A stretch of 49,066 bases of DNA, from contig JAFEDD010000038.1 of the NCBI GenBank assembly GCA_018241765.1, positions 1 through 49,066 of the forward strand, read 5' to 3'. The notes under the pieces are model-generated. The model saw only the letters and a list, made by a program, of their open reading frames with translations, made no database searches and was not told the origin of the DNA. Position numbers and translations under genes: made by a program. Source of the DNA: Pseudomonadota bacterium (GTDB taxonomy: Bacteria; Pseudomonadota; Gammaproteobacteria; Burkholderiales; Casimicrobiaceae). This document shows, piece by piece, positions 1 through 49,066 of this stretch. Numbering within the stretch: position 1 is the stretch's first letter; every line of letters starts with the position of its first letter.

Positions 1-29
1 TCATGGCGTGAAGTTCCGTTCTTGGCAAA

Positions 30-65
30 GGGGCGTGAGGGGCGTGAGGGGCGTGAGGGGCGTGG
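30..65. repeat. 9-bp tandem repeat near left edge
   Basis: Three exact head-to-tail copies of GGGGCGTGA followed by a partial fourth lie just beyond the 3' end of the adenosyltransferase gene. A CAT at 2-4 could be the start codon of a further minus-strand gene that runs off the left edge, in which case the repeat lies between two genes of one transcript. That gene cannot be verified from four bases. Confidence 0.8.
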
Positions 66-71
66 TGGCGC

Positions 72-638
72 TCAGGCGCCGTCGCTCGGCTTGTGACGGT
101 CTTTTTGCCAGATCACATCGGGCCGCCCCGCCGCACGGTTCAGCACGCGTGCCAGCACGAACGCGAGGTCACTCAGGCGATTCAGGTAGATGCGCGCGGC
201 CTCGGACACCGTGTCCGTCGCCGCAAGCTGCAACACCGTGCGCTCGGCGCGACGGCTCACCGTGCGCACGAGGTGCGCCCAAGCTGCGGCACGCGAACCT
301 CCCGGCAGAATGAAATCCTTCAGCATCGGCAGCCCGGTATTGAGCTCGGTCGCCCACGCCTCGATGCGCGCGATCTGCACGTCGCCGATTGCCGTGTAAC
401 CCGGAATCGACAACTCGCCGCCGAGGTCGAAGAGCTCATGCTGCGTCTCCGCCAGCGCCGCGCGAATGTCATCGGGCAACGCCTCGGTCATCAGCAATCC
501 GACCACGCAATTGAGCTCGTCGACGTCACCGATCGCCGCGATGCGCGGGTGCGTCTTCGGAACGCGCGAGCCGTCACCGAGACCCGTCGTGCCCCGGTCT
601 CCGGTTTTCGTTGTAATCTTGGACAGTCGATGACCCAT
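72..638 (-). CDS. PduO-type cob(I)alamin adenosyltransferase
   Basis: Predicted 188-residue ATP:corrinoid adenosyltransferase, which transfers the adenosyl group of ATP to cob(I)alamin to make coenzyme B12 in the cytoplasm. The N-terminus carries the family's ATP-binding signature TKTGDRGTTGLGDG. Further family segments are DELNCVVGLL, FILPGGS and the C-terminal RRAER and YLNRLSDLAFVLAR helices. The length matches the family (about 185-195 residues). The ATG at 638 gives the usual MGHRLSKI start; the reading frame stays open far upstream, but that part is antisense to the next gene. Only 25 bp separate its start codon from the divergent crotonase gene, so the promoters must overlap. No ribosome site is obvious. 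Confidence 0.93.
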   Translation of the reverse strand: MGHRLSKITTKTGDRGTTGLGDGSRVPKTHPRIAAIGDVDELNCVVGLLMTEALPDDIRAALAETQHELFDLGGELSIPGYTAIGDVQIARIEAWATELNTGLPMLKDFILPGGSRAAAWAHLVRTVSRRAERTVLQLAATDTVSEAARIYLNRLSDLAFVLARVLNRAAGRPDVIWQKDRHKPSDGA

Positions 639-663
639 TGTCGAATCGCCGCAGGGGGCGCTC

Positions 664-1470
664 ATGGAAAACCAGCGTTCGGGTAGTGTAGAAGAAGCTC
701 TGGTGAAGCGCCGCCACGACGGCGCCATCGCCACCGTCACGCTGAACCGCCCGGCGCAGTTCAATGCGCTGTCGGAAGCGATGATCGAGGCGCTGCACGC
801 GACGCTCGACGCGGCCAGCCGCGAGCACGGTTGCAGCGTCATCGTGCTGGCCGCCGAGGGCCGCGCCTTCTGCGCCGGACACGACCTGCGCGAGATGCGG
901 GCACGCCCCGAGCACGCCTTGCAGCGTGCGCTCTTCGACCGTTGCTCGCGCCTGATGTTGCACATCGCCGAGTTGCCACAACCGGTCATCGCGCGAGTGC
1001 ACGGCATCGCCACCGCGGCAGGCTGCCAGCTGGTCGCCAGCTGCGATCTCGCGATCGCGGCGCGATCGGCCCGCTTCGCCACCAGCGGCATCAATCTCGG
1101 GCTTTTCTGCTCGACGCCGGCGGTGGCGCTGAACGCGACGCTGACCGCCAAACGCGCCTCCGAAATGCTGCTGACCGGCGCCTTCGTCGATGCCGACACC
1201 GCCGAGCGCTGGGGCCTCATCAACCGCGCGGTCGATGATGGCGCGCTCGAAGCCGAGACGCAGGCGATGGCGGCGCTCCTCGCGAGCAAGTCGCCGCATG
1301 CGCTCGCCTCGGGCAAGCGGCTGCTGCGGCAGTTGCGCCGCGGCCCCAGTGCGACGCAGTACGAACTCGCCAGCAACAACATGGCGTGCGACATGGACTC
1401 GCGCGACGCCCAGGCCGGCATCGACGCCTTCATCCACAAGCAGCCGATGCCGACATGGAGCGGCGGATGA
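664..1470 (+). CDS. crotonase-fold protein (enoyl-CoA hydratase family, ECHDC3-like), catalytic Glu pair absent
   Basis: A 268-residue crotonase-superfamily protein. The fold markers are TVTLNRPAQFNALS near the N-terminus, the CoA/oxyanion-hole segment GRAFCAGHDL and the second turn HGIATAAGCQLVASCDLAIA. By alignment to true enoyl-CoA hydratases, the first catalytic Glu (in GGGCEL) is Gln here (AGCQL). The second Glu (in FGQPE) falls on Gly in FATSGINLG. Hydration of enoyl-CoA by the classical mechanism is therefore unlikely, and the pattern is that of the ECHDC3-like subgroup of unknown reaction. AGGGGG lies about 8 bases before the ATG. The stop overlaps the next start (ATGA), suggesting coupled translation. 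Confidence 0.85.
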   Translation: MENQRSGSVEEALVKRRHDGAIATVTLNRPAQFNALSEAMIEALHATLDAASREHGCSVIVLAAEGRAFCAGHDLREMRARPEHALQRALFDRCSRLMLHIAELPQPVIARVHGIATAAGCQLVASCDLAIAARSARFATSGINLGLFCSTPAVALNATLTAKRASEMLLTGAFVDADTAERWGLINRAVDDGALEAETQAMAALLASKSPHALASGKRLLRQLRRGPSATQYELASNNMACDMDSRDAQAGIDAFIHKQPMPTWSGG

Positions 1471-1820
1471 GCGTCATCGGTCGCGACGCGCCACCGCCCC
1501 AGGAAGCCTGGGACACGCTGCGCGAATGGTCGCAGCGCAGCACCGGCGAGCGTTTCCGCCTCAGCCTGCGCATGATGCTGCCGATCGTCAGCGCCGTGGT
1601 CGGTGTCGGCGGCGCGGCGCTGCTGTTCGTCGAGCCGTCGTGGCGCAGCGTGACACTGATCGCCCTGCTCTGGCTCGTCGCCATGCCGCTCGCCGCCTTC
1701 GGTCACATGCGCCGCCTCGACCACTCGGCCGCGCTGGTTCCCCCCATCTCCCCAGCCAGCCTCGACCCCACCACCGCCGTCGACATCCGTCGCGCCCCGC
1801 CCCGGCCACCGCCCGTGTAG
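1467..1820 (+). CDS. small two-helix membrane protein, unknown function
   Basis: A 117-residue hypothetical protein. Residues about 30-75 form two adjacent hydrophobic helices (around MMLPIVSAVVGVGGAALLF and VTLIALLWLVAMPLAAFG) separated by a short EPSWRS turn. They are flanked by an Arg-rich N-terminal part and a Pro-rich C-terminal tail ending RPPPV. The start chosen is the ATG that overlaps the stop of the upstream crotonase-fold gene; an in-frame ATG 12 bases earlier is possible. No family is recognised. The four-base overlap implies the two are co-transcribed, but nothing in the sequence defines a role. Confidence 0.65.
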   Translation: MSVIGRDAPPPQEAWDTLREWSQRSTGERFRLSLRMMLPIVSAVVGVGGAALLFVEPSWRSVTLIALLWLVAMPLAAFGHMRRLDHSAALVPPISPASLDPTTAVDIRRAPPRPPPV

Positions 1821-2311
1821 CGGTGGCGAGAGCGCACCCTGCGCGAGCGCTGATCCATCGGCCTGAATCGACACCGCGATGGCGCACCGTCGAAGACTGC
1901 ACGGCACGTCAGAAACTTCGGACGCTTGTGTCACGGCATCGATACATCCGGTCAAAGCCGTAGAATGCTCAGCGGATCACCGCTGGCGAGATGCTCCGGG
2001 GCAGTCGGTTTGCAATCGAACCGCAAGAAAAGGCCCGTCAGCGCGTAACCCGGAAACGTACTGTGCCGGCGACGACGGCACACACGAACCACCCCTGCCA
2101 TGCGTGCGTGGGTCGTGTGAGCGCCGTCGCGCCAAGCAGCAGAGCTGACTGAATCGATCTTGATCTCCGACGACCAACGCACCTCGCAACAGCATGCCGC
2201 TGATCGCCTGTTTGCGCCGCGAAGAGCGCTGCGCAGACTACGGTCGCTTCATCGCCTGAACGCACACGTACCGGTCGTCGACTCGCTTCAACCCTCCTGG
2301 ATCGCCCCCAC
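1821..2311. other. gene-free interval before the RCC1-repeat gene
   Basis: No convincing coding region is seen in these 491 bases; the open frames have atypical composition and no family match. Two possible stem-loops are present: GTGCCG at 2063-2068 with CGGCAC at 2076-2081, and around 2081-2118 an imperfect pair of CACGAACC with GGGTCGTG. No clear promoter or ribosome site precedes the gene at 2312. Confidence 0.5.
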
Positions 2312-4456
2312 ATGTTGACCCTTTCGTTGTTCCCGTCGCCACTGCGTTCGTTGCCGGGCCTGCTGTTCGCGCTCGTCCTGTCGCTCGGCTTCAATCCACC
2401 ATCGGCTGTGGCACAGACAACAGGGCCGCTTTCGGGCGTGACGGCCGTCGTTGCCGGCGCTTCGCACAGCTGCGCGCTGATGTCGGGAGGCGCCGTGAAG
2501 TGCTGGGGGAGCAACGGGTCCGGGCAACTGGGCGACGGCACGGCCATCGACCGCCCGACACCAGTCACCGTCTCGGGACTCACCAGCGGCGTGACCGCGA
2601 TCGCGGCGGGCGGATATCACACCTGCGCACTCACCAATGGTGGTGCGGTCAAGTGCTGGGGCTACAACTACTTCGGCCAGATCGGCGACAACAGCACGAC
2701 AAACCGGACGGCGCCGGTCGCCGTCTCCGGGCTTGGAAGTGGCGCCGTCGCCATTTCGGCTGGTGGCAACCATACCTGCGCGATAACGGCGGCCGGAGCC
2801 GTTCAATGCTGGGGCTATAACGGCGCAGGCCAGATCGGTGACAACAGCACATTCGACCGGTGGACACCGGCCACGGTCTCCGGCATCAGCAGCGCAACGT
2901 CCATCGCCGCCGGGGCATTTCACACCTGCGCGGTGACGACCGGTGGCGCCGCGAAGTGCTGGGGCTGGAACTACTCGGGCCAGCTAGGCGACAACAGCAC
3001 GAACACGCGCCTCGCACCCGTCAGCGTGTCCGGATTGAGCAGCGGCGTGGCAGCCGTCGCCACGGGTGGCAGCCACAGCTGCGCACGCCTCGCGGACGGC
3101 AGCGCCCAATGCTGGGGCAGCAATGCCAACGGCCAGTTGGGCGATGGCACCGTGATCGATCGCTTGACGCCGGTAGGCGTGTCCAGCGTCGGCACTACGG
3201 TGGCTCAGCTTTCCACCGGGAGCAACCACACGTGCATGCGCAGCGCCGCCTCGGGCGCGAAGTGCTGGGGCAGCAACGGCAACGGGCAGGTGGGAGACAA
3301 CACCTACATCGATCGCTCCGTTGCCGTCGATGTCCTGGGGCTCACCAGCGGCGTGGCGAGCGTCGGAACCGGCTATAACCACAGCTGCGCGGTCAAGACC
3401 GACAGCACGCTGACCTGTTGGGGCTACAACATCGCCGGACAGCTCGGCGACAACAGCACGACCACGCGCCCGGCGCCTGTCGCCGTGGTCGTCCCTCTCT
3501 CCGTACCCGACGCGCCGAGCATTGGCGTGGCGACGCCGGGCGTCAACACCGCCACCGTGACATTCACCGCCAACGGCAACGGCGGCGCAGCGATCGACAG
3601 TTTCAAGGTGACTTGCAACCCCGGCACTGCGAGCGCTACCGGCCCAAGCTCTCCCATCATCGTGAGCGGACTGACCAACGGCACGGCCTACACCTGCACC
3701 GTGACGGCACACAATTCAGTCGGTTGGAGTGCACCGTCGGCCGCGAGCAATTCCGTCACGCCGAACACCGCCACCGAACCGGTGCCGCCCACGGGCGTGA
3801 ACGGTACCCCTGGTGATAGCAAGATCACGGTGTCGTTCACCGCGTCGGCTTCGCCGGGCACCCTTCCGGGCGGAGCGCCGGCAACGCTGACCGGCTACAC
3901 CGCACAGTGCGGTAGCCAGACCAACACGGGCGCGGGTTCACCCATCGTCGTCAGCGGACTCACCAATGGCACGGCCTACACCTGCACCGTCAAGGCAACC
4001 AACAACGTTCCTCTCGATTCCGTGTGGTCGGCTCCTTCGGCTCCCGTCACACCCTTCAGCGCACCCGCGTGTGCGCTCGATATCGATGGTGACGGCCACA
4101 TCACGGCCGATCGCGACGGCGTGCTCCTGATGCGCTACCTGTTCGGGTTCCGCGACACGGCACTGATCGCCAACATTGCACAAACGGGCGCCACACGAAC
4201 ACTGCCCGGCGACATCCAGAACTACATCAATGCCAATCTCGCGTCGTACGACGTTTTTGGCCGCAATCCGGCACCGGTGCCGCCAGCGCCGCGCGTCACG
4301 GCGACGCAGGATGCGTTCGTGTTCCTGCGCGTTCTGATGGGGTTCCCGGACAGCGCCTTGCTCAGCGGCATCGCACTCCCGGACAACGCAACCAACACGA
4401 CAGCCGCCGCCGTTCGCGGCCAGCTCGTCAGCCAGTGCGGAGCGCTGCCGAATTAG
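2312..4456 (+). CDS. secreted RCC1-repeat protein with two fibronectin III domains and a dockerin-like tail
   Basis: A 714-residue exported protein. Residues 1-35 form a signal peptide ending AVAQ. Residues about 42-398 are seven RCC1-type repeats of about 51 residues, each with a H-[TS]-C motif and a later C-W-G-x-N followed by GQ[LIV]GD. Seven is the number needed to close a beta-propeller, and the paired cysteines suggest one disulphide per blade outside the cytoplasm. Two fibronectin type III-like domains follow (about 399-578), sharing the segment SGLTNGTAYTCTV. The tail from about 588 begins with a calcium-loop-like DIDGDGHITADRDG and helix VLLMRYLFGF, with a degenerate second copy near 660-680 (TQDAFVFLRVLMGF). 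This resembles dockerin or EF-hand pairs. Its ligand is unknown. It converges on the GtrA gene. Confidence 0.88.
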   Translation: MLTLSLFPSPLRSLPGLLFALVLSLGFNPPSAVAQTTGPLSGVTAVVAGASHSCALMSGGAVKCWGSNGSGQLGDGTAIDRPTPVTVSGLTSGVTAIAAGGYHTCALTNGGAVKCWGYNYFGQIGDNSTTNRTAPVAVSGLGSGAVAISAGGNHTCAITAAGAVQCWGYNGAGQIGDNSTFDRWTPATVSGISSATSIAAGAFHTCAVTTGGAAKCWGWNYSGQLGDNSTNTRLAPVSVSGLSSGVAAVATGGSHSCARLADGSAQCWGSNANGQLGDGTVIDRLTPVGVSSVGTTVAQLSTGSNHTCMRSAASGAKCWGSNGNGQVGDNTYIDRSVAVDVLGLTSGVASVGTGYNHSCAVKTDSTLTCWGYNIAGQLGDNSTTTRPAPVAVVVPLSVPDAPSIGVATPGVNTATVTFTANGNGGAAIDSFKVTCNPGTASATGPSSPIIVSGLTNGTAYTCTVTAHNSVGWSAPSAASNSVTPNTATEPVPPTGVNGTPGDSKITVSFTASASPGTLPGGAPATLTGYTAQCGSQTNTGAGSPIVVSGLTNGTAYTCTVKATNNVPLDSVWSAPSAPVTPFSAPACALDIDGDGHITADRDGVLLMRYLFGFRDTALIANIAQTGATRTLPGDIQNYINANLASYDVFGRNPAPVPPAPRVTATQDAFVFLRVLMGFPDSALLSGIALPDNATNTTAAAVRGQLVSQCGALPN

Positions 4457-4483
4457 TGTTTCGCTCTTTGGTCAGGCCTGGTG

Positions 4484-4936
4484 TTACCCCCGCCGATGCA
4501 GCAGGCGGCGGGCGATGAAGAAATTGACGCTGAAGCCGACGGCCGCGCCAACGCCGATGGCGGCCCATACCTGCCACCAAACGCGGCTGCCGAGATAGAG
4601 CAACGCGCTCGACACGGCAAAGTTGAGCGCGCTGCCGAGTGATTGCGCGGCGAGATAACGCGACCAGTCGTGGAGCGACGCCCCGTGCGTGACGTCGAAC
4701 GTGTAGCGGCGATTGAAAAAGTACGTCGTCGTCATGCCGGCCATCAGGCCCAGCGTGCGCGCACCGAAAATCGGCAGTCCCACCGACAACAGCAGTGAGA
4801 CGAGCGTGGCATCGAGCACCAGGGCGACGATGGCGCCGATGAGGTAGCGCCCTATCTGGCCCGCGGTTTCGCGGCTCGGTGCGCGTCCGGCCAAAAGAGC
4901 AGGTGACCGAGGTTCGCGCGATTCGGTGTCGGACAT
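4484..4936 (-). CDS. GtrA-family four-helix membrane protein
   Basis: A 150-residue inner-membrane protein of the GtrA family, whose members are thought to help move or anchor lipid-linked sugars. There are four hydrophobic helices: about 27-49 ([20 protein letters not shown]), 55-75, 90-110 and 120-140. The family motif FNRRYTF sits at the end of helix 2, and [10 protein letters not shown] is near the C-terminus. The N-terminal 25 residues are polar and variable. The partner glycosyltransferase normally found with GtrA is not in the window, so the substrate cannot be inferred. It is transcribed away from the ETF genes and converges on the RCC1-repeat gene. Confidence 0.88.
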
Positions 4937-5031
4937 GCGCCGAGCGTATCAGGCCCGCGCCTCCACTTCGTGGTTTTAGAGCCACCACTCGGCGCCCGAC
5001 ATGGACAATCGTCGCGCCTGCTACGGGTTTT

Positions 5032-5037
5032 TATAAT
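5032..5037 (+). promoter_or_regulatory. candidate -10 box for etfBA
   Basis: A perfect TATAAT lies about 80 bases before the etfB start in an otherwise GC-rich gap. No good -35 hexamer is seen 16-18 bases upstream (the region reads TCGTCG), so an activator or extended element would be needed. Confidence 0.4.
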
Positions 5038-5119
5038 GGTGGGCTCACGTGAACAGCAACCAGCGGAGCACGGCGCGCTCCAGCGCATCCCCGTGCCTGC
5101 CCCTGCCTCAGGAGAAGGT

Positions 5120-5869
5120 GTGAAGATTCTGGTCCCGGTCAAGCGCGTTGTCGACTACAACGTGAAGGTGCGTGTCAAGCCCGATCAATCGGGCGTCGAT
5201 ATCGCGAACGTGAAAATGTCGATGAATCCGTTCTGCGAAATCGCGGTGGAAGAAGCGGTGCGGCTGAAGGAGAAGGGGCTGGCGAGCGAGATCGTGGCCG
5301 TCTCGGCCGGCGTCGCGCAGTGTCAGGAGACGCTGCGCAACGCGATGGCGATCGGCGCCGATCGCGGCATCCTGATCGAAAGCGATGCCGAGCTGCAGCC
5401 GCTCGCCGTCGCCAAGCTGCTGAAGGCCGTCGTCGAACGCGAACAACCGCGCCTGGTCATTCTCGGCAAGCAAGCCATCGACGATGATGCCAACCAGACC
5501 GGGCAGATGCTCGCCGCGCTGCTCGGCTGGGGTCAGGCCACCTTCGCCTCGAAGGTGGAGCTGACGGCAGACACGGTCACCGTCACGCGCGAAGTCGACG
5601 GCGGGCTGGAAACGGTGGCGCTCAAGCTGCCGGCGATCGTGACGACCGATCTTCGCCTGAACGAGCCGCGCTACGCGACGCTGCCGAACATCATGAAGGC
5701 GAAGAAGAAGCCGCTCGACACCGTGAAGCCGGCCGACCTCGGTGTCGACGTGACGCCGCGTCTGACGACGCTGAAGGTGGAGGAACCGCCGAAGCGTCAA
5801 GGTGGCGTCAAGGTGCCCGACGTGGCCACGCTGATCGAGAAACTGAAGAACGAAGCGAAGGTGATCTGA
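5120..5869 (+). CDS. etfB: electron transfer flavoprotein beta subunit
   Basis: A 249-residue beta subunit of the soluble ETF heterodimer, which accepts electrons from acyl-CoA dehydrogenases and passes them to ETF-ubiquinone oxidoreductase. It starts [15 protein letters not shown]. It has the family segments [18 protein letters not shown], the AMP-binding-region [18 protein letters not shown] and the conserved [20 protein letters not shown], which includes the recognition loop. The GTG at 5120 is chosen because AGGAG lies 5 bases before it and homologues start here; the frame is open further upstream but that sequence is not conserved. etfA follows after 2 bases. Two acyl-CoA dehydrogenases in the window are likely electron donors. 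Confidence 0.97.
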
Positions 5870-5871
5870 TC

Positions 5872-6804
<933 letters not shown>

Positions 6805-6865
6805 CCCTGCGGCGTGGGTAGAAGCTCACGCGCGCCCCTCAACGATTGCGCAACACGTCAACGCC

Positions 6866-8668
6866 ATGAGCAGCTATCACGCCCCGACCAAGGAGTACCG
6901 CCTCCTCCTCGAAACCGTCGCCCCGATCGCGGAGCTGGCCAAGTTGCCGCACTTCTCCGAGGCGACGACCGACACCGTCTACGCGATCCTCGAAGAGTCG
7001 GCGAAATTCGCGCATGAGGTGCTCGATCCGCTGAACGCGACCGGCGACCGCAGCGGCGCGCGCTTCGATGCCGCGCAGCACGCGGTGACGACACCCGAAG
7101 GCTTCCGCGCCGCGTATGAGGCGTACCGCGAGATGGGCGGCGCCGCGCTGCCGGTACCCACCGAGTTCGGCGGGCTCGGCATGCCGCGCACCGTCGTCAC
7201 GCTGACCGACGAGATGATGCACTCGGCCAACCTGAGCTTCGGGCTGATGCCGCTGCTCACGCAGGGGGCGATCGAGGCGCTGCTGCTGGCCGGCTCCGAC
7301 GAACTGAAGGCCACCTACGTCGCGAAGATGGCGAGCGGCGAATGGGGCGGCACGATGAACCTGACCGAACCGCAGGCAGGCTCTGACCTCGCGCTGGTCA
7401 AGGCGCGCGCCGAACCGCAGCCCGATGGCAGCTACCGCATCTTCGGCACCAAGATCTTCATCACCTTCGGCGAACACGACTTCACCGAGAACATCGTGCA
7501 CCTCGTGCTGGCGAGGCTGCCGGATGCGCCGGAGGGCGTCAAGGGCATCTCGCTATTCGTCGTGCCGAAGTTCCTCGTGCAGCCCGACGGCTCGCTCGGC
7601 GCGCGCAACGATGTGCAATGCGTCTCGATCGAGCACAAGCTCGGCATTCACGCCTCGCCGACCTGCGTCATGCAGTACGGTGACGCCGGTGGTGCGGTCG
7701 GCTTCGTGGTGGGCGAAGTCAATCGCGGTCTCGAATACATGTTCGTCATGATGAACCTCGCGCGCTTCGGCGTCGGGCTGCAAGGCGTGGCGCTTGCCGA
7801 ACGCGCCTACCAGCACGCGGTTGCCTATGCGCGCGAACGGGTGCAGTCGCGCGACGTCGGTGCGCCGAAAAACCCGTCCGTGCCGATCATCCGGCACCCC
7901 GATGTGCGACGCATGCTGCTGCGCATGCGCGCGCAGACCGAGGCGGCTCGCGCACTGGCGATGGCCACGGCCTGCGCGCTCGACCTGGCGCAGGCGCACC
8001 CCGATGCCGAGGTGCGACGCGCACAACAGGCCTTTGCCGAGCTGATGATCCCGATCCACAAAGGCTGGGCCACCGAGATGGCGCAGGACGTCACCTATCA
8101 GGGCGTTCAGGTGCATGGCGGCATGGGGTTCATCGAAGAGACCGGCGCCGCGCAGTACTACCGCGACGCCCGCATCACGACGATCTACGAAGGCACGACG
8201 GCGATCCAGGCGAACGATCTGATCGGTCGCAAGATGGCACGTGAAGGCGGCGTCACGGCCAACGCGCTGATCGGGACGATGCGCGCCTTCGTCACCGAAC
8301 TGGCGCCATCGACGCACCCGCATCTGATCGTCGCGGCCCGCCGCCTGCGCGAGGGCATCGATGCCGCCGAACGCGCCGTGGCCTTCAACCTCGCGCATTT
8401 CAATCAGGACATTCGTGCCTGCTTCGCCGGCTCGGTGCCGATGGTGAAGCTCTTCGGCATCGTCTGCGGTGGCTGGCAGTTGGCGCGTGTGGGGCTGGCC
8501 GCCGAGCGCCGGCTGGCGGCGGGCGACCCCGACCGCGAGTTTCTCGAAGCGAAACTCGCGACGCTGCGTTTCTACGTCGACACCATGCTGCCGGAGGCGA
8601 TCGCCGCCGCCGACGTCGTCGTCAACGGCGCCGAGGGCACGATGGCACTGGCCGAGTCGGCGTTCTGA
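6866..8668 (+). CDS. long acyl-CoA dehydrogenase with C-terminal extension
   Basis: A 600-residue FAD acyl-CoA dehydrogenase that oxidises acyl-CoA to enoyl-CoA and donates electrons to ETF. Regions in order are an N-terminal extension (1-35), the helical N domain (about 40-155), the beta domain starting at MNLTEPQAGSDL with GTKIFIT, the C-terminal helical domain including VQVHGGMGFIEE, and an extra helical domain (about 460-595). The presumed catalytic Glu lies in IYEGTTAIQANDLIGRK. This layout is that of the roughly 600-residue FadE-like class in proteobacteria, not the roughly 380-residue short-chain class. The substrate chain length cannot be read from the sequence. It lies just downstream of etfBA, its likely electron acceptor. 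Confidence 0.93.
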   Translation: MSSYHAPTKEYRLLLETVAPIAELAKLPHFSEATTDTVYAILEESAKFAHEVLDPLNATGDRSGARFDAAQHAVTTPEGFRAAYEAYREMGGAALPVPTEFGGLGMPRTVVTLTDEMMHSANLSFGLMPLLTQGAIEALLLAGSDELKATYVAKMASGEWGGTMNLTEPQAGSDLALVKARAEPQPDGSYRIFGTKIFITFGEHDFTENIVHLVLARLPDAPEGVKGISLFVVPKFLVQPDGSLGARNDVQCVSIEHKLGIHASPTCVMQYGDAGGAVGFVVGEVNRGLEYMFVMMNLARFGVGLQGVALAERAYQHAVAYARERVQSRDVGAPKNPSVPIIRHPDVRRMLLRMRAQTEAARALAMATACALDLAQAHPDAEVRRAQQAFAELMIPIHKGWATEMAQDVTYQGVQVHGGMGFIEETGAAQYYRDARITTIYEGTTAIQANDLIGRKMAREGGVTANALIGTMRAFVTELAPSTHPHLIVAARRLREGIDAAERAVAFNLAHFNQDIRACFAGSVPMVKLFGIVCGGWQLARVGLAAERRLAAGDPDREFLEAKLATLRFYVDTMLPEAIAAADVVVNGAEGTMALAESAF

Positions 8669-8717
8669 CGCCGCGTCCGGCCACGTCCGCCCGGTGGGGC
8701 GGCACGCGCGGCGCCTG

Positions 8718-9803
8718 TCAGTCGAAGACCGGCGATTCGACGCCCAGCACTTCGTGCAATTTGGTGCTGGTCGTCGTGTATTGCAGCGTGACCTTCTTCT
8801 CGGGGTAGACGTACCTGACGGCGCCGAAGGCGGCCAGTGCGGCCTCATGGAAGCCTGACAGGATGAGCTTCTTCTTGCCCGGATAGGTGTTGATGTCGCC
8901 GACGGCGAAGATGCCGGGAATGCTGGTTTCGAACTTTTCGGTGTCGACCTTGAGCTGCCGACGCTCGAGTTCGAGCCCCCATTCGGCGATCGGGCCGAGA
9001 CGCGGCGACAGCCCGAAGAACGCGAGCAGGTTATCGAGCGGCAGCCGACGCGTGACGCCGTCCAAGCTCGTCACCTTCACTTCTTTCAGCACACCGTCCT
9101 CGGCCTCGAAGCCCGTGACCTGTCCGGTCAGGTGCATCAGTTCGTGGTTGGCGGCCAGCGCCTTCATTTTCGCCACGCTCGCGGGTGCGGCGCGGAACTC
9201 TTCGCGGCGGTGAATCAGCGTGACGCTCTCGGCGATCGGCTGCAACGCGAGCGCCCAGTCGAGCGCGGAGTCGCCGCCACCGAGAATCACGACGTTCTTG
9301 CCGGCGTACTTCTGCGGGTCGCGCACGCGGTAGGCGAGTTGCCCGTTGGCCTCGAATTCGGTGATGCCTTCGACCTTCGGCTTGCGCGGCTGAAACGCGC
9401 CGACGCCCGCAGCGATGAACACCGTCTTCGTGATGAAACGGGTGCCGGCCGACGTCTCGACATCGAAGCGACCGTCATCGCGCCGCGCAACCTTGCTCAC
9501 TTCCTGCCCGAGATGAAAGGTTGGTTTGAACGGCTCGCACTGCTTGAGGAGCCCCTCGGTCAGCTCGGCGCCAGAGCACACCGGAATGGCCGGAATGTCA
9601 TAGATCGGCTTGTCGGGATAGAGCTCGATCGGCTGGCCGCCCACCTGCGTGAGCGAATCGATCACGTGAGCCTTGATTTCGAGCAGCCCGAGCTCGAACA
9701 CCTGAAAGAGGCCGACCGGCCCGGCGCCGACGATGACGGCATCGGCTTCGATCGGGCCGCCCGCCGCGGCAAGCGCTTCGGGAATCGCGGGATTGACGGT
9801 CAT
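8718..9803 (-). CDS. ferredoxin/flavodoxin-NADP reductase, thioredoxin-reductase type
   Basis: A 361-residue flavoprotein of the thioredoxin-reductase-like ferredoxin-NADP reductase class (YumC type). It has the FAD motif [11 protein letters not shown] near the N-terminus, [18 protein letters not shown], the NADPH motif [15 protein letters not shown], and the C-terminal FAD motif [26 protein letters not shown]. It lacks the CxxC of thioredoxin reductase, which separates the two classes. The ATG at 9803 (MTVNPAI) is chosen; an in-frame extension upstream has no family similarity. It converges on the acyl-CoA dehydrogenase gene. It would supply or withdraw reducing equivalents from ferredoxin in the cytoplasm. 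Confidence 0.93.
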
Positions 9804-9931
9804 GTCCACGGGATCAGAGACCTGCAAGGGATTGAATTGTCTCAATTTTATGTTGCGGTGCGAAGCACGATCGTGCTCGCTTGGCGTTTTCTTATTCCAA
9901 ATCAAGCCATTGTCGCGCGCCCGGCGCCGTC

Positions 9932-10687
9932 TCAATCGGCATCGAGCAGCCGGTCGATGGCGGCGGCATCGACGCCGGGGCCGCGCAGCGTCGCGCAGTC
10001 GATGCCCTGACGCTCGAGCGCCGCGCAGATCCGATTGAGGCGCGCATCGAGTTCGGCGCTGTGATCGAGGAGCTTGTGGATCGCCTGCACCAGCGGATCG
10101 TCGATGTCGGCGGACAATCCGTAGGCGGAAAAGCCGATTTTCTGGGCCGTCGCCTCGCGCTGTTCGCGCGTCTCGGCGGTGATGATGCGCGCCGGAATGC
10201 CGACCGCCGTGGCGCCCGGCGGCACCGCCTTCAGCACCACCGAATTGGAGCCGATGCGCGCCCCCTCGCCCACCGTGAAGCTGCCCAGCACCTTGGCGCC
10301 GGCGCTGACGATGACACCACGCTCCAGCGTGGGGTGCCGTTTGGCGCCGCGTTCGAGCGAGGTGCCGCCGAGCGTGACGCCCTGATAGATCGTGCAGTCG
10401 TCATGCACTTCCGCCGTCTCGCCGATGACGATGCCCATGCCGTGGTCGATGAACACGCGGCGTCCGATGTAGGCAGCGGGGTGAATCTCGATGCCCGTCA
10501 GAAAGCGTGACAGGTGTGACACCCAGCGCGCGCTGCGCCGCCAGCCATGTCGCCACAGGCTGTTGGCCACGCGGTGCAGGCGCACCGCATGAAACCCCGG
10601 ATAGGACAGGCAGACGTCGAGCGCCGAGCGCGCGGCCGGATCCTTGCTGCGGATGGCGGCGATGTCTTCGCGAGTGCGGTCGAACAT
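9932..10687 (-). CDS. cysE: serine O-acetyltransferase
   Basis: A 251-residue left-handed beta-helix acetyltransferase that makes O-acetylserine from serine and acetyl-CoA, the first step of cysteine synthesis. Hexapeptide turns run from [21 protein letters not shown] to [24 protein letters not shown]. The catalytic-site segments are [13 protein letters not shown] and the basic lid [14 protein letters not shown]. The length suits the short (epsC/SAT) type with an N-terminal helical part. The start at 10687 gives [12 protein letters not shown], as in homologues; the longer open frame adds an Arg/Pro-rich stretch with no similarity. It lies just downstream of the palindromic element at 10823-10943. 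Confidence 0.94.
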
Positions 10688-10822
10688 GGAGGCGTGGGGC
10701 CGTGCCCGGACGTTGGAAGGCCGCAGTGTAGAGGCAAGCCGCGCCGACACAGGCGCGCGCGGCAGTGCGGCCGGCGTTGCCGACAAACACGGCTAACACG
10801 GCTCGACGCGCTCTGTCAGCCC

Positions 10823-10943
10823 ATCAGCTTTTTGCTGGAAACCGCACCCACAAAGGGCTTGCCGCCACGAATGACACGAAATCGACTTTGCATGAAATTG
10901 ACTGCCAAGCCTGTTGTGGACGCCATTTCAGAAAAAAGGTGAT
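10823..10943 (+). repeat. dispersed palindromic element, copy A
   Basis: One of four related intergenic elements of 121-126 bp. The left arm contains ACCGCACCCACAAAGGGCTT at 10841-10860 and the right arm GCCAAGCCTGTTGTGGACGCC at about 10903-10923. These pair imperfectly when folded. The outer ends ATCA (10823) and TGAT (10943) also pair, and TCGA sits at the centre (10882-10885). This copy has the most arm mismatches. It separates cysE from the amidohydrolase gene. Orientation + is assigned from the central TCGACTTT. Confidence 0.8.
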
Positions 10944-10980
10944 AGCCCGGTCGCCGATCCGAACGTGCAAGTGCGCACGC

Positions 10981-12162
10981 TCAGGCCGAAGCCTGCAGGA
11001 AGCGTTGGGCCAGCGCCACCCACATCGCCGCGCCGACACCGATGTTGCGGTCATTGAAGTCGTAGCCCGGGTTGTGGACGGAGCAGGCGCCGACACCGTC
11101 GCCCTCGCCGTTGCCGATGAAGAAGTAGCAGCCAGGCACCTCGTCGAGCATGAAGGCGAAGTCCTCGCTGCCGGTGACCGGCGGCGCGTTCCAGCGCACC
11201 TTGCCGTCGCCGACCAGATCGCGCGCCACCGAGCAGGCAAACTCGGCCTCGGCCTGCGTGTTCACCAGCACCGGATAGCTGCGCTCGTAGTTCACCTCGG
11301 CGCGCAGCCCGAAGCTCTCCGCCTGCGCTTGCGCCAGCGCATGAATGCGCCGTTCGAGCAGATCGCGCACGTCGCGGTCGAGCGCGCGCACGCTGAGCTC
11401 CATCGTCGCGCTCGGCGGGATCACGTTGCTCGCCGCGCCCGCGTGCAGCATGCCCACCGTGACCACGGCCGCGTCGAGCGGGTCGACGTTGCGAGACACG
11501 ATCGTCTGCAGCGCCATGACGAGGCTCGCCGCGGCGACGATCGGGTCGGCCGTGCGCTGCGGCAGCGCGCCGTGGCCGCCGACGCCATGCAGCGTGATGA
11601 CGACGCGGTCGGACGAGGCAAGTGCGGCGCCCGGCCGCACATGGAACGTGCCCTGCGCGATGCCCGGCATGTTGTGCATGCCGAACACCGCGTCGCACGG
11701 GAAGCGCTCGAAGAGCCCATCCTCGATCATGCGCCGCGCCCCCGCCTTGCCCTCCTCGGCCGGCTGAAAGATCAGGTTCAGCGTGCCATCGAAACGCCCG
11801 CTGGCTGCAAGGTATTTCGCCGCCGACAGCAGCATCGCCGTGTGCCCGTCGTGCCCGCAGGCGTGCATGACGCCACGCCGCTTGCTGGCGTGGCCGAAGG
11901 TGTTGCTCTCGACGATCGGCAGCGCATCCATGTCGGCGCGCAAGCCGACGCGCTTGGCGCCGCTGCCGCGCACCAGCTGGCCGACGACGCCGGTGCCCCC
12001 GAGTCCGCGATGCACCGCGTAGCCGTAGCTTGCGAGCCGTTCGGCCACCAGGTCCGAAGTGCGGAATTCCTCATAGGCGAGCTCCGGCTCGCTGTGGATG
12101 TCGTGACGAATCGCGATGAATTCGTCGGCCTGCGCGTAAAGCGCGTCGAGCAGTGCGGCCAT
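10981..12162 (-). CDS. M20-family amidohydrolase (hippurate hydrolase-like)
   Basis: A 393-residue M20D peptidase/amidohydrolase expected to cleave an N-acyl amino acid or similar amide. Probable metal ligands lie in the family motifs HACGHDGH, QPAEEGKAGA, GMHNMPG and the C-terminal HNPGYDFND. The dimerisation-domain motif GVGGHGALPQRTADPIVAA is also present. The start at 12162 is supported by AGGAG 5 bases upstream. It lies about 100 bases downstream of the IclR regulator on the same strand, so the two may share a transcript and an inducer. The true substrate cannot be read from the sequence; hippurate, N-acetyl amino acids and indole conjugates are all used in this family. Confidence 0.9.
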   Translation of the reverse strand: MAALLDALYAQADEFIAIRHDIHSEPELAYEEFRTSDLVAERLASYGYAVHRGLGGTGVVGQLVRGSGAKRVGLRADMDALPIVESNTFGHASKRRGVMHACGHDGHTAMLLSAAKYLAASGRFDGTLNLIFQPAEEGKAGARRMIEDGLFERFPCDAVFGMHNMPGIAQGTFHVRPGAALASSDRVVITLHGVGGHGALPQRTADPIVAAASLVMALQTIVSRNVDPLDAAVVTVGMLHAGAASNVIPPSATMELSVRALDRDVRDLLERRIHALAQAQAESFGLRAEVNYERSYPVLVNTQAEAEFACSVARDLVGDGKVRWNAPPVTGSEDFAFMLDEVPGCYFFIGNGEGDGVGACSVHNPGYDFNDRNIGVGAAMWVALAQRFLQASA

Positions 12163-12268
12163 GTCGTCTCCTGAATGGGTCGGCAGTGAGCGGTTGCGTG
12201 GGCAGCGCAGATTAACCGATGTGCCGTGCGGCACCAGCGCGCGCGGTTCGGGCGATGAAATGCCGGCG

Positions 12269-13087
12269 TCAGGATTCGCCGGGCGCCTCGCGCGCACCGA
12301 GTCGATCGGACACCCGCCGCGCCGCGGCCCGCAGATCGGCAGCGATCAGGCTGCTCCACGTCGCATCGAACTCGGCGGCGGCGCCAAGCACGGTCAGCAC
12401 CAGCGCGATCTCGCCGGTGTGATCGAACACCGGCGCCGAAAACGCATTGACGCCCGGCACCGGGTGGCCCTGCGCACGCGCCAGCCCGCGCCTGCGCACC
12501 TGATCGAGCTCAGGCGCGATGGCGGCAAGCGCACGACGCAGTTCGCTGCGCTGGCGCGTGCTCGCCGAGGCAAGATGCGCCTCGATCTGCGCTGCACTGG
12601 CAAACGCGGCGAACACCTTGCCGGTCGCCGTCAGGTGCAGCTCCATCACGGTGCCCGTGCGCATGTTGACATACACCGGATGCACCGATTCGACCAGGCG
12701 CACGACGGTCGGCCCATGGTTGCCCCAGACGGCGATGGCCGTGGAGTGCCCCGTGCGCGCGGCAAGCCCCGTCATTTCGTTCGTTGCGACACGCACCGCG
12801 TCGAGACGGTTCAGCGCCAGGAGCCCGAGTTCGAGCGCGAACGCTCCGAGGTCATAGCGGCCGCTCACGGCATCCTGCTCGACGAGTCCGAGTCGGCAAA
12901 AGCTCACCAGATAGGCGTGCGCCTTCGCCGCCGGCATGCCGGCCGCCTCGGCAAGTTCCTTCAGCATCATCGCGCCGCTGCTGCGGGTGAGCGCCGCGAG
13001 CACGCGGCCACCGACATCGATCGATTGAATTCCGCGCTGTGTTTTGGCCATGTCGCGACGAGGGGCTTCGTTGACTTTGGTTGACAT
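12269..13087 (-). CDS. IclR-family transcriptional regulator
   Basis: A 272-residue regulator. The winged helix-turn-helix spans about 22-85 (QSIDVGGRVLAAL, MMLKELAEAAGMPAAKAHAYL) and a GAF-like effector domain about 95-265 (VWGNHGPTVVRLVE, TATGKVFAAF, PGVNAFSAPVFDHTGEIALVLTVLG). It is divergent from the MBL-fold gene and its catabolic run, and next to an amidohydrolase, so it probably senses a pathway metabolite. ATG at 13087 is used; ATG at 13051 (MAKTQRGIQSI) gives a 260-residue form and is nearly as likely. A perfect palindrome lies immediately upstream and may be its operator. Confidence 0.92.
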   Translation of the reverse strand: MSTKVNEAPRRDMAKTQRGIQSIDVGGRVLAALTRSSGAMMLKELAEAAGMPAAKAHAYLVSFCRLGLVEQDAVSGRYDLGAFALELGLLALNRLDAVRVATNEMTGLAARTGHSTAIAVWGNHGPTVVRLVESVHPVYVNMRTGTVMELHLTATGKVFAAFASAAQIEAHLASASTRQRSELRRALAAIAPELDQVRRRGLARAQGHPVPGVNAFSAPVFDHTGEIALVLTVLGAAAEFDATWSSLIAADLRAAARRVSDRLGAREAPGES

Positions 13088-13089
13088 CA

Positions 13090-13108
13090 AATTCGTTTAT
13101 AACGAATT
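13090..13108. promoter_or_regulatory. palindromic operator candidate for the IclR regulator
   Basis: A perfect inverted repeat of AATTCGTT and AACGAATT separated by TAT lies between the regulator and the divergent catabolic run. A related half site, TTAGCGAAT, follows about 20 bases further on. The region is unusually AT-rich for this window. TATAAA can be read on the minus strand inside the palindrome, which would let the bound protein block its own promoter. Confidence 0.65.
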
Positions 13109-13228
13109 AGTTTACTTTTAGCGAATCTGGCGCTAGCATGCAAGCGCGGCTCGATGATTGCGTCACCACGTTCGCGAACGTCGACATCGCTTTCCGCCAT
13201 TCCCCTCGCGCCGACTCGTTGCACCGCC

Positions 13229-14197
13229 ATGACCACGCAAAAGAAATTCGCTTCCCACGCCGACCTCGAAATCAAGAAGGTCAGCTTCGACAAGCTCTCG
13301 GAGAACGCCTACGCCTACACCGCCGAGGGTGACCCGAACACCGGCATCATCATCGGCGACGACGCAGTGATGGTGATCGACACCCAGGCCACGCCGGTCA
13401 TGGCGCAGGACGTGATCCGCCACATCCGCACGGTCACCGACAAGCCCATCAAATACGTCGTGCTGTCGCACTACCACGCGGTGCGCGTGCTTGGCGCCAG
13501 CGGCTACAAGGCGGAAGGCGCGGAGCACATCATCGCCAGCCACGACACCTATGAGCTGATCGTCGAGCGCGGCGAAGCGGACAAGGCCAGCGAGATCGGT
13601 CGCTTCCCGCGCCTGTTTCAGGCCGTCGAATCGGTGCCACCCGGCATGACCTGGCCGACCATGACCTTCAAGGGCGAGATGACGCTCTGGCTCGGCAAGC
13701 TCGAAGTGAAGCTGATGCAGGTGGGCCGCGGCCACACCAAGGGCGACACCATCGCCTGGATTCCGTCGCAGAAGGTACTGTTCTCGGGCGACCTCGTCGA
13801 ATTCGACGCCACGCCGTACGCTGGCGACGCGTATTACGAAGACTGGCCGGCCACGCTCGACGCCATCGCCGCACTGAAGCCCGACAAGTTGGTGCCCGGC
13901 CGCGGCGCGGCGCTGCAAACCCCGGAGCAGGTCGCCGCCGGCCTCAAGGGCACGCGCGAGTTCGTCAGCGAGCTCTACGCCTCGGTCAAAGCGGGCGCAA
14001 GAGCGGGCAAGGACTTGAAGAGCGTGTACCGCGAAACCTTCGATCGCCTGAAGCCGAAGTACGGTCACTGGGTCATCTTCGATCACTGCATGCCCTTCGA
14101 CGTGACCCGCGCCTACGACCTCGCGACCGGCCACGCCGACCCGCGCATCTGGACGGCCGAGCGCGACATCGAGATGTGGAAGGCGCTGGAGGGCTGA
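13229..14197 (+). CDS. metallo-beta-lactamase-fold hydrolase with altered metal motif
   Basis: A 322-residue MBL-fold protein. The first metal motif, normally HxHxDH, reads H81-Y-H83-A-V-R86, so the Asp and third His that hold the second metal are replaced by Val and Arg. His169 (GRGHTKGD) and Asp188 (SGDLVEF) are kept. One metal site could remain, so a mononuclear or non-hydrolytic role is possible. The C-terminal third is helical and contains HWVIFDHCMPFDVTRAYD. The ATG at 13229 is preferred; an upstream in-frame start would add 25 low-similarity residues. It leads the run encoding an aromatic hydroxylase and fumarylacetoacetase, so a role on a ring-cleavage product is an inference. Confidence 0.85.
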   Translation: MTTQKKFASHADLEIKKVSFDKLSENAYAYTAEGDPNTGIIIGDDAVMVIDTQATPVMAQDVIRHIRTVTDKPIKYVVLSHYHAVRVLGASGYKAEGAEHIIASHDTYELIVERGEADKASEIGRFPRLFQAVESVPPGMTWPTMTFKGEMTLWLGKLEVKLMQVGRGHTKGDTIAWIPSQKVLFSGDLVEFDATPYAGDAYYEDWPATLDAIAALKPDKLVPGRGAALQTPEQVAAGLKGTREFVSELYASVKAGARAGKDLKSVYRETFDRLKPKYGHWVIFDHCMPFDVTRAYDLATGHADPRIWTAERDIEMWKALEG

Positions 14198-14237
14198 GCC
14201 CCGCCGCAGCCCCCCCCGGTCAACGAGGAACGAAGCC

Positions 14238-15905
14238 GTGCTGAAGACCTACACCTACCCGAAGTACGCCTACCAGCGCCCACCCGAACTGAACGGCGCG
14301 GGTGGGCGCCGCCCGGTGCTCATCGTCGGCGCCGGTCCGGTCGGGTTGACGGCGGCGCTCGACTGCCATCTGCACGGCATTCCGGCCATCGTGCTCGATG
14401 ACGACGACACGGTGTCCGTCGGCTCGCGTGGCCTGTGTTACGCCAAGCGTGCGCTCGAAGTGCTCGACCGCGTGGGCGTCGGGCAGGCGGTGGTCGACAA
14501 GGGCGTCGAATGGAACGTCGGGCGCACGTTCTTCCACGACAACGAGGTCTACAGCTTCAACCTGATGCCCGAGCCCGACCACAAGCGGCCCGGCATGATC
14601 AACCTGCAGCAGTACTACCTCGAAGAGTATCTGGTCAATCGCTGCAACGAGGTCGGTGTCGAAATTCGCTGGAAGCACAAGGTCGTCTCGGTCACCCCGG
14701 CAGATGACCACGTCAGCCTGCAAGTGGAAACCGTCGACGGCGTCTACGCGATCGAGTGCGACTGGCTGATCGTGTGCGACGGCGCACGCAGCCCGGTGCG
14801 CACCATGATGGGCCTGGACATCGACGGCAAGGTTTTCATGGACCGCTTCCTGATCGCCGACGTGGTGATGAAGGCAGACTTCCCCGCCGAACGCTGGTTC
14901 TGGTTCGATCCGCCGTTTCATCGCAACCAGTCGGTCCTCTTGCACCGCGAAGCCGACAACGTCTGGCGCATCGACTTCCAGCTCGGCTGGGACGCCGACC
15001 CGCAGACCGAGCGGCAGCCCGAACGCGTCATCCCGCGCATTCAGGCGATGCTCGGCCGCGATCGCGAGTTCGAACTGGAGTGGGTCAGCGTCTACACCTT
15101 CCAGTGTCGGCGCATGAACCGCTTCAACCATGGCCGCGTGATGTTCGCAGGCGATGCCGCACATCAGGTCTCGCCCTTCGGCGCGCGAGGCGCGAACAGT
15201 GGCGTGCAGGACACCGACAACCTGATCTGGAAATTGAAGCTCGTCATCGATGGCAAGGCACCCGCCAGCCTGCTCGACACCTACTCCGACGAGCGCTGCT
15301 GGGCGGCGGACGAGAACATCCTCAACTCGACGCGCTCGACGGACTTCATCACCCCCAAGAGCAACGCCAGCAAGCTGATTCGCACGGCCGTGCTGCAACT
15401 GGCGCAAAAGCACGCCTTCGCACGCAAGCTGGTCAACTCGGGGCGCCTGTCGGTGCCGGCGTTCTACACCGCCTCCGTGCTCAACACGCCCGATGACGGC
15501 AGCTTCGCCGGCATGATGGAGCCGGGCGCACCGATGGACGACGCGCCGGTGCGCGTCAACGGTGTCGATGGCCGCAGCGGCTGGCTGCTCGATCATCTCG
15601 GCAACCGCTTCCAACTGCTGCTGTTCGTCGATGACCCGGCGACGCTCGACACTGCCCGGTTGCAGGCGCTGACCACGCAACCCGGTGCCATCGGCGTGCA
15701 GCCGATCGTGGTCACGCCGGGAACGGCCGCCGCGCCCGACATCCTCACGCTGCACGACAGCAACGGCCGCTTCGCGCAGCGCTACGACGCTCGCGACGGC
15801 ACGGTGTATCTGGCACGCCCCGATCAGCACGTCGCCGCCCGCTGGCGCCGCTTCGATGCTGCCGACATCGCAGCCGCATTGCGGCGCGCCACCTGCAACG
15901 CCTGA
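14238..15905 (+). CDS. FAD-dependent aromatic hydroxylase (MhpA/PHBH-like)
   Basis: A 555-residue group A flavoprotein monooxygenase. It has the N-terminal FAD motif [15 protein letters not shown] at about 28-42, the NAD(P)H/FAD segment WLIVCDGARSPVR near 175, and the second FAD motif RVMFAGDAAHQVSPFGARGANSGVQD near 300. The C-terminal thioredoxin-like domain typical of MhpA-type enzymes follows (about 430-550). Such enzymes hydroxylate phenolic rings at the expense of NAD(P)H. GTG at 14238 is the start, with GAGG 9 bases upstream. It is followed after 13 bases by the DUF2783 gene. The actual ring substrate is unknown; a hydroxyphenyl acid giving homogentisate- or gentisate-like products would fit the downstream fumarylacetoacetase. 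Confidence 0.9.
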   Translation: MLKTYTYPKYAYQRPPELNGAGGRRPVLIVGAGPVGLTAALDCHLHGIPAIVLDDDDTVSVGSRGLCYAKRALEVLDRVGVGQAVVDKGVEWNVGRTFFHDNEVYSFNLMPEPDHKRPGMINLQQYYLEEYLVNRCNEVGVEIRWKHKVVSVTPADDHVSLQVETVDGVYAIECDWLIVCDGARSPVRTMMGLDIDGKVFMDRFLIADVVMKADFPAERWFWFDPPFHRNQSVLLHREADNVWRIDFQLGWDADPQTERQPERVIPRIQAMLGRDREFELEWVSVYTFQCRRMNRFNHGRVMFAGDAAHQVSPFGARGANSGVQDTDNLIWKLKLVIDGKAPASLLDTYSDERCWAADENILNSTRSTDFITPKSNASKLIRTAVLQLAQKHAFARKLVNSGRLSVPAFYTASVLNTPDDGSFAGMMEPGAPMDDAPVRVNGVDGRSGWLLDHLGNRFQLLLFVDDPATLDTARLQALTTQPGAIGVQPIVVTPGTAAAPDILTLHDSNGRFAQRYDARDGTVYLARPDQHVAARWRRFDAADIAAALRRATCNA

Positions 15906-15918
15906 CCGGGAGCCAAGC

Positions 15919-16146
15919 ATGCCGCTGCAACTCGATCCGAACTTTCACCAGCCAGGACATCGCTATCACCGCGATTTCTCTCCGGGCGATGACTTCTACC
16001 AGCTGCTGATCGACGCCCATCGCGACCTGAGCGACGAGCACAGCGCGCTGCTCAATGCGAAGCTCGTCTTGCTGCTCGCCAATCACATCGGCAACCTCGA
16101 CATCCTGCGCGAAGCCATGCAGGTCGCGCGCGACGACACCGCCTGA
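15919..16146 (+). CDS. DUF2783 small protein
   Basis: A 75-residue cytoplasmic protein, recognised as DUF2783 from its segment PNFHQPGHRYHRDF and its helical SDEHSALLNAKLVLLLANHIGN. The start at 15919 has GGGAG about 9 bases upstream and lies 13 bases after the hydroxylase stop. Proteins of this family commonly follow FAD-dependent aromatic hydroxylases, so an accessory or small-subunit role is inferred. No catalytic residues can be assigned. Confidence 0.85.
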   Translation: MPLQLDPNFHQPGHRYHRDFSPGDDFYQLLIDAHRDLSDEHSALLNAKLVLLLANHIGNLDILREAMQVARDDTA

Positions 16147-16297
16147 CCCATGCCATCACCGCTTCCCCCGTAGGTTCGGACCCGGCCGCGATTCGTCGCA
16201 ACGGCGTTCATCCGCGTTGCCCGACCGCGCCGGCCCGCAACCTTCGCGTCCGTCCGTGGCCAGCCAGCCTAACCACGTTTTTTCCAAGGAGAGTCTC

Positions 16298-16843
16298 ATG
16301 CTCGTTCAACGTCTTCATCACGTCGCCTACCGCTGCCTCGACGCCAAACAGACCGTCGAGTGGTACAAGAAGCACCTCGACATGGATCTGGTGCTCGCCA
16401 TCGCCGAGGATCGGGTTCCCTCGACCGGTGAACCGGACCCCTACATGCACATCTTTCTCGATATGGGCCAGGGCAATGTGCTCGCGTTTTTCGAACTGCC
16501 GAACAGCCCCACCATGGGCCGCGACGAGAACACGCCGCGCTGGACGCAGCACCTCGCGATGAAGGTCGACTCACTCGACACGCTGATGAAAGCCAAGGCT
16601 CGGCTCGAAGCCGGTGGTGTCGACGTGCTCGGCCCGACCGACCACACGATCTTCAAGTCGATCTATTTCTTCGACCCCAACGGGCATCGCCTCGAACTGG
16701 TCGCCGATACCGCAACGCCCGACATGAAACGCAAGCTCGATGAGGTCAAGTTCGACATGATCGAGGAATGGTCGCGCACCAAACGCGCACCGAAGCACGC
16801 CGCGTGGTTGCACGACGGCAGCATGAGCGGCGGCGGCCACTGA
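16298..16843 (+). CDS. VOC-family (glyoxalase/extradiol dioxygenase superfamily) protein
   Basis: A 181-residue vicinal oxygen chelate protein with one beta-alpha-beta-beta-beta pair. Likely metal ligands are His in LHHVAYRC, Glu in LAFFELPN, His in WTQHLAMKV and Glu in GHRLELV, the usual His/Glu set for Fe, Mn or Ni. AAGGAGAG lies directly before the ATG. About 150 bases without a gene separate it from the DUF2783 gene. In this run it stands between a ring hydroxylase and fumarylacetoacetase, where a ring-cleaving dioxygenase would be expected. It could therefore be that enzyme, but a lyase or isomerase role is equally open. Confidence 0.88.
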   Translation: MLVQRLHHVAYRCLDAKQTVEWYKKHLDMDLVLAIAEDRVPSTGEPDPYMHIFLDMGQGNVLAFFELPNSPTMGRDENTPRWTQHLAMKVDSLDTLMKAKARLEAGGVDVLGPTDHTIFKSIYFFDPNGHRLELVADTATPDMKRKLDEVKFDMIEEWSRTKRAPKHAAWLHDGSMSGGGH

Positions 16844-16862
16844 ACGGAGCCGACACGACGAC

Positions 16863-18179
16863 ATGGCTGCATTGAATGCGACACACGATGCGACGCGGCG
16901 AAGCTGGGTTGCCTCTGCCAACGACGGGCAAACCGATTTCCCGATCCAGAACCTGCCGGTCGCGGTGTTTCGACGTCGTGGCAGCGGCGAGGCGCTGCGC
17001 GGTGGCGTGGCGATCGGGGAGCAGATCCTCGACCTCGCGGCGGCGCACGCGCGCGGCGCGTTCAGCGGCCTCGCGGCGCGCGCAGCTTCGGCCGCCGCCG
17101 GGGACACGCTCAACGCGCTGATGGCGCTCGGCCCGGAGGCATGGTCGGCACTGCGCGCGGCGTTGTCGGATGCGTTGCAAAGCGGCGCCCCCCAGGAGGC
17201 GCTGCTACGCGACGCTCTGGTGGCGCAAGCGGACGCCGAATTCGGGCTGCCGGCGCACATCGGCGATTACACCGATTTCTATACCTCGGTTCACCACGCC
17301 ACCAACGTCGGTCGCCTGTTTCGGCCCGACAACCCGTTGCTGCCCAACTACAAATGGGTTCCCATCGGCTATCACGGTCGCGCCTCATCGGTCATCGTGT
17401 CCGGTCAGCCCTTCCATCGGCCGATCGGCCAGAGCATGCCCGCCGGCGCCACGGCCCCGGTCGTCGGTCCGAGCCGCCGGCTCGACTACGAACTCGAACT
17501 GGGCATTTTCATCGGTCGCGGCAACGCGCTCGGCGAGCGCATCGCCATGGCGAATGCGGAGTCGCACGTCTTCGGGCTGTGCCTTCTGAACGACTGGTCG
17601 GCGCGTGACATCCAGCCGTGGGAATACCAGCCGCTCGGCCCGTTTCTCGCCAAGAACTTCGCCACGACGATCTCACCGTGGATCGTGACGCTGGAAGCGT
17701 TGGCGCCCTACCGCACCGCGTGGTCGCGTCCAGCCGGTGACCCCGAACCCCTGCCCTACCTCGATGCGCCGACGCTGCGCAGCGAAGGGGCCATCGACAT
17801 CCAGCTCGAGGTGACGTTGCAGAGCGCTCGCATGCGCGAGAGCGGACTCGCTCCGCACCGGCTGTGCCGAACGAGCTACCGCCATGCCTACTGGACACTC
17901 GCGCAACTGGTGACCCACCACACCGTCAATGGCTGCAATCTGCAAAGCGGGGATCTGCTCGGCACCGGCACGTTGAGTGGCCCGACCGCCGACGAAATGG
18001 GCGCGCTGCTCGAGCTCACGGCGGGCGGCAAGCAACCCGTCACCCTCCCCGATGGCGAGCAACGCACCTTCATCGAGGACGGCGACCGCGTTGCGCTGCA
18101 CGGCCATTGCGCGGCGCCCGGATTCGTTCGTCTCGGCTTTGGTGCGTGCGAAGCGACGCTGCTGCCGGCGCGTACCTGA
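16863..18179 (+). CDS. fahA: fumarylacetoacetase
   Basis: A 438-residue FAH that splits fumarylacetoacetate to fumarate and acetoacetate, the last step of homogentisate breakdown. The N-terminal SH3-like domain (about 20-130) is followed by the catalytic domain. Conserved segments are DYTDFYTSVHHATNVG, PIGYHGRASS, SRRLDYELELG, LLNDWSARDIQPWEYQPLG, KNFATTISPW and the metal/active-site region near them. It starts 19 bases after the VOC gene. The full two-domain length distinguishes it from the shorter FAH-like hydrolases of gentisate pathways. A maleylacetoacetate isomerase-like GST is encoded separately at 33711-34358. Confidence 0.95.
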   Translation: MAALNATHDATRRSWVASANDGQTDFPIQNLPVAVFRRRGSGEALRGGVAIGEQILDLAAAHARGAFSGLAARAASAAAGDTLNALMALGPEAWSALRAALSDALQSGAPQEALLRDALVAQADAEFGLPAHIGDYTDFYTSVHHATNVGRLFRPDNPLLPNYKWVPIGYHGRASSVIVSGQPFHRPIGQSMPAGATAPVVGPSRRLDYELELGIFIGRGNALGERIAMANAESHVFGLCLLNDWSARDIQPWEYQPLGPFLAKNFATTISPWIVTLEALAPYRTAWSRPAGDPEPLPYLDAPTLRSEGAIDIQLEVTLQSARMRESGLAPHRLCRTSYRHAYWTLAQLVTHHTVNGCNLQSGDLLGTGTLSGPTADEMGALLELTAGGKQPVTLPDGEQRTFIEDGDRVALHGHCAAPGFVRLGFGACEATLLPART

Positions 18180-18372
18180 CCGCTTGTTTTTTCGCGAACG
18201 ACTCGTTGTTTCCATCACCCCGACGCATGTCCACGACCGACCGATCACACGCTCCCGCAAACCGCCGCGCCCTGGGCCGTCAGGCGTTTGGCGCACGCTT
18301 CGTCGCAGCGGACATCGAATCAACCCAACGCGGTGCGCAGGCACCGCATGACCCATCGACAAGGAGGACCTG

Positions 18373-19419
18373 ATGCAACCCCGACACCGAATCCGACTCG
18401 TGGCCGCCGCGCTCGTCGGCGCGCTGTGCGCGACGCTGCCCGTGCAGGCGCAGGAAGTCACGCTGAAGGTGGCGCACTTCTGGGCGCCGGGCGCCATGGC
18501 GCCGACCAAAGTCATCGCGCCGTGGTGCGACAAGATCAACAAGGAATCCGGCGGCAAGCTCAAGTGCCAGATGTACCCCGCCATGCAGCTCGGCGGCACG
18601 CCGGCACAGCTCTTCGATCAGGCGCGCGACGGCGTGGCCGACATCGTCTACACGCTGCCCGGCTACACGGCGGGACGCTTTCCGCTGGTCGAGGTGTTCG
18701 AGCTGCCGTTTCTGACGGCGAACGCCGAGGCGTCATCGCAGGCGGTATGGGAGTACTACCTGACGACCCCGGCCGTGCAGAAGGAGCTCGCGGGCGTCAA
18801 GCCCTTGATGCTGCACACGCACGACAAGGGATACGTGCATACGAAAGACAAGCAGATCAAGACGCTCGCGGACTTCAAGGGCTTGAAGATGCGCGCACCG
18901 ACACGGCAGACCAACAAGCTGCTCGCGAAGCTCGGCGCCACGCCCGTCGCGATGCCGCTGCCCGCCGTGCCCGAGGCGATGTCGAAGGGCGTGATCGATG
19001 GCTTTCTTCTGCCGTGGGAAGTGATTCCCAGCGTCAAGCTGCAGGAATTGACCAAGTACGACACCGAGACCGATCCGAAAGAGCGAACGCTCTACACGGC
19101 GGTGTTCCTGATGGCGATGAATCCGGCCAAGTACGAAAGCCTGCCGCCCGAACTGAAGAAGGTCATCGACAACAACAGCGGTGCCGCACTCGCCCGGCAA
19201 ACCGGCCGCACTTGGGACGAGTCGGCCACGGCCGGCCGCAAGGCGGCCGAGGATCACAAAAACGTGTTCTACACGGTACCTTCCAGCGAGCTCGCGAATT
19301 GGCGCAACGCGTCAGCGAGTCTCTACGATGAGTGGGTGGCCGACGTGACCGCCAAGGGCAACGACGGCAAGGCGATGCTCAGCAAGGCGCAGTCACTGAT
19401 CCAGAAGTACGAGAAGTAG
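18373..19419 (+). CDS. TRAP transporter periplasmic solute receptor (DctP family)
   Basis: A 348-residue solute-binding protein. It has a signal peptide (1-26, ending VQA) and the DctP fold, with PAMQLGGTPAQLFDQARDGVADI, the conserved Arg-containing KMRAPTRQTNKLLAKLGATPVAMPLPAVPEAM region that usually binds a carboxylate, and GVIDGFLLPWE. A strong ribosome site, AAGGAGG, precedes the ATG. No dctQ or dctM membrane genes are in the window, so this receptor is either an orphan or pairs with a distant permease. Its place behind the aromatic cluster suggests uptake of an aromatic or short carboxylic acid. Confidence 0.92.
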   Translation: MQPRHRIRLVAAALVGALCATLPVQAQEVTLKVAHFWAPGAMAPTKVIAPWCDKINKESGGKLKCQMYPAMQLGGTPAQLFDQARDGVADIVYTLPGYTAGRFPLVEVFELPFLTANAEASSQAVWEYYLTTPAVQKELAGVKPLMLHTHDKGYVHTKDKQIKTLADFKGLKMRAPTRQTNKLLAKLGATPVAMPLPAVPEAMSKGVIDGFLLPWEVIPSVKLQELTKYDTETDPKERTLYTAVFLMAMNPAKYESLPPELKKVIDNNSGAALARQTGRTWDESATAGRKAAEDHKNVFYTVPSSELANWRNASASLYDEWVADVTAKGNDGKAMLSKAQSLIQKYEK

Positions 19420-19434
19420 CGTCCGCGCGCCGTC

Positions 19435-21132
19435 TCAGCCGCCGCTTCGGCGGCGGGCGGCACCCACGCCGGGCACGCCACCCGCCCCCGCCGGCGAGCG
19501 GGAACGGCGGCCCGCAGCGGCCCCCGTATTGGCGCCACGCCCGGAACCTCGTCCGCGAGGCGGCGGTCGCCCGCCACGCGCCTGCCATTCGGCATCGCGG
19601 GCGTCTGCCGTGCTCGCCACCGGCTCGGCGATGGCGGCCGGGTTGAAGCCTTCGATCTTCACCCGCGGAATGGATTGCTTGCTGAATCGCTCGATGTCCT
19701 TCAAGAGCGGCAGTTCTTCCTGCGTCACCAGCGACAGCGCTTGCCCGCTCGCGCCCGCGCGCCCCGTGCGGCCGATGCGATGCACGTAGTCCTCGGGCAC
19801 GTTGGGCAGTTCGTAGTTCACGACCTGCGGCAACTGGTCGATGTCGATGCCGCGCGCGGCGATGTCGGTGGCGACCAGCACCCGCACGCTGCCGTCCTTG
19901 AAGCCTGAGAGCGCCTTGGTGCGCGCGCCCTGGCTCTTGTTGCCGTGGATGGCCATGGCGACGATGCCCGATTTTTCGAGCTGTTCGGCGAGACGGTTCG
20001 CACCGTGCTTGGTGCGCGTGAAGACCAGCGTCTGCTGCCAGTTGCGCTCGTTGATGAGATGAATCAGCAGCTTCGCCTTGTGTGCCTTCTCGACCTGCAC
20101 GACGGATTGTTCGACGACTTCGACGGTGGTGTTGCGGCGGGCGACCTCGATGGCCTGGGGGTTGTTGAGCAGGCGGTCGGCGAGCGCCTTGATGTCGTCG
20201 CTGAACGTGGCGCTGAACAGCAGGTTCTGGCGTTTGGCCGGCAGCGCGGCGAGCACCTTCTTGATGTCGTGGATGAAACCCATGTCGAGCATGCGATCGG
20301 CCTCATCGAGCACGAGGATTTCGATGGCCGAGAAATCGACCGCCTTCTGTCCGTGGATATCGAGAAGGCGACCGGGAGTGGCCACGATGATGTCGACGCC
20401 GCGACGAATCGCGTCGATCTGCGGATGGATGCCGACCCCGCCGAAGATGCAGGTGGAGGTGAGCGGCAGGAATTTGCCGTACACCCGAACACTCTCCTCC
20501 ACTTGCGCGGCCAGCTCGCGCGTGGGCGCGAGGATCAACGCACGCGGCAATCGCTTGCCGCGCTGGCCGATCGAGGCGGTCGAGTTCATGAGCCGTTGCA
20601 GCATCGGCAACACAAAGCCGGCGGTCTTGCCGGTGCCGGTCTGCGCGCCACCGAGCAGATCCCCGCCCTGCAACACGGCGGGAATGGCCTGCTTCTGGAT
20701 CGGGGTGGGCGTGCTGTAGCCGTGAGCGAGCACGGCGCGCACCAGTTCATCGCGCAAGCCCAGCGCGGCGAAGCCGTGATCGGCGTTAACCGTCGCCGGA
20801 TCCGCCGAGATGGCGGCGGCCACGGGCTTCAGCGCGGGGACGAGTGCGGGCGGCACGCTCCTGGCCGGGGAGGTGGCTGGCGCCGTGGTCGTTGGCGCGG
20901 GCGACTTGGGCGGCCTGGCGGCCACGCCGCCGTCGTCGTCCAGCCAGTTGACCACTTTCCTGGGCGGCGCGGTGAATAGTGCCGACGGATGGCTACGCGG
21001 TGCCCCATGCGGCGACCGAGGCGCCGGGTTCGCCGGCGGCGCGTGATGCGAGCCGGCCGGTTTGCCACCGTGTTTGGGCAAGGGCGAGCGCGGATGCCGT
21101 GGCGCGTTGCCACGGTTCGAGTTTTGTGACAT
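19435..21132 (-). CDS. rhlE: DEAD-box RNA helicase, RhlE type
   Basis: A 565-residue ATP-dependent RNA helicase. All motifs are visible: Q motif (FAALGL...YSTPTPIQ), I AQTGTGKT, Ia PTRELAAQ, Ib [38 protein letters not shown] and [12 protein letters not shown]. Two tails stand out. About 115 Pro/Ala-rich residues precede the Q motif and contain VVNWLDDD, and the Gly/Arg-rich C-terminus (GRGSGRG) probably binds RNA. RhlE proteins act in ribosome maturation and in RNA decay at low temperature. It converges on the TRAP receptor gene with 15 bases between stops. Confidence 0.94.
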
Positions 21133-21292
21133 GAATGTTCCTGAATGGATTCTGGCCGTGCGACGCGACGGCGTGCTGCGTGACGGCCCGACAATGAGCG
21201 AGACGTCGTGCGCACATCGAAGGCCGTGCGCCGGCCTGTGAGAACCGCTCGCGTCGACCGCTCGAAGGCGGTGCGTGGCGAACGAAGGGGAT

Positions 21293-21367
21293 TGGTGCCG
21301 ATTGTCGGGATTGAACTGACGACCTACCGCTTACAAGGCGGTTGCTCTACCACTGAGCTAAATCGGC
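21293..21367 (-). tRNA. tRNA-Thr (anticodon TGT)
   Basis: A 75-base gene with the 3' CCA encoded at 21295-21293. The acceptor arm pairs GCCGATT with AATCGGC, the D arm is GCTC...GAGC, and the anticodon stem ACCGC/GCGGT holds the loop CTTGTAA with anticodon TGT, read as threonine. The T arm is GTCAG-TTCAATC-CCGAC, in which the fourth base pair is A-C rather than the usual G-C. It lies between sspB and rhlE on the same strand as both. Confidence 0.95.
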
Positions 21368-21392
21368 TTGGAGCAGTGACTGCCGGTGAATT

Positions 21393-21863
21393 TTACTTGA
21401 CCACCTTGAGGTGGCCGCCTTTGGGCTTGCTCGATGTGGCGCCGGGTACGCCCGTGGCACCGGCGGTCGGCGGCGGGGAACTCCCTGCGTCGCCGGCAAC
21501 GCCATGGCCAGCCGCGTCAGCACCGGCGGGCACGGCCTTGTCGAGCGCTTCGTCGCCCGGTTCGAACCCCATGCCGTATCCCGTTTCCTTGGCGAAAATT
21601 CCAACCACCGCGGAAAACGGTACGGCGACCTCCTGCGAGGCACCGCCGAATCGCGCGTTGAAGAGAATCCACTCGGTGTCCATCGTCAATTGATGGGTGG
21701 CGAGCGGGCCGATGTTGAGAACGATTTCGCCGTCTTTCACGAAGCCGGGGGGCACCCGGGTGCGCGCATTCACGCGCACCGCGAGGTGCGGCGTGTAGCC
21801 CTGCTCGACGCACCACTCATAGAGCGCGCGAACGAGATAGGGTTTGGCCGACTGCTGGCTCAT
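21393..21863 (-). CDS. sspB: ClpXP protease specificity-enhancing factor SspB
   Basis: A 156-residue adaptor that delivers ssrA-tagged proteins to ClpXP. The N-terminal folded domain (about 5-110) starts KPYLVRALYEWCVEQGYTPHL and includes IVLNIGPLATHQL, typical of SspB. A flexible Gly/Pro/Ala linker follows. The last residues, GHLKVVK, form the conserved ClpX-binding tail. It starts about 20 bases after the sspA stop, the standard sspA-sspB pair. tRNA-Thr lies just downstream. Confidence 0.96.
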   Translation of the reverse strand: MSQQSAKPYLVRALYEWCVEQGYTPHLAVRVNARTRVPPGFVKDGEIVLNIGPLATHQLTMDTEWILFNARFGGASQEVAVPFSAVVGIFAKETGYGMGFEPGDEALDKAVPAGADAAGHGVAGDAGSSPPPTAGATGVPGATSSKPKGGHLKVVK

Positions 21864-21882
21864 GCTGCATTTCGTGGCCGGT

Positions 21883-22482
21883 TCAGCGGCGCATGCCCCG
21901 CTCGGCCGGGGTCAGCGCATCGATGAACCCTTGTCGGCTGAACAGACGCTCGGCGTACTTCAGCGCCGGCGCCGCGGTTTTCGGCAGTTCGATTTCGTAG
22001 TGCGTGAGCCGCCACAGAAGCGGCGCGAGCGCCACGTCGAGCATCGAATAGTCATCGCCAAGCATGTGCTTCTGCTTGGTGAAGACGACCGAGATTTCCG
22101 TCAGCCGATCACGGATTGCCGCGCGCGCGCGGTCGGCATGCTTCGGGTTCTTCTTCTCCAGCTCTTCGACATGCACGAAGATTTCGCGATGAAAGCGATG
22201 CAGGAACAGGCGCGCACGGCCACGCGTCGCCGGGTCTGCCGGCATCAGCTGCGGATGCGGAAAACGCTCGTCGATGTACTCGTTGATGATGTTCGATTCG
22301 TGCAGGATCAGGTCGCGCTCGACGAGCACCGGCACGGTGTTGTATGGATTCATCACGGCGAGATCCTCGGGCTTGTGATCGAGGTCGACGTCGATGATCT
22401 GGAAGTCCATGCCCTTTTCGTGCAGAACGATGCGGCACTGATGGCTGAACGGGTCCGTGGTGCCAGAGTAGAGGGTCATCAT
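21883..22482 (-). CDS. sspA: stringent starvation protein A (glutathione S-transferase fold)
   Basis: A 199-residue RNA-polymerase-associated protein with a GST fold. The N-terminal thioredoxin-like domain is MTLYSGTTDPFSHQCRIVLHEKGMDF, with NPYNTVPVLVERDLILHESNIINEYIDERFPHP; the helical C-domain ends RQGFIDALTPAERGMRR. SspA acts in stationary phase and acid or starvation stress. Two ATGs stand next to each other at 22482 and 22479 and either may be used. It forms a pair with sspB downstream, behind the bc1 operon as in other betaproteobacteria, but a perfect hairpin separates it from petC. Confidence 0.95.
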   Translation of the reverse strand: MMTLYSGTTDPFSHQCRIVLHEKGMDFQIIDVDLDHKPEDLAVMNPYNTVPVLVERDLILHESNIINEYIDERFPHPQLMPADPATRGRARLFLHRFHREIFVHVEELEKKNPKHADRARAAIRDRLTEISVVFTKQKHMLGDDYSMLDVALAPLLWRLTHYEIELPKTAAPALKYAERLFSRQGFIDALTPAERGMRR

Positions 22483-22560
22483 GGAGCGGGGTTCCTTCGT
22501 TGCGAGCGCGGCGTCGACGACAGTCCGTGACGCGGAAAATCAGGTTCGATCACAATGCAC

Positions 22561-22583
22561 AAGGCAGGCCGGGGGCCTGCCTT
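22561..22583 (-). terminator. perfect hairpin between petC and sspA
   Basis: AAGGCAGGCC and GGCCTGCCTT are exact 10-base inverted arms with a 3-base loop. No T tract follows on the minus strand, so this may be an attenuator, a processing site or a mRNA-stabilising stem rather than a full intrinsic terminator. It would lower sspAB expression relative to petABC. Confidence 0.55.
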
Positions 22584-22663
22584 GGCGGCGTTGGTGTCCA
22601 ATCGCGTCGCGGGTGGCGGCGACGCTCGCCGCGTTGCCCGCCCGCGATCGGCGGCAGCTTGCG

Positions 22664-23524
22664 TCAGTGCACGTCGCGCCAGTACTCCTTCTTGAGCGCA
22701 TAGGAAGCGGCCAGCAGGAAGGCGAGCAGGAAGAGCGCGATGATGCCGATCTGGATGCGCTTGGACTTGTGCGGCTCACCCATGTAATCCATGAAGTTCA
22801 CGAGGTCGGCCACCGCCGCGTCGTACTGCTGGGCGTTCATGGCGCCGGGCCCATCGCTCGCGATGGTCTTGACGATGTAGCGGTTGAGGATCTTGCCGTC
22901 CTTCTTGTCGACGTGATGCTCGAACGATGCGATGGAGTTGGCGGCGATGAACGCGGCCTTGGCCTTCGCTTCGGCGTCGTGGTCGGTCTTCATCTCCTTG
23001 CCGTCGGCGGCGTAGACCGTTTCGACCAGTTTGCGCGGGCCGGAGAGCTCGGCGAGCACATGCGGCATGCCGATCGCGGGCGAGACGAGGTTGTTCCAAC
23101 CGATGTCGCGGCTCGGGTCGGCGTAGAAGCTGCGCAGGTAGCCGGCGAGGCGCTCGGTCGTGTAACTGCGCGCCATGACGGAGAGATCCGGCGGCACCGC
23201 GCCAAACCATTCCTTCGCGTCAGCCGGACGCAGCGCCACCTTCATCGTGTCGCCGATCTTGTCCGTCGTGAACATGAGGTTCTGCTTGATCTGATCCTCG
23301 GTGAGATCGAGATCCTTCAGCCGGTTGTAGCGCATGTACTGCGCGCTGTGGCAATTGAGGCAATAGTTGACGAACAAACGCGCGCCACGCTGCAACGATT
23401 CGATATCGGTGCGCGACGCGGTCGGGCCGACGTACTTGATTTCCGGCCCGCCCGAGGCGAACGCAAGCGAGGGCAGCGTGACGGCCACCAGCGCAATGGA
23501 GGCGAGAAGCGATTTCAGTTTCAT
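22664..23524 (-). CDS. petC: cytochrome c1 of the bc1 complex
   Basis: A 286-residue c1 subunit of ubiquinol-cytochrome c reductase. It has a signal peptide (1-23), the haem-c site C55-L-N-C58-H59, and an axial methionine probably in IGMPHVL. One C-terminal membrane anchor (about 258-277, IGIIALFLLAFLLAASYAL) ends in the basic tail KKEYW. It works in the periplasm, passing electrons from the Rieske centre to soluble cytochrome c. It is the third gene of the petABC operon, starting about 20 bases after petB. Confidence 0.97.
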   Translation of the reverse strand: MKLKSLLASIALVAVTLPSLAFASGGPEIKYVGPTASRTDIESLQRGARLFVNYCLNCHSAQYMRYNRLKDLDLTEDQIKQNLMFTTDKIGDTMKVALRPADAKEWFGAVPPDLSVMARSYTTERLAGYLRSFYADPSRDIGWNNLVSPAIGMPHVLAELSGPRKLVETVYAADGKEMKTDHDAEAKAKAAFIAANSIASFEHHVDKKDGKILNRYIVKTIASDGPGAMNAQQYDAAVADLVNFMDYMGEPHKSKRIQIGIIALFLLAFLLAASYALKKEYWRDVH

Positions 23525-23545
23525 GGTCGTGATGTCTCCGCTCGC

Positions 23546-24865
23546 CTAGTGTGACGTGACGCGCGCCGGTTCCGGCTTGGTCTTGTCGGCCTTGGTGTAC
23601 CAGGGCATCAGGAAGAAAAAGGCGAAATAGCCTACCGTGCAGATGCGCGCGACCCAGGTGGCGCGATCCTTGGTGTCCATGAAGGTCGCCCATTCGCCGA
23701 ACTGCCCCCAGACGTCGGTCGAATTGACGCCGAGGTAGCCAAGCACGATGAAGCAGACGAGGAACATCGCGAAGAACCCCTTGTAGAGCGTGCCGCGATA
23801 GCGGATCGACTTCACGGCGCCACGGTCGAGCCACGGCAGCGCGAAGAAGATCATCACCGAGAGCCCCATGGCGATGACGCCGGGGAACTGCGAGGCGAAC
23901 ATCGGCGGCACCGCGCGCAGAATCGAGTAGTACGGCGTGAAGTACCAGACCGGCGCGATGTGCGCGGGCGTCTTCAGCGGGTCGGCCGGCACGAAGTTGT
24001 TGTACTCGAGGAAGTAGCCGCCCATCTCGGGCATGAAGAACACGATGGCCGTGAACGCCATCAGGAAGACGACGACACCGAGAATGTCCTTCACCGTGTA
24101 GTACGGGTGGAAGGGAATGCCGTCGGTGGGCGCATCCTTCGACCAGCGGTTGCCCTTCGGGCCGGCGTTGATCTCGACGCCATCGGGGTTGTTCGAACCC
24201 GTTTCATGCAGCGCGATGAGGTGCGCGACGACGAGGCCGAGCAGCACCAGCGGCAGCGCGATGACGTGGAAAGCGAAGAAGCGGTTCAGCGTAGCGTCGC
24301 CGATCGAGTAGTCGCCGCGGATCCACACGGCGAGATCGGGACCGATGAAGGGAATGGCCGAGAAGATGTTGACGATGACCTGCGCGCCCCAGTAGGACAT
24401 CTGCCCCCACGGCAGCAGGTAGCCGAAGAACGCCTCCGCCATCAGCGCGAGGTAGATCAGCATGCCGAAGATCCACGTCAGCTCGCGCGGTTTGCGATAG
24501 CTGCCGTACATCAGGCCGCGGCACATGTGCAGATAGACGACGATGAAGAACGCCGAGGCGCCCGTCGAGTGCATGTAGCGGATCAGCCAACCGTAATCGA
24601 CATCGCGCATGATGTACTCGACCGAGCCGAACGCGTAGGCGGCGTCGGGCTTGTAGTTCATCGTGAGGAAGATGCCGGTGACGATCTGCAGCACCAGCAC
24701 GAGCAGTGCGAGCGAGCCGAAGTAGTACCAGAAGTTGAAGTTCTTCGGCGCGTAGTATTCGCTGGCCGAGACCTTGATGAGCGCGGTGAGCGGAAAGCGA
24801 TCGTTGATCCAGTTCATCAACGGGCTTTTGAACATCGACGGGTGGTTGCTGGGGGTGCCGGCCAT
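23546..24865 (-). CDS. petB: cytochrome b of the bc1 complex
   Basis: A 439-residue polytopic membrane subunit carrying both b haems. Haem-ligand helices are visible (RYMHSTGASAFFIVVYLHMCRGL and FFAFHVIALPLVLLGLVVAHL). The Qo-site motif appears as PVWYFTPYYSILRAVP rather than PEWY, the variant usual in many proteobacteria. GYLLPWGQMSYW is present. The ATG at 24865 (MAGTPSNHPSMF) follows the Rieske stop by 2 bases; the longer open frame is antisense or upstream coding. Full-length (8 helices). Confidence 0.97.
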   Translation of the reverse strand: MAGTPSNHPSMFKSPLMNWINDRFPLTALIKVSASEYYAPKNFNFWYYFGSLALLVLVLQIVTGIFLTMNYKPDAAYAFGSVEYIMRDVDYGWLIRYMHSTGASAFFIVVYLHMCRGLMYGSYRKPRELTWIFGMLIYLALMAEAFFGYLLPWGQMSYWGAQVIVNIFSAIPFIGPDLAVWIRGDYSIGDATLNRFFAFHVIALPLVLLGLVVAHLIALHETGSNNPDGVEINAGPKGNRWSKDAPTDGIPFHPYYTVKDILGVVVFLMAFTAIVFFMPEMGGYFLEYNNFVPADPLKTPAHIAPVWYFTPYYSILRAVPPMFASQFPGVIAMGLSVMIFFALPWLDRGAVKSIRYRGTLYKGFFAMFLVCFIVLGYLGVNSTDVWGQFGEWATFMDTKDRATWVARICTVGYFAFFFLMPWYTKADKTKPEPARVTSH

Positions 24866-24867
24866 GA

Positions 24868-25458
24868 TTACGCATCCTTCCCGTCTTGACCCATGCCGAT
24901 GACGAGCTTGGTGCCCTCGACCTTGTACGGCGGAATGTCGAGGTTGCGCGGCGCGGGCGAGCCCGTGAACACGCGACCGGCGAAGTCGAATTTGGAACCA
25001 TGACAGGGGCAGTAGAAGCCGCCCGGCCAGTCGTTGCCGAGTTCGCCCGGCGTCGCCTTCTCGACCGGCGAGCACCCCAGATGCGTGCAGACGCCTTCCA
25101 TGACCATCAGATCAGGCGTGATCGAGCGCTCCGCACCCTTGACGTAAGAGGGCTGGATGGCTTTCTCGGATTTCGGGTCCTGCAACTGCGAGGCGGGAAT
25201 CTTCTCGATCGAGGCGACCTGCTCGGGGGTGCGCTTGATCACCCACACCACCTTGCCTCGCCATTCGACGTTTTTCTTTTCGCCCGGCTTGATGGTCGAG
25301 AGATCGACCTCGACCGGGGCGCCGGCCGCCTTGGCGCGCTCGGACGGCGCGAGTGAGGCGACGAACGGCGCGACGGCCGCTGCGCCGGTGATCGCGCCGG
25401 GAACGGCGGTGGCCGCGATCAGCGTGCGGCGTCTGGATTTGTTGACAGGTTCGCTCAT
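24868..25458 (-). CDS. petA: Rieske iron-sulfur subunit of the bc1 complex
   Basis: A 196-residue Rieske protein. The N-terminus [12 protein letters not shown] followed by a hydrophobic helix is a twin-arginine signal-anchor, so export is by Tat; tatABC is encoded about 6 kb away. The 2Fe-2S ligands are in C124-T-H126-L-G-C129 and C150-P-C152-H153-G, with both disulphide cysteines (129 and 152) present. It is the first gene of petABC, read from the 25459-25814 gap. Confidence 0.97.
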
Positions 25459-25814
25459 TGCGGTTGCGCGTGCTTTCGCACTTGGCTGGTGGCTTGGAAA
25501 AAACGTGTTCCCGTCGTGCCTGGCTTCGCCACGACGGGCGCGGTGTGACCCCCGGGTCGCCTCTGCGATCGACGGTGGCGTCGGTCACGAAAAGCTTGCA
25601 CCGCTAAAACCGGTCAATTTTAGCCGATCGGCGGTCGAGCCGCGACGTCGACGTGCCGCCACCGCCGCTGCGGCTCGATCGACGGCTGCGAAAACAGCGC
25701 GAATGCAGTATCCTCGGCGGCTCGCTGCACCGCAGCAATCGGCGCCGGCGCGACTTCGCCGGCACGCCACGGACGATCCGCCGGGCGCTTATCCGTCCCC
25801 CTTGCGAGGAAATC
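25459..25814. promoter_or_regulatory. divergent petA/asd control region
   Basis: These 356 bases contain no supportable gene and must hold the promoters of petABC (minus) and asd (plus). GCTAAAA at 25603-25609 and TTTTAGC at 25618-25624 form a perfect 7-base inverted repeat with an 8-base loop. The minus strand here reads TTGACC next to TAAAAT-like sequence, a possible promoter for petABC. GCGAGGA just before 25815 is the asd ribosome site. Confidence 0.45.
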
Positions 25815-26984
25815 ATGTCTCAACCTGCCCAGAACCCCGTGCCGCGCGTCGGCCTCGTCGGTTGGCGCGGCATGGTCGGCTCCGTCCTCATGCAGCGCAT
25901 GAGCGAAGAGCGCGACTTTGACGCCATTGAAACCACCTTTTTCAGCACTTCCGCCGCCGGCAAACCGGCGCCGAAGATCGCCGGCTGCAAGGTGTTCGAC
26001 CCGACGCTGCGGGACGGCAATGACATCAACGCACTCCAGGGCATGGACATCATCATCACCTGCCAGGGTGGCGACTACACCAAGGCCGTCTACAAGCCGC
26101 TGCGCGAAGCGGGCTGGAAGGGGCACTGGATCGATGCATCGAAGATTCTGCGCATGGACGACGATGCGATCATCATCCTCGACCCGATCAACATGCCCGT
26201 CATCAAGAACGCGCTCGGCCGCGGCAATCGCAACTGGATCGGCGGCAACTGCACCGTGAGCTGCATGCTGATGGGCGTCGGCGCGCTGTACAAGGCGGGG
26301 CTCGTCGAATGGATGCAGACCTCCACCTATCAGGCGGCCTCGGGCGGTGGCGCGCCGAACATGCGCGAACTGCTCACGCAGTTTGGCGCGCTCCATGCCG
26401 AGGTGAAGGATCTGCTCGCCGATCCGGCCAGCGCCATTCTCGACATCGACCGCAAGGTCACGGCGAAACAGCGCGCCTTCACGCCCGAGGAGACGGCGAA
26501 CTTCCGCGGCATCCCGCTCGGCGGCAACCTGATCCCGTGGATCGATGCCGACCGTGGCGACGGCACCAGCCTGGAGGAATGGAAAGGCGGCGCCGAGACC
26601 AACAAGATCATGGGTCTGGGCGGCCTGTTCGGCACCCGCGAGATCCCGATCGACTCCACCTGCGTGCGCATCGGGTCCATGCGTTGCCACTCGCAGTCGC
26701 TCACCTTCAAGCTGACGAAGGACGTGCCGCTCGCCGACATCGAGGACATGATCCGGCACGACAATCCCTGGGCGAAATTCGTGCCGAACGAACGCGTCGC
26801 CACCGAGACGCAACTCACCGCGAGGAATGTCGCCGGCACGCTCGACATCCCCGTCGGCCGCGTCCGCAAGCTCGCGATGGGGCCGCACTACCTCGGCGCC
26901 TTCACCATCGGCGACCAGCTCCTGTGGGGCGCCGCCGAACCGCTGCGCCGCATGCTGCGGATCATTCAGGGCGATATCGCCTGA
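25815..26984 (+). CDS. asd: aspartate-semialdehyde dehydrogenase
   Basis: A 389-residue NADPH enzyme making aspartate semialdehyde for lysine, threonine, methionine and peptidoglycan precursors. The N-terminal VGLVGWRGMVGSVLMQRM binds NADP, GGNCTVSCMLM contains the catalytic Cys, and CVRIGSMRCHSQSLT holds the catalytic His. The length fits the gammaproteobacterial-type subfamily (about 370 residues) rather than the Gram-positive type. GAGGA lies 6 bases before the ATG. Its last 23 bases overlap the end of the convergent zeta-like toxin gene. Confidence 0.95.
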   Translation: MSQPAQNPVPRVGLVGWRGMVGSVLMQRMSEERDFDAIETTFFSTSAAGKPAPKIAGCKVFDPTLRDGNDINALQGMDIIITCQGGDYTKAVYKPLREAGWKGHWIDASKILRMDDDAIIILDPINMPVIKNALGRGNRNWIGGNCTVSCMLMGVGALYKAGLVEWMQTSTYQAASGGGAPNMRELLTQFGALHAEVKDLLADPASAILDIDRKVTAKQRAFTPEETANFRGIPLGGNLIPWIDADRGDGTSLEEWKGGAETNKIMGLGGLFGTREIPIDSTCVRIGSMRCHSQSLTFKLTKDVPLADIEDMIRHDNPWAKFVPNERVATETQLTARNVAGTLDIPVGRVRKLAMGPHYLGAFTIGDQLLWGAAEPLRRMLRIIQGDIA

Positions 26985-27627
26985 CGGAGCTTCCCGCCGT
27001 GATGGCCGCATGGCAGCGAAGCGCCGCCATCACGATCGGTTTCGCCCACGACGGCACGGTCGCCGCCTGACGGATGATGCGCCCATCGGCCATGTGCAGG
27101 ATCGGCGTCGGCGTGGGCCGCCGACCCTGCTTCGGATCGTTGGCTTCGCTGTTGTCGTGCACGCGCAGCGAGGCGAGATGCGGCAAGAGCCGGATCAGGT
27201 TCTGACGGCTCGTATCGAAGCGTTCGCGGATCTTCGCCGCCGCGATCGGGTGGCCACCGGCGGCGACGCGCTCGGCGACGCGCTGGATGTGCAATTCGGG
27301 CGTGGCGAGCCCGGCGTACCAGAGGTGAACGGCGGCGCCGTTGGCCGCGCCCTGCAGCAGCAAATCCGTGATCGTGCGCGCGCCGAGCGTCGTCTCGAAG
27401 GCGTAGGTGTCGCCGCGCTCGAGCGCGCGCACGAGGCCGCGGCGACCGACTTCCCAAGCGGCAGCGTTGGCCTCCCTCTGGGAGAGGTTGGGTTTGGCGT
27501 CGAGCAGCGCCCGTGCGGCGAGATCGGGGTCAAACACGTCGACGTGGTGGGCGGCGAACAGCGCGCCGCCGATGCTGCTCTTGCCGGCGCCGTTGACGCC
27601 GGCGAGCACGTAGATGCAGGCGGGCAC
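26962..27627 (-). CDS. zeta-toxin-like P-loop kinase, putative toxin
   Basis: A 221-residue P-loop protein. The Walker A motif is G10-V-N-G-A-G-K-S-S18 in the N-terminal VLAGVNGAGKSSIGGALFA. VFDPDLAARAL follows as in zeta/chloramphenicol-phosphotransferase-like kinases, and YAFETTLGART matches the FETTL motif of this group. Basic residues of a lid lie around RERFDTSRQNLIRLLPHL. Zeta toxins phosphorylate UDP-activated amino sugars. The start is a GTG 8 bases after the stop of the Phd/YefM-like gene, so the two are coupled. The C-terminal end runs antisense into asd. Confidence 0.8.
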   Translation of the reverse strand: MPACIYVLAGVNGAGKSSIGGALFAAHHVDVFDPDLAARALLDAKPNLSQREANAAAWEVGRRGLVRALERGDTYAFETTLGARTITDLLLQGAANGAAVHLWYAGLATPELHIQRVAERVAAGGHPIAAAKIRERFDTSRQNLIRLLPHLASLRVHDNSEANDPKQGRRPTPTPILHMADGRIIRQAATVPSWAKPIVMAALRCHAAITAGSSVRRYRPE

Positions 27628-27635
27628 GGAGCGGG

Positions 27636-28022
27636 TCAGTACGCGTCGGCTTCGGCTTGCGTCGGCGTCAGCGCCGCCGCGACGGCAGCGTCCCCCATCG
27701 CCTCCGGTGAAGCGGCGAAGGCGTCGGCCATGCGCTCGCGGGCACCGGGTTCCTGCATGCGCTCGTACATCGCGTCGAAGTCACGGGTCAGCGCGTCGAG
27801 GTCGGGGCTTGCCGCCTGCGCGAGCTCACGGTAACGCTCGACGGAGAGCAGCACCATCGCCGGTTGATCGTGCTTGGTCACGACGACGGCGCCCTGTCGG
27901 AGCACCGTTTTGCTGACCTGCTGCATGCCGGTCACCAGCGCACTGGCGCTGACCTTCGGCAACTGCTCGAAGAGGTCATCGGATCGGGCGTGGCGTCGAG
28001 GGCTGGCGGGCATGACGGTCAT
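27636..28022 (-). CDS. Phd/YefM-family antitoxin
   Basis: A 128-residue putative antitoxin. Residues about 20-65 match the Phd/YefM DNA-binding fold: VSASALVTGMQQVSKTVLRQGAVVVTKHDQPAMVLLSVERYREL. The longer acidic C-terminal half (DALTRDFDAMYERMQEPGARERMADAF) is the probable toxin-neutralising part. Start ATG 28022 is chosen; ATG 28013 also fits. The open frame continues upstream through the palindromic element, but that part is spurious. It is paired with a zeta-like kinase, an unusual partner. A 20-base palindrome about 60 bases upstream may be its autorepressor site. Confidence 0.82.
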   Translation of the reverse strand: MTVMPASPRRHARSDDLFEQLPKVSASALVTGMQQVSKTVLRQGAVVVTKHDQPAMVLLSVERYRELAQAASPDLDALTRDFDAMYERMQEPGARERMADAFAASPEAMGDAAVAAALTPTQAEADAY

Positions 28023-28078
28023 CTCGCGGAGCGCGGCATCGGATGCGGCCGGAGGGCACCCATCCTGCGGGCAATTTT

Positions 28079-28098
28079 CGTATTTTACGTAAATTACG
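28079..28098. promoter_or_regulatory. palindrome upstream of the Phd/YefM-zeta pair
   Basis: An AT-rich 20-base dyad with a perfect core TTTACGTAAA at 28084-28093, flanked by CGTA and TACG, has only one mismatched pair. Phd/YefM proteins repress their own operon by binding such palindromes, so this is the best operator candidate for the toxin-antitoxin pair. It lies between the antitoxin start and palindromic element copy B. Confidence 0.6.
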
Positions 28099-28150
28099 GA
28101 TTTTTTCCCAGGGAATGCGGCCAACCGGCCACCTGACACCCTTGGAAAGC

Positions 28151-28276
28151 TCAGCAACTTTTCTCCATAAACCGCATCCACAACGGGCTTGTCGGCACAT
28201 TTCATGCAAACTCGACTTTCGAACAATCCGAGCTGCAAGCCCGTTATGGATGCGCTTTTTGCAGCAAAGTTGTTGA
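28151..28276 (+). repeat. dispersed palindromic element, copy B
   Basis: One of four related elements. CGCATCCACAACGGGCTTG at about 28173-28191 pairs with CAAGCCCGTTATGGATGCG at 28236-28254 with one mismatch, and the outer ends TCAGCAACTT and AAGTTGTTGA pair with one mismatch. TCGA is at the exact centre (28212-28215). It lies upstream of the toxin-antitoxin pair, just beyond the nif3 stop. Confidence 0.88.
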
Positions 28277-28334
28277 TCGAATTTCGGCATGCGGGTGCAC
28301 GCGCAGCCACGCCGTCGGCGACGGGCCGCAGCGA

Positions 28335-29138
28335 TCAGACCGGCGAATTGACGTCGATGAACTGGTAGGTGATGCCGAAGCGCTGCACGAGATGGCCGCC
28401 CAGCGCGGCGACGCCGTCGCGCTCGGTGGCGTGGTGGCCGGCGGCGATCAGCGTGATGTTCGATTCGCGCGCCTGATGCACGTGCTGCTCGCTGATTTCG
28501 CCGGTGATGAAGGCATCGGCGCCCGCCGCGATGGCCTCGCCCAGCAGCGAGCCACCGGCGCCGGTGCACCAAGCGATGGTGCGGATCGGCCGATCGGGAT
28601 GCGAGAAGAGCGTGACGCGCCGCCCGAAGTGCCGCGCGACATAGGCCGCCAGCACCGTGCAACCGACCGTCGCGTTGACGCCGAGCCGCCCGAGCGTGAC
28701 GAGCCCCGCCTCACCGCAAGTACCCGTGGGCGACAGGCCGAGGCGGCGGCCGAGGCAGGCGTTGTTGCCCACCTCGGCGTGCACGTCGAGCGGCAGGTGA
28801 TAGGCGTAGAGATTGATGTCGTGCGCCAAGAGTGCCGCCACGCGCTCGCGGTGATAGCCCACCAGTGCGGGGCTGTCGCCCTTCCAGAAGAGACCGTGAT
28901 GGACGAGCAGCGCATCGGCCTTCATGGCGATCGCCTGTTCGATCAGGGCCTTGTTGGCGGTCACGCCGACCACCACATGGGAAACCATGTCGCGGCCCGC
29001 GACCTGCAGCCCGTTGAACGCTGCGTCCTTGAAGGCGCGGACGTTGAGAAAGTCATCGAGATGGCGCGCCAGTTCATCGCGGGCCACGCTGCGGCGGGCG
29101 AGCGCGGCGGCGTCGGTCGGGCTCGGGATGGATTGCAT
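28335..29138 (-). CDS. Nif3-like dinuclear metal centre protein
   Basis: A 267-residue NIF3/YbgI family protein forming hexameric rings with two metals per subunit; its cellular role is debated. Probable metal ligands lie in LLVHHGLFWKG, YHLPLDVH and the C-terminal AAGHHATERDGV, and GEISEQHVHQA is also conserved. The start at 29138 (MQSIPSPTDAAAL) is the nearest ATG to the conserved region; no ribosome site is obvious. It is divergent from the htrA gene, with 132 bases between start codons. In many betaproteobacteria nif3 precedes petABC directly; here asd and a toxin-antitoxin pair lie between them. Confidence 0.92.
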   Translation of the reverse strand: MQSIPSPTDAAALARRSVARDELARHLDDFLNVRAFKDAAFNGLQVAGRDMVSHVVVGVTANKALIEQAIAMKADALLVHHGLFWKGDSPALVGYHRERVAALLAHDINLYAYHLPLDVHAEVGNNACLGRRLGLSPTGTCGEAGLVTLGRLGVNATVGCTVLAAYVARHFGRRVTLFSHPDRPIRTIAWCTGAGGSLLGEAIAAGADAFITGEISEQHVHQARESNITLIAAGHHATERDGVAALGGHLVQRFGITYQFIDVNSPV

Positions 29139-29270
29139 AATAGAAGAGGGTTCAACGGCGCGCATGGCTTCTTTCACGCATTCACCCGCCCGGGCCCAGC
29201 GTCCGGGGGTCGCGCCGTGCGCGGCGAGGTGCTGCTTTTTCGGCCACTGTTACCCGGCGGGAGTTTGACG

Positions 29271-30473
29271 ATGCTGCGACGATTATGGCTGGTTTTTGCT
29301 CAGGTCTGCACGGTTTGTGTCGCCCTGATCTTCACCGTGAGCACGCTGCGGCCAGAGTGGCTCGCGCGAAGCCCCGCCGCGCCCGCGCCGCACGCACCGG
29401 CCCCCACCGCGTCGGCCTCGTCGCCATCGGCCCCGGTGACGCCCGTTGCCGTGGGCGGCAAGCCGGCTGACGCGGCGTCGGTATCGGTCGGGGGCTTCCG
29501 CCGCGCTGCCGAGCGCGCGCTGCCCTCGGTGGTGAAAATTGCCACCAGTGTGCGTCGCCCTCGCGGCTCCGTCGACAATCCCTTCGACCCCCAGAGCTTC
29601 TTCGGAAACCGCCGCGAGGCCGATCGGCAGACCGTGCTCGGCGAAGGCTCGGGCGTCATCGTGCGCCCCGACGGCTACATCCTGACCAACAACCATGTGC
29701 TCGAAGGCGCGCAGCAGGTGCAGGTGGAACTCTCCGACCGCCGCGTGCTGCCGGCACGTCTGATCGGCACCGACGCACTGACCGATCTCGCCGTCATCAA
29801 GGTCGAGGCGAACGCGCTGCCCGCGGTGCCGCTCGGTGACTCGCAGGCGCTGCACGTCGGCGACATCGTGCTTGCGATCGGCAACCCCTTCGGCGTGTTC
29901 GGCAACACGGTGACCATGGGCATCGTCAGCGCACTCGGCCGCACGCAGATCGCCGAAGGCAATCCCTTCGAGAGCTTCATCCAGACCGACGCCGCCATCA
30001 ATCAGGGCAACTCGGGCGGCGCGCTGGTCAACGTGCAGGGCGAGCTGGTCGGCATCAATTCGGCGATCTTCACCCGCACCGGTGACTTCTCCGGCATCGG
30101 CTTCGCCATCCCGACCGCCATCGCGCAGCCCATCATGGAGCAATTGATCGCGCACGGCGAAGTCAAACGCGGCTACATCGGCGCCAACCTCGGCCCGGTG
30201 ACGCCGGAGATCGCCGCTCGCCTCGCGCTGAAGCAGACCGGTGGCGCCTTCGTCGCGGCGGTGCTCGACGGCGCGCCGGCCAGCCGTGCGGGGCTGCGCG
30301 TGAACGACGTCATCGTCGAAGTGGACGGCCGGGCAACCCAGGAACCCGCCGACGCCATCAACACCATCGCCATGAGTGCGCCCGAGCAGACGATTCCGCT
30401 CAAGGTGCTGCGCGGTGGTGAAACCGTCGATCTGAAAATCACGCTGGGTCGGCGGCCGCAGCCGCGGCGCTGA
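29271..30473 (+). CDS. HtrA/DegQ-like periplasmic serine protease with one PDZ domain
   Basis: A 400-residue trypsin-like protease. An N-terminal hydrophobic anchor (about 5-25) is followed by a Pro/Ala-rich spacer, the protease domain (about 75-285) and a single PDZ domain (about 295-395). The catalytic triad is His142 (TNNHVL), Asp172 (LTDLAVIK) and Ser248 (GNSGGAL). One PDZ and an uncleaved-looking anchor make it DegS-like in layout, although no RseA-related genes are near. The ATG at 29271 has GGGAG 9 bases upstream. It is convergent with tatC, as is common in betaproteobacteria where htrA lies beside the Tat genes. Confidence 0.94.
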   Translation: MLRRLWLVFAQVCTVCVALIFTVSTLRPEWLARSPAAPAPHAPAPTASASSPSAPVTPVAVGGKPADAASVSVGGFRRAAERALPSVVKIATSVRRPRGSVDNPFDPQSFFGNRREADRQTVLGEGSGVIVRPDGYILTNNHVLEGAQQVQVELSDRRVLPARLIGTDALTDLAVIKVEANALPAVPLGDSQALHVGDIVLAIGNPFGVFGNTVTMGIVSALGRTQIAEGNPFESFIQTDAAINQGNSGGALVNVQGELVGINSAIFTRTGDFSGIGFAIPTAIAQPIMEQLIAHGEVKRGYIGANLGPVTPEIAARLALKQTGGAFVAAVLDGAPASRAGLRVNDVIVEVDGRATQEPADAINTIAMSAPEQTIPLKVLRGGETVDLKITLGRRPQPRR

Positions 30474-30491
30474 CGGCGCTGACTCGGCCTT

Positions 30492-31259
30492 TCAGGCGTC
30501 CGAGGGCGCCTGTCGCTCGGCCTCGTCGCGGCTGCGCGGCGTGATGAAGCGGCTGACGACGATGCCGACCTCGTAGAGCAGCACCAGGGGCACCGCGAGA
30601 AAGAGCTGCGAGAGCACATCGGGCGGCGTGACGACGGCCGCGATGACGAAGGCGGCGACGATGAAGTAGCCGCGAAACTCCGCCAGCTGCGCGACGGTGA
30701 CGATGCCTGCGCGCGCCAGCACCGCGAGCACCACCGGCGTCTCGAAGGTGATGCCGAAAGCAATGAACATGGTGAGCGCGAAGCTCCAGTATTTGTCGAT
30801 GTCGGTGGCCATCTGCACGCCCACCGGCGTGAAGCTGACGAAGGTCTTGAAGATCGACGGAAAAACGACGAAGTAGGCGAACGCCATGCCGGCGAAGAAG
30901 AGCAGCGTGGAGGAGACGATGATCGGCAGCGCCATCTTCTTCTCGTGCGCGTAGAGCCCCGGCGCCACGAATGCCCACATCTGATAGAGCACGATCGGCA
31001 GCGCCACCAGAAAGCCCGTCATCAACGTGACCTTGAGCGGGATGAAGAACGTCCCGGTGACGTCGGTGGCGATCATGCGCGCGCCTTCGGGCAGCGCATG
31101 CATCAGCGGCGCCGCCACCAGCGAGTAGAGCTCCTTCATGCCGGGCCAGGCCATCAGCGCAAAGGTCGCAACCAGCACGGCGACGACCGCCTTGACCAGC
31201 CGCTCGCGCAACTCGACCAGATGCGAGATGAAGGTTTCCTGGGGCGATTCGTCCGTCAT
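30492..31259 (-). CDS. tatC: Sec-independent protein translocase TatC
   Basis: A 255-residue six-helix membrane protein that recognises twin-arginine signals. It has the conserved N-terminus FISHLVELRERL, the PALYAHEKK-like loop (FVAPGLYAHEKK), the FFAGMAFAYFVVFP helix region and AFGITFETPVVLAVLARAGI, with Glu in the TM4 region. The start MTDES at 31259 follows the tatB stop by about 40 bases. It is the last gene of tatAB C order in this operon. Rieske and flavocytochrome flavoproteins in the window carry substrate signals for it. Confidence 0.96.
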   Translation of the reverse strand: MTDESPQETFISHLVELRERLVKAVVAVLVATFALMAWPGMKELYSLVAAPLMHALPEGARMIATDVTGTFFIPLKVTLMTGFLVALPIVLYQMWAFVAPGLYAHEKKMALPIIVSSTLLFFAGMAFAYFVVFPSIFKTFVSFTPVGVQMATDIDKYWSFALTMFIAFGITFETPVVLAVLARAGIVTVAQLAEFRGYFIVAAFVIAAVVTPPDVLSQLFLAVPLVLLYEVGIVVSRFITPRSRDEAERQAPSDA

Positions 31260-31296
31260 GGCGATGGCGTTGGGTTCACGTGGCGCGCGTTGCCGC

Positions 31297-31824
31297 TCAG
31301 GCCGGCTTGCCGGCCGCGGCATTGGCGGGGGCCGGAGGGGTTGCCGGTGCCTCCTCCGCGCGCGGCGCCGTCGCCGCACTCGCCTGCTCGGCGATCGAAA
31401 GATCGAGCGCAGCGGCTTCGTGATCGAGCGTTGCGTCCGCGAGCGGGGCGGTGCCGACCTCGGACGACGCCACCGGAGGCGGCAGGCCGCTCTCCGCTGC
31501 GGCCAGGGCCTCGGCCTCGGCCGCCGCCAGCGCCGTGTTGACGCTTTGCTCGACCTTGGTCGCTTCGGCCTCCACGCTGCGGGCGGCGTCGTTGACGCTG
31601 GTCTCGAAGCTGCGCGCGGCGTCCTGCGCCTGCTGTTGCAGCTTGCGCAGTTCCTCCATCTGCATCTCGCGGTCGATGTCCGCCTTGACCTGGTTGGCGT
31701 AGCTGCGCGCCCGACCGAGCAGATGGCCGATGGTGCGTGCCACGCGCGGCAGTTTCTCCGGCCCGAGCACGATCAGCGCGACGAGCGCGATGATCATCAT
31801 CTTGCCGAAGGAAAGCTCAAACAT
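31297..31824 (-). CDS. tatB: Sec-independent protein translocase TatB
   Basis: A 175-residue single-helix Tat subunit. The start MFELSFGKMMIIALVALIVLGPEKLPRVART has the TatB-typical Glu3, the helix and the GPEKLP hinge. A long amphipathic helix (about 35-100) and an Ala/Pro-rich acidic tail follow. TatB joins TatC in signal recognition. The gap to tatA is 123 bases and holds a short heptamer repeat. Confidence 0.96.
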   Translation of the reverse strand: MFELSFGKMMIIALVALIVLGPEKLPRVARTIGHLLGRARSYANQVKADIDREMQMEELRKLQQQAQDAARSFETSVNDAARSVEAEATKVEQSVNTALAAAEAEALAAAESGLPPPVASSEVGTAPLADATLDHEAAALDLSIAEQASAATAPRAEEAPATPPAPANAAAGKPA

Positions 31825-31904
31825 CGTTCAGCACGCAGGGCGTCGCGAACACACGGCCACCATCGACCGCGCGAGGAGAAGCGTGCCGGGATCGGAGAGC
31901 AAGC

Positions 31905-31925
31905 CGCTCACGGCTCACGGTTCAC
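31905..31925. repeat. heptamer tandem repeat in the tatA-tatB gap
   Basis: GCTCACG GCTCACG GTTCAC reads on the minus strand as three near-identical 7-base units (GTGAACC GTGAGCC GTGAGCG). It lies between two genes of one operon. Confidence 0.7.
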
Positions 31926-31947
31926 TGCTGAAGACGCGCCGACGCGG

Positions 31948-32172
31948 CTATACCTTGTCGCGCTTGACTTCGCCTTCGATCACCTGCGGCGCGGCCTGGG
32001 CGGTGCTTTCGACCGTACCCTTGGCCGCCTCTTCGCCACCCTTCACGCCTTCCTTGAAATCCTTCACGGCACCGCCCAAGTCCTTGCCGATGTTGCGCAG
32101 CTTCTTGGTGCCGAACACCATCACGACGATCAGCAGCACGATCAACCAGTGCCAAATCGAGAACGATCCCAT
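31948..32172 (-). CDS. tatA: Sec-independent protein translocase TatA
   Basis: A 74-residue TatA: short N-terminus, membrane helix (about 6-22, [17 protein letters not shown]), the hinge [14 protein letters not shown] and an amphipathic helix [15 protein letters not shown], then an acidic tail. TatA oligomers form the export pore. GAGGAG lies about 8 bases before the ATG and overlaps the end of the upstream TatA-like small gene. It is the normal-length copy of the pair. Confidence 0.96.
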
Positions 32173-32183
32173 GTGTCAACTCC

Positions 32184-32354
32184 TCAAGATCCGCGCAGCA
32201 CTGCCAACAGCAGCCACGCTATCAACAAACCGGCGCCGCATTCCAACAGCGGCTCCCAACGTACGCGTGCACTCACGCGCCACTCACGGGGACCCAACAG
32301 CATCAGCACGATCATGAACACGATCAACCAGTGCCAGATCGAGAACGAGACCAT
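32184..32354 (-). CDS. 56-residue TatA-derived small membrane protein
   Basis: A small gene not previously listed because of its size. The N-terminus [21 protein letters not shown] is nearly the same as the first 21 residues of TatA ([20 protein letters not shown]), including the polar SIWHW entry. It then reads GPREW, echoing the GPEKL hinge of TatB. Instead of an amphipathic helix it has a basic stretch RVSARVRW and a second hydrophobic segment (about 41-53, GLLIAWLLLAVL) ending RGS. The DNA match extends beyond the helix codons (ACGATCAACCAGTGCCA recurs in both). It starts 11 bases after the HIT stop and ends 11 bases before the tatA start, inside the operon. It could be a second-copy remnant, or a functional TatA variant or modulator. 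Confidence 0.7.
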   Translation of the reverse strand: MVSFSIWHWLIVFMIVLMLLGPREWRVSARVRWEPLLECGAGLLIAWLLLAVLRGS

Positions 32355-32365
32355 CGGGCACCCCG

Positions 32366-32728
32366 CTACTCATCCATCGCCATCATGCGGCCCAGCGGCC
32401 CCGGCCCGCCCAGCACGTGCATGTGCAGGTGGAACACATCCTGCCGGCCGACCCGCCCGTCGTTGATGATGGTGCGCAGGCCGTCGACCGAGCCCTGTTC
32501 ACGCGCAATCTGCGGCGCGACCAAGAGCATTTTACCGAGCACGGCCTGATCCTCCGGCGCGGTGGCCGAGAGCCCGCTGACGTGCCTTTTCGGCACCACC
32601 AGCAGATGCACCGGCGCGCTCGGGTGGATGTCCTTGAACGCGAGCACGTCGTCGTCCTCGTAGACCTTGGTGGAGGGAATTTCGCCGCGGATGATCTTGC
32701 AGAAGATGCAGGCAGGGTCAGTGCTCAT
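32366..32728 (-). CDS. HIT-family nucleotide hydrolase
   Basis: A 120-residue histidine triad protein (HinT-like), which hydrolyses nucleoside phosphoramidates such as AMP-lysine. It has CIFCKIIRGEIPSTKVYEDDDVLAFKDI at the start, and the triad sequence HLHMHVLGG near residue 100-108. C7/C10-type cysteines are in the CIFC motif. It precedes the TatA-like gene by 11 bases and follows hisE in the conserved his-tat order. Confidence 0.95.
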   Translation of the reverse strand: MSTDPACIFCKIIRGEIPSTKVYEDDDVLAFKDIHPSAPVHLLVVPKRHVSGLSATAPEDQAVLGKMLLVAPQIAREQGSVDGLRTIINDGRVGRQDVFHLHMHVLGGPGPLGRMMAMDE

Positions 32729-32787
32729 GATGCGTAACGACTACGTGATTGAAATGAAGCTCGGTGGCAGCGGGCGTGGGTTGCGAT

Positions 32788-33156
32788 TCATCGCGCACGC
32801 GCGGCCTTCTCGTCGAGCCCGGAGAGGCCCTCGCGCCGCGCAAGCTCGGCGAGCACGTCGGCGCCTTCGACATCGTAGCGCGACATCGCCACCAGCATGT
32901 GAAACCAAAGGTCGGCCGCCTCGGCGACGACGCGCGCACGCTCGCCATGCTCCGTGCCGTGCTCCGCGTCCTTGCAGGCCATGATGAATTCGGCCGCCTC
33001 CTCGCCCACCTTTTTCAGCGCGGCCTCGGGCGCGCGGGCGAGAAGCCGTGCGACGTAGGACGCGGCCGGGTCGCCTCCCGAGCGCGCCGCGATGGTCTGC
33101 GCAAGACGTGCCAGCACGTCGCCGGCGGCATCGGCGCGCGTGGTCTCAGCGTTCAC
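32788..33156 (-). CDS. hisE: phosphoribosyl-ATP pyrophosphatase
   Basis: A 122-residue all-helical MazG-like enzyme removing pyrophosphate from phosphoribosyl-ATP in histidine synthesis. The motif [16 protein letters not shown] with the ExxE residues and the later [13 protein letters not shown] (ExxD) supply the metal site. It overlaps the end of hisI by 11 bases, so the two are translationally coupled. It is a separate gene here, whereas enteric bacteria have a HisIE fusion. Confidence 0.95.
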
Positions 33157-33559
33157 GATAGATTTCCTCTTCGCTTTTGATCGGCGCGAATCGCGTGACC
33201 CAGCCTGCGCCTTCGAGCCGCTGATAAAAACAGCTGCGCCGCCCGGTATGGCAGGCGATGCCGCCGAGTTGATCGACCTTCAGCAAGAGCGCATCTCCGT
33301 CGCAGTCCAGATGCATTTCGCGCACGATCTGCAGGTGCCCCGAGCGCTCGCCCTTCATCCACGCCGACTGCCGCGAGCGCGAGTAATAGCAGGCGCGCCC
33401 CGTCTCCAGCGTGCGCAGCAGCGCGGCGCGATCCATCCAGGCGAGCATCAGGACTTCCCCGCTCGCCGCGTCCTGCGCGATGGCGGGCACGAGGCCGCGC
33501 GCATCGAAGCGCACGGCGGCGAGCGCCTCCTCGGAAATGCCGATTCGAGCCTCGCTCAT
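33146..33559 (-). CDS. hisI: phosphoribosyl-AMP cyclohydrolase
   Basis: A 137-residue enzyme opening the adenine ring of phosphoribosyl-AMP in histidine synthesis. Motifs are [38 protein letters not shown], the Mg-site [11 protein letters not shown] and the Zn-site CHTGRRSC. The start at 33559 ([11 protein letters not shown]) is selected because the longer open frame runs back through palindromic element copy C and into antisense maiA. It overlaps hisE. Confidence 0.95.
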
Positions 33560-33580
33560 CGTCTCAATCCGCCAAAAATC

Positions 33581-33706
33581 ATCAACGACTTTTCTCTGGA
33601 AGCCGCATCCATGACGGGCTTCGCGCCGAAAAACATCGAAAGTCGGGTTTTCGCCGAATCGCGCTCCAAGCCCTTCATGGATGCGCCTTTCAAGGAAAAG
33701 TTGTAT
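33581..33706 (-). repeat. dispersed palindromic element, copy C (reverse orientation)
   Basis: One of four related elements. GCCGCATCCATGACGGGCTT (33602-33621) pairs with AAGCCCTTCATGGATGCGC (about 33668-33686) almost perfectly, and the outer parts around CGACTTTTC and GAAAAGTTG pair as well. Its centre reads TCGG rather than TCGA, at the symmetrical point (33643-33646). The central CGACTTTCG is on the minus strand, so this copy is inverted with respect to the others. It fills the gap between the hisI start and the maiA stop, ending 5 bases short of the latter. Confidence 0.88.
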
Positions 33707-33710
33707 CGCA

Positions 33711-34358
33711 TCACGGCGCAAAATCGGGCTGCTGTTTGGGGTGCGCGGCGACGAACGCGGGCAAGGTGTTGCACAGCGCGTCGATGGCGACGATGCGCGG
33801 ATATTGGCTGACATCGACGTTGAAGCGCCGCGCCGAAAACACCTGCGGCACCAGCACGCAATCGGCGAGCGTGGGCAGGTCGCCACAGCAGAACGCGCCG
33901 CTCAGACCCGAGCGATCCAACGCCTGCTCGAACGCCTCGAACCCGGTCTCGATCCAATGCGCGATCCACGCATCCTTCTGCTGCTGGGTGACGCCGATCT
34001 CATTGGTGAGCCAGTTGAGCACCCGGGCATTGTTGAGCGGATGCACATCGCAGGCGAGCGACTGCGCGAGTGCGCGCACATGAGCGCGGGCATGGCGATC
34101 CTTCGGCAGCAGCGGCGACTTGCGCGGCTTCAGTTCGTCGAGGTATTCGATGATGGCGAGCGACTGCGTGAGCACCGCCCCATCGTCGTCGACCAGCGTC
34201 GGCACCAGTCCGAAGGGATTGATGCGCAGGTATTCGGGCGCGCGCTGTTCGCGCTTGAGCAGATGCACGCCGATGTAGTCCCACGCGATGCCCTTCAGGT
34301 TCAGCGCGATGCGAACGCGATAGGCCGCCGAGGAGCGGTAGTAGTTGTAGAGCTTCAT
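33711..34358 (-). CDS. maiA: maleylacetoacetate isomerase-like zeta-class glutathione S-transferase
   Basis: A 215-residue GST. The zeta-class signature [17 protein letters not shown] is at the start, followed by [29 protein letters not shown] and the helical domain with [22 protein letters not shown] and [21 protein letters not shown]. This class isomerises maleylacetoacetate (or maleylpyruvate) using glutathione. It could work with fahA, which is about 15 kb away. [10 protein letters not shown] at 34358 is the family-like start; an ATG at 34379 is possible. It follows glutaryl-CoA dehydrogenase by about 55 bases on the same strand. Confidence 0.88.
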
Positions 34359-34414
34359 GCGCGCGGCGGGTGTCGTCATGGGGCGGTTGGGTGTGGATCG
34401 CGCCGGCGCGGGGC

Positions 34415-35602
34415 TCAGTTCGCGAACGCGGCGATGCCGGTCTGCGCACGGCCGAGGATCAGCGCGTGGATGTCATGCGTGCCCTCGTAGGTGTTGACGA
34501 CTTCGAGGTTGACCAGATGGCGAGCCACGCCGAATTCGTCGCTGATGCCGTTGCCGCCCATCATGTCACGCGCCAGACGGGCAATGTCGAGCGACTTGCC
34601 GCAGCTGTTGCGCTTCATGATGCTGGTGATCTCGACGGCGGCACTGCCCTCGTCCTTCATGCGCCCCAGCCGCAGACAGCCTTGCAGCCCGAGCGTGATC
34701 TCGGTCTGCATGTCGGCGAGCTTCTTCTGGATCAACTGGTTGGCGGCCAGCGGGCGGCCGAACTGCTTGCGATCGAGCACGTACTGCCGCGCGCGATGCC
34801 AGCAATCCTCGGCCGCACCCAGCGCGCCCCAGGCGATGCCGTAGCGCGCGGAATTGAGGCAGGTGAACGGCCCCTTCAGCCCTTCGACGCCGGGCATTTC
34901 GTTTTCGGCCGGCACGAAGACTTCATCCATCACGATCTCGCCCGTGGTCGAGGCGCGCAGGCCGACCTTGCCCTTGATCGCCGGCGCCGACAGACCCTTC
35001 ATGCCCTTCTCGAGAATGAAGCCGCGAATGCGACCTTCATCGTTTTTCGCCCACACCACGAACACGTCAGCAAACGGTGAATTCGAAATCCACATCTTGG
35101 CGCCGGTCAGCGAGAAGCCACCGGGCACGGTTCTCGCGCGGGTGACCATGCTGCCGGGGTCGGAGCCGTGGTTCGGTTCGGTCAACCCGAAGCAACCGAT
35201 CCACTCGCCGGTGGCGAGCTTGGGCAGATATTTGCGCTTCTGCGCCTCGCTGCCGAACTCATGGATCGGCACCATCACCAGCGAGCTCTGCACGCTCATC
35301 ATCGAGCGATAGCCGGAATCGACACGCTCGATCTCGCGCGCGATGAGGCCATAGCAGACATAGTTCAGCCCGGCGCCGCCGTAGGCTTCGGGAATCGTCG
35401 GGCCAAGCAAGCCGAGCGCGCCCATCTCGCGAAAGATCGCCGGATCGGTGTGCTCGTTGCGAAATGCCTCGGTCACGCGCGGCAGCAATTTGTCCTGCGC
35501 GTAAGCGGCCGCGGCATCGCGCACCATGCGCTCCTCGTCGCTCAACTGCTGGTCGAGCAGGAGCGGATCGCTCCAATGGAAGGTCGCTTTGCTGGTGGCC
35601 AT
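34415..35602 (-). CDS. gcdH: glutaryl-CoA dehydrogenase
   Basis: A 395-residue FAD dehydrogenase that oxidises and decarboxylates glutaryl-CoA to crotonyl-CoA in lysine/tryptophan/benzoate breakdown. The N-terminal [24 protein letters not shown] is typical of this group. [34 protein letters not shown] and [21 protein letters not shown] follow, and the catalytic Glu is in [17 protein letters not shown]. The substrate call rests on the overall family resemblance; a related acyl-CoA dehydrogenase cannot be excluded. It uses ETF as electron acceptor. Confidence 0.93.
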
Positions 35603-35798
35603 GAAAATCCTCTGAGGTCGGAAGGGCGCGCACTGCCAAGGCTGATGTCACCCCGGCGCAATTTTGTGCAATGATAGTCAGCCCACGCCGCGCCGCCGGC
35701 CGGATCGATGCGAAATCAACGCATTCTCTAAGCTCACGCGGCGAAGCGCGTGCCTGCGCCACGCATCGACGCGCACAAAACGCTCGCCCGATGGCTGC

Positions 35799-36227
35799 TC
35801 AAGCCGCGCCAAACGGATTCACGATCCGCAGCCGCTTCTCGACGAGCAGGCCGTCCTGCATATCCTCCGAATACAACGTTGCGGCATCGCAGCGCAGCGC
35901 GCTGGCGACGATCATCGCGTCGTACACGCTGAGCGAATATTTCTGCGACAACGCAAGCCCCAAGTCGTGCGTCTCGACGGTGAGCGGCACGACGGCCAGC
36001 GCCTGTCGCACCACGCCGAGAATTTCACGAACGTCCACAAGCGACAAACGAAACTTTCGGCACGCCACTTGGGTGAACTCGTTCAACACCTGCACACTGA
36101 TCGTGCCGCCCTCCGACACCCGGGTCTCGGCAACATTCGCCTTGGCCTCATCGGGCGACAACAGATACAGCAGGACGTTGGTGTCGAAAAAGGCAAGCGG
36201 CGCGGCGATGTTTCGCTTCACGGACAA
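35799..36227 (-). CDS. PIN-domain toxin (VapC-like ribonuclease)
   Basis: A 142-residue PIN domain nuclease, the probable toxin of a type II pair. The acidic metal site is visible as Asp15 (FFDTNVLLY), Glu50 (VLNEF), Asp103 (YDAMIVASA) and Asp122 near SEDMQDG. A TTG at 36227 or GTG at 36221 serves as start; no ATG is in range. The AbrB-like antitoxin gene ends 17 bases upstream, so the two form an operon. The likely target is RNA, such as tRNA, but cannot be read from the sequence. Confidence 0.9.
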   Translation of the reverse strand: MSVKRNIAAPLAFFDTNVLLYLLSPDEAKANVAETRVSEGGTISVQVLNEFTQVACRKFRLSLVDVREILGVVRQALAVVPLTVETHDLGLALSQKYSLSVYDAMIVASALRCDAATLYSEDMQDGLLVEKRLRIVNPFGAA

Positions 36228-36244
36228 CCCGGCTTCAGACGAGG

Positions 36245-36475
36245 CTAACGTGCCGCTGCATCGTCCCGATCGAACTTGAAATCCGCTGGCATCACGCCGC
36301 GAAAACGCCGCAGCGACTTCAACGCCTCCAGTGAACTCGCCTTGCGCGCCACGCGCATCTCCCGTGCGCCCATCACCGTGATCTCGATCTCGTCGCCCGG
36401 CACAAGCTCAAGTGCCGCAACCACCGAAGCAGGCAATCGAATGGCGAGGCTGTTGCCCCATTTCGCGACTTGCAT
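36245..36475 (-). CDS. AbrB/MazE-type antitoxin
   Basis: A 76-residue swapped-hairpin DNA-binding protein. MQVAKWGNSLAIRLPASVVAALELVPGDEIEITV is the AbrB/SpoVT fold with the KWGNSLAIRLP motif, and the remaining basic/acidic tail (SLRRFRGVMPADFKFDRDD) probably contacts the PIN toxin. It precedes the toxin gene. An inverted repeat just upstream is probably where it represses its own promoter. Confidence 0.92.
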   Translation of the reverse strand: MQVAKWGNSLAIRLPASVVAALELVPGDEIEITVMGAREMRVARKASSLEALKSLRRFRGVMPADFKFDRDDAAAR

Positions 36476-36495
36476 CTCGGTTCGTCCTCGGGTTG

Positions 36496-36520
36496 GATAT
36501 ACAACAGCGCAAAGTATATC
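36496..36520 (-). promoter_or_regulatory. inverted repeat and -10 box of the AbrB-PIN operon
   Basis: GATATAC at 36496-36502 and GTATATC at 36514-36520 are perfect inverted arms about 18 bases centre to centre, suitable for AbrB-type dimers. On the minus strand the second arm contains TATACT, a good -10 hexamer, about 38 bases before the antitoxin start. A -35 match is weak. Confidence 0.6.
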
Positions 36521-36705
36521 AATTCGTTGTGCATCTCTGGCGGTCGGGCTCTGCCCGGCGCTCGGGCGTCGTGCGGTCCACTTGGCTCACGGCCAAACGG
36601 CGAGCGAATGAAACCCATCCTCCACGAGGGGCGTCCATCAACGGCGCAAGGGCCCCGGGCGCGGCCGGTTTGCACCGTTCTGGCCGCAGCGTTGGAATTT
36701 CGTTG

Positions 36706-36723
36706 AAAAACCCGTCGAGCGGG
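36706..36723 (-). terminator. possible intrinsic terminator after ribE
   Basis: On the minus strand CCCG, a 5-base loop and CGGG are followed by TTTTT, beginning 12 bases beyond the ribE stop. The stem has only 4 pairs, so it would be weak. Confidence 0.4.
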
Positions 36724-36734
36724 ATCGGCGCCGA

Positions 36735-37340
36735 CTAGCGAACCGAATCGCCCAGCATCCGCTCCACGTAGCGCGCGATGGTGTCGATTTCGATGTTCAC
36801 GCGCCCGCCCTGCTTCAGTTCACGCAGGTTGGTGACCTCGAAGGTGTGGGGAATGACGTTCACCTGAAACCGCGTGGCCGTGGCGGTGTCGGCGACGGCA
36901 TTCACCGTGAGGCTGATGCCGTTCACCGTGATCGAGCCCTTCGGCGCGATGAACCTGCCCAGAGGCGCCGGCACTTCGACTTCCAGCAGCCAGCTCTCGG
37001 CGCGGTTCGTCCACTGCGTGACGACGCCGGTCGCATCGACGTGGCCGGTGACGAGGTGGCCACCGAGCCGGTCGGCAAGCGTCAGCGATTGTTCGAGATT
37101 GACCAGGGCGCCGACTTCCAGCCCGGTGACGATGCCGAGCGTGTGCGCCGAGACATCGGAGCGCAACACACCCGGCGCTTTCTCGACGATCGTCAAACAG
37201 CATCCCGAATGCGCAATCGAGTCGCCGATGGCGACATCATCGAGCGGCCAGTCGCCGCAGGCGACGGTGATGCGCTGGCCGTCGCCGACGGCCTGATGGG
37301 AGGTCACACGACCGAGTCCGGTCACGATTCCGGTGAACAT
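36735..37340 (-). CDS. ribE: riboflavin synthase alpha subunit
   Basis: A 201-residue enzyme that turns two 6,7-dimethyl-8-ribityllumazine molecules into riboflavin. It is made of two similar halves: MFTGIVTGLGRV...GDSIAHSGCCLTIV and GGHLVTGHVDATGVV...GSITVNGISLTV, with the second hinge segment TFEVTNLRELKQGGRVNIEID. Lumazine synthase (ribH) and ribBA are encoded upstream in the same direction. It follows ribD by about 20 bases. Confidence 0.96.
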   Translation of the reverse strand: MFTGIVTGLGRVTSHQAVGDGQRITVACGDWPLDDVAIGDSIAHSGCCLTIVEKAPGVLRSDVSAHTLGIVTGLEVGALVNLEQSLTLADRLGGHLVTGHVDATGVVTQWTNRAESWLLEVEVPAPLGRFIAPKGSITVNGISLTVNAVADTATATRFQVNVIPHTFEVTNLRELKQGGRVNIEIDTIARYVERMLGDSVR

Positions 37341-37360
37341 GGCACCCTCTTGCTTGGTGT

Positions 37361-38455
37361 TTACTTGCGGCGCAACAGCACGCGCACATCGTCGCCGACG
37401 CGCCCGACGTCATGCAGGTCAAACGCGATGGCGTCAGCGAGCGTGGCCGGCGCCGCCAGCGAGAACATCTCGCGGGCGTCGCGGCCAAGCAGGCGCGGCG
37501 CAAGGTAGATCAGCAGTTCATCCACCAGTCCGGCGGCGATCAACGGCCCCATCAGGCGTGCGCCCGCCTCGACATGCAGTTCGTTGATGCCACGCGCCCC
37601 GAGGTCGCGCAGCGCTCTGGGCAAATCGATCTTGGTCGGTGCCGACGCGTCCGGCAGGCGCACGATCTCCACGTTGCTCGGCAGGCCCACGCTGACCTCG
37701 TCCGAGCAATACACGAGCGCGCCGCCCTGCAACACCTTGGCGTTCGGTTGCAGCGAGCCCTGATGATCGAACACCACCCGCAGCGGCTGCCGCAGCGGCA
37801 GCACGGTCGACACGCCACGCACGGTCATCTGCGGGTTGTCACGCTGCACGGTGCCGCTGCCGGTGAGCACCGCGCAGGCACGCGCCCGCCAGCGGTGGCC
37901 ATCGCGGCGCGCCTCCTCGCCGGTGATCCACTTCGATTCGCCATCGGCCAGTGCCGTGCGGCCATCGATGCTCGCGGCTACCTTGCAGCGCACCCACGGC
38001 AACCCCGTCTGCATGCGCTTGATGAAGCCGATGTTGATCTCCGCCGCCTCCTGCGCAAGGAGGCCCACGCGAACCTCGATGCCAGCCTCTCGCAGCCGCT
38101 CGAATCCGGTGCCGCTGACGTTGGGGTTCGGGTCTTCCATCGCGGCGACGACGCGCGACACGCCAGCGCCGATCAACGCCTCGGTGCACGGCGGCGTCTT
38201 GCCGAAGTGATTGCACGGTTCGAGCGTCACATAGGCCGTCGCGCCGCGCACATCGATGCCCTTGGTGCGCGCGTTGCGCAGTGCATGCGCTTCGGCGTGG
38301 GCGTCGCCCGGCCGCTGCGTGAAGCCCTCGGCAAGCACCTCGCCGTCGCGCACCAGCACGCAGCCGACGCGCGGGTTCGGCGTCGCATGGTTCATCGCCA
38401 GCGCGGCCAGCGCCAGCGCGCGACGCATGTGCGCCTCGTCGATCGCGCTAAACAT
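37361..38455 (-). CDS. ribD: bifunctional riboflavin deaminase/reductase RibD
   Basis: A 364-residue bifunctional enzyme of riboflavin synthesis. The N-terminal deaminase domain (about 1-145) has the zinc motif HAEAHAL and [11 protein letters not shown]. The C-terminal reductase domain (about 150-364) has [21 protein letters not shown], a [15 protein letters not shown] segment and [14 protein letters not shown]. It starts at 38455, overlapping the nrdR stop by 8 bases, so translation is coupled. Confidence 0.96.
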
Positions 38456-38951
38456 CGCGCGCCTTGCGTGCAGGCGCCTTGCGGGCGCCACGGGAGGCGG
38501 CCGGCCGCTCGACTTCGTGCAGGGCCGAGCGGAAGTCCTCGACGTCCTGAAACGCCTTGTAGACGGAGGCGAAGCGGATGTAGGCCACCTTGTCGAGCTT
38601 GTAGAGCTCCGCCATCACCATCTCGCCGATGGTGCGCGAGGTGATTTCGCGCTCGCCAAGGCCATGGACATTGGCGACGATGCGCGCGATCGCCTGATCG
38701 ACGTATTCGGTTGGCACGAAGCGCTTGTGCAGCGCGCGGTTGAAGCCGGTGCGGATTTTCTCGACGTTGAAGTCGATGCGCGTGCCGTTGCTCTTGATGA
38801 CCTGCGGCATGCGCATCTCCACCGTCTCGAACGTGGTGAAGCGCTTGTCGCATTCGGCGCACTTGCGGCGACGGCGAATGGCGTCGCCCGACTCGGAAAC
38901 ACGCGAGTCGATCACCTGGGTTTCAGCGGAACCGCAGAACGGGCATTTCAT
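38448..38951 (-). CDS. nrdR: transcriptional repressor NrdR
   Basis: A 167-residue repressor of ribonucleotide reductase genes. The zinc ribbon has C3-P-F-C6 and C31-A-E-C34, followed by the ATP-cone domain (about 49-140, [19 protein letters not shown] and [11 protein letters not shown]). The Ala/Arg-rich tail (about 150-167) is longer than usual. NrdR binds ATP/dATP and regulates through NrdR boxes. It overlaps ribD, the common arrangement in beta- and gammaproteobacteria. Confidence 0.96.
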
Positions 38952-38994
38952 GCACGCACCAAGCCACGACGACAGAGACGCCCAGTGTATCGGG

Positions 38995-39525
38995 TCAGCG
39001 TGCGTGCGGCTCCGCCCGGCGAAGCAGTTCACTCAGCACGACATTGACGCTTTGTTCGCGCACCGCGCTGCGATCGCCGGGCAGGTGGAGGCGTCGGGTG
39101 ACGAGCTGCGGCGATGGCGCCGACGCCTGCGCAAAGCCGAAGCAGACGGTGCCCACCGGCTTGTCGCGACTTCCGCCGCCGGGCCCCGCGATGCCGGTGA
39201 CGGCATAGGCGAGCGTCGCCCGGCCGCCGCTGCGATGCAGCGCGCCCAGCGCCATCTCGGCGGCGGTCTCGACGCTGACCGCGCCGTGCGTGGCGAGCGT
39301 GGACGCGCTCACCCCCAACAAGGTCTGCTTCGCCTCGTTGCTGTAGGTGACGCAGGCACCGTCGAACCACGCCGAGGAGCCGCCGACGCTGGTGATCGCC
39401 GCTGCGATCAGTCCGCCGGTGCAGCTCTCGGCGCCAGCGATGACGCAGCCACCCGTCATGCAGACACGACCGAGCCGCGCCGCCAGCGCCATCCACTCGT
39501 CGAACAGGGCATGCATCGACGCCAC
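38995..39525 (-). CDS. pncC: nicotinamide-nucleotide amidohydrolase PncC (CinA C-terminal family)
   Basis: A 176-residue CinA-like domain. [43 protein letters not shown] is the family core, with GTVCFGF and [19 protein letters not shown]-like segments following. It deamidates NMN in pyridine nucleotide salvage. The start is a GTG 2 bases after the pgpA stop; ATG at 39516 is an alternative. Only the C-terminal CinA domain is present, without the MoaB-like N-terminal domain, as is usual for PncC. Confidence 0.93.
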
Positions 39526-39527
39526 CG

Positions 39528-40028
39528 TCAGAACAGCCGTATCGCAAGCGCGATGACGAGAAGCGTCAAGAGCGCCGCGACCAGATCATCGAGCATGACG
39601 CCCACCGCGCCCTTGACGTGGCGGTCGGCCCAACCCACCGGGCCGGGCTTCAGGATGTCGAACAGCCGAAAGAGCAGGAAGCTCCACGCCTGAAGCCACA
39701 ATGAGCCGGGCAGCATGGCCGTCACCAACCCCATGGCGACGACCTCGTCGCAAACGATGGCGCCGTGATCGCTCTCGCCCAGCGCCCGTCCGGTGACGCC
39801 CGCGGCCCAGGTGCCGATCAGCAGCGCGCCGAGCAGACCGGCAAACAGCGTCGCGTCGTCGAGCAGCGAATGCAGCCAGCGCACGGCAAAGAGCCCGAGC
39901 AGCGTGCCGAAGGTCCCGGGCGCGAAGGGTGCGAGCCCGGTGCCGAAGCCGAGCGAAATGAAGTGCGCCGGATGCGACAGCATGAAGCGCAGCGTCGGCT
40001 GTCGACGCTCTGCGGTGACCTCACTCAT
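39528..40028 (-). CDS. pgpA: phosphatidylglycerophosphatase A
   Basis: A 166-residue membrane phosphatase removing the phosphate from phosphatidylglycerophosphate. Membrane helices flank FGTGLAPFAPGTFGTLLG and the metal-binding VCDEVVAMG, LFDILKPGPVGWADR and GVMLDDLVAA motifs characteristic of PgpA. It starts 8 bases inside the thiL 3' end, so the two are coupled. The open frame upstream is antisense-like and ignored. Confidence 0.95.
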   Translation of the reverse strand: MSEVTAERRQPTLRFMLSHPAHFISLGFGTGLAPFAPGTFGTLLGLFAVRWLHSLLDDATLFAGLLGALLIGTWAAGVTGRALGESDHGAIVCDEVVAMGLVTAMLPGSLWLQAWSFLLFRLFDILKPGPVGWADRHVKGAVGVMLDDLVAALLTLLVIALAIRLF

Positions 40029-41064
40029 GTGAAAAATGATCCCAGCCCTTGATGGCGATCTGCATGGGACGCGATTGTGCGTCAAGCACGCGGACCGTGG
40101 GCGCGCCGCCGGTGCGGCTGACACGACCGATGCAGGCGCCGGGGAGCGCATGCGCGGCCAGCAGGCGCGCGACTTCATCGTGGCGCGTGGGCGCCGCCGT
40201 GAACAACAGTTCGTAAGCGTCGCCGGTCGCCAAGAGGCAATGCTGCGCCATCTGCGCGCGCGCAATGCGGCGGCGTTCGCCGTCGCAAGCCACCGCGTCG
40301 ATCGCCGTCGCTGCCCACACGTCGCTGCGGTCGATCCCGGCGATGCCGGTGGGAATGGCCCCGATGTCGATGTCGATGTCGACGCCGGAGGCCGAAGCGA
40401 TGTGCTGCGCCTCGCTCAGCAAGCCGTCGGAGATATCGATGCAACTGCTGGCCACACCGCGCAGCGCGATGCCGAGCGCCACCCGCGCGGTGGGGCATTC
40501 GTAACGCTCGATCTGGGTCGCGCTCGCGACGATGGCCGGCTCGCCTGCACCATCGCGCTCGCGCAGCAGGCTCGCGAGCGCCCAGCCGGCATCGCCGAGT
40601 TCGCCGCTGACCCAGAGCTCGTCACCCGCGCGGGCGCCGCTGCGCGTCAGCGCCTGCGCGGGCGGCACGTCGCCGAGGGCGGTCAGCGTGATGGCCAGCG
40701 GGCCGCGCGTCGTGTTGCCGCCGACCAGTTCGATGCCGAACGCATCGAGCGCCGACCACAAACCACGGGCGAACGCGGCAACCCACGACGTATCGATTTC
40801 AGGCAGCGTCAGTGACAAGAGCGCATAGCGGGGCTTCGCCCCCATCGCGGCGAGATCGCTGCAATTGACGTGCACGACCCGGCGCCCAAGCCGCTCCGGT
40901 GCCAGCGAGGGCAGGAAGTGGCGCCCGAGGACGAGCGTGTCGGTCGTCATCGCGAACACGTTGTCCGGTGACGGCGCCACCAGCGCGCAGTCGTCGCCAT
41001 TGCCGAGCACCGCCGTGCCGCCACCGCGCTTGAAGAAGCGCTCGATCAGTTCGAATTCGGTCAT
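40021..41064 (-). CDS. thiL: thiamine-monophosphate kinase
   Basis: A 347-residue ATP-dependent kinase making thiamine diphosphate. GDDCALVAPSPDNVFAMTTDTLVLGRHF, VNCSDLAAMGAKPRYALLSLTLP and GGNTTRGPLAITLTALGDV form the PurM-like N-domain; IDISDGLLSEAQHIASASGVDIDID and ATGDAYELLFTA the C-terminal part. It lies between nusB and pgpA in the conserved nusB-thiL-pgpA order. Confidence 0.96.
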   Translation of the reverse strand: MTEFELIERFFKRGGGTAVLGNGDDCALVAPSPDNVFAMTTDTLVLGRHFLPSLAPERLGRRVVHVNCSDLAAMGAKPRYALLSLTLPEIDTSWVAAFARGLWSALDAFGIELVGGNTTRGPLAITLTALGDVPPAQALTRSGARAGDELWVSGELGDAGWALASLLRERDGAGEPAIVASATQIERYECPTARVALGIALRGVASSCIDISDGLLSEAQHIASASGVDIDIDIGAIPTGIAGIDRSDVWAATAIDAVACDGERRRIARAQMAQHCLLATGDAYELLFTAAPTRHDEVARLLAAHALPGACIGRVSRTGGAPTVRVLDAQSRPMQIAIKGWDHFSHE

Positions 41065-41100
41065 CGCGGCATCGCCCTCAGGCCGGCCCCGGGCCGACGA

Positions 41101-41592
41101 TCAGCGGGGCTTGCGCCTGCCCGCATCGGCGAGTTCGTCGGCACGCAGCAGCGGGGCGAGTTTGTCGAGCACGCCATTGACCCACTTGTGGCCGTCGGTG
41201 CCGCCGAAGGTTTTCGCCAGCTCGACCGCTTCGTTGATGACGACGCGATAGGGAATGTCGAGCCGGCTCTGAAGCTCCCAGGCGCCGATCAGCACGATGC
41301 TGCGTTCGATCGGGCTGATCTGCTCGAAGCTGCGATCGAGATGCGGGCGAACGAGATCCGCCAGCGCCTCGCCTTGCGTCGACACCGCGGTCCAAAGCTC
41401 ATCGAAGAACTCGCGGTCGACGCGTTTGAAGTCCGCGTCCGCCTCGCGATTGCGGCGAATGCTGAGCGCGTCGTGATCGGCAACGAAGCGCTCGTAGAGC
41501 GCCTGAACCGCGAACTCGCGCGACCAGCGGCGCGCGGACTTCGGGCGACGGGGCGGCGCTTCCGCCGCCGGGGCGTGGCCAGCGCTCGCCAT
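41101..41592 (-). CDS. nusB: transcription antitermination factor NusB
   Basis: A 163-residue all-helical protein. An extra charged Pro/Ala N-terminus (about 1-22) precedes the conserved SREFAVQALYERFVADHDA, and RSIVLIGAWELQSRLDIPYRVVINEAVELAKTFGGTDGHKWVNGVLDKLA is the family core. NusB works with NusE in rRNA antitermination. Its ATG overlaps the ribH stop by one base (TGATG), so translation is coupled. Confidence 0.96.
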   Translation of the reverse strand: MASAGHAPAAEAPPRRPKSARRWSREFAVQALYERFVADHDALSIRRNREADADFKRVDREFFDELWTAVSTQGEALADLVRPHLDRSFEQISPIERSIVLIGAWELQSRLDIPYRVVINEAVELAKTFGGTDGHKWVNGVLDKLAPLLRADELADAGRRKPR

Positions 41593-42065
41593 CAGCTTTC
41601 ACCGAACTGGGCATGCGCCCATTCCTGCAGCAGCGCCATCTCGACGGCGGCCTGCGCGGCCTCGAAGCCCTTCTGGGCGGCACGCTCGTTGGCCTGCGCC
41701 TCGGTGAGGGTCGTCAGCACGCCGTTGCCGATGGCGACGTCGAACTCGAGACCGACACGTGAAATGCCGCTGGCCGACTCGTTGCTGACCACCTCGAAGT
41801 GGTAGGTGTCGCCCTTGATGACGCAGCCGAGCGCAATCAGCGCATCGAAGGCTTCGGTGGCGGCCAGCGCCTGCAGCGCGAGCGGAATTTCGAGCGCGCC
41901 GGGCACCGTCAGTTCGGCGACGTCGCGCGCCTCGACACCCATTTCAGCCAGCGCCTTGCGGGCGCCCGCGAGCAACTGCTCACCGATCTCGGCGTTGAAG
42001 CGGGCCGTGACGATGCCGATGCGCAAGCCCGCGCCGCGCAGTTTCATGAGGGGTTGCAAAGACAT
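41592..42065 (-). CDS. ribH: 6,7-dimethyl-8-ribityllumazine synthase
   Basis: A 157-residue lumazine synthase. RIGIVTARFNAEIGEQLLAGA is at the start, followed by ARDVAELTVPGALEIPLALQALA, the conserved ALGCVIKGDTYHFEVVSNESASGI and IGNGVLTTLTEAQANERA, which hold the active-site residues (including His in the YHFE segment). It forms icosahedral or pentameric shells. The ATG at 42065 gives the family-like MSLQPLMKLRGAG start. It lies 44 bases after ribBA. Confidence 0.96.
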   Translation of the reverse strand: MSLQPLMKLRGAGLRIGIVTARFNAEIGEQLLAGARKALAEMGVEARDVAELTVPGALEIPLALQALAATEAFDALIALGCVIKGDTYHFEVVSNESASGISRVGLEFDVAIGNGVLTTLTEAQANERAAQKGFEAAQAAVEMALLQEWAHAQFGES

Positions 42066-42109
42066 GGGGCAATCCGGGAGGGGTTGGATGGAGTGATGTG
42101 CCGCGACCG

Positions 42110-43246
42110 CTACGCGTGTTCTTCGTAGGCTGTGACTTCGAGTTCGAAACCGGTCATCGAGGGCATGCGACGCGGACGCGCCAGCAGGCGCATGCGTCCG
42201 ACGCCCAGTCCGCGCAGGATTTGCGCGCCGATGCCATAGGTGCGCAGGTCCATGCGATGGGCATTGAGCGGCTCGGGGCTCAGCGCGCGTTCGAGCAGCG
42301 CACTCGCGCTCTCGCTGCGGTGGAGCAGCACCAGAACCCCCGCCTCCGCCTGCTGCAACCGGGCCAGCGCGTTGGGAATGCTCCACGCGTGGACGGATGA
42401 GTCGACATCGAGCGCATCGATGACCGACAGCGGCTCATGCACGCGAACGACCGTTTCCCGCTCGGGCGTCGGCGTGCCCTTGACAATCGCCAGATGCGTG
42501 GCATCCGCGAGCTTCTCGCGAAACACCTTCAGCACGAAACGGCCCTGCGGCGTGGTCAGCGGCCGCTCGCCGACACACTCGACCAATTGCTCGCGCGCCG
42601 CGCGGTACTGGATCAGATCGGTGATGGCCCCGATCTTCAGGCCATGTTCGCGCGCGAAGACGAGCAGATCGGGCAGCCGCGCCATGCTGCCGTCGTCCTT
42701 CATGACTTCGCAGATGACCGCGGCGGGCGTCAGGCCCGCCATGCGCGTGAGGTCGCACCCCGCTTCGGTGTGCCCGGCGCGCATCAGCACGCCGCCCGGT
42801 TGCGCCATGATCGGAAAGATGTGCCCCGGCTGCACGATGTCGGAGGGCTTCGCGTTGAACGCCACGGCGACTTGCACCGTGCGCGCGCGATCGGCGGCGG
42901 AGATGCCGCTCGAGACGCCTTCGGCCGCCTCGATCGACATCGTGAAATTGGTGCCAAAGCCCGAGCGGTTGTTCGCCGTCATCAACGGCAGATCGAGCTG
43001 GCGGCAGCGCTCCGCAGTCAGGGTCAAACAGATGAGACCACGCGCATGCCGCGCCATGAAATTGATCGCCTCGGGTGTGACAAAGTCGGCGGCAAGCACC
43101 ACATCGCCCTCGTTCTCGCGATCCTCCTCATCGACCAGAATCACCATGCGGCCGGCCTTGATCTCGGCGAGGATTTCCGGCACCGGCGACAACACGGTTG
43201 GGGATGCCGCGCGGACGGCGGCGAGGTTGGGCTTCGTGGTCGTCAT
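42110..43246 (-). CDS. ribBA: 3,4-dihydroxy-2-butanone-4-phosphate synthase with degenerate GTP cyclohydrolase II domain
   Basis: A 378-residue protein. The N-terminal RibB half (about 15-215) has the catalytic D39-E-E-D-R-E-N-E-G-D48, the HARGLICLTLTAERC region and the HTEAGCDL segment, so it should make the four-carbon unit of riboflavin. The C-terminal RibA-like half lacks the three zinc cysteines (normally in HSECLTGDVFGSLRCDCG) and the GTP-binding motifs, reading DSSVHAWSIPNALARL there instead. It is thus a RibBX-type protein, without GTP cyclohydrolase II activity. RibA activity must come from another gene. No FMN riboswitch is recognised upstream. Confidence 0.93.
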   Translation of the reverse strand: MTTTKPNLAAVRAASPTVLSPVPEILAEIKAGRMVILVDEEDRENEGDVVLAADFVTPEAINFMARHARGLICLTLTAERCRQLDLPLMTANNRSGFGTNFTMSIEAAEGVSSGISAADRARTVQVAVAFNAKPSDIVQPGHIFPIMAQPGGVLMRAGHTEAGCDLTRMAGLTPAAVICEVMKDDGSMARLPDLLVFAREHGLKIGAITDLIQYRAAREQLVECVGERPLTTPQGRFVLKVFREKLADATHLAIVKGTPTPERETVVRVHEPLSVIDALDVDSSVHAWSIPNALARLQQAEAGVLVLLHRSESASALLERALSPEPLNAHRMDLRTYGIGAQILRGLGVGRMRLLARPRRMPSMTGFELEVTAYEEHA

Positions 43247-43431
43247 GGCAAAGAGCGCGTCCCGATTCGAGAGGCCTCGATTCTAGTCCGCCGCATTGCA
43301 CAGACTCGAGCGCCCGCACCAGCGACGACGCCGCGCGGATCGCGCGCCAGCGTCACCCCGGCTTGCACGCGACGGCTCGACGTCGCTCTCGGGCGGCGGG
43401 ACATCGATGTCCAAAACCCTTGAAAACAAGC

Positions 43432-43553
43432 AGCAGCTTTTGTCAAAAACGACGTTTGTTACGGGCTTGGCGGCCGTTTTGCCAACAAGTCGACTTCGTA
43501 TCAAATTAGCCGCCAAGCCCGTTATGGATGCGGGTTTTGCCAACAAGTTGTAT
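43432..43553 (+). repeat. dispersed palindromic element, copy D
   Basis: One of four related elements, in the 392-base divergent gap between ribBA and the spermidine-synthase-like gene. The left arm includes TTACGGGCTTGGCGGC (about 43459-43474) and the right arm GCCGCCAAGCCCGTTATGGATGCG (about 43509-43532); these arms pair perfectly over the first 16 bases. Its outermost parts (AGCAGCTTTTG and CAAGTTGTAT) pair imperfectly. TCGA lies at 43490-43493, about the midpoint. The left arm has mutated from GCATCCA to GACGTTTG, showing independent drift. The rest of the gap holds no gene. Confidence 0.85.
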
Positions 43554-43638
43554 ACGATTTTGCATCGAATGAATCGTCAACACGGCACGACGGCAAGCGG
43601 CATCGGCAAAATGCGGCATCCCGTTTTGCGTCGTTGCC

Positions 43639-44376
43639 ATGTCCGATTTGCTGGTCTCCGAACACCTCGGTTTTCGCACGTTGCATTTCGGCAGCGAGTG
43701 GGTGCAGGGACGCATGCGCATCGCGCGCCCCGATGAGTTGGCGCTTGGCTATGCGCAGGACATGTGCGCGGCGCTGCTGTTCGTGCCGCCGCCGCGTGAT
43801 GTCTACGTGGCGGGACTCGGCGTCGGCGCGCTGCCGCGCTGGGCGCTTGCGCACTGGGGCGAGACGCTGCGCCGCCTCGATATCGTGGAAATCCGCGAGG
43901 ATGTCATCGCGCTCGCGCAGGGGACGTTTCCGCTGCCGCTCGAAGACGCGCGCCTGCGCCTCACCCAGGGTGATGCGGCCGCGGCCATCCGTACGCGTCG
44001 CGCGTCGAGCGTCGATTGGATCTGGGTGGACTGCTACGACGGGCGCGGGCGCGTGGGCGCGCTGGAGTCGTCGCCGTTTTATGAGGCGGCGCACCGGGCG
44101 CTACGCCGCCACGGCGTGCTGGTGGCGAACCTGTGGAGCGATGTGCCGCGCTATCGTGGCGGGCTGCGGCGCTTGAGCGCGGTGTTCGGAGCCGACAACA
44201 TCGCGCTGTTGCCGGCCGTGGCAACCGAGAACGTCACCGTCATCGCGAGCAAGGCGCCACTGCCGGCGCTCGACGATCGCGCCTTGCAGGCGCGCGCACG
44301 CGCGCTGCGCGCCGGGCTCGGTCTGCCGTTCGAGCGTTGGCTGAAGGCAATGTCGTCGGTGCGCGTGGCGCTGTGA
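43639..44376 (+). CDS. spermidine synthase-like (SpeE family) protein
   Basis: A 245-residue Rossmann-fold SAM-binding protein. VYVAGLGVGALPRWAL is the glycine motif I, LDIVEIREDVIALAQ has the acidic residue at the end of strand 2, and DWIWVDCYDGRGRVG resembles the DxxD-type catalytic segment of polyamine aminopropyltransferases. It is shorter than typical SpeE (about 280) and lacks the N-terminal beta-hairpin domain. Its true substrate is therefore uncertain, and many such proteins are annotated as spermidine synthase-like. It converges on aceA. Confidence 0.75.
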   Translation: MSDLLVSEHLGFRTLHFGSEWVQGRMRIARPDELALGYAQDMCAALLFVPPPRDVYVAGLGVGALPRWALAHWGETLRRLDIVEIREDVIALAQGTFPLPLEDARLRLTQGDAAAAIRTRRASSVDWIWVDCYDGRGRVGALESSPFYEAAHRALRRHGVLVANLWSDVPRYRGGLRRLSAVFGADNIALLPAVATENVTVIASKAPLPALDDRALQARARALRAGLGLPFERWLKAMSSVRVAL

Positions 44377-44432
44377 TCGACGCACCGCAGCGGCGACGAC
44401 GCGCCAACCTCCCCCGGCGAAAATTCAGGCAG

Positions 44433-44506
44433 AAAAAAACCCGCAGGCACCTGTCTTGCGACGGGCACGTGCGGGCTGAGGGCTTCCCTCCTCCTCGAGG
44501 AAATCA
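44433..44506 (-). ncRNA. candidate ~74-nt small RNA (or attenuator) behind aceA
   Basis: A promoter-like TTGCGA-N16-TATAAT (44540-44513) is followed by about 74 bases that can fold in two parts. The first is a hairpin with arms TCAGCCC (44504-44510) and GGGCTGA (44473-44479) plus an inner TTCCTC/GAGGGAA stem. The second is a terminator hairpin with outer arms CCCGCA (44440-44445) and TGCGGG (44470-44475), then seven T. The two share CCC at 44473-44475, so they could compete. The first loop exposes a GAGGAGGAGG run, a Shine-Dalgarno-like sequence. It may also act merely as the aceA terminator. No family is recognised. Confidence 0.45.
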
Positions 44507-44512
44507 GCCCCG

Positions 44513-44540
44513 ATTATAGAGTCATCGCTCGATTTCGCAA
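44513..44540 (-). promoter_or_regulatory. promoter-like element of the candidate RNA
   Basis: TATAAT at 44518-44513 with TTGCGA at 44540-44535, spaced by 16 bases, fits a sigma-70 promoter, starting 17 bases past the aceA stop on the same strand. Confidence 0.55.
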
Positions 44541-44556
44541 GATCGCGCGGCGAGCA

Positions 44557-45903
<1,347 letters not shown>

Positions 45904-46314
45904 GGATGTGTTGCCTTTCTGACTGAAACTCGATCCTGCTTTTCGTGTTGCCGTCGTTGGGGTCAGGACAGAGTCGACGCCAACGCTTCTGTTATTGCTT
46001 CGCAGCATATCGCAAAGTTCGAACGACGGAGAGCAGCAGGCGCAAAAGATCGTTTCGAAACAACGCGTTGCAACACATTTCCGGAAAATGGAAATTTCCG
46101 CATCGTGGAAACGCATATCGTGCGCTGCATTGCACCATTTGAAAACCTGTTTCGCGGCATGGCAGCACCAGAAAAAGCAAGGCAATTCAATCGGCTACGC
46201 GTCGCCCCGGCGGACGCTGCGCCAGCATCGCATGCCGACGGCGGGTAGGCACGCCCCGCCGCCGCGCTTGCCGCGCACCGCGGCGCAGCGATGCCCGTGT
46301 CGCAAACACGCAAC
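45904..46314. other. aceA upstream region, no gene
   Basis: About 410 bases without a supportable coding region. The sequence is less GC-rich than elsewhere from 45930 to 46150, with GCATATCGCAAAG at about 46003-46015 and TTTCCGGAAAATGGAAATTTCC near 46078-46099, a partly symmetric stretch that could bind a regulator. No clear consensus could be assigned. Confidence 0.4.
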
Positions 46315-46343
46315 AAAAAAGCCCGACCACACCGTGGCCGGGC
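46315..46343 (-). terminator. intrinsic terminator of the flavocytochrome genes
   Basis: On the minus strand GCCCGGCCAC and GTGGTCGGGC form a 10-pair stem with one mismatch and a 3-base loop, followed by TTTTTT. It starts 23 bases after the fccB-like stop, a normal Rho-independent terminator. Confidence 0.85.
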
Positions 46344-46365
46344 TTGGCGCGGGAGGAAATCGCGC

Positions 46366-47652
46366 TCAGGTCAGCATGTCGGCCCAGATGTTGCGTGACC
46401 AACTGTACGCGAACGTGCCTTCGGTGCGGTTGGCGGCGGGCGACAGGCCACCCGAGCCCGGCACCGTCAGCATCGTCTTCTGCGCGGCGTCGTAGCGATG
46501 CACGGTCGCCACATGCATGGCGGTCTTGTCATCGACGAAGCTGTAGCAGGTGTTGGCCGCCATCGGTGTCGCGCTGACGGTGTCGCCCGTCAACAGCGCG
46601 ATGACCGCCGCCGCGCAGATCTTGCCGTGCTGGTTTGCCATGTGGCCCGACTTCGGCATCAGCGGCGCAACTTGCAGCGCGTCGCCCAGGATGTGCACGT
46701 TCTTCACGGCAGTGGATTCGTAGGTGAGCCAGTCGATCAGGCACCAGCGCTTGTTCGAGTTGTTCAGGCCGTGCTGGGTGGCGATGGTGCCGGCGCGCAT
46801 CGGCGGCAGCACGTTCAGCACATCGGCACGCACATCGTCACCGAACGACATCTTCAGCGTGTTGGTGCGTGCGTCGACGTCCTGGATTTCCTGATTGTTG
46901 CGGTACTCGACGAGCCCCTTGAACGGGCCGTTCCATGCCGCCATGAAGAGCCCCTTCTTCGACGTCACGTCCTCGTTGGCGTCGAGGATGAGCACCTTCG
47001 ATTTCGGCTTCGCCTGCTGGAAGTACCACGCAACCTGACAGGCGCGCTCGTAGGGGCCCGGCGGGCAGCGATACGGTGCCTTCGGGATCTGGATGGCGTA
47101 GACGCCGCCGTCGCGCATGTCGACCAACTGCTTGCGCAGCGCGACCGTCTCCGGGCCGGCCTTCCATGCGGCGAGCACCTTGCCGCGCGCCTCCGCGGTG
47201 GCCAACCCCGGCAGCGTCTCGTACATGAAGTCGATGCCGGGCGACAAAATGAGCCGGTCGTACGGCAACACCGTGCCGTCGGCGAGCGTCAGCGTGCGCC
47301 GATCGGCGTCGAAACCGACCGCCTCGCCCTTGATGCGCCGAATGCCGTATTTGTTGAGTCCGTCGTAGGACACCGTGATGTCGCCAATCTGGCGCGAGCC
47401 ACCAATGACGAGATTGGAGAGCGGACAGGAGACGAAGGCGTCACCGCGCTCGACGAGCGTGACATCGATCTTGCCCTCGCTCCACATGGCGATGTATTTG
47501 GCGGCCGTCGCCCCTCCGTAGCCGCCACCCACGACCACCACGCGTGGCTTGGCGCCGCCGGCGACGCTTGCGCAGCCGGTGATGGCGGAGGTGCCGAGCA
47601 GCGACAGCGCCCCGGCCGATTTGACGAAGTCGCGACGATTGAACGTAGTCAT
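46366..47652 (-). CDS. fccB: flavocytochrome c sulfide dehydrogenase flavoprotein subunit (FccB/SoxF-like)
   Basis: A 428-residue FAD protein oxidising sulfide in the periplasm. The N-terminal NRRDFVKSAGALSLLG is a twin-arginine signal. The FAD motif RVVVVGGGYGGATAA follows at about 37-51. Cys76 (FVSCPLSNLVIGG) matches the cysteine that holds FAD covalently in flavocytochrome c. A redox-active disulphide can be formed by Cys196 or Cys205 (PYRCPPGPYERAC) and the later Cys in ANTCYSFVDDK. The last segment, SWSRNIWADMLT, is typical of the family. It follows the cytochrome gene after 13 bases in one operon. Confidence 0.92.
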   Translation of the reverse strand: MTTFNRRDFVKSAGALSLLGTSAITGCASVAGGAKPRVVVVGGGYGGATAAKYIAMWSEGKIDVTLVERGDAFVSCPLSNLVIGGSRQIGDITVSYDGLNKYGIRRIKGEAVGFDADRRTLTLADGTVLPYDRLILSPGIDFMYETLPGLATAEARGKVLAAWKAGPETVALRKQLVDMRDGGVYAIQIPKAPYRCPPGPYERACQVAWYFQQAKPKSKVLILDANEDVTSKKGLFMAAWNGPFKGLVEYRNNQEIQDVDARTNTLKMSFGDDVRADVLNVLPPMRAGTIATQHGLNNSNKRWCLIDWLTYESTAVKNVHILGDALQVAPLMPKSGHMANQHGKICAAAVIALLTGDTVSATPMAANTCYSFVDDKTAMHVATVHRYDAAQKTMLTVPGSGGLSPAANRTEGTFAYSWSRNIWADMLT

Positions 47653-47665
47653 GAACGCCCCCCGC

Positions 47666-47989
47666 TCATTTCGGTTGTTTGGAGAAATAGTCGGCCATCA
47701 AGGCAATCTGCTCGTCGGTATATCCCTTCGCCAGTTGCTGCATGATGGTGGAGGGCTGCTTGCCGTCCTTGTAGTCCTGCATCTTGTTGATCAGCACGGT
47801 CGCGGCCTGACCGGCGAGCGATGGCACTTCGGCGACGCTGCGTCCATTGGTGCCATGGCAGTTGGCACACTGCGCGGCGAGGTTGCGTGCCAGATACTTG
47901 CTGGCCCCGGGTTGCGCCGTCTGCGCCTGCGCCGCGGCGAGCAGCAATGCCGAAGCGATGACCGCCGTCGTGTGTGAGATGCGTCTCAT
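47666..47989 (-). CDS. monohaem cytochrome c, partner of the flavoprotein
   Basis: A 107-residue secreted class I cytochrome. The signal peptide spans about 1-22 and the single haem site is C41-A-N-C44-H45. A possible axial Met is in TIMQQLAKGY, and PSLAGQ is typical of cytochromes of this class (c4/c5-like). GGAGGAGG lies just before the ATG at 47989. Flavocytochrome c normally pairs FccB with a dihaem FccA of about 20 kDa, so a monohaem partner of about 9 kDa resembles SoxE instead. It probably carries electrons from the flavoprotein to the terminal oxidase. Confidence 0.9.
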   Translation of the reverse strand: MRRISHTTAVIASALLLAAAQAQTAQPGASKYLARNLAAQCANCHGTNGRSVAEVPSLAGQAATVLINKMQDYKDGKQPSTIMQQLAKGYTDEQIALMADYFSKQPK

Positions 47990-48208
47990 TCGATGTCCTC
48001 CTCCAGGATGGTCTCGTTGCGTAAAGCATGCGCATTCGCTGTGAAGCCTGCGCTCCCACGAGCATACGCGCGACGAAATCGATTCTAGGGGCGGGGGGCC
48101 ACAATCCAGACGGCGATTGTGCCTATGCATATGCAATGGCGAGTCGGTAGAGATCGACGCACTTTCAAGCAGCGGCGCGCCGTGCACGTTGCCCGTCGCG
48201 ATCGCCCC

Positions 48209-49066
<858 letters not shown>

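Follow-up and report, generated by a model that had tools for sequence, protein, structure and literature searches.

A family of dyad-symmetric elements of about 122 bp, four of which reside in the 49,066-bp stretch of contig JAFEDD010000038.1 analyzed here (the window), is dispersed in this genome and in its genus, and is best explained as a system peculiar to this genus, in which several hundred DNA sites are fixed on the chromosome and vertically inherited (probability about 0.4). It is highly probable that the element is a static, selected DNA site, and probable that it is read as DNA and not as RNA; a role in chromosome organisation is plausible, at somewhat less than even odds. The binding protein, the wrapping of the element and the chromosome-organising role are all putative, deduced from sequence.

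Copies in the window and architecture of the element

The window copies map at 10823..10943 (a), 28151..28276 (b), 33581..33706 (c) and 43432..43553 (d). As described in the sequence-only reading, they are 121–126 bp long, near-palindromic and mutually related in both orientations, share the core GCATCCATAACGGGCTTG / CAAGCCCGTTATGGATGC, and are centred on TCGA, replaced by TCGG (+ strand) in copy c. Copy a, a 121-bp dyad with centre ATCGAC, is flanked by called genes with ends at 10687/10796 and at 10981; copy b (126 bp) lies upstream of a trypsin/PDZ gene (28392-30473), copy c (126 bp) in the gap between a hisI-like (PRA-CH) gene and a GST-domain gene, presumably SspA-like, and copy d (122 bp, left arm partly degenerate) in the gap between a ribBA-like gene and 43639. 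All copies probably lie outside genes; crude gene calls do overlap with b (28153) and c (33584), because open frames run into the elements. In the 144-residue segment tested beside copy c (33146-33580) the PRA-CH domain starts at residue 45, compatible with a gene start outside the copy. The ten neighbouring window proteins that were scanned belong to unrelated families. A protein-coding palindrome of the Rickettsia type was rejected, as the frames that read through some elements have the look of spurious antisense frames, and the pattern of conservation, judged by eye, is not codon-like.

Read from the outside in, half-sites are made up by CARCTTTT, (G)AAA, GGGCT, an AA-or-TT step and the central AAAGTCGACTTT, followed by the mirror image. 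Terminal inverted repeats, a hallmark of MITEs, are thereby present, the entire element being one imperfect inverted repeat with ends CARCTTTT/AAAAGYTG; the consensus features neither TA ends nor a terminal U-tract. Several letters are nearly invariant, and the 10-mer AAGTCGACTT was found 21 times in an 800-kb sample, always within elements (21/21; 0.2 occurrences expected by base composition). The A/T content around the dyad is periodic at 9.5 bp (p=0.0005 and 0.002), less than one helical turn, and information content peaks at 13.75 bp, a non-helical period. The predicted bend of the elements, a rough estimate from a dinucleotide angle table, is 44 and 46 degrees; other intergenic DNA gives 32 degrees and shuffled elements 35. 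The element ends resemble the IHF consensus WATCARNNNNTTR. IHF sites were rejected, exact matches being found in only 2/98 and 2/142 ends and matches with at most one mismatch in 9% and 15% of ends (genome <1%), with both ends of one element within one mismatch in only 0/49 and 1/71 cases.

Family size, shared positions and spacing

Further copies, which the sequence-only reading had suggested looking for, are far more than four. A profile search of 800,520 bp of this genome detected 61 matches at E<1e-3 (60 places, 48 full-length), the best match in the reversed sequence having E=0.67; about 240 copies per genome are extrapolated. G005, a complete chromosome of the same genus, has 81 matches in 980,000 bp (about 370 per genome by extrapolation), sharply separated from background (all 81 reach E<=1e-5, and none is added up to E<=1; best reversed control 0.047). 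Half-elements also occur, six of them inside a longer repeat. The profile models R1 and R2 replaced a blastn search of 60 genomes, which had matched the own genome only. Elements were detected in 16/17 genomes of the genus, the exception being G016, and, under the strict filters applied outside the genus, in 0/47 other genomes of the family and 0/273 other genomes of the class. At the sensitivity used, the family is restricted to the genus. Searches with a single copy gave no match in phages or plasmids, nor in E. coli, where copy b was compared with 20,395 records (blastn, E<=1); a pattern scan of GTDB contigs was also negative, the pattern being this species' core and hence of little weight for relatives. 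No description of the element was found in the literature searched. Membership in a known conserved RNA family, another option to be checked, did not hold, as Rfam 15 had no match to elements when the window was scanned at the gathering threshold, or when three loci containing five elements were scanned at E<=0.1. Separate miRNA-like Rfam matches lie elsewhere in L127, outside elements and below the thresholds of their families.

Orthologous loci in G005 were fetched deliberately, because the two samples, with 55 syntenic pairs, overlapped too little by chance. Among loci for which G005 has both flanking genes, the element resides in the same gap in 25/26 cases, and in 16/17 when only G005 gaps <450 bp are counted; 9 of the 25 positive gaps exceed 450 bp. 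Seven more anchors had a single flank in G005, and four of these seven stretches lack the element. Copy d has no counterpart in G005, where the orthologous gap is 157 bp long, and the element at C6:26918 is missing there as well, the gap measuring 63 bp vs. 191 bp here. Retention is patchier in more distant species. At the copy b locus the element is retained in 6/16 genomes: it occupies the matching place in G001, G005, G012 and G015, a half-length match is found in G004, and 10 other genus genomes have no match at the corresponding place. The copy c element, retained in 8/12 genomes, is found also in G001, G005, G006, G012 and G015 (in the latter within a 1.9-kb gap), more weakly in G007 and G008, and is missing in G009 and G016, whose gaps measure 45-48 bp.

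Copies avoid one another, strongly in G005 and moderately in this genome. The spacing of 65 G005 elements (6 partial) has a CV of 0.60 vs. 0.97 expected, with 0 pairs <2 kb (9.0 expected) and 2 pairs <4 kb (17.4 expected); none of 5000 random placements in intergenic slots was as extreme. Here, full copies alone form 2 pairs <4 kb vs. 7.7 expected (P=0.007); with partial copies included there are 3 pairs <2 kb vs. 5.2 (P=0.21) and 6 pairs <4 kb vs. 11.4 (P=0.03), and the spacing CV is not significant.

Divergence, and the alternative readings

Pairwise identity among the 48 full copies averages 0.71 and peaks at 0.814. When 28 pairs orthologous with G005 were compared, 32 framework columns proved 87% identical in orthologous and non-orthologous pairs alike (these columns were picked by non-orthologous identity, and 38/127 intermediate columns omitted), and 57 free, spacer columns 31% identical in orthologous vs. 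29% in non-orthologous pairs; spacers thus appear to be near saturation. In this species the majority of sites have an extended CATCCATAACGGGCTTG core, missing from the orthologous G005 sites, which denotes either a gain here or a loss in G005. The arms barely covary. Pairing compared with shuffled arms is at the shuffled level here (z=0.45), and is marginal in G005 (z=1.74, P=0.047 overall; 2.08 in the core); the compensatory changes that the sequence-only reading proposed as a check are accordingly not seen in this genome and weakly represented in G005. A reading of double-stranded DNA is supported by this lack of covariation here, together with the AA or TT present at columns 61-62 in 40/48 copies and at columns 87-88 in 41/48. 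The broader proposal is borne out: the family is large and dispersed, lies mostly between genes, and is under selection, its arms drifting independently.

Mobility, also proposed from the sequence, finds no support as a recent process: near-identical copies are missing among the 48, positions are common with G005, and target duplications were not found, the best result across all offsets tried being a 2-bp match in 15% of the 48 copies vs. 5% expected, before correction for multiple offsets. Such duplications may have been lost from old insertions. A live MITE was rejected on these grounds, young copies being absent. In REPs a short stem bears a GTAG or CGTC tag at its foot (PMC3733652); the element has no such tag, and the REP assignment was rejected on this ground. 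A separate GTAG-tagged REP exists in this genome. It is rather unlikely that the elements are an ancient MITE or REPIN-like family, i.e. non-autonomous palindromic transposons which spread in the genus and are now static, decaying slowly or replicating rarely. Target immunity would explain the spacing of copies, and filled and empty sites differ by about one element length, as at C6:26918 and in the short gaps of G009 and G016; patchy retention, the half-elements, and Y1_Tnp (PF01797) genes in 15/17 genus genomes and 15/16 element-bearing ones point the same way, none being found in the element-free G016. Yet none was found in G009 either, which carries elements, and the GTAG REP could account for the Y1 genes. 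No pair exceeds 82% identity, leaving no near-identical master copies, and a kept framework with saturated spacers is not uniform decay. REPIN doublets are reported to be randomly distributed (PMC3116915), unlike the G005 copies; the departure from randomness is less clear here. The elements resemble REP, BIME and REPIN sequences as short, dispersed, intergenic palindromes in hundreds of copies, but differ as untagged single units of about 122 bp, without near-identical copies among the 48, whose positions mostly recur in a second species and which, in G005, stay apart. The MITE-like ERIC, Correia/NEMIS, RUP and YPAL repeats are similar in length (about 100-170 bp), inverted repeats and intergenic location (PMC2229807), and are set apart by the block-and-spacer conservation and shared positions of the present family, by its lack of observed target duplications and of TA ends, and by the failure of copy b to match E. 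coli genomes.

A function at the RNA level, as bidirectional terminator or transcript-stabilising hairpin, is very doubtful. Copies a-c fold into long hairpins from both strands, copy d from one strand only; in G005 elements follow stop codons at a short distance (median 33 bp), convergent gaps are over-represented (13/59 intergenic copies vs. 23/239 gaps >=130 bp), and some arm covariation is seen. About one fourth of copies, however, reside between divergent genes (12/49 here, 15/59 in G005, 7/24 conserved ones), there is neither a U-tract nor an Rfam match, and arms do not covary in this genome; given the arm-pairing values, an RNA hairpin finds no support as the chief object of selection. 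One variant of the preferred reading, improbable as it stands, would make the elements strong DNA-gyrase sites, wrapped by the enzyme, in which TCGA would be the 4-bp staggered cut and the phased arms would lie on the GyrA C-terminal domains; such sites would set supercoil domains of about 10 kb. The element resembles the E. coli gyrase motif, described in PMC6379681 as 130 bp long with two periodic arms and a region between them, in its length, its central 4-bp dyad and its A/T phasing; the same paper reports gyrase binding by BIME-2. The period here is 9.5 bp vs. the reported 10-11. According to PMC12324340 gyrase wraps 120-140 bp, and cleavage preferences of type II topoisomerases are species-specific; element spacing is near the 10-kb supercoil domains mentioned in PMC3420936. 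Gyrase motifs, however, are degenerate, whereas the element has nearly invariant letters and, at the sensitivity used, is confined to one genus. It resembles the strong gyrase site of phage Mu in its length of about 130 bp and in the phased arms that flank a 4-bp central step, but occurs in hundreds of copies per genome.

A putative system of chromosomal landmarks

Since positions are largely shared, the skeleton is kept while the rest scrambles, and copies stay apart, the elements look more like chromosome landmarks than jumping DNA; an origin as a mobile element in an ancestor is possible. Under the preferred reading of fixed, inherited sites, a trans-acting protein complex would recognise the framework on the DNA duplex. 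It might bend the 120 bp around the dyad or wrap them, and bound sites would mark or anchor chromosome segments of about 10-15 kb. The set of sites would drift together in sequence, because one factor would read them all. Known chromosome-organising sites such as matS and parS are also dispersed and each read by one protein (MatP and ParB); they are far shorter and fewer than the present elements, for which a single reading protein is only putative.

Tentatively, the family may be a bacterial counterpart of a genome-wide insulator or anchor set, in which hundreds of 120-bp dyads, orthologous and kilobase-spaced, would co-evolve with a single putative wrapping protein setting domains of about 10 kb. 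To our knowledge, bacterial supercoil domains of this size are usually described without fixed, sequence-encoded borders. Several hundred conserved dyad sites, spaced near that scale, would allow a direct test of whether domains are sequence-encoded; and because the sites, hundreds of them at the same positions, differ in consensus between species as a set, they should guide the way to their reading protein.

Architecture, abundance and range

The four intergenic segments of the window (copies a, 10823-10943; b, 28151-28276; c, 33581-33706; d, 43432-43553), proposed by a sequence-only reading to be related and to carry inverted arms about a TCGA centre, are all copies of one element, and the consensus derived from 29 copies (AACAACTTTTTnnTGAAAnnCGCATCCATAACGGGCTTGnAGCnCGATTTnGnnnAAAGTCGACTTTnnGnnATTTnnGGCnCCAAGCCCGTTATGGATGCGGnTTTCnGCnAAAAGTTGTT) is indeed an imperfect palindrome about TCGA. 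Conserved blocks alternate with spacers near-random in sequence and constant in length. The 48 full copies measure 146-148 bp each, 12-bp flanks included, and share an average pairwise identity of 0.71 (range 0.57-0.81); the element DNA in this genome is not young. The suggestion of a mobile element fared less well, as no target-site duplication emerges from the copies.

The family extends far beyond four members. The window corresponds to contig C31 in an assembly of 76 contigs and 3.24 Mb; a profile was run over a quarter of this genome (800,520 bp). This gave 61 matches, 48 of them full-length, and none between E=1e-3 and 0.1, the best match in the reversed-sequence control being at E=0.67. 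Two matches are pieces of one interrupted copy, so that 60 places are occupied, which extrapolates to about 240 copies per genome. When a covariance model was run on the whole genome, the best 150 of 1290 candidates were scored, both strands counted, and 150/150 fell at E<1e-19. The complete 4.47-Mb chromosome of a congener, G005, has 81 copies in 980,000 bp, hence about 370 per genome. With a model built from several species, elements were detected in 16 of 17 genus genomes, and in none of 47 others of the family or 273 others of the class, searches in which filters were stricter and weak matches lost. No description of the element was found in the open-licence papers searched.

Genomic context and retention

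Elements are mostly intergenic, as had been noted for the window copies, with no specific preference for convergent gaps. Forty-nine of the 61 matches lie between genes (28 in tandem, 12 in divergent, 9 in convergent gaps) and two at contig ends; 10 overlap gene calls, which are crude and hexamer-based, several of the overlapped frames looking spurious. In G005, 59 copies are intergenic (31 tandem, 15 divergent, 13 convergent) and 6 overlap gene calls; copies are nearer stops than starts (median 33 vs 92 bp).

Three contigs supplied 41 near-full-length elements for comparison, of which 33 could be placed in G005. Where both flanking genes were found (26 cases), the gap holds an element in 25, or in 16/17 when only G005 gaps under 450 bp are considered; where a single flank was found (7 cases), three have an element at similar distance and four have none in the stretch. 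As 291 intergenic slots of G005 are 100 bp or longer and its elements number 65, about a fifth of gaps would match by chance. Average protein identity between the two genomes is 76% (55 syntenic pairs). Between these two species at least, the elements hold fixed positions. Copy d has no counterpart in G005.

Retention is patchier across the genus, sampled by one genome per species, several fragmented, so that strain-level turnover lies outside their resolution. Copy b, upstream of a trypsin/PDZ gene, has counterparts in G001, G005, G012 and G015, with a match of half length in G004 (6/16 genomes, this genome included and G006 left out), and no match in G002, G003, G007-G011, G013, G014 and G016, some on short contigs. 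Copy c, between hisI-like and GST-domain genes, has counterparts in G001, G005, G006, G012 and G015, and weaker ones in G007 (E=1.3e-4) and G008 (E=0.01), that is 8/12 genomes with this one; a counterpart in G002 was seen by eye only. At this site G009 and G016 have gaps of 45-48 bp with no element, and none lies beside hisI in G013.

Other repeats

One element, at C44:59719-59999, is interrupted close to model position 80. The insert is ~155 bp long and has inverted ends of 13 bp (TGCAGTGTTTCGC) and an apparent CTAG duplication, all judged by eye. The insert reads as MITE-like, showing features that the element itself lacks. A separate GTAG-tagged REP (GTAGCCTCGATGCAACGAAGTGGAATCGAGG) is matched strictly 27 times across the 800 kb sampled (C22:202225, C6:78819, C44:19202 and others) and in places lies in a ~143-bp tandem array (C44:156697-157590); two Y1-transposase-like (PF01797) genes, at C24:7282-7605 and C6:5166-5330, are its possible partners. 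One palindrome half plus the centre occurs within a longer repeat of about 230-400 bp (C22:54019, 202006, 202750; C44:19710; C6:79199; C69:14745), and the half is therefore a separable unit. In the window, a 714-residue open frame (2312-4456) has ~153-bp imperfect internal repeats, six listed as one family.

Selection, spacing and a putative reader

Alignment columns were sorted by their identity in non-orthologous pairs, 32 with 70% or more (framework) and 57 with less than 40% (free), 38 intermediate columns belonging to neither class. Framework identity is 87% in 28 orthologous pairs and the same in non-orthologous pairs; free columns, nearly saturated, reach 31% and 29%, respectively (p=0.026). 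That the framework persists next to saturated spacers suggests purifying selection acting in place; the element is probably read as DNA. Arm covariation, named earlier as a mark of a structured family, is not seen in this genome, where pairing equals the shuffled level (1832 of 2891 cells vs 1824, z=0.45), and appears marginally in G005 (2200 of 4226 vs 2158, z=1.74, P=0.047; core z=2.08). Two pairs of neighbouring columns are AA or TT in 40/48 and 41/48 copies, which suggests a property of double-stranded DNA. A/T content about the dyad has a 9.5-bp period (p=0.0005 and 0.002), information content peaking at a different one, 13.75 bp. Predicted bends, from a dinucleotide angle table, are 44 and 46 degrees, vs 32 for other intergenic DNA (P=0.003, this genome) and 35 for shuffled elements.

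Elements are spaced 12-16 kb apart on average, and avoid close neighbours. Among 65 G005 elements, 6 of them partial, no neighbours lie within 2 kb and two within 4 kb, vs 9.0 and 17.4 expected from random intergenic slots (0/5000 randomisations equally extreme). In this genome, copies covering 100 or more model positions include no pair closer than 2 kb, where 3.5 are expected (P=0.03), and 2 closer than 4 kb, where 7.7 are (P=0.007); with partial copies included the figures are 3 vs 5.2 (P=0.21) and 6 vs 11.4 (P=0.03).

The best supported reading, to which we give a probability of roughly 0.4, is that of a dyad DNA-binding site for a putative trans-acting complex, which would bind and perhaps wrap the element and, bound at its many sites, would organise the chromosome. 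That the complex is DNA gyrase, and the element a strong gyrase site, is attractive, if rather unlikely. PMC6379681 describes a gyrase motif of 130 bp, about the size of the element, whose arms are periodic, and a cut of 4 bp; PMC12324340 gives a wrap of 120-140 bp and species-specific cleavage preferences, and PMC3420936 supercoil domains of 10 kb. The near-invariant letters of the element and its restriction to one genus, however, speak for another protein as reader, in addition to gyrase or in its place.

The consensus also differs between the two species. Most copies in this genome contain CATCCATAACGGGCTTG; those of G005, largely at the same positions, merely a loose CATT....GGGCT. Sites that stay in place while their consensus differs across the whole set would be expected if they had co-evolved with one reader protein. 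The sole genus member in which elements were not detected, G016 (locus L253), has a small assembly (2.6 Mb) and, like G009, no Y1-transposase match. G016 offers a natural negative for tracking down the reader protein.
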